A stretch of 64,000 bases of DNA from Gammaproteobacteria bacterium MOLA455 (GTDB taxonomy: Bacteria; Pseudomonadota; Gammaproteobacteria; Pseudomonadales; Porticoccaceae). Both the position numbers and the translations under genes were made by a program. Below, piece after piece: positions 1-64,000 of the stretch. Position 1 is the stretch's first letter; every line of letters begins with the position of its first letter. Under the pieces are notes generated by a model. That model ran no database searches. It was not told where the DNA came from and worked only from the letters and a program-made list of their open reading frames with translations. The DNA lies in contig AZIN01000003.1 in NCBI GenBank assembly GCA_000511875.1, positions 211,034 to 275,033 of the forward strand. Reading direction: 5' to 3'.

Positions 1-60
1 AGAATGCTCAGAGTCAGTAGCTGCTAGCAACTGTTAGTGGCGAATAGGCGCTACTAACAG

Positions 61-105
61 GCTGTTCAACTACGGGCTTTTCAACTACAAGCTATTCAGC
101 CTCAG
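61..105. repeat. 15-bp tandem repeat over the rnt stop codon
   Basis: Three adjacent 15-bp units (61-75, 76-90, 91-105) share the pattern GCTNTTCAACTACNN, the third being more diverged. The third unit contains the rnt stop codon (minus strand, 92-94), so the repeat runs from the last codons into the downstream spacer. It is one of many short tandem duplications lying on gene ends in this window. The remaining bases 1-60 show no gene. Confidence 0.7.
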
Positions 106-769
106 TCTCGCTCTCAAGAGGCCAGCCGCCAAGATCTTTCCAGCGATTCACAATCCCGCAGAACAGCTCTGCGGTTTGCACTGCGTCATAGAGGGCGCTG
201 TGAGCACTGCGATTATCAAAATCCATCTTTGCCGCTTGGCAGGCTTTAGCCAATACGGTTTGGCCATAGGCTAGACCGGCGAGCGTAGAGGTGTCGAAAC
301 AGGAAAAGGGATGAAACGGATTGCGTTTTATCTGATTTCGATTGACCGCGGCGTTAACAAAACCCAGATCAAAATGGGCGTTATGGGCCACCATCACTGA
401 GCGAGTACAACCGGTGGCGCTGACCTCATGACGTATAGGTCGGAAGATGTCGCGCAGTGCTTCACCCTCTTCTTCCGGCATACGCTCGGGATCATAGATA
501 TCAATACCAGTAAATTCCAGCGCCGCTTTTTCAACTACAGCACCGGGAAAGGGATCAATATTTTTACTGTGTGTCTCTTTGATTTGGAGGTTGCCCTGTG
601 CATCCATCTCGAGAATAACCGCGGCAATTTCCAGCATGGCATCGGTGCGAGAATTAAAACCACCGGTCTCAACATCTACTACAACTGGCAAAAACCCACG
701 AAAACGCTGAGCAATATTGTTTGTGTACTCATCGTTAGCCGTTTCAGTGATGATTGGTGACATATCCAT
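92..769 (-). CDS. rnt: Ribonuclease T
   Basis: This is a DEDD-superfamily 3'-5' exoribonuclease that trims tRNA and other stable RNA 3' ends in the cytoplasm. The DEDD signature is visible: VVVDVETGG near residues 29-37 (ExoI motif with the D-x-E pair), AHNAHFDLGF in the middle (ExoII), and HSALYDAVQTAELF near the C-terminus (ExoIII, H-x4-D). About 225 residues is the normal size for RNase T. I place the start at the ATG at 769, because it forms a TAATG overlap with the pyrC stop; a TTG at 787 would extend the N-terminus by six residues. Probably co-transcribed with pyrC, a pairing often seen in gammaproteobacteria. Confidence 0.93.
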   Translation of the reverse strand: MDMSPIITETANDEYTNNIAQRFRGFLPVVVDVETGGFNSRTDAMLEIAAVILEMDAQGNLQIKETHSKNIDPFPGAVVEKAALEFTGIDIYDPERMPEEEGEALRDIFRPIRHEVSATGCTRSVMVAHNAHFDLGFVNAAVNRNQIKRNPFHPFSCFDTSTLAGLAYGQTVLAKACQAAKMDFDNRSAHSALYDAVQTAELFCGIVNRWKDLGGWPLESETEAE

Positions 770-1803
770 TAGCGGTCCATTTTCCAATTCAGAGTGGTAC
801 CAGCGCCGAGAGGAATCAATTGCGAATCATCAAACGGAATAGCTGCGGGCAGCTGCCAGGGTTGGCGTAACAAAGTAATACTTGTGCTGTTTCGCGGCAG
901 GCCATAAAAGTCTGCGCCAAACAGGCTCGCAAAGCCCTCGAGCTTATCCAGCGCGTCAGCCTCTTCAAAGGCCTGAGCATAGAGTTCAATCGCTGCATGA
1001 TGGCTAAAGCAGCCAGCACAGCCGCAGGCACTCTCTTTTTTATCCTGAGCATGGGGCGCAGAGTCGGTACCTAAAAAGAACTTCGGGCTGCCACTAGTAG
1101 CAGCCTTAATCAGTGCATGCTGATGAACATCACGCTTTAAAATCGGCAGGCAAAACAGGTGCGGCCGAATACCGCCAACCAGCATATGGTTGCGATTGTA
1201 GAGCAGGTGCTGCGGGGTAATAGTTGCAGCTACATTATCACCTGCAGCGGCGACAAACTCGGCCGCTTCCAGAGTTGTAATATGCTCAAAGATAATTTTT
1301 AACTTGGGGTAATGCTGAACCAGACCACGCAGATGGCGCTCAATAAACACCGCCTCGCGATCAAAAATATCAACCTCGCCGGCCGTGACCTCACCGTGGA
1401 GCTGCAAGACCATCCCCACTTCTTGCATAGTGGCAAGCACCTTTTGGATATTATTGAGACTGGTAACACCTGAATCTGAATTGGTGGTCGCGCCCGCTGG
1501 GTAATATTTGCAGCCATGAATAAAACCACATTCCTTTGCTGCGCGGATCTCATCAGCCGTGGTGTTATCGGTCAGATAGAGAACCATCAATGGTTCCCAG
1601 TTAGAGCCTGCTGGGCGCTGCGCCAGAATACGTTCGCGATATGCTCCTACCTGCGCTACGGTGGTCGCCGGTGGCATGAGGTTGGGCATAATAATGCCGC
1701 GACCAAAGCCTCGTGCGGCGGCAGGCACCGTCGAAGCCAGCATGCTGTTGTCACGCAGGTGAAGATGCCAATCGTCTGGTTGGATGATGCTGAGTTGATC
1801 CAT
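769..1803 (-). CDS. pyrC: Dihydroorotase, PyrC class II type
   Basis: This zinc amidohydrolase cyclises carbamoyl aspartate to dihydroorotate in de novo pyrimidine synthesis. Visible motifs are DDWHLHLRD near residues 10-18 (the first metal-binding histidines), the [13 protein letters not shown] stretch around the carboxylated lysine, LHGEV and FEHITT (metal histidines), and GTDSAPHA (catalytic Asp). At 344 residues it matches the short E. coli-type PyrC. It is followed directly by rnt with a one-base stop/start overlap, so translational coupling is likely. The ATG at 1803 starts on the conserved N-terminal methionine of the family. Confidence 0.97.
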
Positions 1804-2082
1804 TATGTTTTGTCCGCAGAGCCTGTGAGGTAGAGCATGGTGAATGCTACCGGAAACAGTGGCGGCATACGAGTATTTTACTGGATTAGCGGCGTCTTAT
1901 AGTTCCCTTCGGAATATTCTCCTTGGCCCAGCGCGCTAGGTGTTTAAATGCGGCTATTCTGCCGAGGGTTAGTAGGCCCAAATACACAGCGCTCAAAAAC
2001 CGCACGCAGAAACACTTTCCCTGCAATGTTTTTTCCCTGTGCTACTTTTATCAATACAAGCCCAGCAAAACTCAATCCTACC

Positions 2083-2808
2083 ATGTCGAAAATATTGCAT
2101 GCTTTTCAACAACACGAAAAGTCCATCAAACGGATATTCGCACGCTATTGCCGTCGCCATGAAGAGATTGAAGACTATACCCAAGAAACTTTTCTTAAAG
2201 CCTTCGCCGCAGAAACCAAGACCGACATCCAAAACCCTAAAGCCTTTTTGCTGCGCGTAGCTAAAAATCTCGCACTCAGTGAATTAAAACGAAAAGTGAA
2301 CGCCAACACAGATCACATTGAGGATTCCGGAGGAACGGAAGTCTTAACAGATGAGAGGCAAGTATCCATCGAAAACCAAATCGACGGACAGCGTAAACTC
2401 GTAGTGGCCTGCAAAGTCATTGCCAGCCTGTCAGAGCATCACCGCCAAGCACTGCTGATGCGTAAAATGGAAAAGCTTAAATTTAAGCAAATTGCGACAC
2501 AGCTAAATGTCTCGCTCAGCACCATAGAAAAGCGCGTCGCAACCGCGCTGGTGCAATGCAACACCAGATTGCGCGAAGAGGGCTACGACCCCGCAGAATT
2601 TGGGTCTGTGCTCAGCACTGGATTAAATGCAGGGTTAAGTGATGGAATAAAAGCCGAATTAGCGGCTGAAACCAACAGATTGCAAAAACCATTCTCGGCA
2701 GATATAGGTAATAGCAAACCAGAGATCGAACTAGGGATCGAGCTAGGAATCGAACTAGAGAGCGGAAAAGAGAGCGAAAAAGAGAGCGAAAAAGAGAGTG
2801 AACAGTAA
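2083..2808 (+). CDS. FecI-type ECF RNA polymerase sigma factor
   Basis: This sigma-70 family ECF factor should direct transcription of the neighbouring TonB receptor. Region 2 is seen in FARYCRRHEEIEDYTQETFLKAF and region 4 in HHRQALLMRKMEKLKFKQIATQLNVSLSTIEKRVATAL (helix-turn-helix). I start at ATG 2083 (MSKILHAFQ), which gives the usual FecI N-terminus; an ATG at 1948 would add 45 residues without family character. After region 4 there is an unusual tail of about 70 residues ending in seven 4-residue repeats (three EIEL/GIEL, then four ESEK-like) made by a 12-bp tandem repeat running up to the stop codon. The stop abuts the fecR start (TAAATG). Base use is A/C-rich, unlike the receptor gene downstream. 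Confidence 0.9.
   Translation: MSKILHAFQQHEKSIKRIFARYCRRHEEIEDYTQETFLKAFAAETKTDIQNPKAFLLRVAKNLALSELKRKVNANTDHIEDSGGTEVLTDERQVSIENQIDGQRKLVVACKVIASLSEHHRQALLMRKMEKLKFKQIATQLNVSLSTIEKRVATALVQCNTRLREEGYDPAEFGSVLSTGLNAGLSDGIKAELAAETNRLQKPFSADIGNSKPEIELGIELGIELESGKESEKESEKESEQ
2722..2805 (+). repeat. Seven in-frame 12-bp units at the 3' end of the sigma factor gene
   Basis: Seven consecutive 12-bp units fill 2722-2805, and the next codon is the TAA stop at 2806-2808. The first three resemble GGAATCGAACTA (Gly-Ile-Glu-Leu) and the last four GAGAGCGAAAAA (Glu-Ser-Glu-Lys). The array is exactly in frame and lies beyond the conserved sigma region 4. Confidence 0.95.
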
Positions 2809-4077
2809 ATGACAACTGACACCGACAGCATAATCAGCTTTCCAGATAGCAAGGAAACCGAAGCCCAGGCCGCACTGTGGATAATGCGTGCCGAAGACAA
2901 CGACATGAGCCCCGCCCAGCAACAAGAATTTCAGACCTGGTTAACCAGCAGCGACCAACACCGCGAAGCCTACACAAGGCTTGCCACACTCTGGGGCAGC
3001 CTAGACATCCTCGAAGAACTCAACGACCATGCCGCCGCCGTTGGCCATCAGCAAAGCCAAATAAAAAACATCAAAGCCAACGGTCCAACCCTCTGGAAAA
3101 GACTTATCGGCCTGCGCTCGTTTATCTCTGCCAGAGCCTTCACTGCCAGAGCCTATAGTGTCAGAGCCTTGAGCGTAAAAGCCTTAAGTACCAGAGCTTA
3201 TAGCATCAGCGCATTTGCCACCATCGCCCTTATCGGCATACTCGGCCTCAGCTACCAGATAATTAACAACCTAAACCAGCTCCACCAAGGCAGCTACACA
3301 ACCGCCCTCGGCGAACAGCAAACCATCAACCTGCCCGACGGCTCCACCATACAGATCAACACCAACAGCCAAATCGACGTCTCCTACACAGACAGCGCAC
3401 GCACCATCCGCCTAGTCCAAGGCGAAGCCTTCTTCGATGTCGCGCCCAACAAACAAAAACCCTTTTCAGTCTACGCAGGCAAAGGCTCTGTCACCGCCGT
3501 TGGCACCGCCTTCAGAGTATTTTTAAACAACGAAAAAATCGACGTCATGGTCGAAGAAGGCAGTGTCGCACTGGCCAGTCACCCTAGTGACAGTATTTAT
3601 AGCGAGAGCAACTCTAGCGGTAGCACTTCAGGCAGTAGCACCTCAAACAGTAGCGCCCCAAACAGTAGCACCCCGAGCGGCAGCAACCTAACTGCAACTA
3701 ACAGTATTGCCCAAGCCAACAACCAACCCAAAGCACCCCTAGGCATAGTGACCGCAGGGCAAAAAGCCATATTCGATCAAACCGTCGAAAGCCTCGAGAT
3801 GGTCGCGCCCGCCACCATGCAGCGCAAACTCTCATGGCGCCAAGGCAGACTCGCCTTCGCCGGCGAACCCCTCTCTCTCGTCGTTGCCAGCGTAAGCCGC
3901 TACACCGGCGTCACCATCGACATCGACGACCCAGGTCTGCGCCAGCTACCCATAGCCGGCAGCTTTAATGTCGGCGAAGTCGACGCCATGATCGAAGCCC
4001 TGGAAATAATGATCGACCTACGCATCGAACGTACCGGTCCCAAGCGCGTGCGCATTTCAAAGCCAGACAATATTTAA
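2809..4077 (+). CDS. FecR-type anti-sigma/signal transducer
   Basis: FecR-family inner-membrane regulator that relays receptor occupancy to the ECF sigma factor encoded just upstream. The order is an N-terminal cytoplasmic FecR domain (AALWIMRAEDNDMSPAQQQEF near residues 24-44), a single membrane segment (about 137-153, FATIALIGILGL), the periplasmic FecR domain (LPDGSTIQINTNSQIDV ... VQGEAFFDV, about 185-255), and a C-terminal STN-like domain (LAFAGEPLSLVVASVSRYTGV, about 345 on). At 422 residues it is longer than typical FecR because of two inserts made of 15-bp repeats: five-residue units just before the membrane helix and a Ser-rich linker near residues 268-292. The stop lies inside an 18-bp direct duplication. 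The target is inferred to be the receptor at 4294. Confidence 0.93.
   Translation: MTTDTDSIISFPDSKETEAQAALWIMRAEDNDMSPAQQQEFQTWLTSSDQHREAYTRLATLWGSLDILEELNDHAAAVGHQQSQIKNIKANGPTLWKRLIGLRSFISARAFTARAYSVRALSVKALSTRAYSISAFATIALIGILGLSYQIINNLNQLHQGSYTTALGEQQTINLPDGSTIQINTNSQIDVSYTDSARTIRLVQGEAFFDVAPNKQKPFSVYAGKGSVTAVGTAFRVFLNNEKIDVMVEEGSVALASHPSDSIYSESNSSGSTSGSSTSNSSAPNSSTPSGSNLTATNSIAQANNQPKAPLGIVTAGQKAIFDQTVESLEMVAPATMQRKLSWRQGRLAFAGEPLSLVVASVSRYTGVTIDIDDPGLRQLPIAGSFNVGEVDAMIEALEIMIDLRIERTGPKRVRISKPDNI
3121..3225 (+). repeat. 15-bp tandem units just before the FecR membrane helix
   Basis: Seven 15-bp units run from 3121 to 3225 in frame, encoding FISAR, AFTAR, AYSVR, ALSVK, ALSTR, AYSIS and AFATI. 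The consensus is small residue, aromatic or Leu, variable, Val/Ala/Thr, Arg/Lys. They sit on the cytoplasmic side immediately before the membrane helix and load it with positive charge. A similar pentapeptide series occurs at 63301-63375 in an unrelated lipoprotein. Confidence 0.9.
3610..3684 (+). repeat. 15-bp tandem units encoding a Ser-rich linker in FecR
   Basis: Five in-frame 15-bp units (starts at 3610, 3625, 3640, 3655, 3670) encode NSSGS, TSGSS, TSNSS, APNSS and TPSGS. They form a flexible linker between the periplasmic FecR domain and the C-terminal STN-like domain. Confidence 0.85.
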
Positions 4078-4095
4078 AAGCCAGACAATATTTAA
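4060..4095 (+). repeat. Exact 18-bp direct duplication carrying the fecR stop codon
   Basis: AAGCCAGACAATATTTAA occurs twice back to back, at 4060-4077 and 4078-4095. The last three bases of the first copy are the fecR stop codon. The second copy is untranslated, so the duplication created an extra in-line stop. Confidence 0.97.
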
Positions 4096-4234
4096 GGGCA
4101 CCTAGCTAAAGCCAAAACGCTGCACCCCAGTTCTAGAGATAAAAAAATCCCCAAAAGTTAATTTCCTGCGCCATAGTTAAAGAGCGCAAGCGAAAAAAAT
4201 ACAGGTTTATTTTATAAATATCACAGGAGTGTTT

Positions 4235-4288
4235 ATGGGTTTTCCCAACGTCGAAGTCTGTATGCATAGGATCGGTGGAAAAGACTAA
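4235..4288 (+). CDS. Possible 17-codon leader ORF upstream of the receptor gene
   Basis: A small ORF starts at ATG 4235, preceded by a good ribosome binding site (CAGGAG at 4224-4229, five bases away), and ends with TAA at 4286-4288. The receptor ATG at 4294 follows after five bases and has no well-spaced site of its own. The ORF is not in frame with the receptor. It could couple translation to the receptor or act as a leader peptide. Nothing in its 17 residues is recognisable, and the evidence is position and ribosome binding site only. Confidence 0.4.
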   Translation: MGFPNVEVCMHRIGGKD

Positions 4289-4293
4289 ATCGT

Positions 4294-6813
4294 ATGTTAA
4301 TCACCGAGCCATCTTTGTGGAGAGTATTAGGTTTGCAGCGGCTATTAGCAGCCATCTGCATAGCCGCAGCGGTAGCAATAGTTGCAGCAGGTGCAAGCGC
4401 AAATACTCATGATCCCCAAGCGCGATACAACTTCAGTATCCAAAAGGGAACCCTAGGCGCAGCAATGGACGCTTTTGTAGAGCTAACACAGGTCCAACTG
4501 CTATACCCCCACGAACTGGCTCAACAGACAGGCGTTAACCCCGTCAATGGTTCACACACGATCAACGAAGCGCTTCAAATACTGCTTCGCAACACAGACT
4601 TTTCCGGCGATCTAACAGAAGGTGGCGTGATAGTAATTTCACACCGCGATCATACAAAACTGAAAGATCGGGAGAAGACTATGGAACGGGGAATAAAAAA
4701 TAAAAAAACGGTATTGGCAGGATTTGTCGCCTTATTTGCGGCTGGTGTAACCACGCAAGGCGCTATGGCGCAGGATGGAGAAGCGGCAACTACGCAGAGT
4801 GGGATTGATGAGATTATTGTTACTGCGACTAAGCGTGCGCAAAATATCCAGGATGTGCCTATCAGTATCCTTGCGTTTCAGGGTGAAGATTTGGCCGCCC
4901 AAGGGGTCACCGATCTTCAGTCGCTTTCTCTTGCTGTGCCGGGGCTTTTGGTCGCGGAGTCTGGAGCAATGCAAAGAAGAATATCAATACGTGGTGTTGG
5001 GAATATATTTGGTAGCTCATCGTTGATTGGCATGTATCTTGATGAGGCTTCTGTTGCTAGCCTTCCTTCTAATCAAATTGATCTTCGAATTCATGATTTG
5101 GAGCGCATAGAAGTGCTCAAAGGTCCACAGGGCACGCTCTATGGTGAAGGTTCTGTTGGCGGTGCTATTCGCTACATCACTAACGATCCACAACTAGATG
5201 CTTTTGGTGCTGAAGTCAGTTTTGATGCCTCATCTACCAAAGACGGTAGCCCCTCACAGGAAACTAAAGCGATTATTAATATTCCGCTTGTCGAGGATAG
5301 TTTAGGTTTGCGGGTGGTTGGCCAATATATTAACTCTGGCGGCTGGATTGATCAGCCTGCTTTGGGTAAATCTGATATTAATGATTATGAATTATTTAAT
5401 ATTCGTACCAAGTTGCTCTGGATGCCCTCAGATAGCCTTGAAGTCAAAGTCACAGCAGTTGTGCATCGTAACGATACAGGGGCTCAGAATATAGGTGAAG
5501 ATGACAGCGGCAACTTTTCGCAGGCGTTTGGAGACTTAAGTACGCCATCAGCCGAAGACAGCTACAATTTATATAATGTGCTGGTTAATTACGATCTAGG
5601 TAATGCTACTTTAGTGAGTTCAACAGGGTATTTGGGCTCTAATAAGAAAGTAAATAACGATGGCAATTATTGCTGTTTCCCGACAGGTGTACCGGGTGAG
5701 CTCTGGAATCTACTTACACGAGAGGGAAAGAATTCTGCTGATATTTTCACGCAAGAACTACGCCTTAGTTCTAGTGTATCTGGGCCCCTTCTTTGGTCAG
5801 CAGGTTTATTTTATAAAGATGCAGAACTTGTTCCCTTTGATAATATTGGTTTTACTGCCGGCGTTCCTGGTGGAACAGTCGGTGTAGATATATTTAATTT
5901 TCCCGATAATCAGCAGGAAGAAGAATCTAAGTCCTGGGCTCTGTTTGGCGAAACCAGTTACGTGATAACAGACCAATTAGAAATGGGCGCGGGTCTGCGT
6001 TATTTTGAAGATGATCGACGATTCCGAGCTGGTGGAGTAGGTGCCTATCAGGAAGAAAGCTTTGATAGCCTAAATCCAAAAGTGTACGTTAAATACGATG
6101 TCAATGATGATCTTAACGTCTTCCTTAATGTTGCGCAGGGGTTTCGTAGTGGTGGCTTTAATGTAGTGGGGCCTGCTTTTGATCCAGAAACGGTATTGTC
6201 GTATGAACTAGGTTCCAAAATGTCGTTGCTTGATGGGCGACTAAAAGCCGACTTCGCCTTGTTTCACAGTGTTTACGAAGATTATCAAATAATTGGTCTT
6301 ATTCCTTCTCTTGGTCTAAATATCACTTCAAATGCGGGTGAAGCGGAGATAATGGGTGTCGAGTGGTCTTTAACTTGGCAAGTCAACGAGCAGGTCGAGC
6401 TGGGATTTAATGGTAACTATATGGATACGGAGTTCGTCGAAATTAACGCGACAAACTCCAGCCATGTTGTAGGTGATGCCGTAGATTTAGTTCCCCGGTA
6501 CGGGTATAGCCTTTGGGGTAGTTACGGTTTCAACTGGTCAGAAAAGTCAGAGGGATTCATTCGCGTTGATTACAGCGAGCAGGGTAAATCCAACTATAGG
6601 AACCGTTCGTTTGCATCAGACTATCTCGGTCAATCGGACATTGTCGAGATGCTAAATTTACGTCTTGGTTGGAGTTATGGTGATTGGTCTGTCGATCTTT
6701 ATGGGCTTAATCTACTTAATGAAAGAGGCTTTATTGGGCCTCTTGCTATTGAGGCAAACTCTGCTCGCCCCCGTCCTCGTACTGTAGGTCTTGAGCTAGG
6801 ATTTAAATTCTAA
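4294..6813 (+). CDS. TonB-dependent outer-membrane receptor with N-terminal STN signalling domain
   Basis: Outer-membrane receptor that uses TonB energy to import a substrate and signals to FecR. Residues 1-37 look like a signal peptide, followed by a Secretin/TonB N-terminal (STN) domain at about 46-115 (YNFSIQKGTLGAAMDAFVELT). Unusually, a second complete signal-peptide-like stretch follows from Met130 (KNKKTVLAGFVALFAAG ... AMAQ, cleavage expected near 160), then a TonB box (DEIIVTATKR, about 172-181), a plug domain (IRGVGN, LKGPQGTLYGEGSVGGAIRYIT) and a beta barrel ending in an aromatic residue (LELGFKF). Met130 (4681) has its own ribosome binding site. This looks like an STN module joined to a previously complete receptor. 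The substrate cannot be read from sequence; neighbours suggest sugar- or peptide-like compounds. Confidence 0.92.
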   Translation: MLITEPSLWRVLGLQRLLAAICIAAAVAIVAAGASANTHDPQARYNFSIQKGTLGAAMDAFVELTQVQLLYPHELAQQTGVNPVNGSHTINEALQILLRNTDFSGDLTEGGVIVISHRDHTKLKDREKTMERGIKNKKTVLAGFVALFAAGVTTQGAMAQDGEAATTQSGIDEIIVTATKRAQNIQDVPISILAFQGEDLAAQGVTDLQSLSLAVPGLLVAESGAMQRRISIRGVGNIFGSSSLIGMYLDEASVASLPSNQIDLRIHDLERIEVLKGPQGTLYGEGSVGGAIRYITNDPQLDAFGAEVSFDASSTKDGSPSQETKAIINIPLVEDSLGLRVVGQYINSGGWIDQPALGKSDINDYELFNIRTKLLWMPSDSLEVKVTAVVHRNDTGAQNIGEDDSGNFSQAFGDLSTPSAEDSYNLYNVLVNYDLGNATLVSSTGYLGSNKKVNNDGNYCCFPTGVPGELWNLLTREGKNSADIFTQELRLSSSVSGPLLWSAGLFYKDAELVPFDNIGFTAGVPGGTVGVDIFNFPDNQQEEESKSWALFGETSYVITDQLEMGAGLRYFEDDRRFRAGGVGAYQEESFDSLNPKVYVKYDVNDDLNVFLNVAQGFRSGGFNVVGPAFDPETVLSYELGSKMSLLDGRLKADFALFHSVYEDYQIIGLIPSLGLNITSNAGEAEIMGVEWSLTWQVNEQVELGFNGNYMDTEFVEINATNSSHVVGDAVDLVPRYGYSLWGSYGFNWSEKSEGFIRVDYSEQGKSNYRNRSFASDYLGQSDIVEMLNLRLGWSYGDWSVDLYGLNLLNERGFIGPLAIEANSARPRPRTVGLELGFKF
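4671..4683 (+). promoter_or_regulatory. Candidate internal ribosome binding site and start in the receptor gene
   Basis: GGAGAAGACT directly precedes the ATG at 4681 (GGAGA five bases away), which is codon 130 of the receptor. Translation from here would give a complete, conventional TonB receptor with its own signal peptide and no STN domain. Base composition also shifts here, to more T-rich codons downstream. Confidence 0.5.
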
Positions 6814-6826
6814 ACCTAGACCAGCT

Positions 6827-6866
6827 AACAAATCAAGCGTCGAAGAATCTGGCGTTTGATTTGTTT
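6827..6866 (+). terminator. Hairpin after the STN receptor gene
   Basis: AACAAATCAAGCG (6827-6839) pairs with CGTTTGATTTGTT (6853-6865), 13 bp including one G-T pair, with a 13-base loop and a T-rich end. It starts about 14 bases after the receptor stop codon and would separate the receptor from the MFS gene. Confidence 0.65.
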
Positions 6867-6936
6867 CCCACCTGTTTGAGAAGTTGTTTTTCCCTTTACA
6901 GATTTTCACAAAATCTATTCCTAGTAACACTACACA

Positions 6937-8421
6937 ATGTGTTATCTGCGATTCAATATGGCTGCGACTATGAACCAAAACCGCATTAAACCCGAAACGC
7001 TTACTTCTAATAAGACAGCGCTAACGCAGAAGCAAGCGGTGGCCTATGGATTGCCACTTTTAGCGGTTTCTTTTCTATATGGTCCTATCGGAATTTTGCA
7101 AGGCATGTATGCCAAGCATTTTGGTTTGACTCTCACTGCTATAGCCTCAGTGCTTCTTATCGCACGGCTATTTGATGCAGTCTCTGACCCTTTGATTGGC
7201 TATTTTGCTGACCGCTATTATGCTCGTCGAGGTCATCGTAAACCGTTTGTTGTGGCAGGTGGCTTGCTATTTATTGTCGCTAGTTGGTTTTTATATGTGC
7301 CTCCCATCGACGTGAGTACAAGCTATTTCTTAGTTTGGTTTTTAGCCTTTTACCTTGCGTATACACTATTTGAAATCCCCCATTTGGCTTGGGGGAGTGC
7401 ATTAGCTAATGATTCCCAAGAGAAAAACAGAGCGTATGGCATACGTTCATTGTTTGCCTTTTTTGGAACATTACTGTTTTACACAATGCCACTATTGCCT
7501 TGGTTTGATACTAATGAATTTACACCTGAGACGTTAAAGTGGTCGGTGCTGGTAGCCGGCTCATGCATGTTGCCGCTGCTGTATTTTTCTATAAAAACCT
7601 TGCCTAGCTTTAAACGACCGTCACACCAAGAATGTCATCCTCAAGCTAAAAAAGACAGCGTACGAGTAGTCTTGCAGGCTGTTTTTGCGAACAAACCGTT
7701 ATTGACTCTAACCGCCGCCCATATCTGTACGGGATTCGGCTCCGGCATGTGGTTCACTCTACTATTTATCGTTGTTGATGCCTATCTCGGGCTTGGTGCT
7801 CAATTTGCAATGGTTTACGCCATGAGTTTTGCCTTCGGCATACTGTCATTAAAATTTTGGTATTTATGTGCTAATCGCTGGGGGAAGCAAATCGCGTGGA
7901 TGGTTGCCATGGCGCTATCCGCGCTGGGGTTACTGTGTATGGGGCTGTTGTCACCGGAGAATACGGATTGGCTTGCACTCTTGGTCTGCATGACATTGAT
8001 AACCAGTGGTTTTGCGTGTTTCAGCTTTATCGTGCCCTCATTGTTGTCTGATATTGTCGATTACGGCACTTGGAAATTTGGTGCCGACCGTGCCGCGACC
8101 TATTTTTCGTTATTTACCTTTGTGAATAAAACGGTGGCCGCCCTCGGTGGCGCGCTGGCCTTAGCCCTTGCTGGCTGGGTTGGGTTTGACCCCACGCTAG
8201 CCGCACACGATGACCTAGCAATCTCCGGTGTCCGCTTTGCAGTTGCCTGGATCCCCGCACTGTTTATTCTATTGTCGATATTTTTTATCGCCCGTATTCC
8301 TATCACAGCTAAGCGCCATAGAGCGATTCGTCGTCGTCTTGATATCCGGTTTCATCGAACATCTGAAGTGGCAGAGCATTCCGTTGCTAAAAGTGCTGAG
8401 ATCCCAGCGCCATCCTCTTAG
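6937..8421 (+). CDS. GPH-type (glycoside-pentoside-hexuronide) MFS symporter
   Basis: Twelve-helix inner-membrane carrier of the MFS_2/GPH group, which co-transports sugars or related solutes with cations. The family signatures are clear: LFDAVSDPLIGYFADR ... RRGHRKPF in loop 2-3, IPHLAWGSAL in helix 4, and SFIVPSLLSDIVDYGTWKFGADRAATYFSLFTFVNK in the C-half. At 494 residues it is a usual length. The start is uncertain: ATG 6937, 6958 and 6970 are all in frame and none has a strong ribosome binding site. It lies between the receptor and the S9-like gene on the same strand, so it probably moves the receptor's substrate, or a breakdown product of it, across the inner membrane. Confidence 0.88.
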   Translation: MCYLRFNMAATMNQNRIKPETLTSNKTALTQKQAVAYGLPLLAVSFLYGPIGILQGMYAKHFGLTLTAIASVLLIARLFDAVSDPLIGYFADRYYARRGHRKPFVVAGGLLFIVASWFLYVPPIDVSTSYFLVWFLAFYLAYTLFEIPHLAWGSALANDSQEKNRAYGIRSLFAFFGTLLFYTMPLLPWFDTNEFTPETLKWSVLVAGSCMLPLLYFSIKTLPSFKRPSHQECHPQAKKDSVRVVLQAVFANKPLLTLTAAHICTGFGSGMWFTLLFIVVDAYLGLGAQFAMVYAMSFAFGILSLKFWYLCANRWGKQIAWMVAMALSALGLLCMGLLSPENTDWLALLVCMTLITSGFACFSFIVPSLLSDIVDYGTWKFGADRAATYFSLFTFVNKTVAALGGALALALAGWVGFDPTLAAHDDLAISGVRFAVAWIPALFILLSIFFIARIPITAKRHRAIRRRLDIRFHRTSEVAEHSVAKSAEIPAPSS

Positions 8422-8570
8422 CGGCCGCATACTTATTAAAGACTACAAACTGTGGCCATCATCGCCTGGGTTAGGCGCACTAAACACAAAAATCAATAAG
8501 TAAAAAATATTATAGATGAGCAATGATTACTGCTCCAAAGATACGCTTGATATTAACAAAGGAAACAATA

Positions 8571-10937
8571 ATGACACTTAATCAGGAAAAACCTCGCACC
8601 GCTCAAGATAACACGATCCTAGCGAGATATCGTCGAGCCGAAGCGCTGGAGCATGAAAGCGTAGATGGTGCAATGGTATCGGACGCTCTGATACGGCCAA
8701 ATTGGATTGGCGATAGCGATCAATTTTGGTACACGCGCAGCACGCATGATAAGGGTACAGAGTATCGTTTGGTTAACGCCAAAACAGCCAACAACACTGT
8801 AGCCTTTGATCATAAAAGGCTCGCAACCGCTTTAGCGGATGCGACAGGTGAGACGGTTTCAGAATCCGCTTTGCCCATTAGCAACCTTGATTTTTGTGAT
8901 GCCGCTGTCAGCTTCAATGCGTTTGATACACGTTGGCAGTTTGATGGTGAATTGAAAACGGTTAAAAGCCTCGTGACCTACCCAGACCATTGGCTGGTAT
9001 CACCGGATGGTACCAATGCGGCGTTTGTTAAAGACTATAACCTGTGGCTTCGTGACCTCAATACAGGTGAAGAGCGTGCATTAACTCATGATGGTCAGCC
9101 GCATTATGCCTATGCCGTGCAAACGGAAGGGAGAGATTTGGTGGGCGATTTTATTGGCCCAGAACCACTAGTCAAACCTGAAGCGCTGTGGTCTCCCGAT
9201 TCCAGTCAACTCTTCACCGTGCAGATGGACGAACGACGAGTGCGCGACCTGCCGTCAATGCTCTATGTCCCTCAAGATGGCACCCTTGCACCGCAGGTGA
9301 AAGAGCGCAAATACGCTTTGCCCGGTGATAAAGAGGTAGTGCAATATCGAGTATTGGTCATTGATGTGACCACCGGAATTGAAACCGAGGCCGATTATCC
9401 CCCGATAGCGGATTCCTTTGTTTGGCTTGGTCCCTTTAGCGGCAATCGCGCTTGGTGGTCTGGTGATAGCAACCAAGCTTATTTTATTGATATGACACGA
9501 GGCCAGAAAACCGCCCGAGTCATTGGTTTTGATACCGCAAGCGGAAAGTGCCATTGCCTGTTTGAGGAGTCATCGTCCACCTATGTCGAGTTGGGTTTGG
9601 ACTTTGAGCACCCATCTATGTTGATGCCATTACCGGAGACCAGTGAATTGCTGTGGTTCTCCGAGCGCAGTGGTTGGGGCCATCTGTATCTTTATGACTT
9701 AACAACTGGCGAGCTCAAAAACCCCGTTACCTCAGGAAATTTTTTGGTGCGCGGTGTATTGCATTATGACAGCCAAAACCGAGCGCTACTTATCCAGATT
9801 GCTGGAAGAGAATCAGGCAAAAATCCGTACTATCGTGAGTTGGCAAAGGTGAATATTGATAGTGGAGAAATGACGCTTGTGGTCGCTAGTGATCACGATT
9901 ACAGCCTCTGCCACTTTACTAAACAAAACGCAGGTGTTTCCCCCAATGGGCACTTTGCGGTTGTCACACGATCACGAGTTGATGAAGCGCCGGTGACAGA
10001 GCTGTACGATCGAAGCGGACGGCATTTACTGACGGTAGAAACCGCAGATGTTTCTGGCTTGCCTTCGGGCTGGCAGTGGCCAGAGCCTTTTACCGCAAAG
10101 GCTGATGACGGTGAAACGGACGTTTATGGTGTGTTGTTCCGCCCCAGTCATTTTGATTCCGACAAGCAATACCCGGTCTTGGATCTCGGTGTAACGATAC
10201 CCTTTTACTCGCTGCTGCCGACGGGCGCATTTCTTGATGGAGGCGTCGATCCGATAGGCAACATAGTCTATATGACCTGCTCAGCCCTTGCAGAATTAGG
10301 GTTTATGGTCACGGTGATTGATGGTCGCGGAACACCTTATCGTTCGAAAGCCTTTCACGATTTCGGCTATAACGATTTTATGCAAAGTGGCGGTATGGTT
10401 GATCATGTTGCCAGCATTAAACAGCTTGCTGAGCGTTATCCCTCCATGGACTTAGAAAGTGTTGGCATTGTGAGCACAGATGCACCGGGTAATGGCGCTG
10501 TTTTTGGATTGTTAAATTACCCGGATTTTTACAAAGTGGGTGTTGCGTTTTCGATGTGGGATCCCCGTTTGGTTAAACAGGGAGAGGTGTATCACGGTAT
10601 TATTGATGAAACGGCTCGGCAGCAGCCCATTTGGGACGATGCAGTTCAAAATATGCAAGGTAAGCTGCTATTGGTGTCCGGATTCTTAGATCAATTCTTC
10701 CACATTAGTATGACCTTCCAATTAGTGGATGCCTTGGGAAAAGCTAATAAAGATGTTGATTTATTAATGCAGCCAAATGGTGGTCATGGTTGGCGAGTTA
10801 AGCATGCGCATCGTCGGGTCTGGGATTATTTGGTTCGGCATCTGCAAGGGGTTGAACCTCCGAAGGAGTTTGAATTGATCACCGCTGGTGAAAGAATGAT
10901 GCCGGAGATGATGTCGGAAGTGGTAGCTGGAAGATAG
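8571..10937 (+). CDS. S9 prolyl-oligopeptidase family protein lacking the catalytic serine
   Basis: Shows the DPP-IV layout: a beta-propeller region (roughly residues 50-500, with WSPDSSQLFTVQMD, RAWWSGDSNQAYFID and YLYDLTTGE) and a C-terminal alpha/beta-hydrolase domain. The segment aligning with the nucleophile elbow (normally G-x-S-x-G-G) reads VGIVSTDAPGNGAVFGLL, with Asp at codon 10479-10481 in the serine position. The Asp of the triad (GFLDQFFH) and the His (GGHGW) remain. It may therefore be an inactive binding protein or use another chemistry. There is no signal peptide, so it is probably cytoplasmic. I prefer ATG 8571, with AAAGGA seven bases upstream, over ATG 8523. It closes the receptor/MFS locus. 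Confidence 0.85.
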   Translation: MTLNQEKPRTAQDNTILARYRRAEALEHESVDGAMVSDALIRPNWIGDSDQFWYTRSTHDKGTEYRLVNAKTANNTVAFDHKRLATALADATGETVSESALPISNLDFCDAAVSFNAFDTRWQFDGELKTVKSLVTYPDHWLVSPDGTNAAFVKDYNLWLRDLNTGEERALTHDGQPHYAYAVQTEGRDLVGDFIGPEPLVKPEALWSPDSSQLFTVQMDERRVRDLPSMLYVPQDGTLAPQVKERKYALPGDKEVVQYRVLVIDVTTGIETEADYPPIADSFVWLGPFSGNRAWWSGDSNQAYFIDMTRGQKTARVIGFDTASGKCHCLFEESSSTYVELGLDFEHPSMLMPLPETSELLWFSERSGWGHLYLYDLTTGELKNPVTSGNFLVRGVLHYDSQNRALLIQIAGRESGKNPYYRELAKVNIDSGEMTLVVASDHDYSLCHFTKQNAGVSPNGHFAVVTRSRVDEAPVTELYDRSGRHLLTVETADVSGLPSGWQWPEPFTAKADDGETDVYGVLFRPSHFDSDKQYPVLDLGVTIPFYSLLPTGAFLDGGVDPIGNIVYMTCSALAELGFMVTVIDGRGTPYRSKAFHDFGYNDFMQSGGMVDHVASIKQLAERYPSMDLESVGIVSTDAPGNGAVFGLLNYPDFYKVGVAFSMWDPRLVKQGEVYHGIIDETARQQPIWDDAVQNMQGKLLLVSGFLDQFFHISMTFQLVDALGKANKDVDLLMQPNGGHGWRVKHAHRRVWDYLVRHLQGVEPPKEFELITAGERMMPEMMSEVVAGR

Positions 10938-10943
10938 ATTATT

Positions 10944-10971
10944 CAGAAAATCAGGGTCAGAAAATCAGGGT
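10944..10971. repeat. 14-bp tandem duplication after the S9-like gene
   Basis: CAGAAAATCAGGGT occurs twice in succession (10944-10957, 10958-10971), just after the S9-like stop codon. The same motif also opens the 154-bp repeat copies at 10959 and 11547. Confidence 0.85.
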
Positions 10972-11112
10972 CAGACTCGAATTTAAATCGGTAATTCGGT
11001 ATTGCCTGAAAATTAAAAAGACAAAACCAAGGAATAAACCATTTCCAGGAAGGAAATTATGCAAACTGAAATCGTACTAGAAGACTGTCCCCACTGTGGT
11101 GGCGACGCTAAA
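10959..11112 (+). repeat. 154-bp direct repeat, copy 1
   Basis: This copy matches 11547-11700 over 154 bases with only four differences seen by eye. It comprises about 100 bp of upstream region plus the first 18 codons of the Lar-like gene. The copy ends abruptly at 11112, where IS3-type transposase sequence begins. Confidence 0.95.
11059..11112 (+). pseudogene. Truncated first copy of the Lar-like zinc-ribbon gene
   Basis: ATG 11059 begins the same 18 codons as the intact gene at 11647 (MQTEIVLEDCPHCGGDAK), with the same ribosome binding site (AGGAAGG). After the GCTAAA at 11112 the sequence changes to transposase-like DNA, so only the first Cys-x2-Cys knuckle is left. The rest of the gene is not found downstream, so insertion was accompanied or followed by deletion. 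Confidence 0.85.
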
Positions 11113-11400
11113 GCAGAGTCTTGTGGACTGGGGGAATGAAAATCAGATTACCCTAATGAATATTCAACCGGGCAAGCCAACGCAGGATGCCTATATCGAA
11201 CGATTCAATCGGACGGTGAGACATGAGTGGTTAGACATGCATCTGTTTGAATCAATAGAGCATGCCCAATATCTGGCCACTGAGTGGCTTTGGACTTATA
11301 AAAACGAACGACCAAATTCGGCAATCGGAGGAGTGCCCCCAAGACAGCTGCTGAAAGCAGCGTAACTTCTACGAATAACAGTTTCGGAGAATGGGGGGAT
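11113..11400 (+). mobile_element. Remnant of an IS3-family element (3' part of orfB transposase)
   Basis: Codons from 11113 to 11365 encode the C-terminal end of an IS3-type DDE transposase: VDWGNENQITLMNIQPGKPTQDAYIERFNRTVRHEWLD ... ATEWLWTYKNERPNSAIGG. The catalytic Glu is in DAYIERFNRT. The first two catalytic Asp residues and orfA are missing, so it cannot move by itself. The bases after the stop (to about 11400, with GGGGGGATTACA) may be the right end of the element; no matching left end is seen. The junction with the Lar-like fragment at 11112/11113 marks the 5' truncation. Confidence 0.85.
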
Positions 11401-11425
11401 TACAATGTGTCTTGCATACATAGCA

Positions 11426-11464
11426 GTTATCGGGAGTTATCAATAAAGTTATCGGGAGTTATCA
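11426..11464. repeat. 17-bp direct repeat pair between the IS remnant and the Lar-like gene
   Basis: GTTATCGGGAGTTATCA occurs at 11426-11442 and 11448-11464. Each unit holds two GTTATC/GTTATCA words. The surrounding stretch 11401-11546 has no credible ORF and may be leftover mobile-element flank. Confidence 0.8.
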
Positions 11465-11546
11465 GTGGTTGCTCTCAGCGCCTAGCGCCGGAATTCTAGT
11501 TCGGGAGGCAGCGACTTTAACGCCACTTAACACCGGCAGGAGTTCG

Positions 11547-11700
11547 AGAAAATCAGGGTCAGACTCGAATTTAAATCGGTAATTCGGTATTGCCTGAAGA
11601 TTAAAAAGACAAAGCCAAGGAATAAACCATTTCCAGGAAGGAAATTATGCAAACTGAAATCGTACTAGAAGATTGCCCCCACTGTGGTGGCGACGCTAAA
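11547..11700 (+). repeat. 154-bp direct repeat, copy 2 (leads into the intact Lar-like gene)
   Basis: This is the partner of 10959-11112. It starts at the AGAAAATCAGGGTCAGACTC motif and ends 18 codons into the intact gene. It probably carries the promoter and leader of that gene. Confidence 0.95.
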
Positions 11701-12033
11701 TTTGCCGGTCTAGCCGATTGGCCTTATCTGTCTAATATTGTTTTTTGTCCCAGCTGTTTGGTTAAAGGGCCTCAGGCGCCGAATTATCATCTGGCTGCAC
11801 TTATGTGGAATAAACGGGTTGAGGCTGAGCCTGTGGCGGGTGATGCTGTTGCCAAGGCCTGTCCTTACTGCGCGGAGGAAGTTGTTGTTGAGGGCAATAA
11901 TGGCCGGGGTAATGAGCCTGGGCATGAGGGTACGCTGTACTTTACGGCCTGTTCGAGTTGTTTGGGGCGTGGGCCTCATGTACCTGATAAGGATATGACG
12001 GTTGAGGCTTGGAATAGGCGGGTTGATGGGTGA
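11647..12033 (+). CDS. Double zinc-ribbon protein resembling the Lar restriction-alleviation family
   Basis: A 128-residue protein made of two Lar-like units. Each has Cys-Pro-x-Cys, then a distal Cys-x2-Cys, Gly-Pro and a Trp-Asn-x-Arg ending: CPHCGG ... CPSCLVKGPQ ... WNKRV (about residues 9-57) and CPYCAEE ... CSSCLGRGPH ... WNRRV (about 71-126). Lar of the Rac prophage reduces EcoKI restriction, and single-unit relatives are common in phages. Function here is inferred from that weak family likeness only. A truncated second copy lies 588 bp upstream next to an IS remnant, and an EEP nuclease gene lies downstream on the other strand. Ribosome binding site CAGGAAGG is well placed. Confidence 0.7.
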   Translation: MQTEIVLEDCPHCGGDAKFAGLADWPYLSNIVFCPSCLVKGPQAPNYHLAALMWNKRVEAEPVAGDAVAKACPYCAEEVVVEGNNGRGNEPGHEGTLYFTACSSCLGRGPHVPDKDMTVEAWNRRVDG

Positions 12034-12086
12034 CATTCCTATGTTGGAGTGACGTGCCTTGTCTGGGACAGCCTACTTAACTCTGA

Positions 12087-13286
12087 TTACTTGGGTAATG
12101 GTTGGCGATACCATATGGGCAGGTGATCGGTAATATCGAATTCAGCTCTTTTGTAGATTATTTTTCTTTCTTTGGCAGTAACCTCGTCGATATCTTTACC
12201 CTGTAGCGCATTGCTAATTAAGTTGCCAATATCAAATACGCCATAGTCAAAGTCTCCGGCTGTATTTCCTGCTATTTTGTTATCGGCTGGTTTTGGTAGT
12301 CGTTTGTCTGTTGAGAAAATACCTATTTGGTCATAGGTGGCTGTTTGGCGTAATGATGTTTTTAGGTAGCCATGTTTAGGATGTTCGCTTAGCAGTGGAA
12401 AGTTAGCGTCGGCGGCTTTTTTACTTTTCAGATAGGTTTTATTAAGGCTTTTAAGCAGTGAGTCAATATCTTCGCGCATTACATCGCTTGGTCCAAAGTC
12501 TAGGTTACAGTCACCGAGTAATATCAAGTTGGGGTGTCGGGAGGTGCGTATTTTTTTAGAACGAAGGGTTAACCATTCGATAAGTGCTTTAAATTCTAGT
12601 TCTCGCTCGATTTTGTTTTTGCCATACAGTAGGTGAGCATTGACGGCGATAAAGTTATAGGGCTCTGTTCCTGCCGCGCCTTTAAGTCGGAATGACACGC
12701 AATGGGGCTGGCGGATAAATGAAATAAAAACAGGGATTGATTGTGTTGGTTTTGTAGGGCTTCTTTTATTGAGGGCTTTGTTTGCTATGACCTTGGCTTC
12801 CCATTCTTTAATCTCTTTATTATGTTCATTCAATGATTTTGCTATGTTTTCACGGTTATCGAAGAGCGTATTGTAAATGTAGGATCGGTCAAAGCTGAGG
12901 TCGCTAGCTACTTCTGTTTGCTCTATGCGATTGCTGTTGTACAAAAATGCTAGCAATTCTCCATTGCCACGTCGGCCAGGTGCTGCTCCAGTGCTGTCAG
13001 ATATGGCTATCTTGTAGTGTTCTCCCAATAATTCTTTGAGGTGGTATAGACCTTCTGAATTCTCCATTACTTCTTGAATGGCGATTAGGTCGAAGCGTTC
13101 GAGGGTGTTTTTGAATAGCTGCCAGCTTTCATCTGTTCGTTTCTTGATATCACCGAGTTTGCGGATATTAAAGCTGCCGATGATAACTGAGTCGCTGCGG
13201 CGGGCAGGGAGGCCATATTTGGCGGCAGATGTGTTGAATTCTGCGTTAATTTTTTGCCAATCGGTAGAGGTGAAATGCTGTGCCAT
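12087..13286 (-). CDS. Endonuclease/exonuclease/phosphatase (EEP) superfamily protein
   Basis: DNase I-like fold metal-dependent phosphoesterase. All core motifs are present: SFNIRKLG (Asn40), IAIQEV (Glu72), AVNAHLLYG (Asn216, His218), LLGDCNLDFG (Asp259, Asn261), TYDQIGIF (Asp319) and ITDHLPIWYR (Asp387, His388). It has 399 residues and no signal peptide, so probably works in the cytoplasm on nucleic acid, although EEP members also cleave phospholipids and other phosphodiesters. An insertion around residues 145-185 separates two core strands. It is divergent from the TIGR04255-type cassette across a 370-bp spacer. Location in an accessory island and no housekeeping neighbours make a defence or mobile-element role possible but unproven. 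Confidence 0.85.
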   Translation of the reverse strand: MAQHFTSTDWQKINAEFNTSAAKYGLPARRSDSVIIGSFNIRKLGDIKKRTDESWQLFKNTLERFDLIAIQEVMENSEGLYHLKELLGEHYKIAISDSTGAAPGRRGNGELLAFLYNSNRIEQTEVASDLSFDRSYIYNTLFDNRENIAKSLNEHNKEIKEWEAKVIANKALNKRSPTKPTQSIPVFISFIRQPHCVSFRLKGAAGTEPYNFIAVNAHLLYGKNKIERELEFKALIEWLTLRSKKIRTSRHPNLILLGDCNLDFGPSDVMREDIDSLLKSLNKTYLKSKKAADANFPLLSEHPKHGYLKTSLRQTATYDQIGIFSTDKRLPKPADNKIAGNTAGDFDYGVFDIGNLISNALQGKDIDEVTAKERKIIYKRAEFDITDHLPIWYRQPLPK

Positions 13287-13656
13287 TGCTAACTCCTTTT
13301 AACCAGTTTGCTGACGCCTATGTGCTTCAACGTCCTAAACAACTTCCATCTGTCAGGGCTTGTGGTGTTGATTTGGGTGGTTTTCTTTTCGATGCGTTGT
13401 GTAGTTAGTGTAGTTTTTTAGTCCGAGTGGGTTGGTTAAGCAAGTTTCTTGTTCTGGGAGACTCATTTGTTGTGAGGGTTTGGCTTATCTTATTTTTATC
13501 AACATTTAGCGGCATCTGTTAGGTCAATTTTGTGAAAGACTAGAATATTTGGAGTTTGTTACCTATAGTTACTTCGTGGTTAACACTGTAAACTGAACTG
13601 TAAACCAAAGTAGATGTCGTAATTCTATAACTAAGGAAAGGGATAGAAAGATTATC
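13287..13656. promoter_or_regulatory. 370-bp divergent spacer between the EEP nuclease and the TIGR04255-type cassette
   Basis: No ORF or RNA gene is evident. The spacer must hold both promoters. Near the plus-strand gene there is a possible -10 element (TATAAC, about 13626-13631) and a good ribosome binding site (AAGGAAAGGG). The sequence is AT-rich compared with flanking housekeeping DNA. No clear long palindrome for the HTH protein was found by eye. Confidence 0.4.
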
Positions 13657-14448
13657 ATGGGCATGCAAATCAAAAATCCACCACTATTCTGTAAATTAAC
13701 CGCTATCCAATTCAACCCTGTTGAAAAAATGGGTGACTATATTGGGCAAATTCAAGACGAATTCAGAAAAGCTGATTACTCTGACTACAGTAAGTCTACG
13801 GCCCATGGGTTTAAACCGAACCCGGTTCCTGAAGATCCGTTTAACCTCGAGCAGGTGACGAGTACTCGGTGGCTTTTTGCCAATCAATCGTTGTCAGAGG
13901 TTTATATTGTTGATCAGACTCGTTTGGTCTTTATGACAACTGATTACAAGAACAGCGATGATTTTTTAGAAAAAACGCTGATGGGGTTAAGCCTGTTACA
14001 CGAAATATTACATCTTGATTTTATCGAGCGGGTTGGGGTTCGAACGGTCGATGTTATCTGTCCCTCGAGTGATTCTGCCCCCAATGACTATTTTAATGGG
14101 TTGTTAGATGGGTTTTCACCTCCTGATGCTGCTGATCCGCTCCATAAGCTAAGTGAGTCGGCTTTTCTGGTGGGCGGTGGTCAGCTTACATGTCGCGCGT
14201 TTCAAGTCAAAAGTGGGATTGCGATGCCAGATGATTTGACGATTGAACCCTTAAAGGCTGATGACAAGTTTGTTAGCCATAAGGGTATTACTGCTACCTT
14301 GGATATTGATCATTTTGTGAAGCAACGAAGTTCCTTTGAATTAGAAATCTTGAGCGAACGCATTATGCATTCTCATAGAATAGTTGCAGATATGTTCTAT
14401 AGGTCAATAAGTGCTCATGCCAAGCAAGATTGGGGGGTTAAAAAATGA
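13657..14448 (+). CDS. TIGR04255-type protein of unknown function
   Basis: The 263-residue length and pattern match the sporadically distributed TIGR04255 family: N-terminal 'NPPLFCKLTAIQFNPVEKM..YI..IQDEFRK', then 'TRWLFANQSLSEVYIVDQTRLVFMTTDYKNSDDFLEKTL', the ERVGVRTVDVI segment (family: ERxGLRYxN) at about residues 127-137, and a long C-terminal part. No catalytic motif, signal peptide or membrane segment is seen. The family is patchily distributed and often found with small DNA-binding partners in variable regions. Its stop overlaps the next gene (ATGA), so the two are translationally coupled. Family assignment is from memory of the pattern; function is unknown. Confidence 0.7.
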   Translation: MGMQIKNPPLFCKLTAIQFNPVEKMGDYIGQIQDEFRKADYSDYSKSTAHGFKPNPVPEDPFNLEQVTSTRWLFANQSLSEVYIVDQTRLVFMTTDYKNSDDFLEKTLMGLSLLHEILHLDFIERVGVRTVDVICPSSDSAPNDYFNGLLDGFSPPDAADPLHKLSESAFLVGGGQLTCRAFQVKSGIAMPDDLTIEPLKADDKFVSHKGITATLDIDHFVKQRSSFELEILSERIMHSHRIVADMFYRSISAHAKQDWGVKK

Positions 14449-14951
14449 ATAGTACGACTTGGCAGCAGTTTCCAGGGCAGCCCCAATTAAAGACGAGGGT
14501 TATGACTCGCCGATTGTTGGGGACTGGCAATTCCGGTTTCATTGTGGGGAGAACCAAAGAACTTGCCTCTCGCTTCCTAGGAACGGGCTCCTACTTCAGG
14601 GATCTATCATCGGTACCATTAGTGACGGAGATGTTGGAGGTGGTGTCTCAAGATCTTAAGTTAAGCGTCACAGCTTTGGCCAATATATTTGGTGTGTCTC
14701 GCACAGCGGTCTATAAATGGAAGGATGATGGTGCAATGGGAGAGCGAAAATTGAATCTGCTTACTGGGCTTTTTAAGGTTTCGCAAAGAATTGCGGCTTT
14801 AAATATTCCCATGGTGGGTTCTAAGCTGTCCTCTCCGCTGCAAGAGGGTAAATCAATGCTCTTGCTTATAGATGAGGGTTATGACCCAGAACAGCTATGC
14901 AAGGTCTTTATAGGCAAGTTTTCTAATCCAGCTAGAATGGAGTCGAGTTGA
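14445..14951 (+). CDS. Helix-turn-helix protein coupled to the TIGR04255-type gene
   Basis: A 168-residue protein with a clear HTH at residues 71-95 (LKLSVTALANIFGVSRTAVYKWKDDG). A C-terminal segment (SPLQEGKSMLLLIDEGYDPEQL, about 130-151) recalls Xre/MbcA-type antitoxins, which follow their HTH with a toxin-binding region. The N-terminal 60 residues contain a repeated LLGTGNSG / FLGTGSY element and are not recognised. It may repress the cassette or be the DNA-binding half of a two-part system. It overlaps the upstream gene by four bases and is followed after 54 bases by the SHSCDI gene. Confidence 0.65.
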   Translation: MNSTTWQQFPGQPQLKTRVMTRRLLGTGNSGFIVGRTKELASRFLGTGSYFRDLSSVPLVTEMLEVVSQDLKLSVTALANIFGVSRTAVYKWKDDGAMGERKLNLLTGLFKVSQRIAALNIPMVGSKLSSPLQEGKSMLLLIDEGYDPEQLCKVFIGKFSNPARMESS

Positions 14952-15005
14952 CCTTTAGTTTTATGGAGTTTGGTGTTAAAAAACAGGGATGAGAGTTAAT
15001 TTTTT

Positions 15006-15779
15006 ATGGAAGATTCTTGGGGTAGGGATACGCCATGGTATCAAGGGGCAATGATAAAAAGGGAGTTAATAAGTTGTGAGGTGGAGGGTAATGCCACTCA
15101 TTTATTAGCCATTTCCCATTCCTGCGATATTCCCCATGCGGAGAACAACGAGCCGAATATTCTCTTTATTCCCTGTAGTTCTGTTTCTAATCCTGACCCT
15201 AGCTTAAGTCACGGTAAAAACCCACGAAAGATCCATTTGGATGTATTAGATGGGGAGTCTAGCGTGGTGTTTGCGCTCAATCATGCGGAGCTTGTTCTTA
15301 TCTCTAAAAGAACCCTATTGGATTTGGGTGTCGAGCCAGACCCCTCTTTTTCTCTCTCACCTAACGCCCTTTTTATTCTGCAAGATTGGCTGGCTTGTCG
15401 ATATCGTAGGCAGGCGTTTCCGGATAACTTAGACATTCGTTTACGGAAAATTAAAGCTGCGCTGATCAAAACGGGAAAGCGCCATTCCAATAGTATAGTG
15501 GGTTATTGGTTGGATTATGATCCAAGAGATCAGGCCGATCATCCAGGCCCTTATGAGCTTCGGTTTTATGTTGTTTATGACGCCAATACAGCAGATGCAG
15601 AGGGTAATGCAATTGAGCTGATAGAGGTTATTGAGGGCGTTTGTAGCGAGGGTGAGATTACCCAAATGATTACCCTTGTTGAATGTGTGGCCGTAGCTTC
15701 AGCTGATTTCCCCTATGAAGTTGCCATGAATACGATGTCTTTTCGTTTGGATTATTTGAGCCACAGAGTTGAAAGCTAG
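15006..15779 (+). CDS. Conserved protein with an ISHSCDI motif, function unknown
   Basis: A 257-residue soluble protein. Three segments look conserved from their density of special residues: ISHSCDI (residues 36-42), HGKNPRKIHLD (69-79) and LQDWLACRYRRQAFPD (125-140). I recall similar 'S-H/Q-x-C-D-I ... W-L-A-x-R-Y-x-R-x-A-F-P' proteins annotated only as hypothetical, often beside short accessory genes. The Cys-Asp pair could be catalytic or metal-binding, but there is no proof. It is the third gene of the cassette and is followed by a strong hairpin at 15839-15885, which would end the transcript. ATG 15051 is a possible alternative start. Confidence 0.6.
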   Translation: MEDSWGRDTPWYQGAMIKRELISCEVEGNATHLLAISHSCDIPHAENNEPNILFIPCSSVSNPDPSLSHGKNPRKIHLDVLDGESSVVFALNHAELVLISKRTLLDLGVEPDPSFSLSPNALFILQDWLACRYRRQAFPDNLDIRLRKIKAALIKTGKRHSNSIVGYWLDYDPRDQADHPGPYELRFYVVYDANTADAEGNAIELIEVIEGVCSEGEITQMITLVECVAVASADFPYEVAMNTMSFRLDYLSHRVES

Positions 15780-15838
15780 GCGTTATATTGGAGTCCATTC
15801 AGTTAGTAGCTCTCATTTATCGGGCAGTTGTACGGTTG

Positions 15839-15885
15839 AACACACCCGTAAAAACAACCTTTGAGGTCTTTTTTACGGGTGTGTT
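15839..15885 (+). terminator. Strong hairpin ending the three-gene cassette
   Basis: A perfect 16-bp inverted repeat, AACACACCCGTAAAAA (15839-15854) with its complement at 15870-15885, encloses a 15-base loop. It has A-runs on one arm and T-runs on the other, typical of a rho-independent and possibly bidirectional terminator. Confidence 0.8.
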
Positions 15886-16011
15886 TTGCGCAATTATGGC
15901 TGTTTTGCCCATCTGACCGACGCCCAAGACTTTATTGTGCACGAATTGGGCGAGCGTTGATGCCAGACCACGTCACAATTAGCTATTAGATGCTCCTATC
16001 GGTCTCCCTCC

Positions 16012-16143
16012 TGTCATATTGAGCATAGCGAAATATCTCTAGATCCTTCACTTCGTTCAGGATGAAACTCTTTGGGCTGGATCAGGATGGCAATTTTGGC
16101 TTGGGCTAAGGAGACAGTTTTTTAAGTCTGGATCAGCATGACA
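16012..16143. repeat. Possible small dispersed repeat (MITE/REP-like)
   Basis: This noncoding stretch starts with TGTCATATTGAGCATAGCGA and ends with the roughly inverted GATCAGCATGACA, and contains CACTTCGTTCAGGATGA-type palindromic words. The wording resembles dispersed 'TGTCATTCTGAGC...' repeats in many bacterial genomes. A related phrase occurs at 52251-52279. The rest of 15886-16210 has no gene that I can support. Confidence 0.45.
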
Positions 16144-16210
16144 AATTAGTGGCCTCCATTGCGGTTTTATGAAAAAGTAGCGGCACTTCACTAAGCTATT
16201 ATCCAATCCT

Positions 16211-16987
16211 ATGAATATTACTCTGCTCACCAACCGTGACCTCCCAAGCCATGTGGCGCTTACTCAGTTGGTTGGTGTTCTTAGTCATCACAAGCTTTCG
16301 ATTTTTATTTCGGAAAAGGTCGGAGGTGATGTTGAGCTTCCGCAACCATTATTGGATATGGCGGCGTTTGAGAGAGAGGTGCTGGCTGATGGTCGACCTA
16401 GTTTTGATGAACTGGCGGCGTCTGCGGGTTGTCCGCTGCAAGGGTTTGCGGATATTGGCAATCGGGTTAATGGCCCAGAGGGTGTTGCGCGTATTCAGGC
16501 GACTGAGCCTGATCTGATTATTTCTCTGCGCTTTGGGTTGATTATCCGCGATGCGGTAATCGCGATTCCCAAACATGGGGTGATCAATCTTCACTCTGGT
16601 CTATTGCCGGATTACCGTGGGGTGATGGCAACCTTTAGAGCCATGCTCAATGGCGAGTCTGAGATTGCCTCGACGCTGCACTATATTCAAGACAGCGGTG
16701 TCGACACTGGCGATATTATTTCGACGGTGGCAGTTGCCGTAGAGCCGGATAAGTCCTATCTGTTAAATGTGCTGAATTTGTATGTTGGTGGCTGTCAGCA
16801 GATTGCTCAGGCGGTGGCGGCTATTGAGGCTGGCCAGCCGTTAACCGCAGTGCGGCAGCAGGGGCCGGCTGGGTATTTCAGCTTTCCTGATGAGGCGGAA
16901 CTGGCGCAATTCTCAGCTCTTGGCTATAGGTTGTTTACAGGGGCTGATACCGGTGGCGCAGATAGTCTTGTTAAGGCTTTTAATTAA
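16211..16987 (+). CDS. Formyltransferase-fold protein (Fmt/PurN-like N-terminal domain)
   Basis: A 258-residue protein related to methionyl-tRNA formyltransferase and other folate-dependent formyltransferases. The core signature GVINLHSGLLPDYRGVMATFRAML (Asn-x-His-x2-Leu-Leu-Pro-x-Tyr-Arg-Gly) and SGVDTGDII (catalytic Asp region) are present. It lacks the C-terminal tRNA-binding domain of Fmt and the 'GGGSN' start of PurN, so it is neither. Relatives act on sugar nucleotides or amino groups, but no substrate can be named. The stop codon sits at the start of a degenerate 12-bp repeat (AATTAAGCTGTT, AATCAAGTTATT, AATGAAGTGACA from 16982). It is followed by argG. Confidence 0.8.
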   Translation: MNITLLTNRDLPSHVALTQLVGVLSHHKLSIFISEKVGGDVELPQPLLDMAAFEREVLADGRPSFDELAASAGCPLQGFADIGNRVNGPEGVARIQATEPDLIISLRFGLIIRDAVIAIPKHGVINLHSGLLPDYRGVMATFRAMLNGESEIASTLHYIQDSGVDTGDIISTVAVAVEPDKSYLLNVLNLYVGGCQQIAQAVAAIEAGQPLTAVRQQGPAGYFSFPDEAELAQFSALGYRLFTGADTGGADSLVKAFN

Positions 16988-17115
16988 GCTGTTAATCAAG
17001 TTATTAATGAAGTGACAATTCGACCTCTCAACAATACTCGCCACAACCAATACTAAATCCCCCGCCATTAGGGTAAAATTCGCGCCTCGTTTTCTCCAGT
17101 AAAGGATTGTGCAAC

Positions 17116-18333
17116 GTGTCAGACGTTAAAAAAGTAGTTTTAGCCTATTCAGGCGGTTTGGATACTTCAGTTATTGTTAAGTGGCTGCAGGAAGAATATA
17201 ACTGTGAAGTAGTGACTTTCACGGCCGATATTGGGCAGGGTGAAGAAGTCGAACCCGCTCGCGCCAAAGCTGAAGCGCTGGGCGTAAAAGAGATCTATAT
17301 CGATGATTTGCGTGAAGAGTATGCCCGCGATTTTGTCTTCCCAATGTTCCGCGCCAACACCATCTACGAAGGTGAATATCTGCTCGGTACCTCTATTGCC
17401 CGTCCGCTGATCGCCAAGCGACTGATTGAAATTGCCAACGAAACCGGCGCCGACACCATTTCTCACGGCGCGACCGGCAAAGGCAATGACCAGGTTCGTT
17501 TTGAACTGGGTGCCTACGCACTGAAGCCAGGTATCAAAGTGATTGCCCCATGGCGGGAATGGGATCTGAATTCCCGTGACAAGCTGATGGATTACTGTGC
17601 CAAGCACAATATTCCGGTTGAGATGAAGCGCGGTAAAAAATCACCCTTCTCTATGGATGCCAACCTGCTGCACATCTCCTACGAAGGTGGCAACTTGGAA
17701 GATCCTTGGTCCGAAGCCGAAGACGATATGTGGCGCTGGACTGTTTCTCCTGAGGAAGCGCCAGACGAAGCCTGTTATATGACCATCAGCTTTAAGAAGG
17801 GCGACATTGTTGCCATCGATGGCGAAGACATGTCTCCGGCCACAGTGATTGAATATTTAAACAAGGTTGCCGGCGCACATGGTGTTGGTCGTCTGGATAT
17901 AGTTGAGAACCGCTACGTCGGCATGAAATCACGCGGCTGTTACGAGACTCCAGCTGGCACTGTGATGATGAAGGCGCACCGGGCAATTGAATCCATTACT
18001 CTAGATCGCGAAGTTGCCCATATGAAAGATGAGTTGATGCCACGCTACGCCAAGCTGATTTATAACGGTTACTGGTGGGCACCTGAGCGTCTGATGTTGC
18101 AGACGGCTATTGATCAGAGCCAGGAGCCGGTCAACGGTGATGTGCGTATTAAACTCTATAAGGGCAGTGTTTCTGTTGTCGGTCGCAAGTCTGATGACAG
18201 CCTATTTGATGCCAATATTGCTACCTTTGACGATGATGGTGGCGCTTACAATCAGGCTGATGCTGAAGGCTTTATCAAGCTCAATGCACTGCGTTTGCGC
18301 ATTGCTGCCAATAAAGGTCGCGATATTCTCTAA
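17116..18333 (+). CDS. argG: Argininosuccinate synthase
   Basis: Joins citrulline and aspartate with ATP to give argininosuccinate in arginine synthesis. The N-terminal ATP pyrophosphatase loop AYSGGLDTS, the [15 protein letters not shown] segment, and the C-terminal synthetase domain ([19 protein letters not shown]) are all intact. The product is 405 residues. I choose the GTG at 17116 (VSDVKK), nine bases after AAAGGA; an in-frame TTG at 17107 lies too close to that site. A hairpin terminator follows. Confidence 0.97.
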
Positions 18334-18364
18334 TATCTAATTAGGCCTGTTGTAGCAACATCCT

Positions 18365-18403
18365 AAAAATCTCTGTCGCCTATTTCGGTGGCAGAGATTT
18401 TTT
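18365..18403 (+). terminator. Rho-independent terminator of argG
   Basis: AAAAATCTCTG (18365-18375) pairs with CAGAGATTTTT (18392-18402), with a GC-containing middle and a T-run after. It lies 32 bases past the argG stop and directly before the FNR-type box. Confidence 0.85.
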
Positions 18404-18407
18404 GTTT

Positions 18408-18421
18408 TTGATCCAAATCAA
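18408..18421 (+). promoter_or_regulatory. Perfect FNR/Anr box upstream of ccoN
   Basis: TTGATCCAAATCAA matches the FNR/Anr consensus TTGAT-N4-ATCAA at every fixed position. It lies about 146 bases before the ccoN ATG, as expected for low-oxygen induction of a cbb3 oxidase operon. Confidence 0.85.
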
Positions 18422-18566
18422 AGCGATTAAAAACCCCTAATAACAAGACTCTCTGTGCCGACGCAGGCCATAAAAAACTGTCTATGCTTTTAGCGTACTT
18501 GCGCTTTAGGCTCTCCCTTGTGGCGCTTATCCATAATTCAATAATGCTAAGTCTCAGGGAAGCAGT

Positions 18567-20003
18567 ATGAGTAATCAAAACTCCTCTGGCGTTCTGCCGC
18601 AATACAACAACAAAGTCGTCAAACAATTCGCCATCATGACAGTGGTCTGGGGCATTGTTGGCATGTTGGTTGGCGTTGTTTTGGCAGCACAGCTGGTCTG
18701 GCCGGAACTCAATTTTGGCCCCTGGTTTCACTTTGGACGCCTGCGGCCTCTGCACACCAACGCAGTGATCTTCGCCTTTGGTGGCTGCGCACTGTTCGCC
18801 TCAAGTTATTACGTGGTGCAGCGTACTTCTCAGTCTGCTCTGATCTCAGATCGATTGGCTGCCTTTCACTTTTGGGGATGGCAGCTGGTGATTGTGGCGG
18901 CGGCGATTACTTTGCCTTTGGGACTGACTTCATCCAAAGAGTACGCCGAGCTTGAGTGGCCTATAGATATTTTGATTACGCTGGTCTGGGTCTGTTACGC
19001 AATAGTCTTTTTCGGCACCATTGTTAAGCGCCGAGTAAAGCATATCTATGTCGCCAATTGGTTCTTCGGCGCCTTTATTATTGCCGTGGCTGTACTGCAT
19101 ATAGTCAATAGTTTGGCGGTGCCCGTCAGTTGGTTTAAGTCTTATTCCATCTTTCCGGGCACCATCGATGCCATGGTTCAGTGGTGGTATGGGCACAATG
19201 CGGTGGGCTTCTTTTTGACTGCAGGATTCCTTGGCATGATGTATTACTTTGTGCCCAAGCAGGCGGAGCGGCCGATCTATTCCTATCGATTATCGATCGT
19301 TCATTTCTGGGCGCTGATTGCGATCTATATTTGGGCTGGCCCCCATCATCTGCACTATTCGACCCTGCCGGACTGGGCTCAGAGCCTTGGTATGGTGATG
19401 TCGATCCTGCTCTTGGCACCTTCCTGGGGCGGCATGATCAACGGCATGATGACGTTGTCCGGTGCTTGGCATAAGTTGCGCACTGATCCGACTCTAAGGT
19501 TTCTGGTGGTGTCTCTTTCTTTTTACGGCATGTCGACCTTCGAGGGACCGATGATGGCAATTAAGACGGTAAATGCTCTGTCCCACAATACCGACTGGAC
19601 TATTGGTCATGTGCACTCCGGCGCTCTGGGTTGGGTGGCGATGATCTCGATTGGTTGCCTCTACCATTTATTCCCGCGCCTTTACGGCAAGAAAAAAATG
19701 TTCAGTGAAAATCTAATCAATGTGCACTTTTGGATGTCGACTGTAGGCACTGTGCTCTATATCGCTTCGATGTGGGTCAATGGCATCGCTCAGGGTTTGA
19801 TGTGGCGAGCATTTAATAGTGACGGCAGTCTGACCTACAGTTTTGTCGAGTCGGTGGAGGCCAGTTACCCCGGTTATTTTGTACGTTTTATTGGCGGCAC
19901 AATCTTTTTTATCGGCATGTTGCTGATGGCCTATAACGTTTGGAAAACTATCGAAGATAAGCAGCCCCAGGCGCAGAATATTGAAGGAGCGGCTCATGCC
20001 TAG
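18567..20003 (+). CDS. ccoN: cbb3-type cytochrome c oxidase subunit I
   Basis: The catalytic haem-copper subunit of the high-affinity terminal oxidase, in the inner membrane. The 478-residue, twelve-helix sequence has the conserved histidines ([14 protein letters not shown] for low-spin haem; [27 protein letters not shown] for Cu[25 protein letters not shown]). It starts at ATG 18567 after AGGGAAG and begins the ccoNOQP operon. Its end overlaps ccoO by eight bases. Confidence 0.97.
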
Positions 20004-20610
20004 TAAACATTCAATTATTGAGAAAAACATTGGCCTGATGATTGTGTTGATTATTGTGGCAATTAGTTTTGGTGGTCTCGCACAAATAGTGCCGCTGTTT
20101 TTTTCCACTGATACCACTGAACCCATCGATGGGTTGATGCCGCTGCCTGCTCTTGCCCTAGAGGGGCGTGATATCTATATTCGCGAAGGCTGTCATGTTT
20201 GCCATACGCAGATGATTCGGCCGTTTCGTTCTGAGACCGAGCGCTATGGTCACTACAGTGTTGCCGGCGAGCAGGTTTATGAGCACCCGTTCCTCTGGGG
20301 TTCAAAACGCACCGGGCCAGACTTAGCTCGGGTAGGCCAGCGCTACAGCGACGACTGGCATCGAGTACATCTGAATAATCCTCGCGATGTGGTGCCTGTC
20401 TCCAATATGCCAGCCTTCCCGTGGCTGTTTGATAATCAGCTAGATGGCTCCGACACCGCCGCTAAAATGCGGGCCCTACGCAGTGTCGGCGTTCCCTATA
20501 CGGACAAGGATATTGAAGGTGCTGAAGCAGATGTGAACGGCTACAGCGAAATGGATGCACTGATTGTTTATCTGCAACAGCTGGGCACATTGATCCAGAA
20601 GAAGCGCTGA
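19996..20610 (+). CDS. ccoO: cbb3-type cytochrome c oxidase subunit II (monohaem)
   Basis: Membrane-anchored cytochrome c that passes electrons to CcoN. One N-terminal membrane helix ([20 protein letters not shown]) is followed by the haem site CHVCH and the family sequence [35 protein letters not shown] and the distal Met region ([10 protein letters not shown]) follow. ATG 19996 follows GAAGGAG and overlaps the ccoN stop; a TTG at 19981 is less likely. Confidence 0.97.
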
Positions 20611-20616
20611 GGACAT

Positions 20617-20841
20617 ATGGATATAGGAATCTTGCAGGGAATAGGTACTGTCTTGGCCATGGCCGCGTTCATTGGGGTCTGCGTCTGGGCTTGGAGTTCA
20701 AAAAATAAACAGCGCTTTGACGACGCTGCACAGCTGCCGTTTATGAATGATTTAGGTGCTGATAGTTCGGACCTTAGGAACTCAGAAACTAACAAGATTA
20801 AAAACAGCCAAGAGGATCAGGGAAGACAAAACCATGAGTGA
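20617..20841 (+). CDS. ccoQ: cbb3 oxidase accessory subunit
   Basis: A short protein with one membrane helix (GIGTVLAMAAFIGVCVWAWSS) followed by the typical QRFDDAAQLPF motif of CcoQ, which stabilises the oxidase. At 74 residues it is a little longer than usual, with a polar tail (SETNKIKNSQEDQGR). It overlaps ccoP by eight bases. Confidence 0.9.
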   Translation: MDIGILQGIGTVLAMAAFIGVCVWAWSSKNKQRFDDAAQLPFMNDLGADSSDLRNSETNKIKNSQEDQGRQNHE

Positions 20842-21754
20842 TTTTTGGAGTATCTGGATCAGTGTAATAACCTTCGTCGTTATATTGGGCAGCGTCTGGT
20901 TGTTGATGGCCAATCGCAAAATCGACGTAAAAGGCGATTTGGCCGAGGGCGAAACCCCTAAAACCGGGCACGTCTACGATGGCATTGAAGAGTATGACAA
21001 CCCACTGCCGGCCTGGTGGTTCTGGATGTTTATTGCCAGTGCGGTGTTTTCTCTCGTCTATCTTCTGCTCTACCCTGGACTGGGAAACTACAAAGGTCTG
21101 CTTGGTTGGACTCAGGAGGGTCAGTGGCAAGAGCGAGTGGATAGCGCCAACCTTGTACTCGACGAGCAATACAAAATTTATTCAGCCACCGCGATTGACG
21201 ATTTGGCCGCCGACCCTGCAGCACTGCGAATGGGGCGTCGTTTGTTTAATAATAATTGCTCACTGTGCCATGGTATAGGTGGAGTTGGCGCCAACGGATT
21301 TCCTGATCTCAGTGATAGCGACTGGCTCTATGGTGGTTCTGCCGAGGCCATTATTCACTCCATAACCCAGGGTCGACAGGGCGTCATGCCCGCTTGGGGT
21401 GCGGCTTTGGGCGATCGCGGCGTCGAGGATGTGGCCGACTTTGTTATGAGCCTCAGTGGGTTGCCCTTTGATATGCAGCGCGCCGCGCGCGGTGCCAGCC
21501 AGTACCAACTGTTTTGTGTCAGTTGCCACGGCCGAGACGGCGGCGGTATACAGGCCCTGGGTGCGCCCAATCTCAAAGATAATATCTGGCTCTACAATCA
21601 AGCTGATACCAGTTTGTTGGAAAATATCCGCCACAGTATTCGAAATGGTCGCAACGGTGCTATGCCAAACCATAGAGAAAAACTGCGTCCGGAGAAAATT
21701 CATCTTATCAGTGCCTATGTTTACAGCCTGTCTCAGACTAACCAACAGCCCTGA
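20834..21754 (+). CDS. ccoP: cbb3-type cytochrome c oxidase dihaem subunit III
   Basis: Dihaem electron-entry subunit. The start at ATG 20834 gives MSDFWSIWISVITFVVILG, a normal CcoP N-terminus; an ATG-less upstream extension would only run through ccoQ. Two haem c sites are seen (CSLCH and CVSCH), each followed by its Met-ligand region. Also visible are the membrane helix WWFWMFIASAVFSLVYLLLYP and the HVYDGIEEYDNPLP signature. The last codons and stop lie in the first of seven 18-bp tandem repeats that fill the gap to ccoG. Confidence 0.96.
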   Translation: MSDFWSIWISVITFVVILGSVWLLMANRKIDVKGDLAEGETPKTGHVYDGIEEYDNPLPAWWFWMFIASAVFSLVYLLLYPGLGNYKGLLGWTQEGQWQERVDSANLVLDEQYKIYSATAIDDLAADPAALRMGRRLFNNNCSLCHGIGGVGANGFPDLSDSDWLYGGSAEAIIHSITQGRQGVMPAWGAALGDRGVEDVADFVMSLSGLPFDMQRAARGASQYQLFCVSCHGRDGGGIQALGAPNLKDNIWLYNQADTSLLENIRHSIRNGRNGAMPNHREKLRPEKIHLISAYVYSLSQTNQQP

Positions 21755-21868
21755 GCGGATAAACAGCCCTGAGCCAATAAACAGCCCTGAGCGGGTATAT
21801 AGCCCTGAGCGGGTAAACAGCTCTGAGCGGATAAACAGCCCTGAGCCAATAAACAGCTTGAGCCAATC
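21744..21868 (+). repeat. Seven 18-bp tandem units between ccoP and ccoG
   Basis: Units of 18 bp (consensus AACAGCCCTGAGCGGATA, with GCCAATA and GCGGGTA variants) start at 21744, 21762, 21780, 21798, 21816 and 21834, plus a 17-bp unit at 21852. The ccoP TGA stop (21752-21754) lies in unit 1, and every later unit repeats a TGA in the same frame. There are no spacers, so this is not CRISPR. CTGAGC-rich units could also form weak hairpins. Confidence 0.97.
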
Positions 21869-21894
21869 AATGCATAGCCCAAAGAGTTCTTCCA

Positions 21895-23346
21895 ATGGAT
21901 AAAAAGCCTTCGTCTTTGCCATCTCAATCTGAGAGTGCGAAGCCGCAGGCGGCACCAGCCAATGAAGCCATCCATGTACTCAATCTCTACCAAACCGCAG
22001 ACAAAATTTACACTCGCAGTCTCGAGGGTTTCTACCGCAGCCTAAGACGTTGGACCTGGATTCCAATGCTCGCCAGCTACTTTCTGATTCCCTGGTTAAA
22101 TATCAATGGCCGCCAAGCGGTTTGGTTCGACTTAGCAGAGCGTAAATTCCATATTTTTTGGCTGACCCTCTGGCCCCAAGATCTGCCTTTTCTGGCAGCG
22201 CTGCTGATTATTTCTGCATTTGGACTGTTCACCATTACCAATCTTGCTGGCCGTATTTGGTGCGGATTTTCCTGCCCGCAAACCGTCTGGACCAGTATGT
22301 TTATCGCCGTCGAAGAGTGGTTTGAGGGCGATCGTAACAAGCGCATCAAGTTGGACGCCCAGCCCTGGTCAGTCAACAAGCTCGCCCGCAAGAGTGCAGT
22401 GCAACTCTGCTGGCTGCTGATTTCTCTAGCTACGGGACTGACCTTTGTCGGGTACTTCAACCCTATCCGCGATTTGGTGCCGGATCTATTTCAGCTGAGT
22501 ATTAGTGGCGCAGCGCTTTTTTGGATACTGCTGTTTACTGCCCTGACCTGGGCTAATGCCGGGCTAATGCGCGAGCAGATCTGCCTCTATGTCTGCCCCT
22601 ACGCGCGTTTCCAATCGGTGATGTTCGACTCAGATACCTTGATTGTCTCCTATGACAAAGCTCGAGGAGAGCAGCGTGGATCACGAAAAATAAACCAGGA
22701 TCCAGGGCAGCTGGGTTTGGGAGACTGTGTCGATTGCACCCTCTGTGTTCAAGTCTGTCCCACCGGCATAGATATCCGCGATGGCCTGCAATATAAATGT
22801 ATTAGCTGTGGTCTCTGCATAGATGCCTGCAATACAGTAATGGATAAGATGCACTATCCCGCTGGGCTAATTAGTTTCACCACCGAAAACAGTCTTGAAA
22901 AAGGCACCAGATTTCGATTTCTGCGGCCGCGCTTAGTTGCTTATTTTGCGGTGCTAATTTTGATGTGCTCGGTGTTTGTCTATGAGGTCGGCTCTCGGGT
23001 AGCCCTAGAGATCGACGTCGTTCGCGATCGCAATATGCTCTATAGAGTGACCGAAGAGGGCTTTGTGGAAAATAGCTATAAGTTAAAAATCAACAATATG
23101 GACCAGCGCGATCATCAGTACAGCATCAGTATTACCAGTGACCAAGAGTTAATCTATCGCGGCCAATCCGAGGTCAGTGTGGCCGAAGAGGAGGCTGTGG
23201 AGATGTTAGTGCGCCTATTGCTGCCCATAGATCAGATTACAGAGACCAATGGGGAAGTCGAATTTGTTGTTACCGCGACCACCGACGCAGCGCTGCAAAA
23301 CAGCGAAAAAAGTCGCTTTATTGCACCACTTAAAAACACCAATTGA
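21895..23346 (+). CDS. ccoG: cbb3 oxidase assembly ferredoxin-like protein
   Basis: CcoG/RdxA/FixG membrane iron-sulphur protein, implicated in reducing copper for cbb3 oxidase assembly. About five membrane helices are interleaved with WCGFSCPQTVW and CLYVCPYARFQ. Two 4Fe-4S clusters are in CVDCTLCVQVCPTGIDIRDG and CISCGLCIDAC. A C-terminal periplasmic Ig-like domain follows the last helix. At 483 residues it is a normal size. Confidence 0.96.
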   Translation: MDKKPSSLPSQSESAKPQAAPANEAIHVLNLYQTADKIYTRSLEGFYRSLRRWTWIPMLASYFLIPWLNINGRQAVWFDLAERKFHIFWLTLWPQDLPFLAALLIISAFGLFTITNLAGRIWCGFSCPQTVWTSMFIAVEEWFEGDRNKRIKLDAQPWSVNKLARKSAVQLCWLLISLATGLTFVGYFNPIRDLVPDLFQLSISGAALFWILLFTALTWANAGLMREQICLYVCPYARFQSVMFDSDTLIVSYDKARGEQRGSRKINQDPGQLGLGDCVDCTLCVQVCPTGIDIRDGLQYKCISCGLCIDACNTVMDKMHYPAGLISFTTENSLEKGTRFRFLRPRLVAYFAVLILMCSVFVYEVGSRVALEIDVVRDRNMLYRVTEEGFVENSYKLKINNMDQRDHQYSISITSDQELIYRGQSEVSVAEEEAVEMLVRLLLPIDQITETNGEVEFVVTATTDAALQNSEKSRFIAPLKNTN

Positions 23347-23355
23347 GGCAGCCCT

Positions 23356-23922
23356 ATGGATCATCGGTCAACTGATAATAGTCTTCAGGAGCAGCCTCCC
23401 TGGTATCGCCAATTTTGGCCATGGTTCTTGATTGCGCTGCCCCTGTGCGTGGTTATCGCGGGTTTAAATATGCTCTATATAGCCCTCAAATATCCTCATA
23501 GTATGGTTGATGACGAGTACTACAAAGAGGGCCTGGCGATTAATCAGTCTCTGGATCAAGACCGCCGAGCTGTCCAGTTAAACTTATCAGCAGAGATTAT
23601 TTTTCGGCCATTGAACGGCAGCGATACTACGCAGCTAGAGGTCAACCTGTCAGGTCTGGAGAGCTACCCCGCGGAGTTAACCCTGTTGCTACTGCACCCC
23701 GGCAGTCGGTCGCTGGACCAAAATCTGGGTCTAAAGCAACTTGCGGCGGGGCGCTACAGCGCCCAACTTACTGGACAATATCAACATCGTTACTATTTGC
23801 GCCTGCAGCCGATCGATAAACGTTGGCGCTTAAATGGAACAATTGATTTTCAGGATGGGGGTGGAACGGCCACGAGCGAATTAACAGCCATGAGCGAATT
23901 AAAGGCTCTCAACGCAAAATGA
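23356..23922 (+). CDS. ccoH: FixH/CcoH family protein
   Basis: Inner-membrane protein needed for cbb3 oxidase assembly. One membrane helix (WPWFLIALPLCVVIAGLNMLYIALK) is followed by the family motif MVDDEYYKEGLAINQSLDQDR and a periplasmic beta domain. Its C-terminus contains two in-frame 18-bp units (TATSEL, TAMSEL) and a third diverged one. The stop overlaps the ccoI start by four bases (ATGA). Confidence 0.92.
   Translation: MDHRSTDNSLQEQPPWYRQFWPWFLIALPLCVVIAGLNMLYIALKYPHSMVDDEYYKEGLAINQSLDQDRRAVQLNLSAEIIFRPLNGSDTTQLEVNLSGLESYPAELTLLLLHPGSRSLDQNLGLKQLAAGRYSAQLTGQYQHRYYLRLQPIDKRWRLNGTIDFQDGGGTATSELTAMSELKALNAK
23866..23919 (+). repeat. 18-bp in-frame repeat at the ccoH 3' end
   Basis: ACGGCCACGAGCGAATTA (23866-23883) is followed by ACAGCCATGAGCGAATTA (23884-23901) and a diverged third unit up to the TGA stop. 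It encodes repeated six-residue units beyond the conserved FixH domain. Confidence 0.85.
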
Positions 23923-26486
23923 CTAAACGCGCCTCTGTTCATCAGTCCTGCTATCACTGCGGCCTTGATGTGCCGCTAAATAGTGATTTCAGTCTGAACA
24001 TAGAGGGCATCCGTCGCGCCATGTGTTGCCCTGGCTGTGCTGCAGTCGCCGGGACTATTTTTGGAAATGGCCTACAAAGCTTCTATACATTTCGCTCAGC
24101 ACCCAGTGCTCAGGGTGTAGCCAATAGCGGCCTCGACGTTGAAGAAAATCCCTATGCAGATTGGGATCTAATCGACATCCAGTCTGACTATATTAGTCAC
24201 ACAGATCAGGGACTGCAGAGTATTAGACTCTATATAGGCAATATTACCTGCGCCGCCTGCACCTGGCTGATCGAACAGCATCTGGGAAAATTACCCGGCA
24301 TAGATCGTGTCGCCATCAACGGCACTACTCGGCGAGGTGAAATTACCTGGATGGCAGAGAGCATTAGTCTCAGCGAAATTCTTCGCGCCATTAAGCAGAT
24401 TGGCTATGAGCCCAGCCCCATAGACCACGACAGCAAGCTCTCCGCAACAACCGACGAATCTCGTCAGCTGTTGCTGCGGCTTGGGGTAGCGGGCCTGGCC
24501 ATGATGCAGACAGGCATGGTGGCGATTGCGCTCTACGCCGGGTCATTTCAGGGGATGCAGGCGGAGTGGCAAACTCTGCTGCGATTCATCAGCCTGTTAT
24601 TTGTCACCCCAGTGGTGTTCTATTCGGCCCAGCCATTTTTTACCAGCGCCTGGCGCAGTTTGAAAATAGGTCATCTAGTGATGGATGTACCCGTAGCCCT
24701 TGCCATAACTCTGGCCTACAGCGCCAGTCTGTGGGCAACCTTGCGCGGTGGTGGCGAAGTCTATTTCGATTCGATCACCATGTTCAGTTTCTTTTTATTG
24801 CTCGGCCGGTTTGCTGAGCAGCGTATTCGCGATAAAAATTTACTGCTATTAAATCGTGGCACAGAGCGACCGCCAGTGGTGACCCAAGTTTTTCCCGCAG
24901 ACAGCGCCCAGGTGGCTAAGGCTGACAAACAGGTACCGATTAAAAGTCTCTCGGTGGGTGATTTTATTCGCGTCGATGCCGGGCAAATTATTCCCTGCGA
25001 TGGACTGATTGAAGAGGGTGCAAGTCAGATTAGCGAGGCGCTTCTCACCGGTGAATCGCAGCCCCAGAGCAAACAGGCTGGGCAGCCTGTCTATGGGGGA
25101 ACTGTCAATGGTGCCAACCCACTGCGGATAAAAGTCAGCGCCATCGGTGAGGCTAGCTGTCTTGCCTCCATTGTGAAGCTCGCCGAAAGAGCAGCCCTGG
25201 ATAAACCTCAGTGGGCAATGGTGGCAGACCGATTAGCCAGTTATTTTATTGCCCTGCTGCTGTTAATCGCGGGGGCAGTGGCGACCTATTGGTGGTTCCA
25301 TGAGCCTCAGCGAGCACTGTGGATTACCCTCTCGGTACTGGTGGTTACCTGCCCCTGCGCTCTGTCATTGGCTACCCCCACGGCACTCACTGTGGCGAGC
25401 AATATCTTACGTGCCAGAGGGTTTTTAATTAATCGCATGCATGTATTGGAAACCTTGGCGAGCGTTGATCAGGTGGTATTTGATAAGACTGGCACACTAA
25501 CCGAGGGAAGGTTAAAGCTGGTATCTGTGAATGTCAGTCCCACAGCTGATGAGATCCCCGAACAGCAAATGGTTGCCTGGGCAGGCTCACTGGAGCGCGG
25601 TAGTCAGCATCCTATTGCCATTACTCTGTTGAATCATCCAGACCTAGACCTAGACCTAGCATCGGCGGTTACAGAGCAGGACTTTGTGATTGGCTCTGGT
25701 GTCAGCGGCAAGATAGACACTGAGATATTTTATTTCGGCAGACCTGCTTGGGTACGTGAGATAGCTGGGCTCTGTGATATGCCCGATATGTCTGGGATCT
25801 GTTTAAAGGACGCTCAGAGTAAGAGTAACAATCGGGCTGAGAGCCAGTCTATAGACGTCGCCTTAGCGCGCAATGGTGAATGGCTCGCGACTCTGTCTTT
25901 TTCCGACCAGCTGCGCCCAACGGCAGTGGCCGCGGTTAACCAGTTACGCCAGCGCGGCCTTAAAGTGTCGCTGCTATCTGGTGATCCATCCCCAGGAGCG
26001 GCGCAGATTCTTAAGCCCCTAGCACTTAATGACTGCCAGCTTTCACTGCAGCCCCAGCAAAAACTCGCCTCTATTCGAAAACTGCAACAGTCCGGCACGA
26101 AAGTACTTATGGTCGGCGATGGGATTAATGATGTGCCCGTTCTGCAGGCCGCAGATGTCTCTGTAGCCCTAGGTCAGGCCAGCGACCTATCGCAGATTCA
26201 TGCTGACGTAACTCTGCTCAGTGGCGACCTCAGGGCGCTGCCAGAGGCCATAGTTACGGCAACTCAAACTCGGCGCATTATTAAGCAAAATATTATCTGG
26301 GCCATCGCCTATAACCTCGTGGCACTGCCTCTGGCAGCGGCGGGTTATGTGGCGCCCTGGGCTGCGGCTATTGGTATGTCCGCCAGCTCGCTGTTGGTGA
26401 TGCTCAATGCGCTGCGGCTGGCCAGAGGCGCTAAGTGCTCAGGATGGATGGCTGCTAATGGAAAGCCTGTAATGGAAAGCCTGTAA
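23919..26486 (+). CDS. ccoI: Copper-exporting P-type ATPase for cbb3 oxidase assembly
   Basis: CcoI/FixI moves copper to the periplasmic side for oxidase metallation. The order is an N-terminal zinc-ribbon-like region (CYHCGLDVP, CCPGC), a heavy-metal-binding domain (CAACTW, Cys111 and Cys114), membrane helices, the actuator loop (TGESQPQ), the CPC metal site (TCPCALSLATPTAL), the phosphorylation motif DKTGTLTEG, an HP motif (SQHPIA) and the hinge GDGINDVPVLQAADV. A DLDLDL triplet (18 bp of GACCTA repeats) sits near residue 578. The gene ends inside a 14-bp tandem triplication shared with the ccoS start. Confidence 0.96.
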   Translation: MTKRASVHQSCYHCGLDVPLNSDFSLNIEGIRRAMCCPGCAAVAGTIFGNGLQSFYTFRSAPSAQGVANSGLDVEENPYADWDLIDIQSDYISHTDQGLQSIRLYIGNITCAACTWLIEQHLGKLPGIDRVAINGTTRRGEITWMAESISLSEILRAIKQIGYEPSPIDHDSKLSATTDESRQLLLRLGVAGLAMMQTGMVAIALYAGSFQGMQAEWQTLLRFISLLFVTPVVFYSAQPFFTSAWRSLKIGHLVMDVPVALAITLAYSASLWATLRGGGEVYFDSITMFSFFLLLGRFAEQRIRDKNLLLLNRGTERPPVVTQVFPADSAQVAKADKQVPIKSLSVGDFIRVDAGQIIPCDGLIEEGASQISEALLTGESQPQSKQAGQPVYGGTVNGANPLRIKVSAIGEASCLASIVKLAERAALDKPQWAMVADRLASYFIALLLLIAGAVATYWWFHEPQRALWITLSVLVVTCPCALSLATPTALTVASNILRARGFLINRMHVLETLASVDQVVFDKTGTLTEGRLKLVSVNVSPTADEIPEQQMVAWAGSLERGSQHPIAITLLNHPDLDLDLASAVTEQDFVIGSGVSGKIDTEIFYFGRPAWVREIAGLCDMPDMSGICLKDAQSKSNNRAESQSIDVALARNGEWLATLSFSDQLRPTAVAAVNQLRQRGLKVSLLSGDPSPGAAQILKPLALNDCQLSLQPQQKLASIRKLQQSGTKVLMVGDGINDVPVLQAADVSVALGQASDLSQIHADVTLLSGDLRALPEAIVTATQTRRIIKQNIIWAIAYNLVALPLAAAGYVAPWAAAIGMSASSLLVMLNALRLARGAKCSGWMAANGKPVMESL

Positions 26487-26498
26487 TGGAAAGCCTGT
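26457..26498 (+). repeat. Three exact 14-bp units at the ccoI/ccoS junction
   Basis: AATGGAAAGCCTGT is present three times without gaps (26457-26470, 26471-26484, 26485-26498). The ccoI TAA and the ccoS ATG overlap as TAATG at the unit 2/3 junction. Because 14 is not a multiple of three, each unit shifts frame, and the previous junction also holds a TAATG in another frame. Confidence 0.97.
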
Positions 26499-26692
26499 AT
26501 CTGCTAATTCCCATCTCCGTGATCTTTATTGTTATCGCCATAAGACTGTTTTTTTGGGCGGTGAATTCCGGTCAGTACGACGATCTCGACAGTGAAGGCG
26601 AGCGCATCTTATTTGATCAGGCGTCTTCTGTGGATGAACTAGAACAATTAGAGACGCTAGACAAAAAAGAGCAGCTGGACAAACCCCAATGA
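26486..26692 (+). CDS. ccoS: cbb3 oxidase maturation protein
   Basis: A small membrane protein needed to load cofactors into the oxidase. It has the typical N-terminal helix (LYLLIPISVIFIVIAIRLFFWAVNSGQYDDLDSEGERILFD) and a charged tail of LEQLETLDKKEQLDK character. It shares one base with ccoI and four bases with the next gene, so the run is tightly coupled. Confidence 0.93.
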   Translation: MESLYLLIPISVIFIVIAIRLFFWAVNSGQYDDLDSEGERILFDQASSVDELEQLETLDKKEQLDKPQ

Positions 26693-27366
26693 CTCTCGAT
26701 TACGCGCTGCTCAGCACGCTATTTATTGTTGGTCTGATCGGCTCCGGCCACTGCATTGGCATGTGTGGCGGCATAGTTGCGGCACTGGGTAGCAACAAAC
26801 CTAGCTTGGCATTATTGCTCGGCTACAACATTGGCCGGCTACTCAGTTACAGCCTGGCAGGGGCCATTGCGGCTGGCCTAGTGGTGGGTCTGGCGGGGGA
26901 GCGCTATCAAATGCTGATCCCGCTATTGAGAACCCTGGCCGGGGTCATGATTGTATTGATGGGCCTCTATATAGCCGGTTGGTGGCGAGTACTGACGCGC
27001 CTTGAACAGCTCGGGCAAATTGTCTGGCGGCAGATTCAACCGCTGATCCAGCGCCTTGGCCAACCGAACAACGCTGCGCAGTCTGTGGCCGCCGGTATGC
27101 TCTGGGGCTGGCTGCCTTGCGGTTTGGTTTACAGCGCCCTGAGTCAGGCGTTACTGAGTAACTCTGCCGCTATGGGTGCACTGGCAATGTTGGCTTTTGG
27201 TCTCGGCACTCTGCCAGCAATGTTGGCCGCCGGTTGGTTTTCTAGTCAGTTGGCGCGCTGGTTACAGTCCCCAGCCCTGCGCAAAGTCATGGGCCTCGGC
27301 TTAATTTTTATGGGACTGCTGATGATTTGGCAGATACAGCATTCGACAGGGCATGGGCACCACTGA
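26689..27366 (+). CDS. SafE/UreH-like membrane protein linked to cytochrome oxidase assembly
   Basis: A 225-residue integral membrane protein of the sulphite exporter TauE/SafE-like (UreH_2) group, routinely found after ccoS. The N-terminal GSGHCIGMCGGIVAAL motif with paired cysteines and the second-half GMLWGWLPCGLVYSAL repeat show the inverted-repeat topology shared with DsbD/CcdA. Transport of copper or reducing equivalents is plausible but not shown. It ends with His-rich STGHGHH. Confidence 0.88.
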   Translation: MTLDYALLSTLFIVGLIGSGHCIGMCGGIVAALGSNKPSLALLLGYNIGRLLSYSLAGAIAAGLVVGLAGERYQMLIPLLRTLAGVMIVLMGLYIAGWWRVLTRLEQLGQIVWRQIQPLIQRLGQPNNAAQSVAAGMLWGWLPCGLVYSALSQALLSNSAAMGALAMLAFGLGTLPAMLAAGWFSSQLARWLQSPALRKVMGLGLIFMGLLMIWQIQHSTGHGHH

Positions 27367-27400
27367 TGCGGCATTAAAGCGTTAAGGGTAAAGAGCAGCT

Positions 27401-27414
27401 TTGATATTGATCAT
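27401..27414 (+). promoter_or_regulatory. Near-perfect FNR/Anr box upstream of the Yip1-like gene
   Basis: TTGATATTGATCAT matches TTGAT-N4-ATCAA except for the last base. It is about 105 bases before the GTG start of the next gene, suggesting the Yip1-like gene shares oxygen control with the cco operon. Confidence 0.6.
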
Positions 27415-27518
27415 TGTTACTGAGAAGTGGGAGTTGATTAAATACTCAGAGTGTTTTTTTACACATTTTTCTATAGCGATATAAATACTAAAACATAGAC
27501 ATTAAGAGGTACAAAAAG

Positions 27519-28115
27519 GTGAAAGAACTCATTGGAATGCTTTTCAGACCCCAAGCCACATGGTCTGCTATGGCACAGGAATCAGATTCGAAGATCAAAT
27601 CGCGGCTCTTGCTAATACTGCTGATGGCCGCGATTCCCCCTCTCGGTTTTTACTACGGCACTACCCAGATTGGTTGGCACAGTGGTGGTCAGCTGACAAA
27701 AATTTCCGAGGCCAGCGCCATACCCTTAATGGTGCTGTTTTATTTAGCGCTGGTGGCCTCGGTGGTGGTGATTGGATTGATGACCCATTGGATGTCGAAA
27801 ACCTACAACGCTCAGTCATTCCCGATTAAAGGCATGGTGCTTATCGGCATGGCCAACACACCGATTTTTCTTGCTGGATTATTAGCCTTTTATCCCGTCT
27901 GGTGGTTTGACATTTTTATCGCCACCGCCGCCTGTTGCTACACCATTCGCCTGCTCTATTTGGGGGTGCCAAAATTGATGAAGGTCCCAGAGGATCTCGG
28001 TATGCTCTATGCCAGCGCACTGTTTGCCGTGGCCCTGGTGTATGCGGTGGTAGTCTTAGGCGCCACGGTTATTCTCTGGGAATATGTCGCCGCGCCAGTA
28101 TTTGTTGATGGCTGA
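27519..28115 (+). CDS. Yip1 family inner-membrane protein
   Basis: A 198-residue protein with five or six hydrophobic helices and the Yip1 pattern: an N-terminal LIGMLFRPQATWSAMAQES segment, then helices including PLMVLFYLALVASVVVIGLM. The start is GTG 27519, with AAGAGGT nine bases upstream. Its role is unknown; the FNR-like box and its position after the cco block hint at low-oxygen conditions. Confidence 0.8.
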   Translation: MKELIGMLFRPQATWSAMAQESDSKIKSRLLLILLMAAIPPLGFYYGTTQIGWHSGGQLTKISEASAIPLMVLFYLALVASVVVIGLMTHWMSKTYNAQSFPIKGMVLIGMANTPIFLAGLLAFYPVWWFDIFIATAACCYTIRLLYLGVPKLMKVPEDLGMLYASALFAVALVYAVVVLGATVILWEYVAAPVFVDG

Positions 28116-28139
28116 GACGAGAACTTAGAGAGTTAATAA

Positions 28140-28991
28140 TCAGCTGCGCATGTGCACATCCATCTGAGGGAAGGGGATCTCAATGTTCGCTGCTCTAAGA
28201 TTGTTGTAAATCGCGGTTAAGTATTGCGACTTTACCCAGCCAGGGCGCTTGACCCACTCGCCCTGGGCCCAGATCGTCAGAATGCATTCAACTCCTGAAG
28301 CACCCAGTTCGGTGACCAGCACATCGGGCATAATATTTTCCCGCTTTAAGGTGATGGGCACTTCCTCGGCGGCTTTTAAACCCGCTTCACGGACCCTTTT
28401 CAAATCACTGCCATAGGCGACACTAAAGTTAATTGAAAAGCGGCGGATGTCATCGTTCAAGGTCCAGTTATTCACCTGGCTGCTAATAAAATCTGCATTG
28501 GGCACAATGATGTCGGCATTATCCAGTGTGCGCAGAAGGGTGCTGCGAATATTAATCTCCCGCACCTCTCCCAGCAGACCGTCCGCCAATTCGACAAAAT
28601 CGCCAATCCGCAGAGACTTCTCAAACAGAATAATAATGCCACAGACAAAGTTGTTAACAATCGACTGCAAACCAAAACCTATGCCTACACCTAGGGCACC
28701 AGCTACCAGCATCAGGTTATTAAAGCTGACCCCAAGCGCGGATAGGGCGAGTATTAAACCTACACCATAGACAATATATTTCAGCACCCGCTGAATGATA
28801 TAGACGTTCTGGTCATGGGCTCCACTGCGCTTAGCGGCCGCCGCTGAGGCTCTGGACAGGCCGCGTTGAACAATGGCACTGATAATTAAAATACCGATCG
28901 CCGAGGCGACACCGGCTATGCGTAATGTGTAGTCACCCAATACCAGAATTGGTAGTGACAACCAGTTTTGTAATTGTTCTATCACAGCCAT
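28140..28991 (-). CDS. MscS-family mechanosensitive channel
   Basis: Small-conductance mechanosensitive channel that vents solutes on osmotic downshock. The pore-lining helix and beta domain are clear: SFNNLMLVAGALGVGIGFGLQSIVNNFVCGIIILFEKSLRIGDFVEL, then REINIRSTLLRTLDNADIIVPNADFIS. With 283 residues and three or four N-terminal helices it is the basic MscS size. It overlaps the corA-like gene by ten bases and is transcribed after it. Confidence 0.93.
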   Translation of the reverse strand: MAVIEQLQNWLSLPILVLGDYTLRIAGVASAIGILIISAIVQRGLSRASAAAAKRSGAHDQNVYIIQRVLKYIVYGVGLILALSALGVSFNNLMLVAGALGVGIGFGLQSIVNNFVCGIIILFEKSLRIGDFVELADGLLGEVREINIRSTLLRTLDNADIIVPNADFISSQVNNWTLNDDIRRFSINFSVAYGSDLKRVREAGLKAAEEVPITLKRENIMPDVLVTELGASGVECILTIWAQGEWVKRPGWVKSQYLTAIYNNLRAANIEIPFPQMDVHMRS

Positions 28992-29944
28992 TTATTCCTT
29001 TTAAAAAGTGCCACCAACGCAACTGCGATGAAGGCCATAAAACCGACCAGGAAAAAGTACCCATTAGGATGATGTAGCTCCGGTATATAGTCGAAATTCA
29101 TACCGTAAAGACCAGCCAAAAAACCCAAGGGCACAAAGATAGCGGTCACCACTGTTAGGATACGCATTGTTTCATTGAGCTGGTGGGAGGTCAGTGAAAT
29201 ATGGCCGTCGATCAAATCGCCGGCCAAATCGTAATAGAGCGCGGACAGTGAATTGAGGCGCTCAAATTTTTCATAGACATCAGTTGCCGAGTGAATGACA
29301 TCAACCTGGTCGCTATGTTCCTGTTTCAGGTGTGTCAGCAATGCCAAATACACGCGATCATGATAGCTGTGCAGGCGCTTTAGTTTGCGCAGCCAAGTCT
29401 TGCAGCTAATCAACTCGCGCAGCACAGTATCGCCCTGAGTTGCGAGCAGCGTATCTTCGTACTCGGAGAGCGCCGGTTCAAAATCTAACAGCAAATCTAT
29501 ATACGCCAAAGCCATAGAGTTTGTCACTGAGGCGAATAACACCATCGGCCCCCGAGCCATCAGCGCCGCCAGTTTAGGGTTTTTCAGCCAGCTACTAATG
29601 GCCGGCGAAGGTTTGTCATGGCGGGTAATTAAAAAATTATTGCCAACAAAGCCAGCCACCTGGAGAGTCTGGAACGCCAGGCCCTCATGTTCGGCAACAA
29701 GCTCGCGCAACAACACAAATGACTGCTCGCTAAAGTGCTCAATTTTTGGCGGGTGGCGTGGACGTCGCGCATCCTGAATACACAGTGGATGACAATCAAA
29801 CTGCTCAAAGATAAGTTGTTCAGATTCAGCCGACTCCTGCTCGATATCAATCCATAGCATGCTGTTATCCGCCAGTGGCTGCTGTATCAGCTCTGGACCA
29901 CCGTGTTTATAGTTTGCACCGTCGTATAGGCAGACATTAATCAT
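28982..29944 (-). CDS. CorA-family divalent metal channel
   Basis: CorA/ZntB-type magnesium or zinc channel with two C-terminal membrane helices joined by the family GMN loop (GLYGMNFDYIPELHHPNGYFF, where the usual MPE becomes IPE). A long cytoplasmic alpha/beta and helical domain precedes it (320 residues). The ion cannot be assigned from sequence alone. ATG 29944 starts the MINVCLYDG N-terminus. Confidence 0.9.
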   Translation of the reverse strand: MINVCLYDGANYKHGGPELIQQPLADNSMLWIDIEQESAESEQLIFEQFDCHPLCIQDARRPRHPPKIEHFSEQSFVLLRELVAEHEGLAFQTLQVAGFVGNNFLITRHDKPSPAISSWLKNPKLAALMARGPMVLFASVTNSMALAYIDLLLDFEPALSEYEDTLLATQGDTVLRELISCKTWLRKLKRLHSYHDRVYLALLTHLKQEHSDQVDVIHSATDVYEKFERLNSLSALYYDLAGDLIDGHISLTSHQLNETMRILTVVTAIFVPLGFLAGLYGMNFDYIPELHHPNGYFFLVGFMAFIAVALVALFKRNKWL

Positions 29945-30055
29945 TAGATAACCCTATTTTTTAGGGGGTAAGTATAGGGCAGGTTAGTGAAAAGATAATA
30001 GATTAACTTTGCGCAACTGGATTCGTCGTCGCGGCCCTCTGATCGCTGAATTTTC

Positions 30056-30080
30056 GACTAGGCTAATAGCAACAGGCCCC
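30056..30080 (+). promoter_or_regulatory. Promoter element shared by the two cbpA copies (copy 1)
   Basis: The 25 bases beginning GACTAGGCTAATAG match 31478-31502 at about 20 positions. They start 71 bases before the cbpA ATG, against 72 bases in the second copy. CTAGGCTAA resembles a sigma-S -10 element, which would fit the RpoS control known for cbpA in E. coli; this is an inference. Confidence 0.5.
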
Positions 30081-30126
30081 GTATTGCGCAATCTATAACA
30101 TAGGATTAAACCATCAAGGACCGACT

Positions 30127-31095
30127 ATGGATTTTCAGGACTACTACAAAATACTCTCGGTGGCCCCAGACGCGGACAGCAAAACCATTAAAACAGCCTA
30201 TCGCAAACTGGCTAGAAAATATCACCCAGATGTCAGTGAGCACCGCGAGGCAGAAGAGAAATTCAAACAGATCTCGGAAGCCTACGAGGTGTTAAAAGAC
30301 CCGCAAAAGCGCGCTCAATACGATGAGCTACGTGAGTATGGCGCGCAGTCTCAGGGCGCTTCAGGAGGGCAGCAGTATTCCCAGCAAACTCACTATCAGG
30401 GGGATTTTTCCGATTTCTTTTCGTCTATTTTTGGTGGGGCTCATCAATCGGGACAGGGAGCTGGTGCTAAGGATTTTTCACGGCAGGGTTTTTCTGATCA
30501 AGGCTTTTCCAATAAGGGTTTTGGCGCCAAAGGCCAAGATATTGAAACCGATATGCCGATCTTTCTCGAAGATACATTGACCACCACATCGAAATCGATC
30601 TCCTATAGCCTCCCCCATCGCGACGCCCATGGGCAAGTTAGCCACGTGAATAAAACCCTCAATGTAAAAATTCCCGCTGGCGTCGCCGACGGCGAGCGCA
30701 TTCGCCTCAAGGGGCAGGGCGGTCAGGGGCTCGGTGATGCGCCCTCAGGGGATCTCTATCTGCGTATTCGCCTGGTACCGCATCCACTGTTCGACATCGA
30801 AGCCCACAACCTGATTCTCACCGTACCCATTGCCCCCTGGGAGGCCGCTCTGGGCACCAGCCTTGAAGCTCCGACTCTATCGGGCAAGATCAAATTGACT
30901 ATCCCCGCCAACAGTCAGACCGGCCAACGCCTGAGAATTAGAGGGAAGGGCCTGGTGCGCAAGCAGGGTCATGGCGACCTCTACGCAGTACTAAAAGTGG
31001 TAATGCCTGAGTCAGTGTCCGAGGAAAGCAAACGGCACTGGCAGCAGCTGGCCGATGCCGCCGTCTTTGATCCAAGAGCGGAATGGAGGAAATAA
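30127..31095 (+). CDS. cbpA: Curved-DNA-binding DnaJ-type co-chaperone
   Basis: DnaJ-class protein with an N-terminal J domain (residues 1-70, YHPDVSEH with the HPD motif), a Gly/Gln-rich linker, and two C-terminal substrate-binding domains ([67 protein letters not shown]). There is no zinc finger, as expected for CbpA. In E. coli CbpA binds curved DNA and works with DnaK, and is restrained by CbpM, encoded next here. The linker has three short repeats ([15 protein letters not shown]). Confidence 0.95.
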
Positions 31096-31097
31096 AT

Positions 31098-31400
31098 ATG
31101 GACCCTAACGCCCAATATTTAACTTTCGACGAGATATGTTATGCCACCCAGAGCCCTTCACAGATGATTGTTGAAATCGTCAATCAGGGCATAGTCGAAC
31201 CTGAAGGTTCTGGCCCGGAAACCTGGGTGTTTACTACGCAAATGATCAGTGTGACAAAGCGTGCCTGTCGCCTGCATCGTGATCTGGAAATCGACTGGTC
31301 GGGTATTGCGCTGGCCATCAGTTTGATCGAAGAGCTTGATCAGCTGCGCGACGAAAATCAGCGACTGCGAAAGCGACTTGAGCGTTTTTTAGATCAGTAA
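31098..31400 (+). CDS. cbpM: Chaperone modulator CbpM
   Basis: A 100-residue MerR-like HTH protein that binds and inhibits CbpA. Typical features are the LTFDEICYATQSPSQMIVEIVNQGIVEPEG N-terminus and the C-terminal LDQLRDENQRLRKRLERFL coiled coil. ATG 31098 is seven bases from GGAGGA and just past the cbpA stop; an ATG at 31083 would overlap cbpA. Confidence 0.92.
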   Translation: MDPNAQYLTFDEICYATQSPSQMIVEIVNQGIVEPEGSGPETWVFTTQMISVTKRACRLHRDLEIDWSGIALAISLIEELDQLRDENQRLRKRLERFLDQ

Positions 31401-31477
31401 GCCAGCACCACAATAAAAAATAGATTCACTTTATTCACTTGGCTTCCTCGCTCCAGTTATCGTGCCATCGGATTCTG

Positions 31478-31502
31478 GACTAAGCTAATAGTAATAAGCC
31501 CG
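31478..31502 (+). promoter_or_regulatory. Promoter element shared by the two cbpA copies (copy 2)
   Basis: GACTAAGCTAATAGTAATAA and the five bases after it repeat the cbpA upstream element almost at the same distance (72 bases) from the ATG. The duplication therefore took the promoter along with the gene. Confidence 0.5.
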
Positions 31503-31549
31503 CATAGATTTGCATCGACAGTATCGGCTTCAAGGACGAAGGACGGAAT

Positions 31550-32116
31550 ATGGATTTTCAGGACTACTATAAAACACTCTCGATTGCGGCTAGCGCCGAC
31601 AGTGAAACCATCAAAAATGCCTACCGCAAACTGGCTAGACAATACCACCCGGATGTCAGTGGGCACCATAAAAGCGAAGAAAAATTCAAACAGATCGCCG
31701 AAGCCTATGAGGTGTTAAGAGACCAGAGCAAACGCGCTCAATACGACCAGCTACTCAGACATCAGCAGGCCCAGAGCGGCCAGGGTCTTGATGATGTTCT
31801 CCCGGAGAATCTCTATCTCGAAGCCCACAATCTGATTATCATTGTTCTGCTTGCGCCATGGGAAGCGGCCCTGGGGACTAGTATTGAGCTGCCGACTCTG
31901 TCAGGAAAAGTAAAACTCAGGATTCCCGCCAACAGCGAAACTGGCCAGCGCCTGCGGATCAAAGGACATGGGCTGGTACACAAAGACGGCCAGGGTGATC
32001 TCTTTGCAGTACTCAAAGTGGTTCTACCCGACTCAGGCTCAGAAGGGATCAAGCGGTACTGGCAACAACAGTCCGGATCAGTCATCTTTGGTTCACGAAA
32101 GGAGTGGAGGGGATAA
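31550..32116 (+). CDS. Shortened CbpA paralogue (J domain plus last C-terminal domain)
   Basis: A 188-residue relative of the cbpA product at 30127. The J domain is intact (YHPDVSGHH, HPD kept). The Gly-rich linker and first C-terminal domain are missing: the sequence jumps from SGQGLDDVLPENLY to [51 protein letters not shown]. The reading frame is open, with a good ribosome binding site. It has no CbpM partner of its own. It could still bind DnaK through the J domain but would lack much of the client-binding region. It is a tandem duplicate with an internal, in-frame deletion. Confidence 0.85.
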   Translation: MDFQDYYKTLSIAASADSETIKNAYRKLARQYHPDVSGHHKSEEKFKQIAEAYEVLRDQSKRAQYDQLLRHQQAQSGQGLDDVLPENLYLEAHNLIIIVLLAPWEAALGTSIELPTLSGKVKLRIPANSETGQRLRIKGHGLVHKDGQGDLFAVLKVVLPDSGSEGIKRYWQQQSGSVIFGSRKEWRG

Positions 32117-32121
32117 CTCTA

Positions 32122-32244
32122 AGCCATATCCACCACGCTCATGAGCGCATCCGGGTGGCGATTATTTTCAGTGGCGGCAACGTGGATTTGGATGCACTGC
32201 CCCTGGTGAGTTATTTACTCCAGTCGGCTGATAACGCACACTGA
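32122..32244 (+). pseudogene. C-terminal remnant of a threonine dehydratase-like PLP enzyme
   Basis: Codons 32122-32241 read ...HHAHERIRVAIIFSGGNV, then [17 protein letters not shown], and stop at 32242-32244. The (I/V)-x-S-G-G-N-V-D-L ending is characteristic of the fold-type II threonine/serine dehydratase family. No start codon or upstream catalytic part is present; the cbpA-like gene ends immediately before it. It is a leftover from a rearrangement, perhaps the one that placed the second cbpA copy here. Confidence 0.6.
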
Positions 32245-32290
32245 GAAGCCTGTATATATAGCGCTAATCAATTCACCTGAGCAATCAACC

Positions 32291-32743
32291 ATGACCACAA
32301 ACAGCGACCATCGCCCACGCTTTCACCTCGCATTTCCAGTCACCGATTTAGAGGCGGCACGAAATTTTTACGCGGGTATTTTAGGCTGTAAAACCGGTCG
32401 AGAATCCGATCGCTGGATTGATTTTGATTTCTTTGGCCATCAGCTTGTGGCCCATTTGGTGGAGCCCCAAGACCATCCCTCGGTGACCACTAATGCCGTG
32501 GATGGCCACGCGGTGCCAGCGTCCCACTTTGGTGTGATTTTGAACTGGGATCAGTATCAGCAATTTGTCGTCAAGCTTGAAGAGCAGGGCGTTGAGTTTG
32601 TGATCGAACCCTATCTGCGTTTTGAAGGTCGTCAAGGTGAGCAGGCAACACTGTTTATCCGCGACCCGAGCAATAATTATTTAGAGTTTAAGGCCTTTCG
32701 CGATATAGAGATGTTGTTCGATAAAGATTTGGAAAGCTATTAA
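32291..32743 (+). CDS. VOC (glyoxalase/dioxygenase) superfamily protein
   Basis: A 150-residue vicinal oxygen chelate protein: [24 protein letters not shown] (first beta-alpha-beta module with a metal His), [28 protein letters not shown], and [15 protein letters not shown] (Glu ligand). Such proteins include lyases, dioxygenases and resistance proteins; the substrate is unknown. It is convergent with the ThDP enzyme gene, five bases apart. Confidence 0.88.
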
Positions 32744-32748
32744 ATGCC

Positions 32749-34491
32749 CTAACCAGTCAGCTTGCGCACTATCGCCCGTCCCAACATTCCCAACTTGTTA
32801 GTACTCAAAAATCTCGCTGCGTTGGTTTTCTCCACGCCCTGTGCATAGTTGCTGCGGCGCGAATAATCGATGTTGATGTCGAGAATCACCGGCTGGTTGT
32901 GGGAGGCGGTCTCTAAGGCATGGCGCAGGGCGACCTCTATTTCATTGTTGTGTCTGACCGGAATATAGCCGCACTCAATAGAGTCGGCGAAGGCACCCCA
33001 ATTGATATTGCCCAGTTGGGTACAGGTGGTTTGACTGTCGCTAACAGGTTGGCTGTGATTGATGCGCGAGAGTTTTCCGTCGTTGAATATGCAGTAGATG
33101 GTGCCGAGATTTTCCCGTACCGCGGTGAGTGCTTCCATGCCGCTCATCAGCATGGCGCCGTCGCCGACTATACCTATAACCTGCTTGTCGGGATTGACCA
33201 GCTTTACTGCGTTGACCGCGGGCACGCAGTAACCCATAGCATTTGAACTTGAGGGCGAAATAAAGCTGCGCGGGCTACTAATCGGCATTAACTCGGCGGC
33301 GAGATAGGTGTGCAGGCCGTCGTCGGTAATTACAATGGCGTCGTCGCTGACTGCGGCTCGGAGCTTGTCAAAAAACACTGCGGGGTTAACTAGGCCTTTA
33401 CTGTTATGGCCCAGCCACTCTTTTTTAAACAAGGCTTTTTGGATGGCGATATCGTCGACTAAGGCTTTTCTGCTGGTCGCTGGGGGCTGTTGCTCTTGAA
33501 GTTTGTAGAGCAGGTCGGTGGCGATCTGTTGGATATTGCCATGCAGTGCGGTAACGGTTTCTGGCTCGTCGCAGCTGTTTTGTTCGTTGGTAATATAAAT
33601 AATATTTTCAGGGAGTTCTGCACTGCCGCCAGCCGTATCCGCTTCATTGAGATTCGTGCCTATGGCGAGCAGGCAGTCACAATCTTTAAAGGCATTTTCG
33701 GCGCTGGGAACAGCAGCAGGGCCAAAGATCATGCCGGCGTGCAATGGATGCTGGGCGGGAAAGCTACTGACCCCGGAGAGGGTGGTGCAGACTGGTGCGC
33801 CGATCTGCTGGGCTAGGGCAATTATTTCGCTGTGGGCGTCCACTGCACCCCAGCCGACAATAATACCGGGAGACTCTGCTTGAAGTAGTTGTGCCGCGGC
33901 ATTGTTTAAAACCACATTACTGATGACTTCGGCTTCTTCATTGGGGCTTTGGCTCTTCTGATCGTAGAGTGGCAGAGGTTCGTCTATCGCGGCGGAGAGC
34001 ATTTGGACGGCGAGAGGGATTTCGACAAATACTGGCCCTGGTCGATCACTGGTGGCGACTCTGTAGGCGGTAAATAATGTCTCGACGATGTGTTGCTGGT
34101 CGCTGATGCTGTAGATTGCTTTGGTCAGGTGTTTGAGGATTTCTTTGGCGTCGATGGAGGGATAACCGCTTTGCTCATTGCCGGAAGCGCCGGCAATTAC
34201 CAACAACGGAATCCCCGCCAAGTAGGCTTCGGCTATGCCACTGCATGCATGAGTCACACCGGAACCGGATACGATCAGCATAGTGCCGACGCTGCCGGCC
34301 GCAGAACGGCTGACTGCGTCGGCCATAAAGGCGGCGTTCATTTCGTGATTAACGAGAAGCGGGGTGATCTGCTCTGACTGATTTAGCTGGTCATAGATCT
34401 CGGCGTTTTGCACCCCGGGTATTCCAAAAGTATGGGTAATACCGAGCTGTTCCAGTGCGTACTGGGTTAACCACGCGCCGCTTTTATTCAT
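32749..34491 (-). CDS. Thiamine diphosphate-dependent enzyme, acetolactate synthase-like
   Basis: A 580-residue ThDP enzyme with the three-domain POX/AHAS/benzoylformate decarboxylase layout. Catalytic Glu is in VNHEMNAAFMADAVSR; the central domain is seen in IIVGWGAVDAHSEIIALAQQIGAPVCTT; the ThDP/Mg motif is GDGAMLMSGMEAL ... CIFNDGKLSRI. It has no neighbouring small regulatory subunit, so it is probably not the biosynthetic AHAS, and the substrate remains open. ATG 34491 is preferred to a TTG three bases upstream. It follows rsxE on the same strand but is unlikely to belong to that complex. Confidence 0.82.
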   Translation of the reverse strand: MNKSGAWLTQYALEQLGITHTFGIPGVQNAEIYDQLNQSEQITPLLVNHEMNAAFMADAVSRSAAGSVGTMLIVSGSGVTHACSGIAEAYLAGIPLLVIAGASGNEQSGYPSIDAKEILKHLTKAIYSISDQQHIVETLFTAYRVATSDRPGPVFVEIPLAVQMLSAAIDEPLPLYDQKSQSPNEEAEVISNVVLNNAAAQLLQAESPGIIVGWGAVDAHSEIIALAQQIGAPVCTTLSGVSSFPAQHPLHAGMIFGPAAVPSAENAFKDCDCLLAIGTNLNEADTAGGSAELPENIIYITNEQNSCDEPETVTALHGNIQQIATDLLYKLQEQQPPATSRKALVDDIAIQKALFKKEWLGHNSKGLVNPAVFFDKLRAAVSDDAIVITDDGLHTYLAAELMPISSPRSFISPSSSNAMGYCVPAVNAVKLVNPDKQVIGIVGDGAMLMSGMEALTAVRENLGTIYCIFNDGKLSRINHSQPVSDSQTTCTQLGNINWGAFADSIECGYIPVRHNNEIEVALRHALETASHNQPVILDINIDYSRRSNYAQGVEKTNAARFLSTNKLGMLGRAIVRKLTG

Positions 34492-34522
34492 CAAACTTTA
34501 CCGTCCCTGTGTAAGCTTTTTG

Positions 34523-35278
34523 TTAGCTAATATGACCTGTGGTTCTGATGCGCTTGGCTCCGACAACCGGACGATCTTTCTTCGCATCGGCGCGGCGTTT
34601 AAAAGCCGCGTCGATGTAATTTTTACCCGCAATCAACAGGCCGGTTACCAAGAATGCACCCGGGGGTAACACTGCGATCAAGAAGCTGTAGTTCTCGCCG
34701 AAGGGCTGCAACATCCAACCGTTGGCAACCGGGCCAAACAGCAGGTGCATGCTGGCGAATAGCGTGCCCTGGCCAAACAGTTCGCGAATCGCGCCTAGCG
34801 CGACCAAGACCAGTAAGAAGCCCAGTCCCATCATCAAGCCATCAAGAGCAGCTAAGCCTACATGGTGTTTGCTGGCAAAGGCTTCAGCGCGGCCAAGGAT
34901 GGCACAGTTAGTGACGATCAGCGGGATAAAAATACCTAGAATCTGATAGAGGTCATAGGTGTAGGCTTTCATTAATAGTTCGGCGCAGGTGACAAAGGCG
35001 GCGATAATAATGACAAAGGCGGGCAGTCTGACGGCATCGCTAACATGGTTGCGAATCAGTGAGACTATGGTGTTAGAGCCGATTAGTACCGCCATGGTGG
35101 CAAGACCCAAACCCAAAGCGTTGACTACACTGCCGGTGACCGCCAGCAGCGGGCACAGCCCGAGCAGTTGTACCAGCGCCGGATTATTCGTCCAGAGGCC
35201 GTTTTTGGTGACTTCGGCAATGCTGGGGCCTTCAGTAGTGACCTCGGTAGTAGCCTCGGTAGTAACGTCGCTGTTCAT
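34523..35278 (-). CDS. rsxE: Rnf/Rsx electron transport complex subunit E
   Basis: Integral membrane subunit of the ion-translocating Rnf complex, which couples electron transfer between ferredoxin-like carriers and NAD(H) to ion movement, or reduces SoxR. Typical sequence: [30 protein letters not shown] and [15 protein letters not shown]. The N-terminus carries three threonine/glutamate units ([12 protein letters not shown]) from a 12-bp repeat right behind the start codon. Its start overlaps the rsxG stop by four bases. Confidence 0.95.
35231..35278 (-). repeat. 12-bp tandem units at the rsxE start
   Basis: On the plus strand the units are TTCAGTAGTGAC, CTCGGTAGTAGC and CTCGGTAGTAAC (35231-35266), followed by a diverged unit with the start codon. 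They encode the repeated TTEV/TTEA residues before the conserved RsxE region. Confidence 0.85.
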
Positions 35279-35937
35279 AGTACTGCCTGTTTGTTTTCAC
35301 GTGCGGCGTTCGCGGCGGCGATCTGTAATAGACGCTCGCGATCATCCTCAAAGTATTGCAGCGTTTTAAGAACTTGGTTGATTACTGCCCTAGGGGTAAT
35401 GGTGGCCCCGGTAAATTGGTCGTAATCGCCGCCTTCCTTTTTCACTTTCCAGCCGCCGGCTTGTGGGTTGACCAGAGACTTGCCGTTAAAACTCAGAATC
35501 CAGTCGCTCTTTTTCAGATCCACTTTGTCGCCGAGGCCTGGGGTTTCGCGATGCTCTGCTACACGCACGCCGGCAATGGCGCCATTAAAGTTAATTCCGA
35601 TAATCATCGAAATAGCACCACTGTAACCATCTGGTGTCACCGCGGGAATAATAGCCGCTACTGGCTGACCCTGATCCCGAGCAATATGAATATTGCCGCC
35701 TTTTTTCAGACCCAATGTCGCCCAGTACTGTTCGGGCACTGGTTGCACATCCATCAACATATCGTTGTCATGACGCTCTAGGGGAATAATCTCTAGCAGT
35801 GCCCGTTGGGCTGCTGCACGCTCTGACTGTTCGATGCGCTCATAGGTCAGCTCATTAGTGGTGGCCAAAATCAGTGAGGTGACCAGTGCAAAGAGGGCGA
35901 GGGCTATGCTGTTAAAACCCATTGATTTGATAATCAT
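35275..35937 (-). CDS. rsxG: Rnf/Rsx complex subunit G
   Basis: FMN-carrying periplasm-facing subunit with one N-terminal helix. The covalent flavin site S(T)GAT is seen as [13 protein letters not shown] near residue 175, preceded by [17 protein letters not shown]. At 220 residues it is the usual size. It overlaps rsxD by one base and rsxE by four. Confidence 0.95.
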
Positions 35938-37001
35938 CAGTCTTCCTCCTTTTCCGTGGCTCTGCGTCTGTCAGTATGACCATAGGTGCGTGGCAAAGTG
36001 TAGTTGTCGATAAAAGGTGCGGCAAAATTGGCCAGCAACACGGCAAAGGCGACGGCATCTGGATAGTTGCCCCAGGCGCGAATCACATAGACCAGCACGC
36101 CGATCAGGACGCCGAATATCAGGCGACCGCGATTGCTCACTGCCGACGATACTGGGTCGGTGAGAATAAAGAATGCCCCCATCATCGAGGCGCCACTAAA
36201 CAGGTGCATCAGTGGCGAACCCGGGCTTGAAGAGCTGCCGGAATCCCAAAAGATAATCGACATCAACGCCAGAGCGCCGAGCATGCCCACAGGGCCGTGC
36301 CAGGTGAAAATGCGCTGGTATAGCAGAATAATACCGCCGAGCAGGAAGCCGAGATTGACCCATTCCCAACCGGCACCAGCGAACATGGCCTGATTAAATA
36401 GCGGTTCGCGATCATAGACCTGATCCACCAACAGACCGCTGCTGTGCTTAAAGACATCCAGTGGCGTAGCGCCAGTGACGCCGTCTGCTGGACTGTAGCC
36501 AGCAAAGACAATTTGCAGTGATTCGACCAAGCCAGGGTGCGCTGCTCCAGCAGGTAGCAGGGCAAGCGGTGCCACCCAGGTGGTCATTTGAATCGGGAAG
36601 GAGATCAGCAGAACCACATAGCCAACCATTGCCGGATTAAAGGGGTTATAGCCAAGGCCGCCATACAATTGCTTGGCCACCACTATGGAGAACACTGTGC
36701 CCACTACCACCACCCACCAGGGTGCCAGTGGCGGTAGGGCGAGGCCCAATAAGACCGCAGTGACAACGGCGCTGTAGTCGCCGAGATAAAAACTGATAGA
36801 GCGACCACGCATTTTGACAATCGCCGCTTCGCAGCAAACCGCTGTCACTGATGCCAACACCACATTGATAAAGCTACCCCAGCCAAACTGCCAGGTCAGT
36901 GCCGCGAGACCTGGAATAGTTGCCAGCAACACTAACTTCATCACCTGAGACGTGTTTTGCGCTGCATGGGCGTGGGGTGAAGAGACCTGTTTAAATGCCA
37001 T
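35937..37001 (-). CDS. rsxD: Rnf/Rsx complex subunit D
   Basis: Membrane subunit homologous to NqrB, with covalent FMN. Features are SSPHAHAAQNTSQVMKLVLLATIPGL at the N-terminus, GGLGYNPFNPAMVGYVVLLISFP, and SGVTGATPLDV-like sequence (DGVTGATPLDVFK, flavinylation Thr). It has 354 residues and about ten helices. Confidence 0.95.
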   Translation of the reverse strand: MAFKQVSSPHAHAAQNTSQVMKLVLLATIPGLAALTWQFGWGSFINVVLASVTAVCCEAAIVKMRGRSISFYLGDYSAVVTAVLLGLALPPLAPWWVVVVGTVFSIVVAKQLYGGLGYNPFNPAMVGYVVLLISFPIQMTTWVAPLALLPAGAAHPGLVESLQIVFAGYSPADGVTGATPLDVFKHSSGLLVDQVYDREPLFNQAMFAGAGWEWVNLGFLLGGIILLYQRIFTWHGPVGMLGALALMSIIFWDSGSSSSPGSPLMHLFSGASMMGAFFILTDPVSSAVSNRGRLIFGVLIGVLVYVIRAWGNYPDAVAFAVLLANFAAPFIDNYTLPRTYGHTDRRRATEKEED

Positions 37002-38782
37002 TATTCTGCCAACTCCGCGAGCTTGGATTTGGATTGCTCAAGTTTTTGTCGCGTGTTTTCCACTGCGGCGCTGAGCTTGTCCTGTTTGCCACTGTCTTCA
37101 TTTATAGCTTCGGCGAGTTTCTCTTCGGCCATTTTTAGGCGTTGCTCTGCACTGGCAATAGTACGCTCAAGCTTTGCTCGCTGATCTTCAGGGTTGGCTT
37201 GTTTGGCGGCGGCACGAGCCTGAGCTGCGGCAATAATATCCGCAGCTGAGGAAGTGGGTACGGCACCAGCGGGAGAGGCAGTTGCTGGTGCACTTGGCGC
37301 TGCGCCACCATTAGCTGTCGCCGCGAGATGATCGGCCTTGGCCTGCTGAGTCGCTTCGCGACGTGCGGCGCGTTTGGCTTCTTTTTCCCGCTCCGCCTGT
37401 TCTATGCGCTCTTTGTGAAACTCGAAGCGCTCCCGGGCGTGATCGGATTTAACTTTTTCTTCCCGGGCCTTACGGATATCACCTTTGGCGGCGCGATAGT
37501 ATTGCACCAGGGGAATGTTGCTCGGGCAGACATAAGAGCAGGCACCACATTCTATGCAGTCAAACAGATTGTGCGCTTCGAGACGGTCGTGTTCCTCCGC
37601 TTGAGCATACCAAAACAGCTGTTGCGGCAGCAGAGAAACCGGGCAGGCTTCGGCACACATGCCGCAGCGAATGCAGGGCTGAGCCGGGTCATCGTCGGGA
37701 ATCTCGGCGTAGCTGGGAGCCAGAATACAGTTGGTGGTTTTGACTATGGGTACATCCGCAGAGGGCAGAGTGAAGCCCATCATAGGTCCGCCCATTATCA
37801 CTCGGCCACCGGCCTGACCATCAAATTGGTTGTGCTCAAGGAGATGTCTAACCGGGGTGCCGATCAGAGTGTCGTAGTTGCGCGGTGTACCCACGGCATC
37901 ACCGGTGACTGTAGTGACCCGGGAAATCAGTGGCTCGCCATCGATAACAGCGCGCTTGATTGCATAGGTGGTACCAATATTGATACAGACAATGCCTTCG
38001 TCGGCGGGTAACTTGCCGGCGGGTAATTCTTTGCCGGTAAGAATATAAATGAGCTGTTTCTCGCCACCGGAGGGGTATTTGGTCGGGAACACAACTACCG
38101 AAATGCCACTGTCTTCCACATGAGGAGCCAGGGCGGCAATGGCTTCCGGCTTGTTGTCTTCGATGCCGATCATAATATTGGTCGGGTGATCGAGAATCGC
38201 ACTGAGGATCTTAATCCCCTCGACAATTTCACCGGCACGCTCGCGAATCGCAGAGTCATCAGCGGTGATATAGGGCTCACATTCAGTGGCATTCACAATC
38301 AGGGTGTCGATAGGGCGCTGACGTCCGGGGTTGAGTTTAACCGCCGATGGGAAACCGGCGCCGCCCATGCCAGAGATGCCGGCATTGCCAACCATCTCAA
38401 TAAGCTTGCTTGGCGTGATATGTTCGTAGTCACTAATACCCTGGTGCTCAATCCACGTATCGGCACCGTCGGTGGTGATTTCGATACAGGGGGCGAGCAT
38501 GCCTGATGCGTGAGCAATAGGTCTGTGTTCTATGGCACTGATGGTGCCAGAGGAGGGCGCATGCATGGGAATGCTCACCAAGCCTGCGGCCTGAGCAATG
38601 ACCTGACCTTTAAGGACCTGCTGACCGATTTCCACGCAGGGAGTAGCTGGGGCGCCAATGTGTTGGCTCAGTGGAATAATCAGCTTCTCTGGAATCGGCA
38701 ATTGACCAATTGGTTGAGTTAACGACTGATGTTTGTTTTCCGGAGGATGTACGCCACCGGGTGTAACCCAGGTTCTACTCAT
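37001..38782 (-). CDS. rsxC: Rnf/Rsx complex subunit C
   Basis: Peripheral NADH/FMN/iron-sulphur subunit. N-terminal GGVHPPENK, a Rossmann-like core ([22 protein letters not shown]), and two 4Fe-4S motifs ([19 protein letters not shown] and [19 protein letters not shown]). The C-terminal 170 residues are an Ala/Glu/Lys-rich coiled coil, a variable tail common in gammaproteobacterial RsxC. It overlaps rsxB by four bases. Confidence 0.96.
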
Positions 38783-39408
38783 GCTGCATCCTCGCTGTGA
38801 ACTGCAGGGCTAACTTCGCCGCGGCGATCAGTGGCAATCATTTGGCCTGGCTTGGCCGGGATTGACCACTTCCAGTCGGCAATGGTTTCTGCAACTGGCA
38901 ACATATCGATGCAGTCTACTGGGCAGGGCTCAACGCAGAGGTCACAGCCAGTGCACTCGTCGGTAATGACCGTATGCATTAATTTTGCTGCGCCCAAAAT
39001 GGCGTCCACAGGGCAGGCTTGAATGCATTTGGTGCAGCCGATGCATTCATCTTCACGAATATAGGCGACGGTTTTGACTTCGCTCTCTACGCCGTGTTCC
39101 GCATCCAGTTCTGGTGCCGGCACATCCAGCAGATTGGCGATGGCGTTAATCGTCGACTGGCCACCGGGAGGACACTTGTTGATTACGTCGCCAGCGGCGA
39201 TCGATTCGGCATAGGGCCGGCAGCCGGGAAAGCCACATTGGCCGCACTGAGTTTGCGGCAACAGCTCGTCGATCTGCTCGACAATCGGGTCGCCGACAAC
39301 CTTAAATTTTTCCGCAGCGAATCCCAGCAGCGCGCCGAAGACAATCGACAGGCCGACTAGGGCAACCAGTGCCGCAAGAATGGGGTTTTGCGCGATAAGT
39401 TCAATCAT
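38779..39408 (-). CDS. rsxB: Rnf/Rsx complex subunit B
   Basis: Membrane-anchored ferredoxin-like subunit: an N-terminal helix, the [17 protein letters not shown] four-cysteine cluster, and two further 4Fe-4S clusters ([37 protein letters not shown]). It has 209 residues and directly abuts rsxA. Confidence 0.96.
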
Positions 39409-39984
39409 TTACACAAGTCCACTGAAGCCCATAAAGGCCAGTGACATCAGTCCGGCAGTAACCATGGCGATGGCAGCCCCTTTAAATGACTCGGGTACAT
39501 CCGCCGCCGCTAGACGCTCACGCATAGCGGAGAACAGAATCAGCACCAGTGAAAAACCAGCCCCGGCACCAAAACCATAGAGGGAAGACTGCACAAAGTT
39601 GAGATCTTTGGAGGTATTCTGCAAGGCCACACCCAGTACCGCACAGTTGGTGGTAATCAGGGGCAGAAACACACCGAGCACGCGATAGAGCAGCGGGCTG
39701 GTTTTTTCGATAAACATTTTGGTGAACTGGACCACGGCGGCAATCACCAGAATAAAGGCGATGGTACGCAGATAGATCAGCCCCAGAGGCTCAAGCACCA
39801 TGGCGTTGACTATATAGCTGGCCATGGCTGTGAGGGTCAGTACAAAGGTCGTGGCCGCAGCCATGCCGATGGCGGATTCCAGTTTATTCGAGACACCCAT
39901 AAATGGGCAGAGTCCGAGGAACTGTACCAGTACATAGTTGTTGATCAGTATCGAACTGACCAGAATGACTGCAAATTCTGCCAT
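39409..39984 (-). CDS. rsxA: Rnf/Rsx complex subunit A
   Basis: Six-helix membrane subunit and first gene of the operon. [28 protein letters not shown] and [13 protein letters not shown] are family signatures, with inverted topology relative to RsxE. It has 191 residues. The 185-bp spacer to metG should hold the operon promoter, although no clear element was recognised. Confidence 0.96.
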
Positions 39985-40169
39985 GCTAAAACGCCAAACC
40001 TTGTGTTGGCTGCCATTATCGTGGAATCAACTAGCTTGATTCAACTCATATGCAGCAGGTGGTTAGTTCTTTTATGAATAAGTAGTAACTGCAAAATCAG
40101 CTACGCCCTAAAGGCTTCTCGGCTGCTTTTTAATCTCCCACAGTTATACGCAGGGATCAGACTTGTTGA

Positions 40170-42191
40170 TCAGCTAACCCGCTGGCCTGGCTGTGCACCG
40201 CTATGCGGTTCCAGCAGGTAAATTCCCTTGTTATCAGCGGCTGCCAGTACCATGCCTTCAGACATACCAAAGCGCATTTTCCGCGGCGCCAGATTGGCGA
40301 CCATCACTGTCAGCCGGCCCTCTAAATCTTCCGGCTTATAGGAAGACTTAATCCCCGAGAATACCTGACGGGTTTCGCCGCCGAGATCGAGAATCAGCTG
40401 CAGTAACTTGTCGGCGCCCTCAACATGGGAGGCTGTGACAATGCGCGCTACTCGGAGATCCACCTTGGCAAATTCATCAAAGTTAATTTCTGCGGCTATA
40501 GGATCATCCGCCAGTGGGCCTTCAATGGGTTTTGCCACAGCCAGAGCAGTCTCTTCTTTGCTGGCGTCAAGCATTGCATCCACCTTGTCTTTTTCTATGC
40601 GAATCATTAGTGGCTTAAAGGGTTTCAACTGATGACCAAGCAATGGCTGTGCCGCACTTTCCCAACTCAATGTATCGTTGAGGAACTCTTCAGCGGCAAC
40701 AGTCATGGCGGGTACTACTGGCTTTAGGTAGGTCATCAGCACACGGAACATATTGATGCCCTGAGAGCAGATGTCCTGCACCTGCTGCTGCATGCCCTCC
40801 TGCTTATTTAGTTTCCACGGCTCTTTAGCGGCAATGTATTCATTGGCTGCATCGGCCTGAGCCATAATCTCGCGGATCGCTTTACTAAAGTCGCGGTTCT
40901 CATAGTGGTTGGCAATGCTTTCCGCCGCGCCACTCACCTGGGCCCAGAGCTCCGGGTTATCTACATTGGTCGACAGCACACCGTCGTTGCCATTGGCAAT
41001 AAACTTGGCACAGCGGCTGGCAATATTCACTACCTTGCCGACCAAGTCGCTGTTGACCTTCTGCTGGAAGTCCTCGAGATTGAGATCTATATCTTCCACC
41101 GAGCCCGACAGTTTCGAAGCGTAGTAATAACGCAGATAATCCGGATCCAAGTGATCGAGATAGCAGCGCGCATTAATAAAAGTGCCGCGAGATTTCGACA
41201 TCTTCTTGCCGTTAACCGTGACAAAGCCGTGGACACAGATCTTGGTGGGGGTGCGGAACTGGGCGCTGCTCAACATGGCGGGCCAAAACAGCGCGTGGAA
41301 GTTAACTATGTCTTTGCCAATAAAGTGGTACAACTCAGTGGTGCTGTCAGCCTTCCAATAGTGATCAAAATCCATGCCTTCGCGATCACAGAGATTTTTA
41401 AAGCTGGCCATATAGCCGATGGGTGCATCCAGCCAGACATAAAAATACTTGCCCGGTGCATCGGGGATTTCAAAACCAAAGTAGGGTGCGTCGCGACTGA
41501 TATCCCACTCTTGCAGGCCACTGTCTAGCCATTCGCCGAGTTTATTGGCCACTTCTTCCTGCACCGCGCCACTGCGCGTCCACTCTTGCAGGAACTGAGT
41601 GAATTCAGGCAGCTTAAAGAAATAGTGAGTCGAGGCTTTTTCAACGGGGGTGGCGCCGGAGATCGCCGACACCGGATTGATCAGATCAATCGGCGAATAG
41701 GTTGCGCCGCACGCTTCGCAGTTGTCGCCGTACTGATCTTCGGTTTTACACTTAGGGCAGGTGCCCTTGATATAGCGATCCGCCAAAAACAAATTTTTCT
41801 CTGGATCAAAGGCCTGAGTAATCTCGCGCTTGGCAATATGGCCATTAGCGTTTAGACGGTTGTATATAAGCTCAGAGAATTCGCGATTCTCTTCCGAGTG
41901 AGTGGTGTGATAGTTATCCACACTGATCAGGAAGTCTTTAAAGTCCGCCTCATGAATCGCCCGCATATCCGCAATATGCTGCTCAGCGCTAATGCCCTTC
42001 TCATCTGCCTTGAGCATAATCGCAGTTCCATGAGCATCATCGGCGGAAAGGTAGTAACATTCATGGCCGCGCATTCTCTGGAAGCGCACCCAGACATCGG
42101 TTTGGGTATACTCCAAAACATGCCCAAGATGGAGTGCAGCATTAGCATAGGGAAGAGCGTTAGTGACCAGAATCTGACGTTTTGATGGCAT
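40170..42191 (-). CDS. metG: Methionyl-tRNA synthetase
   Basis: Charges tRNA-Met. Class I signatures are visible: [14 protein letters not shown] (HIGH motif) and [10 protein letters not shown] (KMSKS). The four-cysteine zinc knuckle ([21 protein letters not shown]) and the C-terminal tRNA-binding (Trbp111-like) domain ([26 protein letters not shown]) are present. At 673 residues it is the full E. coli-type enzyme. It is divergent from mrp, the usual gammaproteobacterial arrangement. Confidence 0.98.
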
Positions 42192-42376
42192 GGTAAAGTT
42201 TCTTGTTTTAGGGACTATTGAGAATGCTATTTACAGCGCAAGGTACAACGCATGTCAGCGCCTGTAGTTTAGCGCGTAACTATAGCGATTTTACACGTAC
42301 TTTTCATGTGCAATCGCCTGCGAAATAGCCTCTATAATCCAATCCAGTTAAAAATCGGCCATAACGGAGTAAATCA

Positions 42377-43180
42377 GTGTTAGCTCAAGTAAAACAGATC
42401 ATTGCAGTGGCATCAGGTAAAGGTGGCGTGGGTAAATCCACCACCGCAGTCAATCTGGCGCTCGCTCTTCAGGCCGAGGGAAAAAAAGTCGGTCTGCTGG
42501 ACGCTGATATCTATGGCCCCAGTATCGCCATGATGCTGGGCGTGGCCGAAGGAACACGCCCGGCCATAGCGGATGGTAAATCCTTCACACCAATCATGGC
42601 CCACGGCCTTGAAACCATGTCCATGGCCTATCTAGTGAGCGACAAAACCCCCATGGCTTGGCGCGGGCCCATGGCCAGCGGCGCACTGCAACAAATATTA
42701 GAGCAGACTGATTGGGGCGGGCTCGATGTGTTGGTGGTGGATATGCCACCAGGCACCGGCGATATTCAACTGACCTTGGCACAAAAAGCTGCAGTTGCGG
42801 GTGCGGTTATTGTTACCACACCTCAGGACATAGCGTTGCTCGATGCGCAAAAAGGCATCGAAATGTTTACCAAAGTAAAAATCCCAGTGCTCGGTATTGT
42901 TGAAAATATGGCCGTGCACCTGTGCAGCAACTGTGGCCATGAAGACCATATCTTCGGTAGTGGCGGAGGCGAGAAAGTCGCCGCAGATTACAGCACCCAA
43001 CTGCTTGGCAGTATGCCTCTGGATAGAAGCATTCGTGAGCGTGGTGATTCGGGTCTGCCTTCAGTTGCGGCTGAGCCGGAGAGTGATATTGCTCAGCGTT
43101 ATGGCAGCGTGGCACGACAGGTGATTGAGCAGCTGGCAGCCCTGGACGATAGCAGTGGACCGGAGATTGTGTTTGATTAG
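42377..43180 (+). CDS. apbC: Mrp/ApbC family iron-sulphur cluster carrier ATPase
   Basis: P-loop protein that carries and inserts Fe-S clusters. The deviant Walker A is AVASGKGGVGKSTTAVNLALAL; DADIYGPSIAMMLG and VVDMPPGTGDIQLTL follow, then the cluster-binding C-x2-C region (VHLCSNCGHEDHIFGSGGG). At 267 residues it lacks the N-terminal DUF59 domain found in longer Mrp proteins. It starts at GTG 42377, seven bases after GGAG. Confidence 0.93.
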   Translation: MLAQVKQIIAVASGKGGVGKSTTAVNLALALQAEGKKVGLLDADIYGPSIAMMLGVAEGTRPAIADGKSFTPIMAHGLETMSMAYLVSDKTPMAWRGPMASGALQQILEQTDWGGLDVLVVDMPPGTGDIQLTLAQKAAVAGAVIVTTPQDIALLDAQKGIEMFTKVKIPVLGIVENMAVHLCSNCGHEDHIFGSGGGEKVAADYSTQLLGSMPLDRSIRERGDSGLPSVAAEPESDIAQRYGSVARQVIEQLAALDDSSGPEIVFD

Positions 43181-43321
43181 GGGTTTGTTGAGCAAATAAA
43201 TGGGGTGTGGATTGCCGGAAGCCATATTTTGCAATCCTTAGGTTTTTTACCTAGGCTGAGAGGAGTGGATTAATCTGGAAGCATCAGGATGATGTTTTGA
43301 ATTATTACAGGAAGTACTAAT

Positions 43322-44578
43322 ATGAAAATAACTTTTCTTTTTTGTTTTATCTTGCCGGTTTTAGTCAGCTGCGGCGGCGGTGGCAGTAGCTCAACCCCAA
43401 CCTCCACCGGCGTCTTTATTGATAGCCCGGTTATCAATATTGGCTACAGAACCGAGACCCAAAATGGTGTCACCAATTCCCGCGGAGAATTTAAGTATTA
43501 CCCTGGTGAGACGGTGACCTTTTTTATCGGTGATCTCGAGTTCCCATCGGTACTCGCCGATGAAAGGGTTACGCCTCTGGATATGGCCGATACAGATGAT
43601 ATTTCTCATCCGATGGTTGTCAATATAGCCCGCTTGCTCCAGACCCTGGATAAAGACGGCGACCCGACTAATGGCATCACCATCGCCGATGCGGCCAGAG
43701 CTGTTGCTGTTCAATTGGATTTTGATCTTCCCCTAGCAACATTTGAACGCTCAAATGCAGTGATAACAATGATATCCAATGGTGGTCAAGATGACCCTAG
43801 TTCAGAGCTTATTAATACTGTGGCAGCGCTTATTAACCTTGTGGCAGGTGTCGCTTCTTCTGGCGGGTCTTTTTCTGACCCGCAGCCCATAACAGTCGAT
43901 TCGTTAATTGGGACTTGGCAAATTGCTAGCCCAACCCAGCTGGATTTCTTTGTCTTAAGTTTTTTTGCCGATGGCACCTATGTGCATGCAGAGGTTGATG
44001 AGACTACGGACAATGCGATATCTGGAATGGAATGGGGGGATTTCACCTATGCAGGGCTTGGAGATACCACCGCGACTCAGTTATTTGATAACAATGGCGA
44101 CGCAGGGTTGAGTGATTTTAGTGGGGGCAATGGCCCGTCGCTGAAAATTCTGCCTCAGGCTTCAGGCTCTCTACTATTTGGTCCAGATGATAATAATGAT
44201 GGCATCAGTGATGGCGCTTTTGGGTTAACCCAAATTGATTCTGGGGGTCTTTTAGGCACCTGGACAAGTACCACCACCGATGCAGAGTTACTGATGCTTA
44301 CGTTCTTTGACGACACTTACTTCCATGGGGAAGTCGATCGCAATGATCCGGCGCTAATGTCAGGTATGGAAATTGGTACTTATTCTCACGATGGCAGCAC
44401 GGGCCTGATGGCAGTCAGTCAAACCTTTGATAACAACGGCAATGCTGGGTTTACTGACTTCGTTGGTGCGGGCGCACCGAATCTGTTTGTTCATGTGTCA
44501 GGGGATACCTTGACCCTAACCATGGACAATGATGGCGACAGTCTTATAGATGAGACGATTGAGTTTACGCGGCAATAA
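43322..44578 (+). CDS. Lipoprotein with two related C-terminal beta repeats, function unknown
   Basis: A secreted lipoprotein: signal peptide ending in a lipobox (LPVLVSC, Cys17) followed by GGGGSSS, typical of outer-membrane lipoproteins. Residues about 30-125 match a domain common in marine gammaproteobacterial lipoproteins (GVFIDSPVINIGYRTETQNGVTNSRGEFKYYPGETVTFFIGDLEFP). The C-terminal half has two related units of about 100 residues (LIGTWQI ... ADGTYVHAEVDET ... SGMEWGDFTY ... FDNNGDAGLSDF and LLGTWTS ... DDTYFHGEVDRN ... SGMEIGTYSH ... FDNNGNAGFTDF). Repeat DNNGDAG/DNDGDS segments could bind calcium. No enzyme motif is seen. Confidence 0.8.
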   Translation: MKITFLFCFILPVLVSCGGGGSSSTPTSTGVFIDSPVINIGYRTETQNGVTNSRGEFKYYPGETVTFFIGDLEFPSVLADERVTPLDMADTDDISHPMVVNIARLLQTLDKDGDPTNGITIADAARAVAVQLDFDLPLATFERSNAVITMISNGGQDDPSSELINTVAALINLVAGVASSGGSFSDPQPITVDSLIGTWQIASPTQLDFFVLSFFADGTYVHAEVDETTDNAISGMEWGDFTYAGLGDTTATQLFDNNGDAGLSDFSGGNGPSLKILPQASGSLLFGPDDNNDGISDGAFGLTQIDSGGLLGTWTSTTTDAELLMLTFFDDTYFHGEVDRNDPALMSGMEIGTYSHDGSTGLMAVSQTFDNNGNAGFTDFVGAGAPNLFVHVSGDTLTLTMDNDGDSLIDETIEFTRQ

Positions 44579-44602
44579 CAGCAGATCTCTCGCTGTACCT
44601 CC

Positions 44603-44643
44603 AGACAACAAGCCATGTTTTGATAAAACGCGGCTTGTTGTCT
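44603..44643. terminator. Extended hairpin between the lipoprotein and MFS genes (1)
   Basis: AGACAACAAGCC (44603-44614) pairs perfectly with GGCTTGTTGTCT (44632-44643), and within the loop GTTTT pairs with AAAAC. It lies between convergent genes and probably stops transcription from one or both sides. Confidence 0.75.
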
Positions 44644-44644
44644 C

Positions 44645-44680
44645 GGCAGAGCGCAGTGATCAGGGCACTGCTTCTCTGCC
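44645..44680. terminator. Second hairpin between the convergent genes (2)
   Basis: GGCAGAGCGCAGTG (44645-44658) pairs with CACTGCTTCTCTGCC (44666-44680), with one unpaired or mismatched step. It sits one base after the first hairpin and just before the stop of the minus-strand MFS gene. Confidence 0.65.
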
Positions 44681-44691
44681 CTCTATATTGC

Positions 44692-45918
44692 TTAGTTGTA
44701 CTCAGTTTCTTCAAGTGCCTGCAGACGTACATCGGTCAGTGACTTAAGTTGGTTGACCAGCAGCCCAGCAAAAAGCAGTCCTGCAAAAATAGCGGCGACC
44801 ATAAAGCCGTACTCGGCATTGCCGCCATAGCTATCACTCACCAGTCCCATAGTTAAAGGCCCAAAGGCTGCACCCAAGGCGGTAAAGAAAAGAATCACGC
44901 CAGCTGCACCGCCGTGATTTTGTTTACGAAAGCAACTAATACCCTTTGAATTAAGTGTCGGGTAAATCACTGACATAAAGAGACCAGAAAGTGGCAGCAA
45001 ATAAACCGCCGCATCTGTGCCAATGGCAATAGTGCCGACAAAACACAATAAGATGGCAAAACTAAATAGGGACATTACGACTGCCCAATTAAAGCGCGCC
45101 ATCATCCAGATTCCAAGGAAGCGGCCTGCCGCTCGCAGCACAAAGAAAATAGTCAGGGCGTAGGTAGCCAGAAAAACAGCGTTACCGCTGTAATCTAAGA
45201 GCAGCGTTGGCATCCATACATAAATAGCACTCTCTGTGGCCACATAGAGAAATGCACCCAGGGAAAAGCCTAGGGCGTAAGGGTCCTTTAGCATCTTCAG
45301 CGTCTGCTTCAGGGTGATCGGGTTTTCTGGGATATGCTTACTCTCTGGGTACTTAACCAGAAGAGCCATAATAATGAGTGCAACGCAGAAGGTGGCGGCG
45401 AAGATATACAGCCATTTCCAATCCACGCCCTGCGTCAACATGTAGGTGACAAGCAATGGGCCAATAATAGCGCCGACACCAAAGAATGCCTCAACCCCAT
45501 TCATGGTTGAGGTATGTTGGGTGGTGGATGTGGATATGTCGCCAATCAGAGCCAGGGCGGCAGTCTTAAAAATACCGATAGCGACACCGGAAATCATCAT
45601 TAAGCCGAGATAATAGGCAAAGGTGCTGCCGGCAAGGAACAGATAAGCGGTGATGGAAAATAACGCCAGCCCTAAAATGATGGTCTTTTTGCGACCCAGT
45701 CGGTCAGCTAGGAAACCAAATAATATACCGGAGAGGGCGATGGCTAACATGGGGCCGTAATGGAGCATGCCGGCTGCAGTCATGCTGAGGTCAAAGTCTT
45801 TCATCACCTCTGGGATAATCACGCCAACTGCGTCTGTGGTCATGGCGAACATCATAAACATCATGTAGGTTAACCATCGAATTATTCTACTGTCTGTGCC
45901 TGCCTGAATGTTCGTCAT
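44692..45918 (-). CDS. MFS sugar transporter (FucP/FGHS-like) of the LacI-controlled locus
   Basis: Twelve-helix inner-membrane carrier with MFS motif A (GFLADRLGRKKT) between helices 2 and 3 and a second-half PTLNSKGISCF segment like sugar MFS carriers. I start at ATG 45918, preceded by AGGGG on the minus strand, giving 408 residues; an in-frame ATG at 45996 would lie on a LacI-type operator. It is divergent from the lacI-type gene, and an operator at 45992-46005 lies about 75 bases before its start. By context it imports the sugar brought in by the TonB receptor at 47539, probably sucrose or a related fructoside. Confidence 0.82.
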   Translation of the reverse strand: MTNIQAGTDSRIIRWLTYMMFMMFAMTTDAVGVIIPEVMKDFDLSMTAAGMLHYGPMLAIALSGILFGFLADRLGRKKTIILGLALFSITAYLFLAGSTFAYYLGLMMISGVAIGIFKTAALALIGDISTSTTQHTSTMNGVEAFFGVGAIIGPLLVTYMLTQGVDWKWLYIFAATFCVALIIMALLVKYPESKHIPENPITLKQTLKMLKDPYALGFSLGAFLYVATESAIYVWMPTLLLDYSGNAVFLATYALTIFFVLRAAGRFLGIWMMARFNWAVVMSLFSFAILLCFVGTIAIGTDAAVYLLPLSGLFMSVIYPTLNSKGISCFRKQNHGGAAGVILFFTALGAAFGPLTMGLVSDSYGGNAEYGFMVAAIFAGLLFAGLLVNQLKSLTDVRLQALEETEYN

Positions 45919-45991
45919 GCTGTTCCCCTGGATATTATTATTGGCTGTATCAGTGCAATTTGAGGGGACATTAAAGGATAAAGGGTAAAAA

Positions 45992-46005
45992 TACAAACGA
46001 TTGCA
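45992..46005. promoter_or_regulatory. LacI-type operator upstream of the MFS gene
   Basis: TACAAACGATTGCA differs from the best local site (TGCAAACGATTGCA at 47353-47366) at one position. It is placed to control the minus-strand MFS gene. Confidence 0.7.
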
Positions 46006-46102
46006 TTTTGCTGTTGTAATTCACGCTAAGCTGCCGGCAGCGACTGTTTGAGGAATTTCGGCCGCTAGCTGCTCCTATCTACCTGTAAAGCCTTGGCTCC
46101 AT

Positions 46103-46116
46103 TGCAATCATTTGCA
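46103..46116. promoter_or_regulatory. LacI-type operator in the MFS-lacI spacer
   Basis: TGCAATCATTTGCA reads TGCAAATGATTGCA on the other strand, one base from the local consensus. It is about 53 bases before the lacI-type ATG, suggesting autoregulation. Confidence 0.7.
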
Positions 46117-46168
46117 TTAGTGAATATGCTTCCGTCCTCAGGCTAGATCGACTACAGGGTAATATTCC

Positions 46169-47194
46169 ATGGCAACAAACTCACCGCGGTTAACTAAGAT
46201 GGAAGAGCTGGCAAAGGTTGCCGGTGTCTCTGTCTCGACCGTATCGCGTGCGTTGGCCGGGAACCCATCAATAAACGCCAAAACTCGAGCGCGCATCGTA
46301 GACTTAGCGGCCAAACACAACTACCAAATCAATGAGAATGCACGTAATTTTCGCCTTCAGAAAACCAATGTGATTGCCGTTGTACTGATGCTTGATGTGA
46401 AGTCAGAGCAACACACCTCGGATATGTTTTTCCTTGAGATGTTAGGTGCTATTGCCGATGCACTGTCAGTGCAAAACTATGATTTATTGCTTGCTAACTC
46501 GCCGATGACCAACGTTTTGGATATCCAAAGTAGTCGTATATTCAGGCAGTCTGACGGCATTATCTTTATTGGTCAGGGCAATCAACATGAACAGCTAAAT
46601 GAGTTTTCCGGCCTCGAAAAGCCGATGGTTGTCTGGGGTTCCAATCTGCCTGATAGACGTTACTGCACTGTGGGTGCAGACAACGTGGTGGGGGGCTACC
46701 TAGCTACCAAACACCTGCTAAACCTAGGGCGCAAGGATATTGTCTTTATGGGTGATATCAATATGCCCGAGCCCAAGCAGCGCTTTGAGGGCTATCTAAA
46801 TGCGTTAAAAGAAAAGGGCATTAAGTTTAATAAACGTTTGCAGATTGATGTGCCGTTTGAAATGTCTCACGCCAGTGAGGCCATTAATGACCTGCTGCAG
46901 CAAAAAATTTCTTTTGATGGCGCCGTGTGCTGTAGTGATTTGATCGCACTTAGTGCAATTGCTGCGCTCACTGAAAGTGGTCTGCGCGTACCAGAGGATG
47001 TGGCCGTAGTTGGTTATGATGATATTGCTCTGGCGAGTTACAGTAGCCCATCATTGACCACAGTGCGCCAGAACATTGTTCAGGGTGGGCGTATCTTGGT
47101 GCAAAAGCTAATGGCGCAGATCAATGGTGACACGGTGGCCGACTCTGTCTTAAAAACCGAATTAATTGTCCGTCGTTCCAGTGGTGCATGGTAA
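46169..47194 (+). CDS. LacI-family transcriptional regulator
   Basis: A 341-residue LacI/GalR repressor. The N-terminal HTH and hinge are clear (KMEELAKVAGVSVSTVSRALAGNPSINAKTRARIVDLAAKHNYQINENARNFR), and the periplasmic-binding-protein-like effector domain follows (VGADNVVGGYLATKHLLNLGRKDIVFMG ... VGYDDIALASYSSPSLTTVRQ). It probably represses the MFS and TonB receptor genes in the absence of sugar, given four matching palindromes around both. Arrangement and content resemble sucrose (sux/scr-type) loci, where the regulator is also LacI-type. Confidence 0.93.
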   Translation: MATNSPRLTKMEELAKVAGVSVSTVSRALAGNPSINAKTRARIVDLAAKHNYQINENARNFRLQKTNVIAVVLMLDVKSEQHTSDMFFLEMLGAIADALSVQNYDLLLANSPMTNVLDIQSSRIFRQSDGIIFIGQGNQHEQLNEFSGLEKPMVVWGSNLPDRRYCTVGADNVVGGYLATKHLLNLGRKDIVFMGDINMPEPKQRFEGYLNALKEKGIKFNKRLQIDVPFEMSHASEAINDLLQQKISFDGAVCCSDLIALSAIAALTESGLRVPEDVAVVGYDDIALASYSSPSLTTVRQNIVQGGRILVQKLMAQINGDTVADSVLKTELIVRRSSGAW

Positions 47195-47331
47195 TCGCCA
47201 ACCCACGTTTTTTTGAGACTTATTTTTAGTGCTGAACAAGTCGCTTTTCAATCCTGAAATCTCCCATTCATTCAATATCTTAGCGTTACTTATTCAGGTG
47301 ATTGCCGCAATGCATTTTGTGAGTACTACAA

Positions 47332-47345
47332 TGCAATCGATTGAA
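47332..47345. promoter_or_regulatory. LacI-type operator upstream of the TonB receptor, site 1
   Basis: TGCAATCGATTGAA is a near-palindrome and differs at three positions from the site centred 21 bp downstream. The two-turn spacing would put both dimers on one DNA face. The rest of 47195-47538 has no gene. Confidence 0.65.
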
Positions 47346-47352
47346 AAATACT

Positions 47353-47366
47353 TGCAAACGATTGCA
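47353..47366. promoter_or_regulatory. LacI-type operator upstream of the TonB receptor, site 2
   Basis: TGCAAACGATTGCA, within the longer TTGCAAACGATTGCAA, is a palindrome with a single mismatched pair and a CG centre as in LacI-family operators. It is the best of the four sites and lies 173 bases before the receptor ATG. Confidence 0.75.
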
Positions 47367-47538
47367 ATTTAAGGTTTTATGCTGAGAAGTTGATTTTAAT
47401 CGGCCTCTTTTCAGTAAGCTTAATGGCTTGAGATTTTGGGTTTCGAACCTGGTATTGAATCAGCTGTGTATTATTTATAACTAATCTTTGGCGACTACGT
47501 TTTGCGCCACATAATCGATAAAGAGTTGGGGGAAGTTC

Positions 47539-49968
47539 ATGAAATATTTCAATAAATCTAAAATAGCTATGTCCATTGCTGGAACATTATCATTGGGTCT
47601 GGCACTGCCAGCCATGGCTGGTACGCTGGACGAAATCATCGTTACTGGTAAGCCTGGTAGTGGCGTTTCTAAGTTTGAATCAACAGTATCTGTCAACACT
47701 TTAAGCTCTGATGAAGTGATGAAGATGGCACCACGTTCTGCTGCAGAAGTACTGCGCGCGATTCCTGGTGTGCGTTCTGAGTCATCTGCCGGTGAAGGCA
47801 ACACTAATATCGCGGTTCGCGGTGTGCCTATCGCTTCTGGCGGTTCTAAGTTTGTTCAGCTGCAAGAAGACGGCATGCCGATTCTTCAGTTTGGCGATAT
47901 TATCGTTGGTACGTCTGATCAGTTCTTGCGTCTCGATGATACATTGCAGCGTGTTGAAGTATTGAAAGGCAGCTCTGCTGCAACTCTGGCAAGCAACGCG
48001 CCTGCCGGTGTGATTAACTTTATCAGTAAGACTGGCGAAGTTGAGGGTGGCAGCGTCACTGTTTCAACCGGCCTAGATTACGATCTGTTTAAAACTGGCT
48101 TTGAATACGGCGGCGCACTGAATGAAGACTGGCGCTTCCATGTCGGTGGTTTTTATCGTGAAGGCGAAGGCGCTCGTGAAGTGGGTTTCAATGCCTCTAA
48201 AGGTGGCCAGATTAAAGCTAACCTGACACGTGAATTTGAAAATGGTTACTTCCGTTTATACGCTAAGTACTTAAACGACAGTGTGCCAACGTACCTGCCA
48301 ATGCCGATCAAAGCGTCGCAAGATAGCATCTCTGGTTTTGATGCGGGTTCAGGTTCCAATATCTCTAATGACCTTCGCGATGTGCTCAGTGTTGGCGCAA
48401 CTGGCGGCGGCCGCAGAAGCGGTATTGATAACGGCAACCACAGTGATTCAACGTCTTTTGGTGCAGAGTTTGTTATGGACCTGGCTGATGATCTGACTTT
48501 GACTGAGAAGTTTCGTTATAGCCAAAACTCCGGTACCTTCTTTGGCGCATTCACGGCCAGTATCGGTGGTGTATCTGATGTTGCAGGTATTTCAGGCGCT
48601 CTGACAGATACAGGCGCTAACGGCCTGGGTTATGTGTCTGGCGCTAATGCCGGCGTTGAGTTGACTGCTGCTGAGATGGCCAACCTTAATGGAAATGGCT
48701 TGATTCAGAATATCCGTACTTTCGATAACGATCTGGAAAGTCTGAATAACTTCACCAATGACCTTCAGCTGACCAAGTCTTTCGATGATATGACTGTGAC
48801 CTTTGGTTACTACAAAGCGACTCAGGAAATTAACGTTAACTGGTACTGGCAGACGTTTGTTCAGGATGTATCTAACAATGCTCGCCTGATGAATGTCTAT
48901 GCCGATGGTGTGCAGCTAACTGAAAATGGTCAGCTCGCCTATGGCGCGCCAGATTGGGGCGGATGCTGTACTCGTGATACTGCGTTAGAAGCTGACCTCG
49001 ATGCGATTTATATTGCCATTAACCGTCAGGTTTCTGATGCGTTGACTATTGATGCAAGCGTCCGTTATGACAGCGGTGAAGCAACCGGCCATTACTCCGG
49101 TGGTACTACTGTTGCGTCTGATCTCAACAACGATGGCACCAGTGTTGGCCAGTTAGCTGAAAACTATGTCACATACCTAAACTCTGCAGGTACTGCGGCT
49201 TCAGGTTTTGAATATGACTGGAGCTACATGTCTTACTCGCTGGCAGCTAACTATGAGCTTTCTGACGACATGGCTGTATTTGGTAGCATCTCTAAGGGTT
49301 CACGCGTCAATGCTGACCGTTTAGGTGATGGCGGTTTCTACAGCAATGGAACTGCAGCTGATGGATCGGTTGAGAATGAGTTAACCTCATTTGAATTCGG
49401 TGCCAAAGCAGATGAAGACGACTACAGCCTGTTTGCAACAGTATTCTATGTTGAAACAGACGACGTTAACTCTGAGTCAACTAATGCTAACGGCGGCGCA
49501 CGTGTTCGCGGTTACGAGTCAACTGGTTTAGAGCTTGAGGCTAGCACAAAGATTGGTGAGATTGATCTGCGTGGCAGCATGACTTGGACTGATGCTGAAA
49601 TCGTTTCTTCTAATGACGCGACTCTTATTGGCAACACTCCACGTCGTCAGGCTGACTTTGTTTGGAGCCTGTCTCCTAGCTACCAGTTTGGTGATCACTA
49701 TGTTGGTGCAACATTGATTGGTACTACTGACTCGTACGGTCAGGACAACAATGCTTACACAATGGACGGTTATACCTACATTAACTTGTTCGCCGACTTT
49801 GCGCTGGCCCCAGGTCTGAAACTGCAAATGTCTGTCAACAATGTTACTGATCAGATTGGTATCACTGAAGATGAAGGTCAGATTCACACAGTAGATGGTA
49901 ATGACTACATTCGAGCTCGCTCGATTGCCGGTCGCACTGCTGAGCTGGCACTTAAGTACAGCTTCTAA
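47539..49968 (+). CDS. TonB-dependent outer-membrane receptor of the LacI-controlled locus
   Basis: An 809-residue outer-membrane transporter. It has a signal peptide (residues 1-27, ending AMAG), a TonB box (DEIIVTG, 31-37), a plug domain (APRSAAEVLRAIPGVRSE, AVRGVPIASGG, VEVLKGSSAATLASNAPAGVINFISKTG), and a beta barrel ending in a Phe (ELALKYSF). There is no STN domain, so control is through the LacI operators, not a sigma/anti-sigma pair. By neighbours (GH68-like enzyme, fructokinase) the substrate is probably sucrose or a fructo-oligosaccharide. ATG 47539 is the only good start, although its ribosome binding site is modest. A strong terminator follows. Confidence 0.92.
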   Translation: MKYFNKSKIAMSIAGTLSLGLALPAMAGTLDEIIVTGKPGSGVSKFESTVSVNTLSSDEVMKMAPRSAAEVLRAIPGVRSESSAGEGNTNIAVRGVPIASGGSKFVQLQEDGMPILQFGDIIVGTSDQFLRLDDTLQRVEVLKGSSAATLASNAPAGVINFISKTGEVEGGSVTVSTGLDYDLFKTGFEYGGALNEDWRFHVGGFYREGEGAREVGFNASKGGQIKANLTREFENGYFRLYAKYLNDSVPTYLPMPIKASQDSISGFDAGSGSNISNDLRDVLSVGATGGGRRSGIDNGNHSDSTSFGAEFVMDLADDLTLTEKFRYSQNSGTFFGAFTASIGGVSDVAGISGALTDTGANGLGYVSGANAGVELTAAEMANLNGNGLIQNIRTFDNDLESLNNFTNDLQLTKSFDDMTVTFGYYKATQEINVNWYWQTFVQDVSNNARLMNVYADGVQLTENGQLAYGAPDWGGCCTRDTALEADLDAIYIAINRQVSDALTIDASVRYDSGEATGHYSGGTTVASDLNNDGTSVGQLAENYVTYLNSAGTAASGFEYDWSYMSYSLAANYELSDDMAVFGSISKGSRVNADRLGDGGFYSNGTAADGSVENELTSFEFGAKADEDDYSLFATVFYVETDDVNSESTNANGGARVRGYESTGLELEASTKIGEIDLRGSMTWTDAEIVSSNDATLIGNTPRRQADFVWSLSPSYQFGDHYVGATLIGTTDSYGQDNNAYTMDGYTYINLFADFALAPGLKLQMSVNNVTDQIGITEDEGQIHTVDGNDYIRARSIAGRTAELALKYSF

Positions 49969-49977
49969 AGTACGGTA

Positions 49978-50012
49978 AAGGGCTAGGCGGGTTTCCGCCT
50001 AGCCCTTTTTAT
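49978..50012 (+). terminator. Rho-independent terminator after the receptor gene
   Basis: GGGCTAGGCGG pairs perfectly with CCGCCTAGCCC across a four-base loop, followed by TTTTTAT. It lies ten bases past the receptor stop and would reduce, but need not abolish, transcription into the GH68-like gene. Confidence 0.92.
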
Positions 50013-50066
50013 CGTTTGGCCCCCGGGTGCAAAGCCCCAAGATAGAACTGATTCGGAAATAAAAAA

Positions 50067-51161
50067 ATGTTTGATAGTAGTTTGGATATGTCTTCAGTTG
50101 ATACACAGGTGTTCGAGGGTTCTATTGTTCACCCAGAGCTGTACCTGTGGGATTCCTGGTCATATCAAGAACAGGGAACCATGCATCTTTATTGTTTGGC
50201 AATTTCTCGCACTAAACCCAATGGTGAGGCCTTGTTGCCCGCCGAGAAAGATAACTACCCCTTTCATATACGTCATTTTTCTTCTCTCGACCAAGGTCGC
50301 CGATGGAAAGATGAAGGCTGTTTTCAGCAGCCAGGTAAGACCAGTGATGGCCACGATGGACGCAATGTGTGGAGTGGTTCCATCTGCTTGCTCCCCAGTG
50401 GTGAAAAGCTCGCAGGCTTTACTGGCATTTTTGAAATCGACGATCAACGTCGTTATCTGCAGAATATTTCATTGGCCACAAGCTCAGACCGACACATAGA
50501 TTCATTGTTACCCAGCCCACTTTCATGCCCGATTCGAGATCGTGAAGAAATTCTCGGCCTGGGCTATTATCTCGATACCGAAGACCGGCTCGGGAGTAAC
50601 GATGGCGAAGAGGGTGGCCCTGTGATGGCTTGGCGCGATCCGTTTTTGTTTATCGACAGTGATCAACGTATTAACGTTTTTTGGTCAGCTAAATCTGGCC
50701 CTGGTGTAGGTGTTATCGCCCAGGGGTTAATTGCCAGAGACGATGAGGCAAACAGCTACCGCCTTGAAACACTCTACCCGCCAATGAGCTTGCCCGATGG
50801 CGAGAATTTCACTCAGGCTGAGTTACCAAAAGTTTACTTCGACGAGACTCAGGGTATGTATTACCTTATTGTTTCGAGCTGCAATCGCCATTTTGAAGGG
50901 CAGCCTGATAGCGAAGTGGATAAAACTATCCGCCTCTATAAGTCTGATTCTATGCGCGGCCCCTGGCAGATTGCTGTGGGCGATAATAGCGCGATCAAAG
51001 GCGCCGACGGGCTGTTTGGAATGACTGTGCTGGAAGCAGATTTCGCCAAGGATCGGTTGCTGTGTATTTCTCCGCGCACCGGTTCAGATGATCCTGCTGC
51101 TGCCTTTACTATTGGCGAGAGATTCTATTTGAATCTCAATACCGCGACAGTCATCCGGTAA
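50067..51161 (+). CDS. GH68/GH32-like (clan GH-J) beta-fructosidase family enzyme
   Basis: A 364-residue five-bladed beta-propeller enzyme resembling levansucrase/beta-fructosidase family members. The three catalytic landmarks are in order: LWDSW (nucleophile Asp29), AWRDP (transition-state Asp191) and QAELPKVYF (acid/base Glu252). VWSGSICLL (about 101-109) matches the GH68 W-S-G segment. It is shorter than secreted levansucrases and has no signal peptide, so I infer an intracellular sucrose- or fructoside-cleaving enzyme. Whether it hydrolyses or transfers fructose cannot be told. A fructokinase gene follows 44 bases later. Confidence 0.78.
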   Translation: MFDSSLDMSSVDTQVFEGSIVHPELYLWDSWSYQEQGTMHLYCLAISRTKPNGEALLPAEKDNYPFHIRHFSSLDQGRRWKDEGCFQQPGKTSDGHDGRNVWSGSICLLPSGEKLAGFTGIFEIDDQRRYLQNISLATSSDRHIDSLLPSPLSCPIRDREEILGLGYYLDTEDRLGSNDGEEGGPVMAWRDPFLFIDSDQRINVFWSAKSGPGVGVIAQGLIARDDEANSYRLETLYPPMSLPDGENFTQAELPKVYFDETQGMYYLIVSSCNRHFEGQPDSEVDKTIRLYKSDSMRGPWQIAVGDNSAIKGADGLFGMTVLEADFAKDRLLCISPRTGSDDPAAAFTIGERFYLNLNTATVIR

Positions 51162-51205
51162 TTTAGCCTCAGGGTTTACCCTGTTAGTTTCTCACTAGGA
51201 TAGAT

Positions 51206-52111
51206 ATGGCCAGTACTATACCAAGCAAACTTTATGCGGGCATCGAGGCCGGTGGCACTAAATTTAACTGTGTTATCGGGACTGATCCACGCACTATTCT
51301 CAGGCGCACCAAGATCGCCACCACCACGCCAGAGGAGACTCTGGCCGCGGTGAAAGACTGGTTTGTTCAACAGGGTCTCGAATTGGGCGCTCTGTCCGCG
51401 CTTGGCATTGCCTGTTTTGGCCCCCTTGATCTAAAGCCTTCATCGCCAAGCTATGGTTATATCACTGCAACGCCCAAGGCACACTGGTCAAATACTGAGA
51501 TCGCCGGTTACTTTCAGCGCCAGCTTGGTGTTCCTGTGGGGTTTGATACAGATGTCAATGGCTCGGCCCTGGGAGAGTACTTGCATGGTGCCGCGCAGGA
51601 TATAGATGACTTTGTCTATGTCACTATTGGTACCGGCGTGGGTGCTGGTATCTTTGCCAATGGCCGTCCACTGACTGGTATGGTGCATCCAGAATTGGGC
51701 CATATTCGCTTGCCAAGAGATGTCGCTGTAGATTCCTTTAAAGGCAACTGTGCCTTTCACGGAGACTGTCTTGAAGGGCTTGTCTCCGGTCCAGCACTGG
51801 AAGCGCGTTGGAATTGCAGTGCTGCCTCATTGCCCCAAGAGCATCCCGCCTGGGATCTCGAAGCGCATTATCTGGCGCTGATGTGTGTCAATATAGCGAT
51901 GAGTTATTCTCCACAGCGAATTATCCTCGGCGGTGGTGTGATGGACCAGAGCCATCTATTCGCTGCTATTCGAACTAAGTTTGCACAGTTGATGAACGGC
52001 TATATGCTGCCTGACATGGCGTTGGAAAAATTTATTGTCGCGCCAGGGCTCCCTGGAGTCTCAGGTGAGGTTGGAGCCCTAGCCTTAGCGATGAACGCAG
52101 AGATAGCGTAA
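51206..52111 (+). CDS. ROK-family fructokinase
   Basis: Sugar kinase that would phosphorylate fructose released by the upstream enzyme. The N-terminal ATP loop AGIEAGGTKFNCVIG, the DTDVNGSALGEYLHG region, GTGVGAGIFANGRPLTG, and the zinc-type motif HPELGHIRL ... GNCAFHGDCLEGLVSGPALEARW match bacterial ROK fructokinases. It has 301 residues and starts at ATG 51206 after AGGATA. Confidence 0.87.
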   Translation: MASTIPSKLYAGIEAGGTKFNCVIGTDPRTILRRTKIATTTPEETLAAVKDWFVQQGLELGALSALGIACFGPLDLKPSSPSYGYITATPKAHWSNTEIAGYFQRQLGVPVGFDTDVNGSALGEYLHGAAQDIDDFVYVTIGTGVGAGIFANGRPLTGMVHPELGHIRLPRDVAVDSFKGNCAFHGDCLEGLVSGPALEARWNCSAASLPQEHPAWDLEAHYLALMCVNIAMSYSPQRIILGGGVMDQSHLFAAIRTKFAQLMNGYMLPDMALEKFIVAPGLPGVSGEVGALALAMNAEIA

Positions 52112-52380
52112 GGAAATTTTTCAGTCCCACGCTTTTGACATCTCTCAGATTCGCCTCTGGTGAAAGGTTAGTCGGTCGTCCCGTCGATCCAATTTTTTTC
52201 CTCGCGCTACCAGGCCTTTTTGGGGCAGCTCTGCAATCTGGGCTCTTGCGCAGATTTCTCTCTTTGCTCGAAATGACTGCCACTTGCCCAACCCGCGTAA
52301 AACGGTATGATACCGGCCTTGTAAAAAGCAACTTCCAATAAAAAGTAATTCTTACACCAATAACACCGGAGTCACCACAG
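52112..52380. repeat. Noncoding spacer with repeat-like phrases before dcd
   Basis: No credible gene. The stretch 52251-52279 (CAGATTTCTCTCTTTGCTCG followed by AAATGACTG) resembles the dispersed repeat wording also seen at 16012-16143. The dcd promoter must lie near the 3' end of the spacer. Confidence 0.35.
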
Positions 52381-52947
52381 ATGAGCATTAAGTCCGATAA
52401 CTGGATTCGCCGCATGGCCCAGCAACATGAAATGATCTCGCCCTTTGAGGCCGGTCAGGTGCGCTACTCCGGTGACGATCGTGTTATCTCTTATGGTACG
52501 TCTAGCTATGGCTACGATGTGCGCTGCTCTAGCGAGTTTAAGGTGTTTACCAATGTTCACTCGAAGACTGTAGATCCAAAGAATTTCGACAGCGACTCCT
52601 TTGTCGATATGGATGGTGAGTACTGCATTATCCCACCCAACTCTTTTGCTCTGGCCAGAACAGTTGAGTACTTTAAGATTCCACGCTCGGTGTTGACCAT
52701 CTGTCTGGGTAAGTCGACCTATGCTCGCTGCGGAATTATTGTGAATGTCACGCCGCTTGAGCCTGAGTGGGAAGGGCATGTGACGTTGGAATTTTCTAAC
52801 ACGACTAATCTGCCGGCGAAGATTTATGCCAATGAAGGCGTGGCGCAGATGTTGTTCTTTGAGTCCGATGAGGTGTGTGAGACCTCATACGCGGATCGCG
52901 GTGGTAAGTATCAAGGCCAAACCGGCGTCACGCTCCCCAAAACCTGA
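52381..52947 (+). CDS. dcd: dCTP deaminase
   Basis: Deaminates dCTP to dUTP, feeding dTMP synthesis. The 188-residue sequence has the full signature: [53 protein letters not shown] (catalytic Glu and Ser/Arg), and [14 protein letters not shown]. It is a stand-alone gene. Confidence 0.97.
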
Positions 52948-53083
52948 TTCAAAACAGTCTTTTTCCGCGGGTGCGGCGTTAGCGCCGGACTCGCAACCTC
53001 ATGTATTTAGCATAGCCTCAGTCGCTGCGTGCGGTGCTGCCTTGCACTCACGAAACAATCCTCGTTTTTAATCCAGGTTTTCC

Positions 53084-53102
53084 GAGAAATATACTATTTC
53101 TC
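53084..53102. other. Small perfect hairpin in the dcd-DUF3014 spacer
   Basis: GAGAAATA (53084-53091) and TATTTCTC (53095-53102) form an eight-base stem with a three-base loop. The function is unclear. The rest of 52948-53223 has no gene, apart from a terminator at its end. Confidence 0.5.
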
Positions 53103-53175
53103 TGTGTTCAATGGACTCTCAATAGGTGATTGCGGAGTGCTCTAAATTTATCAAAATTTCTTATGTTCGCATCAA

Positions 53176-53204
53176 AAAAAGGCCCTGATTTACAGAGCCT
53201 TTTT
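53176..53204. terminator. Terminator before the DUF3014 gene end (bidirectional)
   Basis: AAAAAGGC (53176-53183) pairs with GCCTTTTT (53197-53204), with CTG/CAG extending inwards past a mismatch. A-runs and T-runs on opposite sides fit bidirectional termination between convergent dcd and the DUF3014 gene. Confidence 0.7.
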
Positions 53205-53223
53205 CATTGATAGGGCTTTTAAA

Positions 53224-54069
53224 TTAGGGGTTCAACAACGCTTCTCGCAACGCCTCAGCCTGCTGCTGTATCCGCTTAGTATTCTCAGGTCCAGTGCGCA
53301 GCAGCTGCTTCTGCAGTGGCAGCAGCGACTCAAGCTCTGCATCAGCGAACTTATACACGACAGAATCACGAGTTAATCTAATCGGTTCGACGACTATGGG
53401 GGTTGCCAATATCACGTCAATGGCTTGCAAAATGATGCCGTCCATCTGTCTTGGGTTATAACCCATTTCCGAAAAGGCGTTTTCCAATAGCGGTCTGATG
53501 AAGTGGAACATCTTCGCCATGTTGTCCATCGGCAGGCTGGTTAACGTATTGATAGTGCGATCATAGCGTTCGTAGTTTCCAGCGTTTAACCAGATGGCGC
53601 CATCGCTGCTATGGGTGGCAAATTTTCCCTCTGGTGCTGACAGGGGGAAGATCTTTGTTAGCATTACACCATTGGATAGGCCGTCGGCATAGCTGGCTGT
53701 GCGCCGCAGCAGGTCGTCGGTTTTTATCCATTTGACGAATTCTATTTTGTTGCTGATCAGCATCAGTCGCTCGCGGATAAAGTCGTCGCTGTTATCGAGC
53801 CTCGGTAGGGCTGGCGGAGTACTGACTGATTTAGTTTCGGGCTCTGGTTGTGGCTCGGGCGCTACGGCTTTTGGAATCACCGCTTCGGGTATTACGGGTG
53901 GCGCTATCACAGCCTCGGTTACGGGCTCTGGTATGGCAATTAGCTCTGGGTCATATTCCGGTGTGCTCTGTGTTTTAAACAGAACGGCGACAATAATAAC
54001 TGCGGAAATTAGAGTGCCAGCAATAAAGACTAGGTTGTTGGAGCCAGTTTTTTTAGGTTCGCGGTTCAT
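53224..54069 (-). CDS. DUF3014 family protein
   Basis: A 281-residue membrane-anchored protein: a short cytoplasmic N-terminus, one helix (LVFIAGTLISAVIIVAVLF), a Pro/Glu/Ala-rich linker (about residues 35-90), and a periplasmic DUF3014 domain (NSDDFIRERLMLISNKIEFVKWIKTDDLLRRTASYADGLSNG). No catalytic residues are known. It overlaps the DUF3108 gene by four bases. Confidence 0.88.
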   Translation of the reverse strand: MNREPKKTGSNNLVFIAGTLISAVIIVAVLFKTQSTPEYDPELIAIPEPVTEAVIAPPVIPEAVIPKAVAPEPQPEPETKSVSTPPALPRLDNSDDFIRERLMLISNKIEFVKWIKTDDLLRRTASYADGLSNGVMLTKIFPLSAPEGKFATHSSDGAIWLNAGNYERYDRTINTLTSLPMDNMAKMFHFIRPLLENAFSEMGYNPRQMDGIILQAIDVILATPIVVEPIRLTRDSVVYKFADAELESLLPLQKQLLRTGPENTKRIQQQAEALREALLNP

Positions 54070-54893
54070 TTTGTGCTGCCATCCGTTTTTTGATGATCAA
54101 TGTTGAGTGCGACTACGGCCTGGTTATTAAGCACTGCACTGCGCAGTTCAAGTTGATGACTATCGCCGTTCTTTTTCTGTTCGAGTTTTACAATCAGATG
54201 TTCCCAGTCTCTGGCCAGCCAGGCCGTAAATTGGCTATTGCTGTCCGCCTCGACAACTCTTTCGACTTTGACTGTTGCCAGAGGACCTATGGCAGTTTCC
54301 AATACTTCGTTTGCAACTACCCGATACTCATATTGTTTCAGTTTTCCCCGAGAAATAACAGGATAAGAGAATGCCCGGTGGCCGGCATTCAAATCTCTGC
54401 GCAACTGCAATCGGTGGGTGATCATGTCCAGCTGCCCGGTGTGCAGCACTGTTTCTTTATGACTGTCATTTTTTTGATAGTGCAGGGTGTTGTTTTGCCA
54501 ATCAAAGCGCTGCACTTCTGTTTTAGTGCGACCTAACACTGAGCGAATGTAACTGTATTCCGTTGGCCGCAAAAGTTGCTCATCAGTGAGGCTAAAGGTG
54601 CTCTGCTCATCGATCTTGCCGAGGAAGTTCTTCGCATTCAGGCTCTCGCGATAGATGCCGGGCGCAACCTCCTCGAGACGCTGGACGGCTTCAATTTCTA
54701 GTCCGCTAAACTTGGCGGAGTAGGTGGCGCTATAGGGGCTGATGGGCGCGTTAGATCGAGCGTCCACTGAGGCGGCGCTAAACGCAGTTGATACTTGTAT
54801 AGAGAGTAAGAATAGCAGTGACAGCCGCGTTAACCAGTCACTGAGATAGCTTCCCGACTTAAGTCCAAGCTGAATCGTTGTGAATACTGACAA
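54066..54893 (-). CDS. DUF3108 family exported protein
   Basis: A 275-residue protein with an N-terminal signal or anchor segment (LSLLFLLSIQVSTAFSA) and the DUF3108 beta-rich domain (YSATYSAKFSGLEIEAVQRLEEVAPGIYRESLNAKNFLG ... GQLDMITHRLQLRRDL). The only in-frame start is TTG 54893, which has GAGG eight bases upstream, so a TTG start is likely. The function is unknown. It is commonly placed next to purine genes, as here. Confidence 0.85.
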   Translation of the reverse strand: MSVFTTIQLGLKSGSYLSDWLTRLSLLFLLSIQVSTAFSAASVDARSNAPISPYSATYSAKFSGLEIEAVQRLEEVAPGIYRESLNAKNFLGKIDEQSTFSLTDEQLLRPTEYSYIRSVLGRTKTEVQRFDWQNNTLHYQKNDSHKETVLHTGQLDMITHRLQLRRDLNAGHRAFSYPVISRGKLKQYEYRVVANEVLETAIGPLATVKVERVVEADSNSQFTAWLARDWEHLIVKLEQKKNGDSHQLELRSAVLNNQAVVALNIDHQKTDGSTK

Positions 54894-55004
54894 TGGTCTA
54901 ACCTCGGCGATATCTCTTGTAAGTTCAGTTAGAGTAACAAAAATCTAGTTGGTTCGCAGACATCGAAAAATAGCCTGCTCTCAGGTCTGGTTCTATTAGC
55001 GGCT

Positions 55005-55679
55005 CTAGCTCTGCTCTTCTATTTCGACACAGACGCCGCCTTCGGGCAGTAACTCATTATCCAGAATTACATGACCTTCGCGCAGCTCTAGACGTCCTTC
55101 GCAGAACCATTGCGCCGCCAATGGATAGATCTGATGTTCAAACACCAGCACCCTCGAGGCCAGTTCTTCGGCAGTATCATTTTCCAGAAGCTCTACCTTA
55201 GCCTGAACTATGCCTGGCCCGCCATCCAATTCGGCGGTGACGAAGTGCACTGTGGCACCAGCTTCACTGTCACCTGCATCTATAGCGCGCTGGTGAGTGT
55301 GTAGCCCCGGATATTTGGGTAACAACGAAGGGTGAATATTAATCAGTCGACCGAGAAAGCGATTCACAAACTGGGGTGTGAGTATGCGCATAAAGCCGGC
55401 CAGCACAATCAGATCTGGGGAGAAGCTGTCGATTACATCGGCCAGAGCCACATCGAACTCGGCGCGGGAGCCGAAGCTGTTGTGGTCGAGGGTGATATTG
55501 GGAATCGCTGCAGCAGCTGCCCGCTCTAGGCCTTTGACGCCGGCTTTGTTACTAATCACTGCCACCACGTCGCCATTAAGCGACCCATCCGCGCAACCAT
55601 CAATAAAGGATTGCAGGTTTGAGCCACCGCCGGAGATTAGGACAACTATGCGTCGCTTGCCCTTAGAAAGGTCAGTCAT
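55005..55679 (-). CDS. purN: Phosphoribosylglycinamide formyltransferase
   Basis: Transfers a formyl group from 10-formyl-THF to GAR in purine synthesis. Visible motifs: VVLISGGGSNLQSFID, AGFMRILTPQFVNRFLGRLINIHPSLLPKYPGLHTHQRAI (Asn-His), and TVHFVTAELDGGPGI (catalytic Asp region). The ATG at 55679 overlaps the purM stop by one base (TGATG); a TTG one codon further upstream is unlikely. Confidence 0.96.
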   Translation of the reverse strand: MTDLSKGKRRIVVLISGGGSNLQSFIDGCADGSLNGDVVAVISNKAGVKGLERAAAAAIPNITLDHNSFGSRAEFDVALADVIDSFSPDLIVLAGFMRILTPQFVNRFLGRLINIHPSLLPKYPGLHTHQRAIDAGDSEAGATVHFVTAELDGGPGIVQAKVELLENDTAEELASRVLVFEHQIYPLAAQWFCEGRLELREGHVILDNELLPEGGVCVEIEEQS

Positions 55680-56731
55680 CAAGATAGTCCGAGCAGTTGA
55701 ACCTGTTCTTCGCCAGCTTCTTGAGCAGAGATGCTACCCAGTTCGAAGGCGGTTTCGCCACTGGCAGCCAGCATAGTCAGAGCTTCTTGAGCGCGGTCAG
55801 CGGGAACACAGATAACCATGCCAACGCCGCAGTTTAGCGTGCGGTGCATTTCGTGCTCGTCGATATTGCCGCCTTTTTGAAGCCAGTCGAAGACTGCTGG
55901 ACGGGTCCAGGCTTGAGTGTCGATGACGGCTTTGGTGTTGTCTGGCAGAACCCGTGGAATATTTTCTAAAAGTCCGCCACCAGTAATGTGGGCCAGGGCG
56001 TTGACCTGAGACTCAGCGATCAACTTCAGCAGTGGCTTGACGTAGATGCGCGTGGGTTCCATCAGCAGGTCGATCAGTGGCTTGCCATCCAGTTGTGCGG
56101 TGGCGGGATCTGTATCCGTGACTTCCAGCACTTTGCGAATCAGCGAGTAACCGTTTGAGTGTGGGCCACTTGAGGCTAAACCAATTAAGCTGTCGCCGAT
56201 ACTGACTTTGGTACCATCGATAAGATCAGCTTTCTCGACTATGCCAACACAGAAACCCGCTAGGTCGTAGTCTTCTCCTTCATACATGCCCGGCATCTCA
56301 GCGGTTTCGCCGCCGATCAGTGAGCAGCCAGAAATATCACAGCCATCCGCAATACCATTAACTACAGCAGCGGCAGTGTCGATCTCGAGTTTGCCTGTGG
56401 CATAGTAGTCGAGGAAGAACAGTGGCTCGGCGCCACAGACAATGAGATCATTTACGCACATGGCAACCAGATCTATACCTACGGTGTCATGCTTGCCATG
56501 ATCCAGCGCCAAACGCAATTTGGTACCAACGCCATCGGTGCCTGAAACCAAGACCGGCTGATTGTAGCCAGTGGGTAATTCAAACAGTGCACCAAATCCG
56601 CCGAGACCGGCTAAAACTTCTGGCCGCCTTGTGCGCTTGGCTGCGCCCTTAATTTTTTCGATCAGTGCATTGCCCGCATCGATGTCGACGCCTGCATCTT
56701 TATAGCTGAGTGATTTGCTGTTTTCGGTCAT
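55679..56731 (-). CDS. purM: Phosphoribosylaminoimidazole (AIR) synthetase
   Basis: Closes the imidazole ring in purine synthesis. A 350-residue AIRS-family protein with [20 protein letters not shown] at the N-terminus, [14 protein letters not shown], and [24 protein letters not shown]. It is translationally coupled to purN. Confidence 0.97.
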
Positions 56732-56830
56732 GACACAAGCCTTCTTTTGTTAGCCCGCTATTTTAGATGCAGTGGGCCTACTTTTCATCAAGCACTGATA
56801 TAATGTTGCAAAATATCTGGAGAAAAACCG

Positions 56831-57895
56831 TTGAAACGGACATTAATTTTGTTTTTCGCCCTGTTTTGCGCCCCAGTGATGGCAGAACCGGTTTCTGGAC
56901 TCTATAACGGACGGGTTTTGGTTGCCGATCAAACTGAGCAGTCGAGATCAAAAGGCGTTAATCAGGCGCTGGAACAGGTGCTGATTAAACTTACTGGCAA
57001 CAGTAAAATCATGCAGCTTCAGGGGATTCAAAAAGCCGTTTCCAACACTGATAATTTTGTCGCCAGTGTCGGCTACACAAAATTGCCCGTAGGTTCGTTT
57101 GAGGAGCTTGCTGATCAGCCAGGTTTTTCACTTCAGGTAAGTTTTTCCACTCAGGCCATCGATCAATTGATTCGCTGGGCGCAGTTGCCCATATTGCCCG
57201 CTGGACGGCCGAAACTGCTATTTTGGATAGTGCGTGATGATGCAGAGACCGGTCGTCAGTTTGTCACTGAGCAGCTGTTTCCCGATTTCATCCACAGCTT
57301 TCAGCAAATTATGCAAGATCGCGCGTTGCCTTATCAGTTACCAGCGCTGGATCTGGAGGATCAGTTATCGCTCTCAGTGAATGAGGCTTGGTCCATGCGC
57401 GAGCAGACTATAGAAGTGGCCTCACAACGCTATGGGGCCGATGGCTGGGTGCTGCTCCGATTTTTCACCACCACGTCGGGGCAGGTGCGTGGCAGTTGGA
57501 CCTACAAGTTAGGTGACCAGCGCGGCTTTGATGATGTGCGCGGGGAGAACCCTGAGGTGTTTGTTGGTCAGGCGGTGAATGAACTGGTGGACAGTATCTC
57601 TTCAAAGTTGACCTACGTCCCTCAGGTGGATACCAGCAAGCTAGTAGTGCAGATTAATCAGGTTGATTCCTTCACTGACTATCAGGCCGTTGTGGCACAG
57701 CTGCAGGGCCTAAAGTTGGTTCGATCCAGCCATGTTTCAGCGGTTGAGGCTGATCGGCTGTTTGTCACTGTGGATATAGATGGCGGCGTAGATCTGCTGA
57801 TTTCAGCATTGGAGCGCGGTGGTCGTTTGGTTAACCAAACGTCCGAGATGGCGCGCTTCAGTGGTAATTTAGAATTTGATTGGATGGTTGAGTGA
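56831..57895 (+). CDS. DUF2066 family exported protein
   Basis: A 354-residue protein with a signal peptide (LILFFALFCAPVMA) and the DUF2066 sequence (SGLYNGRVLVADQTEQSRSKGVNQALEQVLIKLTGN). The start is TTG 56831, eight bases after GGAG. It overlaps hda by four bases (GTGA) in a common gammaproteobacterial arrangement; the function is unknown. Confidence 0.88.
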   Translation: MKRTLILFFALFCAPVMAEPVSGLYNGRVLVADQTEQSRSKGVNQALEQVLIKLTGNSKIMQLQGIQKAVSNTDNFVASVGYTKLPVGSFEELADQPGFSLQVSFSTQAIDQLIRWAQLPILPAGRPKLLFWIVRDDAETGRQFVTEQLFPDFIHSFQQIMQDRALPYQLPALDLEDQLSLSVNEAWSMREQTIEVASQRYGADGWVLLRFFTTTSGQVRGSWTYKLGDQRGFDDVRGENPEVFVGQAVNELVDSISSKLTYVPQVDTSKLVVQINQVDSFTDYQAVVAQLQGLKLVRSSHVSAVEADRLFVTVDIDGGVDLLISALERGGRLVNQTSEMARFSGNLEFDWMVE

Positions 57896-58596
57896 ACGAT
57901 TTTCAGCAGTTAAGTTTGGCTATTAAACTAGATGACCGGGCGACCTTTGATAATTTTTATGCCCCTACAGGCACCCCCCAGCATCTGGCGAAGATGTTAC
58001 TGCAGGATGAAGGCAAGCAGTACGCCTATGTCTGTGGTTCATCGGGCACAGGTCTGTCTCATCTGATGCAGGCGGTTTGCCAGCAGCACAGCACTCGCCT
58101 GAGCAATGGTGCTGCGGTCTATTTGCCATTAAAAGAACTCTGTGACTATCCCGGGGATCAGGTTCTCGAAGGCCTGGAATCTTCTGACTTGGTCTGTTTA
58201 GACGACCTCGATCAGGTGGCCGGTCGCGAGGAGTGGCAGGCGCCACTGTTTAACTTTTTTAATCGCTGCAGTGAGTTTGGTACTCGTTTACTGATTACCG
58301 CGCACACCATGCCAGATTACTTAGAAGTGTTGTTAGACGATCTGTTGTCGCGCTTAAAATCTGGCATTTCACTGCAGCTAATGGATTACAAAGATGCAGA
58401 TCTTCGTCGAATGTTGCAGCATAGGGCCAGTGGTTTAGGTCTCTATCTATCCGATGAAGTGGCGCGTTTTTTACTGCATCGCCTACCGCGGAATAGTCAT
58501 TTGTTAATGGCCGCGTTGGAAAAGTTGGATGCGGTGTCGTTGCGCGAGCAGCGCCGATTGACACTGCCCTTTGTGAAGACTGTTCTGGATATCTAG
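57892..58596 (+). CDS. hda: DnaA regulatory inactivator Hda
   Basis: AAA+ protein that, with the DNA clamp, stimulates hydrolysis of DnaA-ATP after initiation. A 234-residue DnaA-like protein with a P-loop (YVCGSSGTGLSHLMQAVCQQ), Walker B (LVCLDDLDQV), and sensor regions (RLLITAHTMP, RLPRNSHLLMAALEKLD). It starts at GTG 57892. The N-terminus lacks a clear clamp-binding QL(S/P)LxL, but FQQLSLAIKLDD is a fair match. Confidence 0.93.
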   Translation: MNDFQQLSLAIKLDDRATFDNFYAPTGTPQHLAKMLLQDEGKQYAYVCGSSGTGLSHLMQAVCQQHSTRLSNGAAVYLPLKELCDYPGDQVLEGLESSDLVCLDDLDQVAGREEWQAPLFNFFNRCSEFGTRLLITAHTMPDYLEVLLDDLLSRLKSGISLQLMDYKDADLRRMLQHRASGLGLYLSDEVARFLLHRLPRNSHLLMAALEKLDAVSLREQRRLTLPFVKTVLDI

Positions 58597-58606
58597 TGCT
58601 TGCTGT

Positions 58607-60457
58607 TTATAACGGACAGCTCTCACAGTAGAGATAGACATGATTCGGGTCGTTCAGTGAGTCTATAAACTGCAGTGGCTTGAGTGCCGATGCCAGTTGA
58701 CGCTGGAAACTCATAGGCAACCAACTCTGCAAGCCCATAGCACCTACTGCTGCATCCACATTGCCGCTAATCTCCATCATTATCTGCTCCATAAAACTCA
58801 GTGGTTTACGGCGATAATTAATTTTATAGTCGCTGACGCCGGCCAGTATAGCGGCGCTGGCGATGGCGTCATTTAAGTCGCCGAGCGCATCTACTAGCCC
58901 CAGCTCTAGGGCCTTCTTACCGGTCCAGACACGGCCCTGAGCGATTTCATGAATGGCACTGGGTGTGGTCTCGCGGGCATCGGCCACCAGATTCAGGAAG
59001 CGTGTATAAACATGCTCCACACCAGACTGCATAATCATTTTCGCCTCTGGGGTCATAGCTCTGCTGAGTTGCAACATGCCGGCAATATTGGTGGTGCCAA
59101 CACCATCTGAATAGACGCCCATAGCACTGAGAGAATCCTCAAAGGTGGGGATCACACCAAACACGCCGATGGATCCGGTGATGGTGGTGGACAGTGCGAC
59201 TATTTTGTCGGACTCGGTAGCGATCCAATAGCCACCGGATGCAGCGTAACTACCCATAGAGATAACCACAGGTATATTGTTTTTCCGCAGGGAGGCAATG
59301 CTGTCGCGGATTACATCTGATGCAAAGGCGCTGCCGCCAGGACTGTCGACGCGCAAGACCACGGCCTTGACTTGATCCTCCTCTTCAATCGCAGCAAACA
59401 TCTCCGCCAGTGTGTCCCCACCTACAGTTCCCTCGGGCTGATTGCCGTCGAGAATCGCGCCACTAGCAACGACCACGGCTATTTCGGGTCTGCCTTTATT
59501 AACCGCTTTCAGAGAACCCAACTTCATATGGTTGAGATAGGCGGCCATGGGCACGCTATCAAACTCGCCATTGCTATGGGGCAGAATCTCTAGCAAGTGG
59601 GCCCTGGTTTCGCTGCGTGTGGCAATGCGATCAATCAATCCCTGCTGTAGTGCCAATGCGGCAATATCGCCATTTTCTTCGGCTAACCTGAGGTGGATAT
59701 TATTCGCTAAATCATTCAGGGCGCCATTGGGTAGACCACGTAACTGCTCTACTCTGGAAGTGTAAAACTGCCATAGGGAGTCGACTAAATTTCGTCGGTC
59801 TGCGCGAGCTTCGTCCGACATGCCTTTGCCCAAAAACGGTTCGACAGCACTTTTGTATTTGCCGACACGGAAGATATGAACATTGATTTTGAGTTTATCC
59901 AGAGCTTCTTTGTAGTAGTTGCTGTAGGAGCCGAAGCCAGTGAGCATAACGCTGCCAAGGGGATTCATAATAATTTCATCGGCGTGGGCAGCGAGAAAAT
60001 ACTGTGACTGAGAGAAGTTATCGCCAATCGCAATAATCGGTTTACCGCTCCTCTTGAAGCGTTGCAGTGCACCGCTGATCTCTTCGAGTTTGGCTATGGA
60101 GCCGCCCGCCATATAGTTGGTGTCCAGCAGCACATGGGTGATGCGCTCATCGTACTGGGCATGGTCTAGGGCTTGAACTATATCTCGCACCAGGGTTTCA
60201 GTGTCGCGCTGACCTGGCTGAGCGAATATTTCGCTGACTGGATCTATATAAGAGCGCTGGTCAACCAATGTGCCGCTGGGGGCTAAGTAGAGTGCGCCGC
60301 GCTCGGGCATTGGCTGAATGTCGTCGACAAACAAGCCTCCGATGATGGCGATAAAAAATAACACTACAACCAGGCTGATCATATAACGAATGGCGCTGAC
60401 AACGCTGCCGATAAATCTAAATATTCTGCGTATCAAGCCTGGTTTCTTTTCACTCAT
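58607..60457 (-). CDS. sppA: Signal peptide peptidase SppA, 67-kDa type
   Basis: Membrane-bound Ser-Lys protease that degrades cleaved signal peptides. A 616-residue, duplicated-domain protein. It has one N-terminal helix (about 26-44), the lysine of the dyad in VGKYKSAVEPFLG (Lys202), and the serine in SMGSYAASGGYWIA (Ser407). TITGSIGVFG also fits. At this length it is the E. coli-type enzyme. Confidence 0.95.
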   Translation of the reverse strand: MSEKKPGLIRRIFRFIGSVVSAIRYMISLVVVLFFIAIIGGLFVDDIQPMPERGALYLAPSGTLVDQRSYIDPVSEIFAQPGQRDTETLVRDIVQALDHAQYDERITHVLLDTNYMAGGSIAKLEEISGALQRFKRSGKPIIAIGDNFSQSQYFLAAHADEIIMNPLGSVMLTGFGSYSNYYKEALDKLKINVHIFRVGKYKSAVEPFLGKGMSDEARADRRNLVDSLWQFYTSRVEQLRGLPNGALNDLANNIHLRLAEENGDIAALALQQGLIDRIATRSETRAHLLEILPHSNGEFDSVPMAAYLNHMKLGSLKAVNKGRPEIAVVVASGAILDGNQPEGTVGGDTLAEMFAAIEEEDQVKAVVLRVDSPGGSAFASDVIRDSIASLRKNNIPVVISMGSYAASGGYWIATESDKIVALSTTITGSIGVFGVIPTFEDSLSAMGVYSDGVGTTNIAGMLQLSRAMTPEAKMIMQSGVEHVYTRFLNLVADARETTPSAIHEIAQGRVWTGKKALELGLVDALGDLNDAIASAAILAGVSDYKINYRRKPLSFMEQIMMEISGNVDAAVGAMGLQSWLPMSFQRQLASALKPLQFIDSLNDPNHVYLYCESCPL

Positions 60458-60552
60458 AGAGGTAGTCCTTTCAATCGTTGTTTCACAGCACGTCTCTGTC
60501 TGTTTTAAAAACTCGTTGCTGGAACGCCGTCTGCGTCCTGTGAGTATAGACT

Positions 60553-60963
60553 CTAACTGGCCGTTTGTTCTTGCTGCTCTTGCTGAAGTGCTTCCTGTCT
60601 GTCGTACTCATCTTGCAATGCCTTGCCGCGCTGCTGTTTCCAGCGTGCATACATCATTGCTGCGTTAAACAGGATTACCGTCAGTGCCAGTTCCACCCAA
60701 TCGAGTAGCTGTGGCGTTGGGCCGGCTAAGTTATCGATGGCTGTGGCGAAGTAGATCAGAATCACAAAGCAGATCCAGATTAATGTGCGAGTGTTGTTGA
60801 CGATTAGGCCAGGAATAAAGATCGCTAGGGGAAACAGGCAGAGAAAGTAAATAATGCCCGGCGCGCCCTGAATCCATGCGTTGGCTGTAATGGCTGTCAA
60901 CATTAGATAAAAGCTGGCATGGGTGAGGAGACGGGAAAAATTAATTTTTTGTTCTAAGGTCAT
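60553..60963 (-). CDS. DUF2069 family membrane protein
   Basis: A 136-residue protein with four predicted helices and a Gln/Glu-rich tail (QEALQQEQQEQ). GAPGIIYFLCLFPLAIFIPGL and TRTLIWICFVILIYF are typical of DUF2069. It follows wrbA with a one-base gap, the usual gene order. The function is unknown. Confidence 0.86.
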   Translation of the reverse strand: MTLEQKINFSRLLTHASFYLMLTAITANAWIQGAPGIIYFLCLFPLAIFIPGLIVNNTRTLIWICFVILIYFATAIDNLAGPTPQLLDWVELALTVILFNAAMMYARWKQQRGKALQDEYDRQEALQQEQQEQTAS

Positions 60964-60964
60964 G

Positions 60965-61899
<935 letters not shown>

Positions 61900-61977
61900 C
61901 GTCTATGTTTCAAGTTGTGGAATTCTTACGCCATTGTAGAGGCAAATGGATTTAAACAGAATCAGAGGTTTAACGGC

Positions 61978-63267
61978 ATGATCAATCAATTATTAATCAC
62001 TGCGGGCAGAATACCCCAGCAACTGGTCAACAGTGGCCAGTTTTTGGTCTATGCGGTGCGTCGTTTTCTCGGCGATGGCTGCCCCCAGAGTGCCGCAGCG
62101 CTCACCTATATGAGTCTGTTTGCGGTGGTGCCCATGCTGACTCTGATGTACAGCATGTTCTCCCTGGTGCCTGCATTCCAGGAGCTCGGCGGTCAGGTGG
62201 AGGAATTTATCTTCTCCAAATTTTTGCCCAGCAGTGGTCAAGAGATTACTCAGTACCTGAGTGAGTTTTCCAATCAGGCGCGCAAGCTTAGTGTCGCCGG
62301 TGTGGCAATTATCTTGGTCACTGCCCTGTTGATGTTGAGTAATATCGAAAAAACCTTTAATCATATCTGGGCCACCACTGGCGGGCGCAAAGGCTTGGCC
62401 GGATTTTTGGTCTATTGGGCGATCTTGAGTCTTGGACCTCTATTGCTCGCCGTGGGCATGATTATGAGTACCTATCTGATGTCACTGCGCCTGGTGGTGG
62501 CCGAGGTCGACAGCTTAGGTGTGGTGGCGCTGCTGTTTAGTTATCTGCCCTGGTTGCTGACTTGGCTGGCTTTTACCCTGCTTTATGTGGCCGTGCCCAA
62601 CTGCAAGGTAAAAGTGGTTTACGCGCTGTTTGGCGGTCTGATCACAACACTGTTGTTCGAGACCGCCAAGGCGTTATTTGGACAGTTGGTCGCCAATTCC
62701 ATTTATACCAACGTTTATGGTGCATTCGCCGTTATTCCGTTGTTTTTGCTTTGGATTTATCTGCTCTGGGTGCTGATTTTATTTGGCGCCGAACTGGTGC
62801 GCAGTCTTGAGACCTTTCGATATGAAGGTCGCGACGCAGAACTGCCGGATGCCCTCGCCGTGCTGATTATTTTGTGGCAGTGTTGGCGTCGGCAGCAGAA
62901 GGGTCGCAGCCTGTCGGACCGCGCCATGAGCATTGTGGGCCTCGATGTTGAACAGTGGCGACGCCTGCGCAATATGTTATTGAGTCAGCGTATTTTAGAG
63001 AAAACCGCCAGTGGTCAATATGTGATGATTCGCGATGCGGAAACTATCAGGTTGGCAGATATCAATGGCTGGCTGGGCCTGGGATTCAGCGGTGGGGATA
63101 GAGTGATGAGTGAAAAACTGGCCAACGCCCACCCTTGGTTGGAGACCTATGACAGGTTGATGCGTGAGAATAGTCAGATGACTGAGCAGAATATGACCCT
63201 GAGCTTGCAAAAGTTGTTTGCCACTAATAGTCATTCTGCGGATACTGACAACTCGAATGAGAATTAG
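61978..63267 (+). CDS. yihY: YihY/UPF0761 family inner-membrane protein
   Basis: A 429-residue BrkB/YihY-type protein with about six helices. QSAAALTYMSLFAVVPMLTLMYSMFSLVP, FNHIWATTGGRKGLAGFLVYWAILSLGPLLLAVG, and YGAFAVIPLFLLWIYLLWVLILFGAELV are signatures. An older 'RNase BN' label for this family is wrong. I start at ATG 61978, nine bases after AGAGG; an ORF start at 61855 would overlap arsC on the other strand. The C-terminal extension (about residues 290-429) has a winged-helix look. Confidence 0.9.
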   Translation: MINQLLITAGRIPQQLVNSGQFLVYAVRRFLGDGCPQSAAALTYMSLFAVVPMLTLMYSMFSLVPAFQELGGQVEEFIFSKFLPSSGQEITQYLSEFSNQARKLSVAGVAIILVTALLMLSNIEKTFNHIWATTGGRKGLAGFLVYWAILSLGPLLLAVGMIMSTYLMSLRLVVAEVDSLGVVALLFSYLPWLLTWLAFTLLYVAVPNCKVKVVYALFGGLITTLLFETAKALFGQLVANSIYTNVYGAFAVIPLFLLWIYLLWVLILFGAELVRSLETFRYEGRDAELPDALAVLIILWQCWRRQQKGRSLSDRAMSIVGLDVEQWRRLRNMLLSQRILEKTASGQYVMIRDAETIRLADINGWLGLGFSGGDRVMSEKLANAHPWLETYDRLMRENSQMTEQNMTLSLQKLFATNSHSADTDNSNEN

Positions 63268-63291
63268 ACTTTTATATTAAGGTGATTGTGT

Positions 63292-63786
63292 ATGTTCAAA
63301 GATTTCTCGGTAAAAAGTTTCTTGGTAAAAAGTTTCTTGGTAAAAGGGCCCACAGTGAAAGCATTTTTAGTCAGCCTGATTTTGGTTGGCTGCAGCGGTG
63401 ACACTGGCTACAAATTGATCGATGGCAGCAGTCACAGTTTCAATAATGACCAAGGCAAATATACCCTGGTTAACTATTGGGCCGAATGGTGCCAACCCTG
63501 CCGAGTAGAGGTGCCGGAGCTCAATGAACTGGCTGCTGAGCACGCTGATCAGCTAACTGTTTTAGCGGTCAACTTTGATAATGAGCAGGGCCCTAAGCTC
63601 CTCGAGCAGCTGCAGAAAATCGATATACAGTTCCCGTCGCTGGCAGTAGATCCCCGTGCTAAATGGAGTCTTGAGCGACCCAAGGTGTTGCCCGAGACAC
63701 TGATAATAAATAGTGATGGCGAATTGGTTAAACGTTTAATTGGTCCGCAAACCTTGGAATCGCTGATGGCCTTCATAGTCGAGTGA
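63292..63786 (+). CDS. TlpA-like thioredoxin-fold lipoprotein
   Basis: A 164-residue lipoprotein with a thioredoxin domain: lipobox LILVGC, then YTLVNYWAEWCQPCRVEVPELNELAAEH (active C-x2-C, CQPC) and the cis-Pro region RPKVLPETLII. It probably faces the periplasm and acts as a thiol-disulphide reductase or oxidase. The start at ATG 63292 is seven bases from AAGGTG. Its signal region is preceded by five-residue repeats (DFSVK, SFLVK, SFLVK, GPTVK, AFLVS) from a 15-bp tandem array, making an unusually long basic n-region. Confidence 0.88.
   Translation: MFKDFSVKSFLVKSFLVKGPTVKAFLVSLILVGCSGDTGYKLIDGSSHSFNNDQGKYTLVNYWAEWCQPCRVEVPELNELAAEHADQLTVLAVNFDNEQGPKLLEQLQKIDIQFPSLAVDPRAKWSLERPKVLPETLIINSDGELVKRLIGPQTLESLMAFIVE
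63301..63375 (+). repeat. 15-bp tandem units in the TlpA-like signal region
   Basis: Five 15-bp units from 63301 in frame; units 2 and 3 are identical (AGTTTCTTGGTAAAA). The encoded pentapeptides end in Val-Lys and lie directly before the hydrophobic core, like the FecR array at 3121-3225. Confidence 0.9.
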
Positions 63787-63880
63787 TCTCCGTACCTCAA
63801 GTGGGTATAGGTGCCTGTGCTCCTGCCCTTTAAGCTTCAGATGAGTAAATCACCCCCCGGTATAAAGAGAGAGGTATAGG

Positions 63881-64000
63881 ATGAAAGATCTACGCAAATT
63901 TTACATCAATGGTCAATGGATTGAGCCGTTGCAGGCACATGATCTGGTCGTTGAAAACCCTGCTACAGAAGAGTCTGTGGCTATTATTTCCCTCGGTGCA
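63881..64000 (+). CDS. Aldehyde dehydrogenase family protein (5' part only)
   Basis: The first 40 codons, cut by the window end. MKDLRKFYINGQWIEPLQAHDL, then VVENPATEESVAIISLGA, is the standard N-terminal strand of NAD(P)-dependent aldehyde dehydrogenases (FYINGxW ... NPATxE). GAGAGAGG lies upstream. The specificity cannot be judged. Confidence 0.85.
   Translation, partial: MKDLRKFYINGQWIEPLQAHDLVVENPATEESVAIISLGA

Follow-up and report, generated by a model that had tools for sequence, protein, structure and literature searches.

Why should short tandem duplications of differing sequence recur at gene boundaries in a single bacterial chromosome? The question arises from a 64,000-nucleotide stretch of Gammaproteobacteria bacterium MOLA455 (the window), in which the initial annotation had picked out ten gene boundaries with back-to-back repeats. 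Tandem Repeats Finder (TRF), run over the window, recovered all ten, eight of them with a score of at least 50 and two below it (rsxE, 46; formyltransferase, 40). Under our standard array call (TRF score ≥50, period 9–60, overlapping calls merged), the window holds 11 arrays, eight of them no more than 30 nt from a stop codon. The other three, all in frame and on the forward strand, are intragenic: 3128..3170 in fecR (15 bp, TRF 58, unit containing AGAGCCTTCA), 3620..3672 in the same gene (15 bp, TRF 71) and 43803..43847 (21 bp, TRF 62, unit containing AGAGC). The original list of ten was slightly selective in omitting them.

The sites at gene ends differ in how they meet the stop codon. At rnt (57..98, – strand; 15 bp × 2.8, TRF 56; RNase_T domain, RNase T) the array starts 7 nt ahead of the stop’s end and extends 35 nt beyond it, and in a fecI-like sigma factor gene (2724..2804, + strand; Sigma70 domains) two adjoining 12-bp arrays (TRF 56/78/80) occupy the final codons in frame and reach the stop. 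The fecR stop array (4054..4095, +; 18 bp × 2.3, TRF 77; FecR domain) spans –24 to +18 relative to the stop. In a related genome, G016, locus L067 has no array between the anchors at the fecI position (gap of 80 vs. 207 nt) and none at fecR 3128..3170, and locus L062 lacks the fecR stop array and, where MOLA455 has the 3620..3672 array, carries another one with a 12-bp period between the corresponding anchors. The S9 peptidase array (10943..10975, +; 14 bp × 2.4, TRF 66; DPPIV_N and Peptidase_S9 domains) begins 5 nt past the stop; because similar sequence occurs elsewhere (at L132:13195-13242 of G018, with a shorter stretch in L066), it may be part of a dispersed element. The repeat at the formyltransferase stop (16980..17013, +) is a weak, degenerate 12-bp one.

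At the cco genes, the ccoP stop codon sits in the first unit of its array (21744..21857, +; 18 bp × 6.3, TRF 165; FixP_N and cytochrome domains), which has 6.4 copies in the closest species, G001. The ccoH array (23865..23902, +; 18 bp × 2.1, TRF 62; FixH domain) belongs to the same unit family and lies within the final codons; G001 has 5.1 copies there, a 54-nt in-frame difference. A third array (26456..26499, +; 14 bp × 3.1, TRF 88) covers both the stop of ccoI and the start of ccoS, names taken from the initial annotation; G001 has 2.8 copies of the unit and L118 has 4.0, the shared variants being species-specific. Both start-codon sites of the window directly follow an upstream stop. The 12-bp rsxE repeat (35242..35264, –; Rnf-Nqr domain) occupies early codons directly past the preceding gene’s stop (35275), and its region is 12 nt, one unit, shorter in G001 and 42 nt shorter in a second congener, G002; the array of the tlpA-like thioredoxin gene (63298..63345, +; 15 bp × 3.1, TRF 80; AhpC-TSA/thioredoxin domains) occupies early codons 30 nt beyond the preceding stop (63267) and is missing from G002 L198.

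We then took 1,169,476 bases (45%) of the genome of MOLA455, a Porticoccaceae bacterium of probable SAR92-like affinity, with gene ends predicted by a custom gene caller rather than taken from annotation; against one annotated E. coli stretch this caller matched 49 of 52 typed CDS stops with none extra and gave 42 exact starts, and one of the three missed stops was lost to an edge filter. Among 100 arrays, 31 lay at a stop codon only (±15 nt) vs. 4.5 ± 2.1 expected (maximum 11 in 300 random placements), 11 at a start only (4.9 expected, 2.3×), 2 at both (3.0 expected), 19 in other intergenic DNA (7.5 expected, 2.5×) and 37 within genes (80 expected). The proposed placement on start and stop codons is thus confirmed for stops, strongly so across the sampled 45%, while starts are no richer in arrays than ordinary intergenic DNA. 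Densities agree: trailers (≤90 nt past a stop codon) hold 38 arrays in 47,476 bases (8.0 per 10 kb), vs. 6 in 37,061 bases of leader-only DNA (1.6), 9 in 58,171 of other noncoding DNA (1.55) and 47 in 1,026,768 of coding DNA (0.46). Trailers are 5.1 times as rich as the rest of the noncoding DNA (p=1e-8); in G018, of the same genus, the factor is 4.8 (p=5e-5). The idea that arrays at starts are a by-product of upstream stops was set aside, as arrays occur at 11 of 401 starts with a nearby upstream stop vs. 25 of 592 without one.

Unit length points to a filter acting on these arrays. Periods are mostly 9 to 22 bp, and at TRF ≥40, excluding mixed-position arrays (4 in MOLA455, 1 in G018), the period is a multiple of three in 83/97 coding arrays of MOLA455 and 20/20 of G018, vs. 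32/71 and 12/40 of noncoding ones. Units divisible by three inside genes but not outside them indicate that selection filters the positions at which arrays persist.

How widely the arrays are shared was assessed in samples of G018 and G019 (same genus), G027 (same order) and E. coli (300 kb), and in shorter pieces of further same-genus genomes (G001, at 81–92% DNA identity to MOLA455 over longer matched pieces, G002, G003, G007, G011, G016 and G017). Per 100 kb there are 8.6 arrays in MOLA455, 11.0 in G018, 3.2 in G019 and 1.2 in G027; the 300 kb of E. coli hold six, or 2.0 per 100 kb. Trailers of G018 carry 18 in 16,578 bases (10.9 per 10 kb) and those of G019 2 in 13,316, with none in 14,730 bases of G027 trailers or 12,083 of E. 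coli (MOLA455 vs. G019, p=0.007; vs. G027, p=6e-5; vs. E. coli, p=3e-4). The small pieces gave 4 trailer arrays in 1,572 bases (G001), 1 in 2,625 (G002), 1 in 432 (G016) and 0 in the 328–480 bases each of G003, G007, G011 and G017, counts that are biased because the pieces were chosen as orthologs of MOLA455 regions, and that come from stretches too short to weigh.

The arrays are lineage-specific and turn over fast between sister species. Of 11 MOLA455 arrays with a G001 ortholog, three are alike, two have altered length, three match positions with other repeats in G001 and three have no counterpart. Two of the ‘other repeats’ cases fall in one G001 segment. At gene end L108:3079, MOLA455 has an array of 20-bp period, G001 a different 15-bp array and G002 none; the two arrays nevertheless have the string TAAAGAGC in common and may not be independent. 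Copy number, which the initial annotation had proposed comparing between relatives, was mostly not conserved among those compared (ccoH and rsxE, above). Together with the frame being kept only in genes, this bears out the earlier suggestion of a repeated mutational process combined with selective tolerance.

A minority of units share a core. AAGAGC/GCTCTT occurs in 17 of 132 MOLA455 units, about 13 times the null, and is absent from the other 115. It is the top 6-mer in units not wholly genic (10/64; array-free null 0.67; 0/1000 draws) and, jointly with AGAGCC, in coding units (7/68; null 0.65; 0/1000 draws). These motif statistics rest on units of MOLA455, G018 and G019 only: in G018 noncoding units AGAGCT ranks first (7/36; null 0.39) and AAGAGC fourth (5/36; null 0.41), AAGAGC is scarce in G018 coding (2/15) and G019 noncoding (1/8) units, and G019 coding units have it in 3/8. 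Tested in 39 arrays, the alignment of array boundaries to the motif is only weak, both for starts (p=0.017 and 0.043) and for ends (p=0.12 and 0.052); a phase lock of the ends, although convincing by eye, is not claimed on this basis. Nor did a general 3' signal emerge, as the strings listed for 3' flanks (24 per genome and length) are without AAGAGC and are mainly T-runs and terminator-like strings, with some of the TAACAG/AACAGC type.

We read the location bias, frame rule, lineage specificity, turnover and core excess as the traces of short-period minisatellites arising from tandem duplication that is raised in this lineage, perhaps sequence-biased, and filtered by selection, a reading to which we assign a probability of roughly 0.6. 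Within this Porticoccaceae genus, some members would have an unusually active tandem-duplication process, which would appear to favour some sequences, the core of the minority of units probably marking duplication-prone DNA. Duplications, mostly of 9–22 bp, would form both within and between genes; selection would purge most of those disrupting a reading frame, promoter or ribosome site, leaving units of 3n bp in genes and units of any length directly past stop codons, where a first copy that retains the stop would leave the protein unchanged. As arrays alter their copy number and decay, sister species would come to differ. The chemistry would plausibly be slippage or short-homology misalignment in replication or repair. 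Loss of repair genes, which the initial annotation had raised as a possible cause, is not supported for the three genes searched: mutS, polA and recJ have matches above cut-off, with no internal stops, in 9/9 genomes including MOLA455, and a mismatch-repair-defective mutator through mutS loss was accordingly rejected. Loops of 12–18 nt would anyway probably exceed the size range of mismatch repair. G019 also has all three genes, yet few trailer arrays.

An unlikely competitor to selective survival is that duplication itself occurs mainly just past stops, for example at the point where ribosomes come off the transcript and RNA polymerase pauses or terminates, with R-loops or replication-transcription conflict, making this zone a mutational hot spot. 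It would account for trailers in two species being roughly five times as rich in arrays as their other noncoding DNA, for the different arrays at one gene end in two sister species, and for convergent intergenic DNA of MOLA455, where the repeat fraction is 0.09–0.11 up to 60 nt from a stop but at most 0.002 past 90 nt; in G018, however, density in such DNA stays high up to 150 nt and drops only beyond (0.137 at 90–150, 0.052 past it). Against G001, mismatch in array-free trailers (0.220) is close to that of leaders (0.231) and far noncoding DNA (0.258); against G002 it is moderately higher (0.441, vs. 0.307 and 0.359). A fivefold array excess alongside this divergence suggests that tolerance alone may be insufficient. 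Trailers are somewhat more indel-tolerant as well, though, with non-array indels 1.4 and 2.9 times denser (just 4 and 12 trailer events), and the core is found in intragenic arrays too, so that formation is not confined to stops. A more specific proposal, which we consider doubtful, is that AAGAGC/GCTCTT is recognised by some enzyme, or by a step of replication, that copies the 9–22 bp around it into tandem repeats, mostly past stops, where ribosomes have left the transcript, and that can hit the same gene end again in sister species.

It is also rather unlikely that at least part of the arrays derive from a mobile or copied short repeat family, comparable to MIRU or REP and amplified on arrival. 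The initial annotation had reasoned that units differing in sequence could not be a mobile repeat; most units do look unrelated, since pairs with a common string of at least 8 number only 29/2145 vs. 17 in one shuffle, a modest excess, but the AAGAGC excess, the single unit common to ccoP and ccoH and one 18-bp family run against that argument. At up to 3 mismatches the 18-mer TAAAGAGCCCTCAGCGGA has 13 matches in MOLA455 (10 in 3 arrays), 4 in G018 (1 array) and 25 in G019 (4 arrays), with 0 in the G027 and E. coli samples, vs. 12 shuffled patterns per genome (means 0.1–0.7, maximum 3), so that the family spans 8 arrays across three genomes. Specificity is lower for the ccoP-type variant AACAGCCCTGAGCGGAT, with 20 MOLA455 matches, 9 of them outside arrays, shuffles reaching 12, and 4 E. 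coli matches, all outside arrays. Single copies outside arrays are few: for five unit patterns, noncoding matches over expectation in MOLA455 were 2/6.7, 5/1.1, 16/9.9, 17/11.0 and 6/3.9, a mixed result with four above and one below. One mobile unit for all arrays is not supported by the shared strings, and mobility is retained as a candidate reading for the one 18-bp family. That post-stop arrays are kept for a function, whether in binding proteins, in ending transcription or as mRNA tails, seems improbable to us: the core excess and the retention of the ccoI/ccoS array in three species, with copy numbers of about 3 to 4, would fit, but the core lies on the strand of the nearest-stop gene in 14 noncoding arrays and on the opposite strand in 12 (same strand in 17/20 coding rows, two of these from E. 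coli), and orthologs of the same gene have no array or different ones. Nor did a strict terminator scan find an association (1/46 trailers with an array vs. 30/619 without), though it detects so few terminators at all that the test is uninformative. An artefact of annotation, low complexity or assembly, to which the custom caller and partial sampling might have opened the way, is hardly credible given the caller’s agreement with annotated E. coli stops, the appearance of similar arrays in other assemblies (G018, G001, L118), and dinucleotide shuffles, which yielded 0–1 arrays in each of ten rounds vs. 46 in the 665 real trailers (here ≤120 nt).

Among known repeats, bacterial minisatellites (VNTR) are alike in their head-to-tail units of 9–60 bp present in about two or more copies, copy number that varies between relatives and frame kept in genes; the present arrays differ in being dense, concentrated past stops and, in a minority, joined by a common core. 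REP/BIME elements are intergenic and often lie in trailers. They are, however, dispersed conserved palindromes in more than 100 copies (PMC2817692), unlike these local arrays of varied units. The tandem repeats of archaeal Borgs are independent, fast-evolving, genic and intergenic and lineage-restricted, with units all divisible by three in genes and 14–38% between genes, about half of the arrays intergenic or with their first unit in a gene end, units perfect and A-rich, and a seed sequence proposed by the authors (PMC9879509). MOLA455 arrays likewise follow the divisible-by-three rule in genes and not outside, but their carrier is a bacterial chromosome, their units are imperfect with many mismatched copies, and the accessible part of the Borg report does not mention an AAGAGC core. 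Adenine reaches 0.369 in the unit consensus, but in base counts trailer arrays (0.302) barely exceed the rest of trailer DNA (0.284), and no A-enrichment is claimed. Mycobacterial MIRUs are also short repeats at gene boundaries, located at start codons with translational coupling (PMC12548453); they appear to be one mobile family, whereas MOLA455 units mostly differ, with the 18-bp family in 3 sampled arrays, and enrichment is at stop zones rather than starts. The TAACTGA direct repeats of Beggiatoaceae are lineage-specific, intergenic and present at many sites per genome (PMC4679880), but they consist of a single invariant heptamer that mostly sits a short way upstream of starts, unlike the longer (period at least 9), varied units after stops seen here. 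Our literature search returned no report of such arrays in SAR92/Porticoccaceae.

With arrays in about 7% of sampled MOLA455 trailers and none in the trailer zone of the 300-kb E. coli sample, this lineage is a natural setting for telling minisatellite formation apart from survival, since selection can be read directly from the frame rule and the stop-zone peak. Whether duplication is directed by sequence or by position becomes testable through the AAGAGC excess and through the gene end at which sister species carry different arrays. Arrays also lengthen or change protein tails, as in fecI and ccoH, a simple route to new C-termini.

All ten gene boundaries at which the initial annotation had placed short tandem duplications do carry them: in the window, Tandem Repeats Finder (TRF) called an array at each (eight scoring at least 50, one 46 and one 40), along with three further arrays scoring at least 50 that lie inside genes and were missing from that list. 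To place arrays relative to genes, we sampled the window, at G000:C3:211034-275033, plus 56 stretches of the 2.6 Mb, four-contig host genome (1,169,476 bases, 45% of the genome), 400 kb each from two same-genus relatives (G018 and G019) and one member of the same order (G027), and 300 kb of E. coli K-12 as an additional control. Genes were called in all samples with a purpose-built hexamer model; tested on a single annotated E. coli stretch with 52 typed CDS, it had 49 stops in common, 0 extra and 42 exact starts, with one miss caused by the edge filter. Gene names follow the initial annotation; a Pfam check covered ten proteins, and for ccoI, ccoS and rsxG the name comes from that annotation alone. 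Judging by the genome size and GC of the group, the host may be SAR92-like. The host contig L037 (G000:C2, 5,476 bases) is an rRNA operon with two tRNAs.

We found that arrays concentrate just after stop codons. Among the 100 host arrays of the main set (TRF score at least 50, period 9-60), 31 lay at a stop only (4.5 expected), 11 at a start only (4.9), 2 at both (3.0), 19 elsewhere between genes (7.5) and 37 in genes (80), a pattern unchanged at thresholds of 40 and 60 and resembled by G018 (17/44 stop-only vs. 2.0 expected). Densities in trailers (the 90 nt after a stop), leader-only DNA, other noncoding DNA and genes, respectively, were 8.0, 1.6, 1.55 and 0.46 arrays per 10 kb in the host; 10.9, 1.5, 2.6 and 0.47 in G018; 1.5, 0, 1.5 and 0.23 in G019; 0, 0.7, 0.8 and 0.06 in G027; and 0, 0, 0.4 and 0.20 in E. 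coli. The ratio of trailers to other noncoding plus leader DNA was 5.1 in the host (p 1e-8) and 4.8 in G018 (p 5e-5), and host trailers of at most 120 nt held 46 arrays vs. 0-1 in each of ten shuffled sets. At a score of at least 40, arrays peaked 0-90 nt past the stop; the last 90 nt of genes were mildly raised (0.008-0.014 of bases vs. 0.005 deeper inside) and the first 90 nt barely so (0.005-0.007).

Selection on reading frame shapes the arrays. Periods were divisible by three in 83/97 coding arrays of the host and 20/20 of G018, vs. 32/71 and 12/40 of noncoding arrays; these counts leave out 5 arrays whose position was mixed. The bias is plain purifying selection on frame. Long coding repeats near gene ends with 54- and 60-bp periods (L101:19023-19229, L103:8437-8567, L139:13868-14057), of lysine/alanine/proline or glycine/cysteine type, are a different, protein-level kind. 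Many trailer arrays have their first base a few nucleotides short of the stop codon's end; since the first copy then keeps the stop, the protein is unaltered, which offers the simplest account of why arrays are tolerated there. Two comparisons bore on whether the stop zone may also be targeted. In 18 intergenic regions compared with G001, the closest species, and 28 with G002, another congener (array-bearing regions, and positions no more than 60 nt from a stop and also from a start, being classed apart), array-free trailers had about as many substitutions as other noncoding DNA against G001 (0.220 vs. 0.231/0.258) and moderately more against G002 (0.441 vs. 0.307/0.359), and 1.4 and 2.9 times its indel events, respectively, on only 4 and 12 trailer events. 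In convergent intergenic DNA, host array density was near zero beyond 90 nt from the stop, and G018 was without such a fall at 90-150 nt.

The arrays turn over between species. For 25 arrays scoring at least 44 in the window and the host stretches L034 and L108, a spanning ortholog was present among the loci compared for 18, and in G001 for 11. Three of these were alike in G001 (ccoP, ccoI/ccoS, L108:10170); two had changed length (ccoH, 2.1 copies in the host vs. 5.1; rsxE, shorter in G001 by one 12-nt unit); three had other repeats at the site (L108:3079, L108:6450 and L108:6567, the last two corresponding to a single G001 segment); and three had no array (L108:3550, 6220 and 7211). Relative to G002 and G016, also congeners, the arrays of fecI, the fecR end, the tlpA-like gene, rsxE and several in L108 were absent. 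At ccoI/ccoS the G001 copies have common variants unlike those of the window, which suggests homogenisation or re-duplication. At L108:3079, the stop of one gene is covered by different arrays in host and G001, and by none in G002; both arrays hold the string TAAAGAGC, so they may have begun from one seed. Among named assemblies, the nearest ccoI relatives come from a Porticoccaceae MAG (L118), with 78% protein identity over the best segment, and from an uncultured Pseudomonadales MAG (L119/L120), with 91-94%; the second agrees with G001 in contig numbers and match positions and is probably the same assembly.

A minority of array units share a sequence core. With random array-free segments of matching class as the null, AAGAGC/GCTCTT was the most over-represented 6-mer in host units not wholly in genes (10/64, null 0.67, 0/1000 draws as high) and joint top with AGAGCC in host coding units (7/68, null 0.65, 0/1000). 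In G018 noncoding units AGAGCT ranked first (7/36, null 0.39) and AAGAGC fourth (5/36, null 0.41), below two strings of the TGTCATCC-type repeat; the small sets gave AAGAGC in 2/15 (G018 coding), 1/8 (G019 noncoding) and 3/8 (G019 coding). Poisson tails were 3e-9 (host noncoding), 6e-6 (host coding), 2e-7 (G018 AGAGCT) and 7e-5 (G018 AAGAGC), uncorrected for 2080 6-mers and taking arrays as independent, which is not safe because an 18-bp family recurs and ccoP and ccoH share one unit. That family (TAAAGAGCCCTCAGCGGA and variants) occurs in 3 arrays of the host, 1 of G018 and 4 of G019; neither the G027 nor the E. coli sample has it. Matching to one host array located core arrays at three G001 places (L249, L253, L255). 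The core lies on either strand in noncoding arrays (14 vs. 12), and most host units (115/132) are without AAGAGC.

Our best reading is that a duplication process would be raised in this lineage, perhaps with a sequence preference, and that selection would then act on the duplications made; by analogy, its chemistry is likely replication slippage or short-homology misalignment. A simple mutator through loss of MutS, PolA or RecJ is out, since all three genes are present without internal stops in the host and relatives. Separately, a second match to the N-terminal region of PolA, short, 5'-nuclease-like and below the family cut-off, lies at G000:C1:141731-142576; it recurs in 7/7 other same-genus genomes searched, with none among the matches listed for G027. 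As for named systems, the closest parallel found is the tandem repeats of Borgs (PMC9879509), which obey the frame rule too, likewise arise rapidly and independently and place first units inside the ends of genes; their units are perfect and A-rich. MIRU (PMC12548453) and TAACTGA repeats (PMC4679880) sit at gene boundaries, chiefly starts, each as one family. A survey of small variable segments counted minisatellites as 18/1,037 variable loci in E. coli, with a longer minimum unit of 20 bp (PMC2884548); among these systems, 'minisatellite' is the only class membership we claim.

The intergenic segment 16008-16065 of the window, of inverted-repeat type (TGTCAT...GGATGA; RNA fold -13.2 kcal/mol), looks like a dispersed REP-like element; BLAST gave no further copy among the loci compared, and short matches are many in G018, with a run of five at C1:1857655-1857989, and also occur in the congeners G011 and G019. 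At 11647-12033, a gene for a small protein matching the restriction-alleviation family Lar (PF14354) may be mobile, since G011 has its DNA at 92% identity and G019 matches it at six places. At 10943-10987, the S9-like 3' array continues into GGGTCAGACTCGAATTT and may mark the edge of a mobile element instead of being a local array; G018 has a similar stretch, containing a 15-bp repeat, at L132:13195-13242, and L066 a shorter match.
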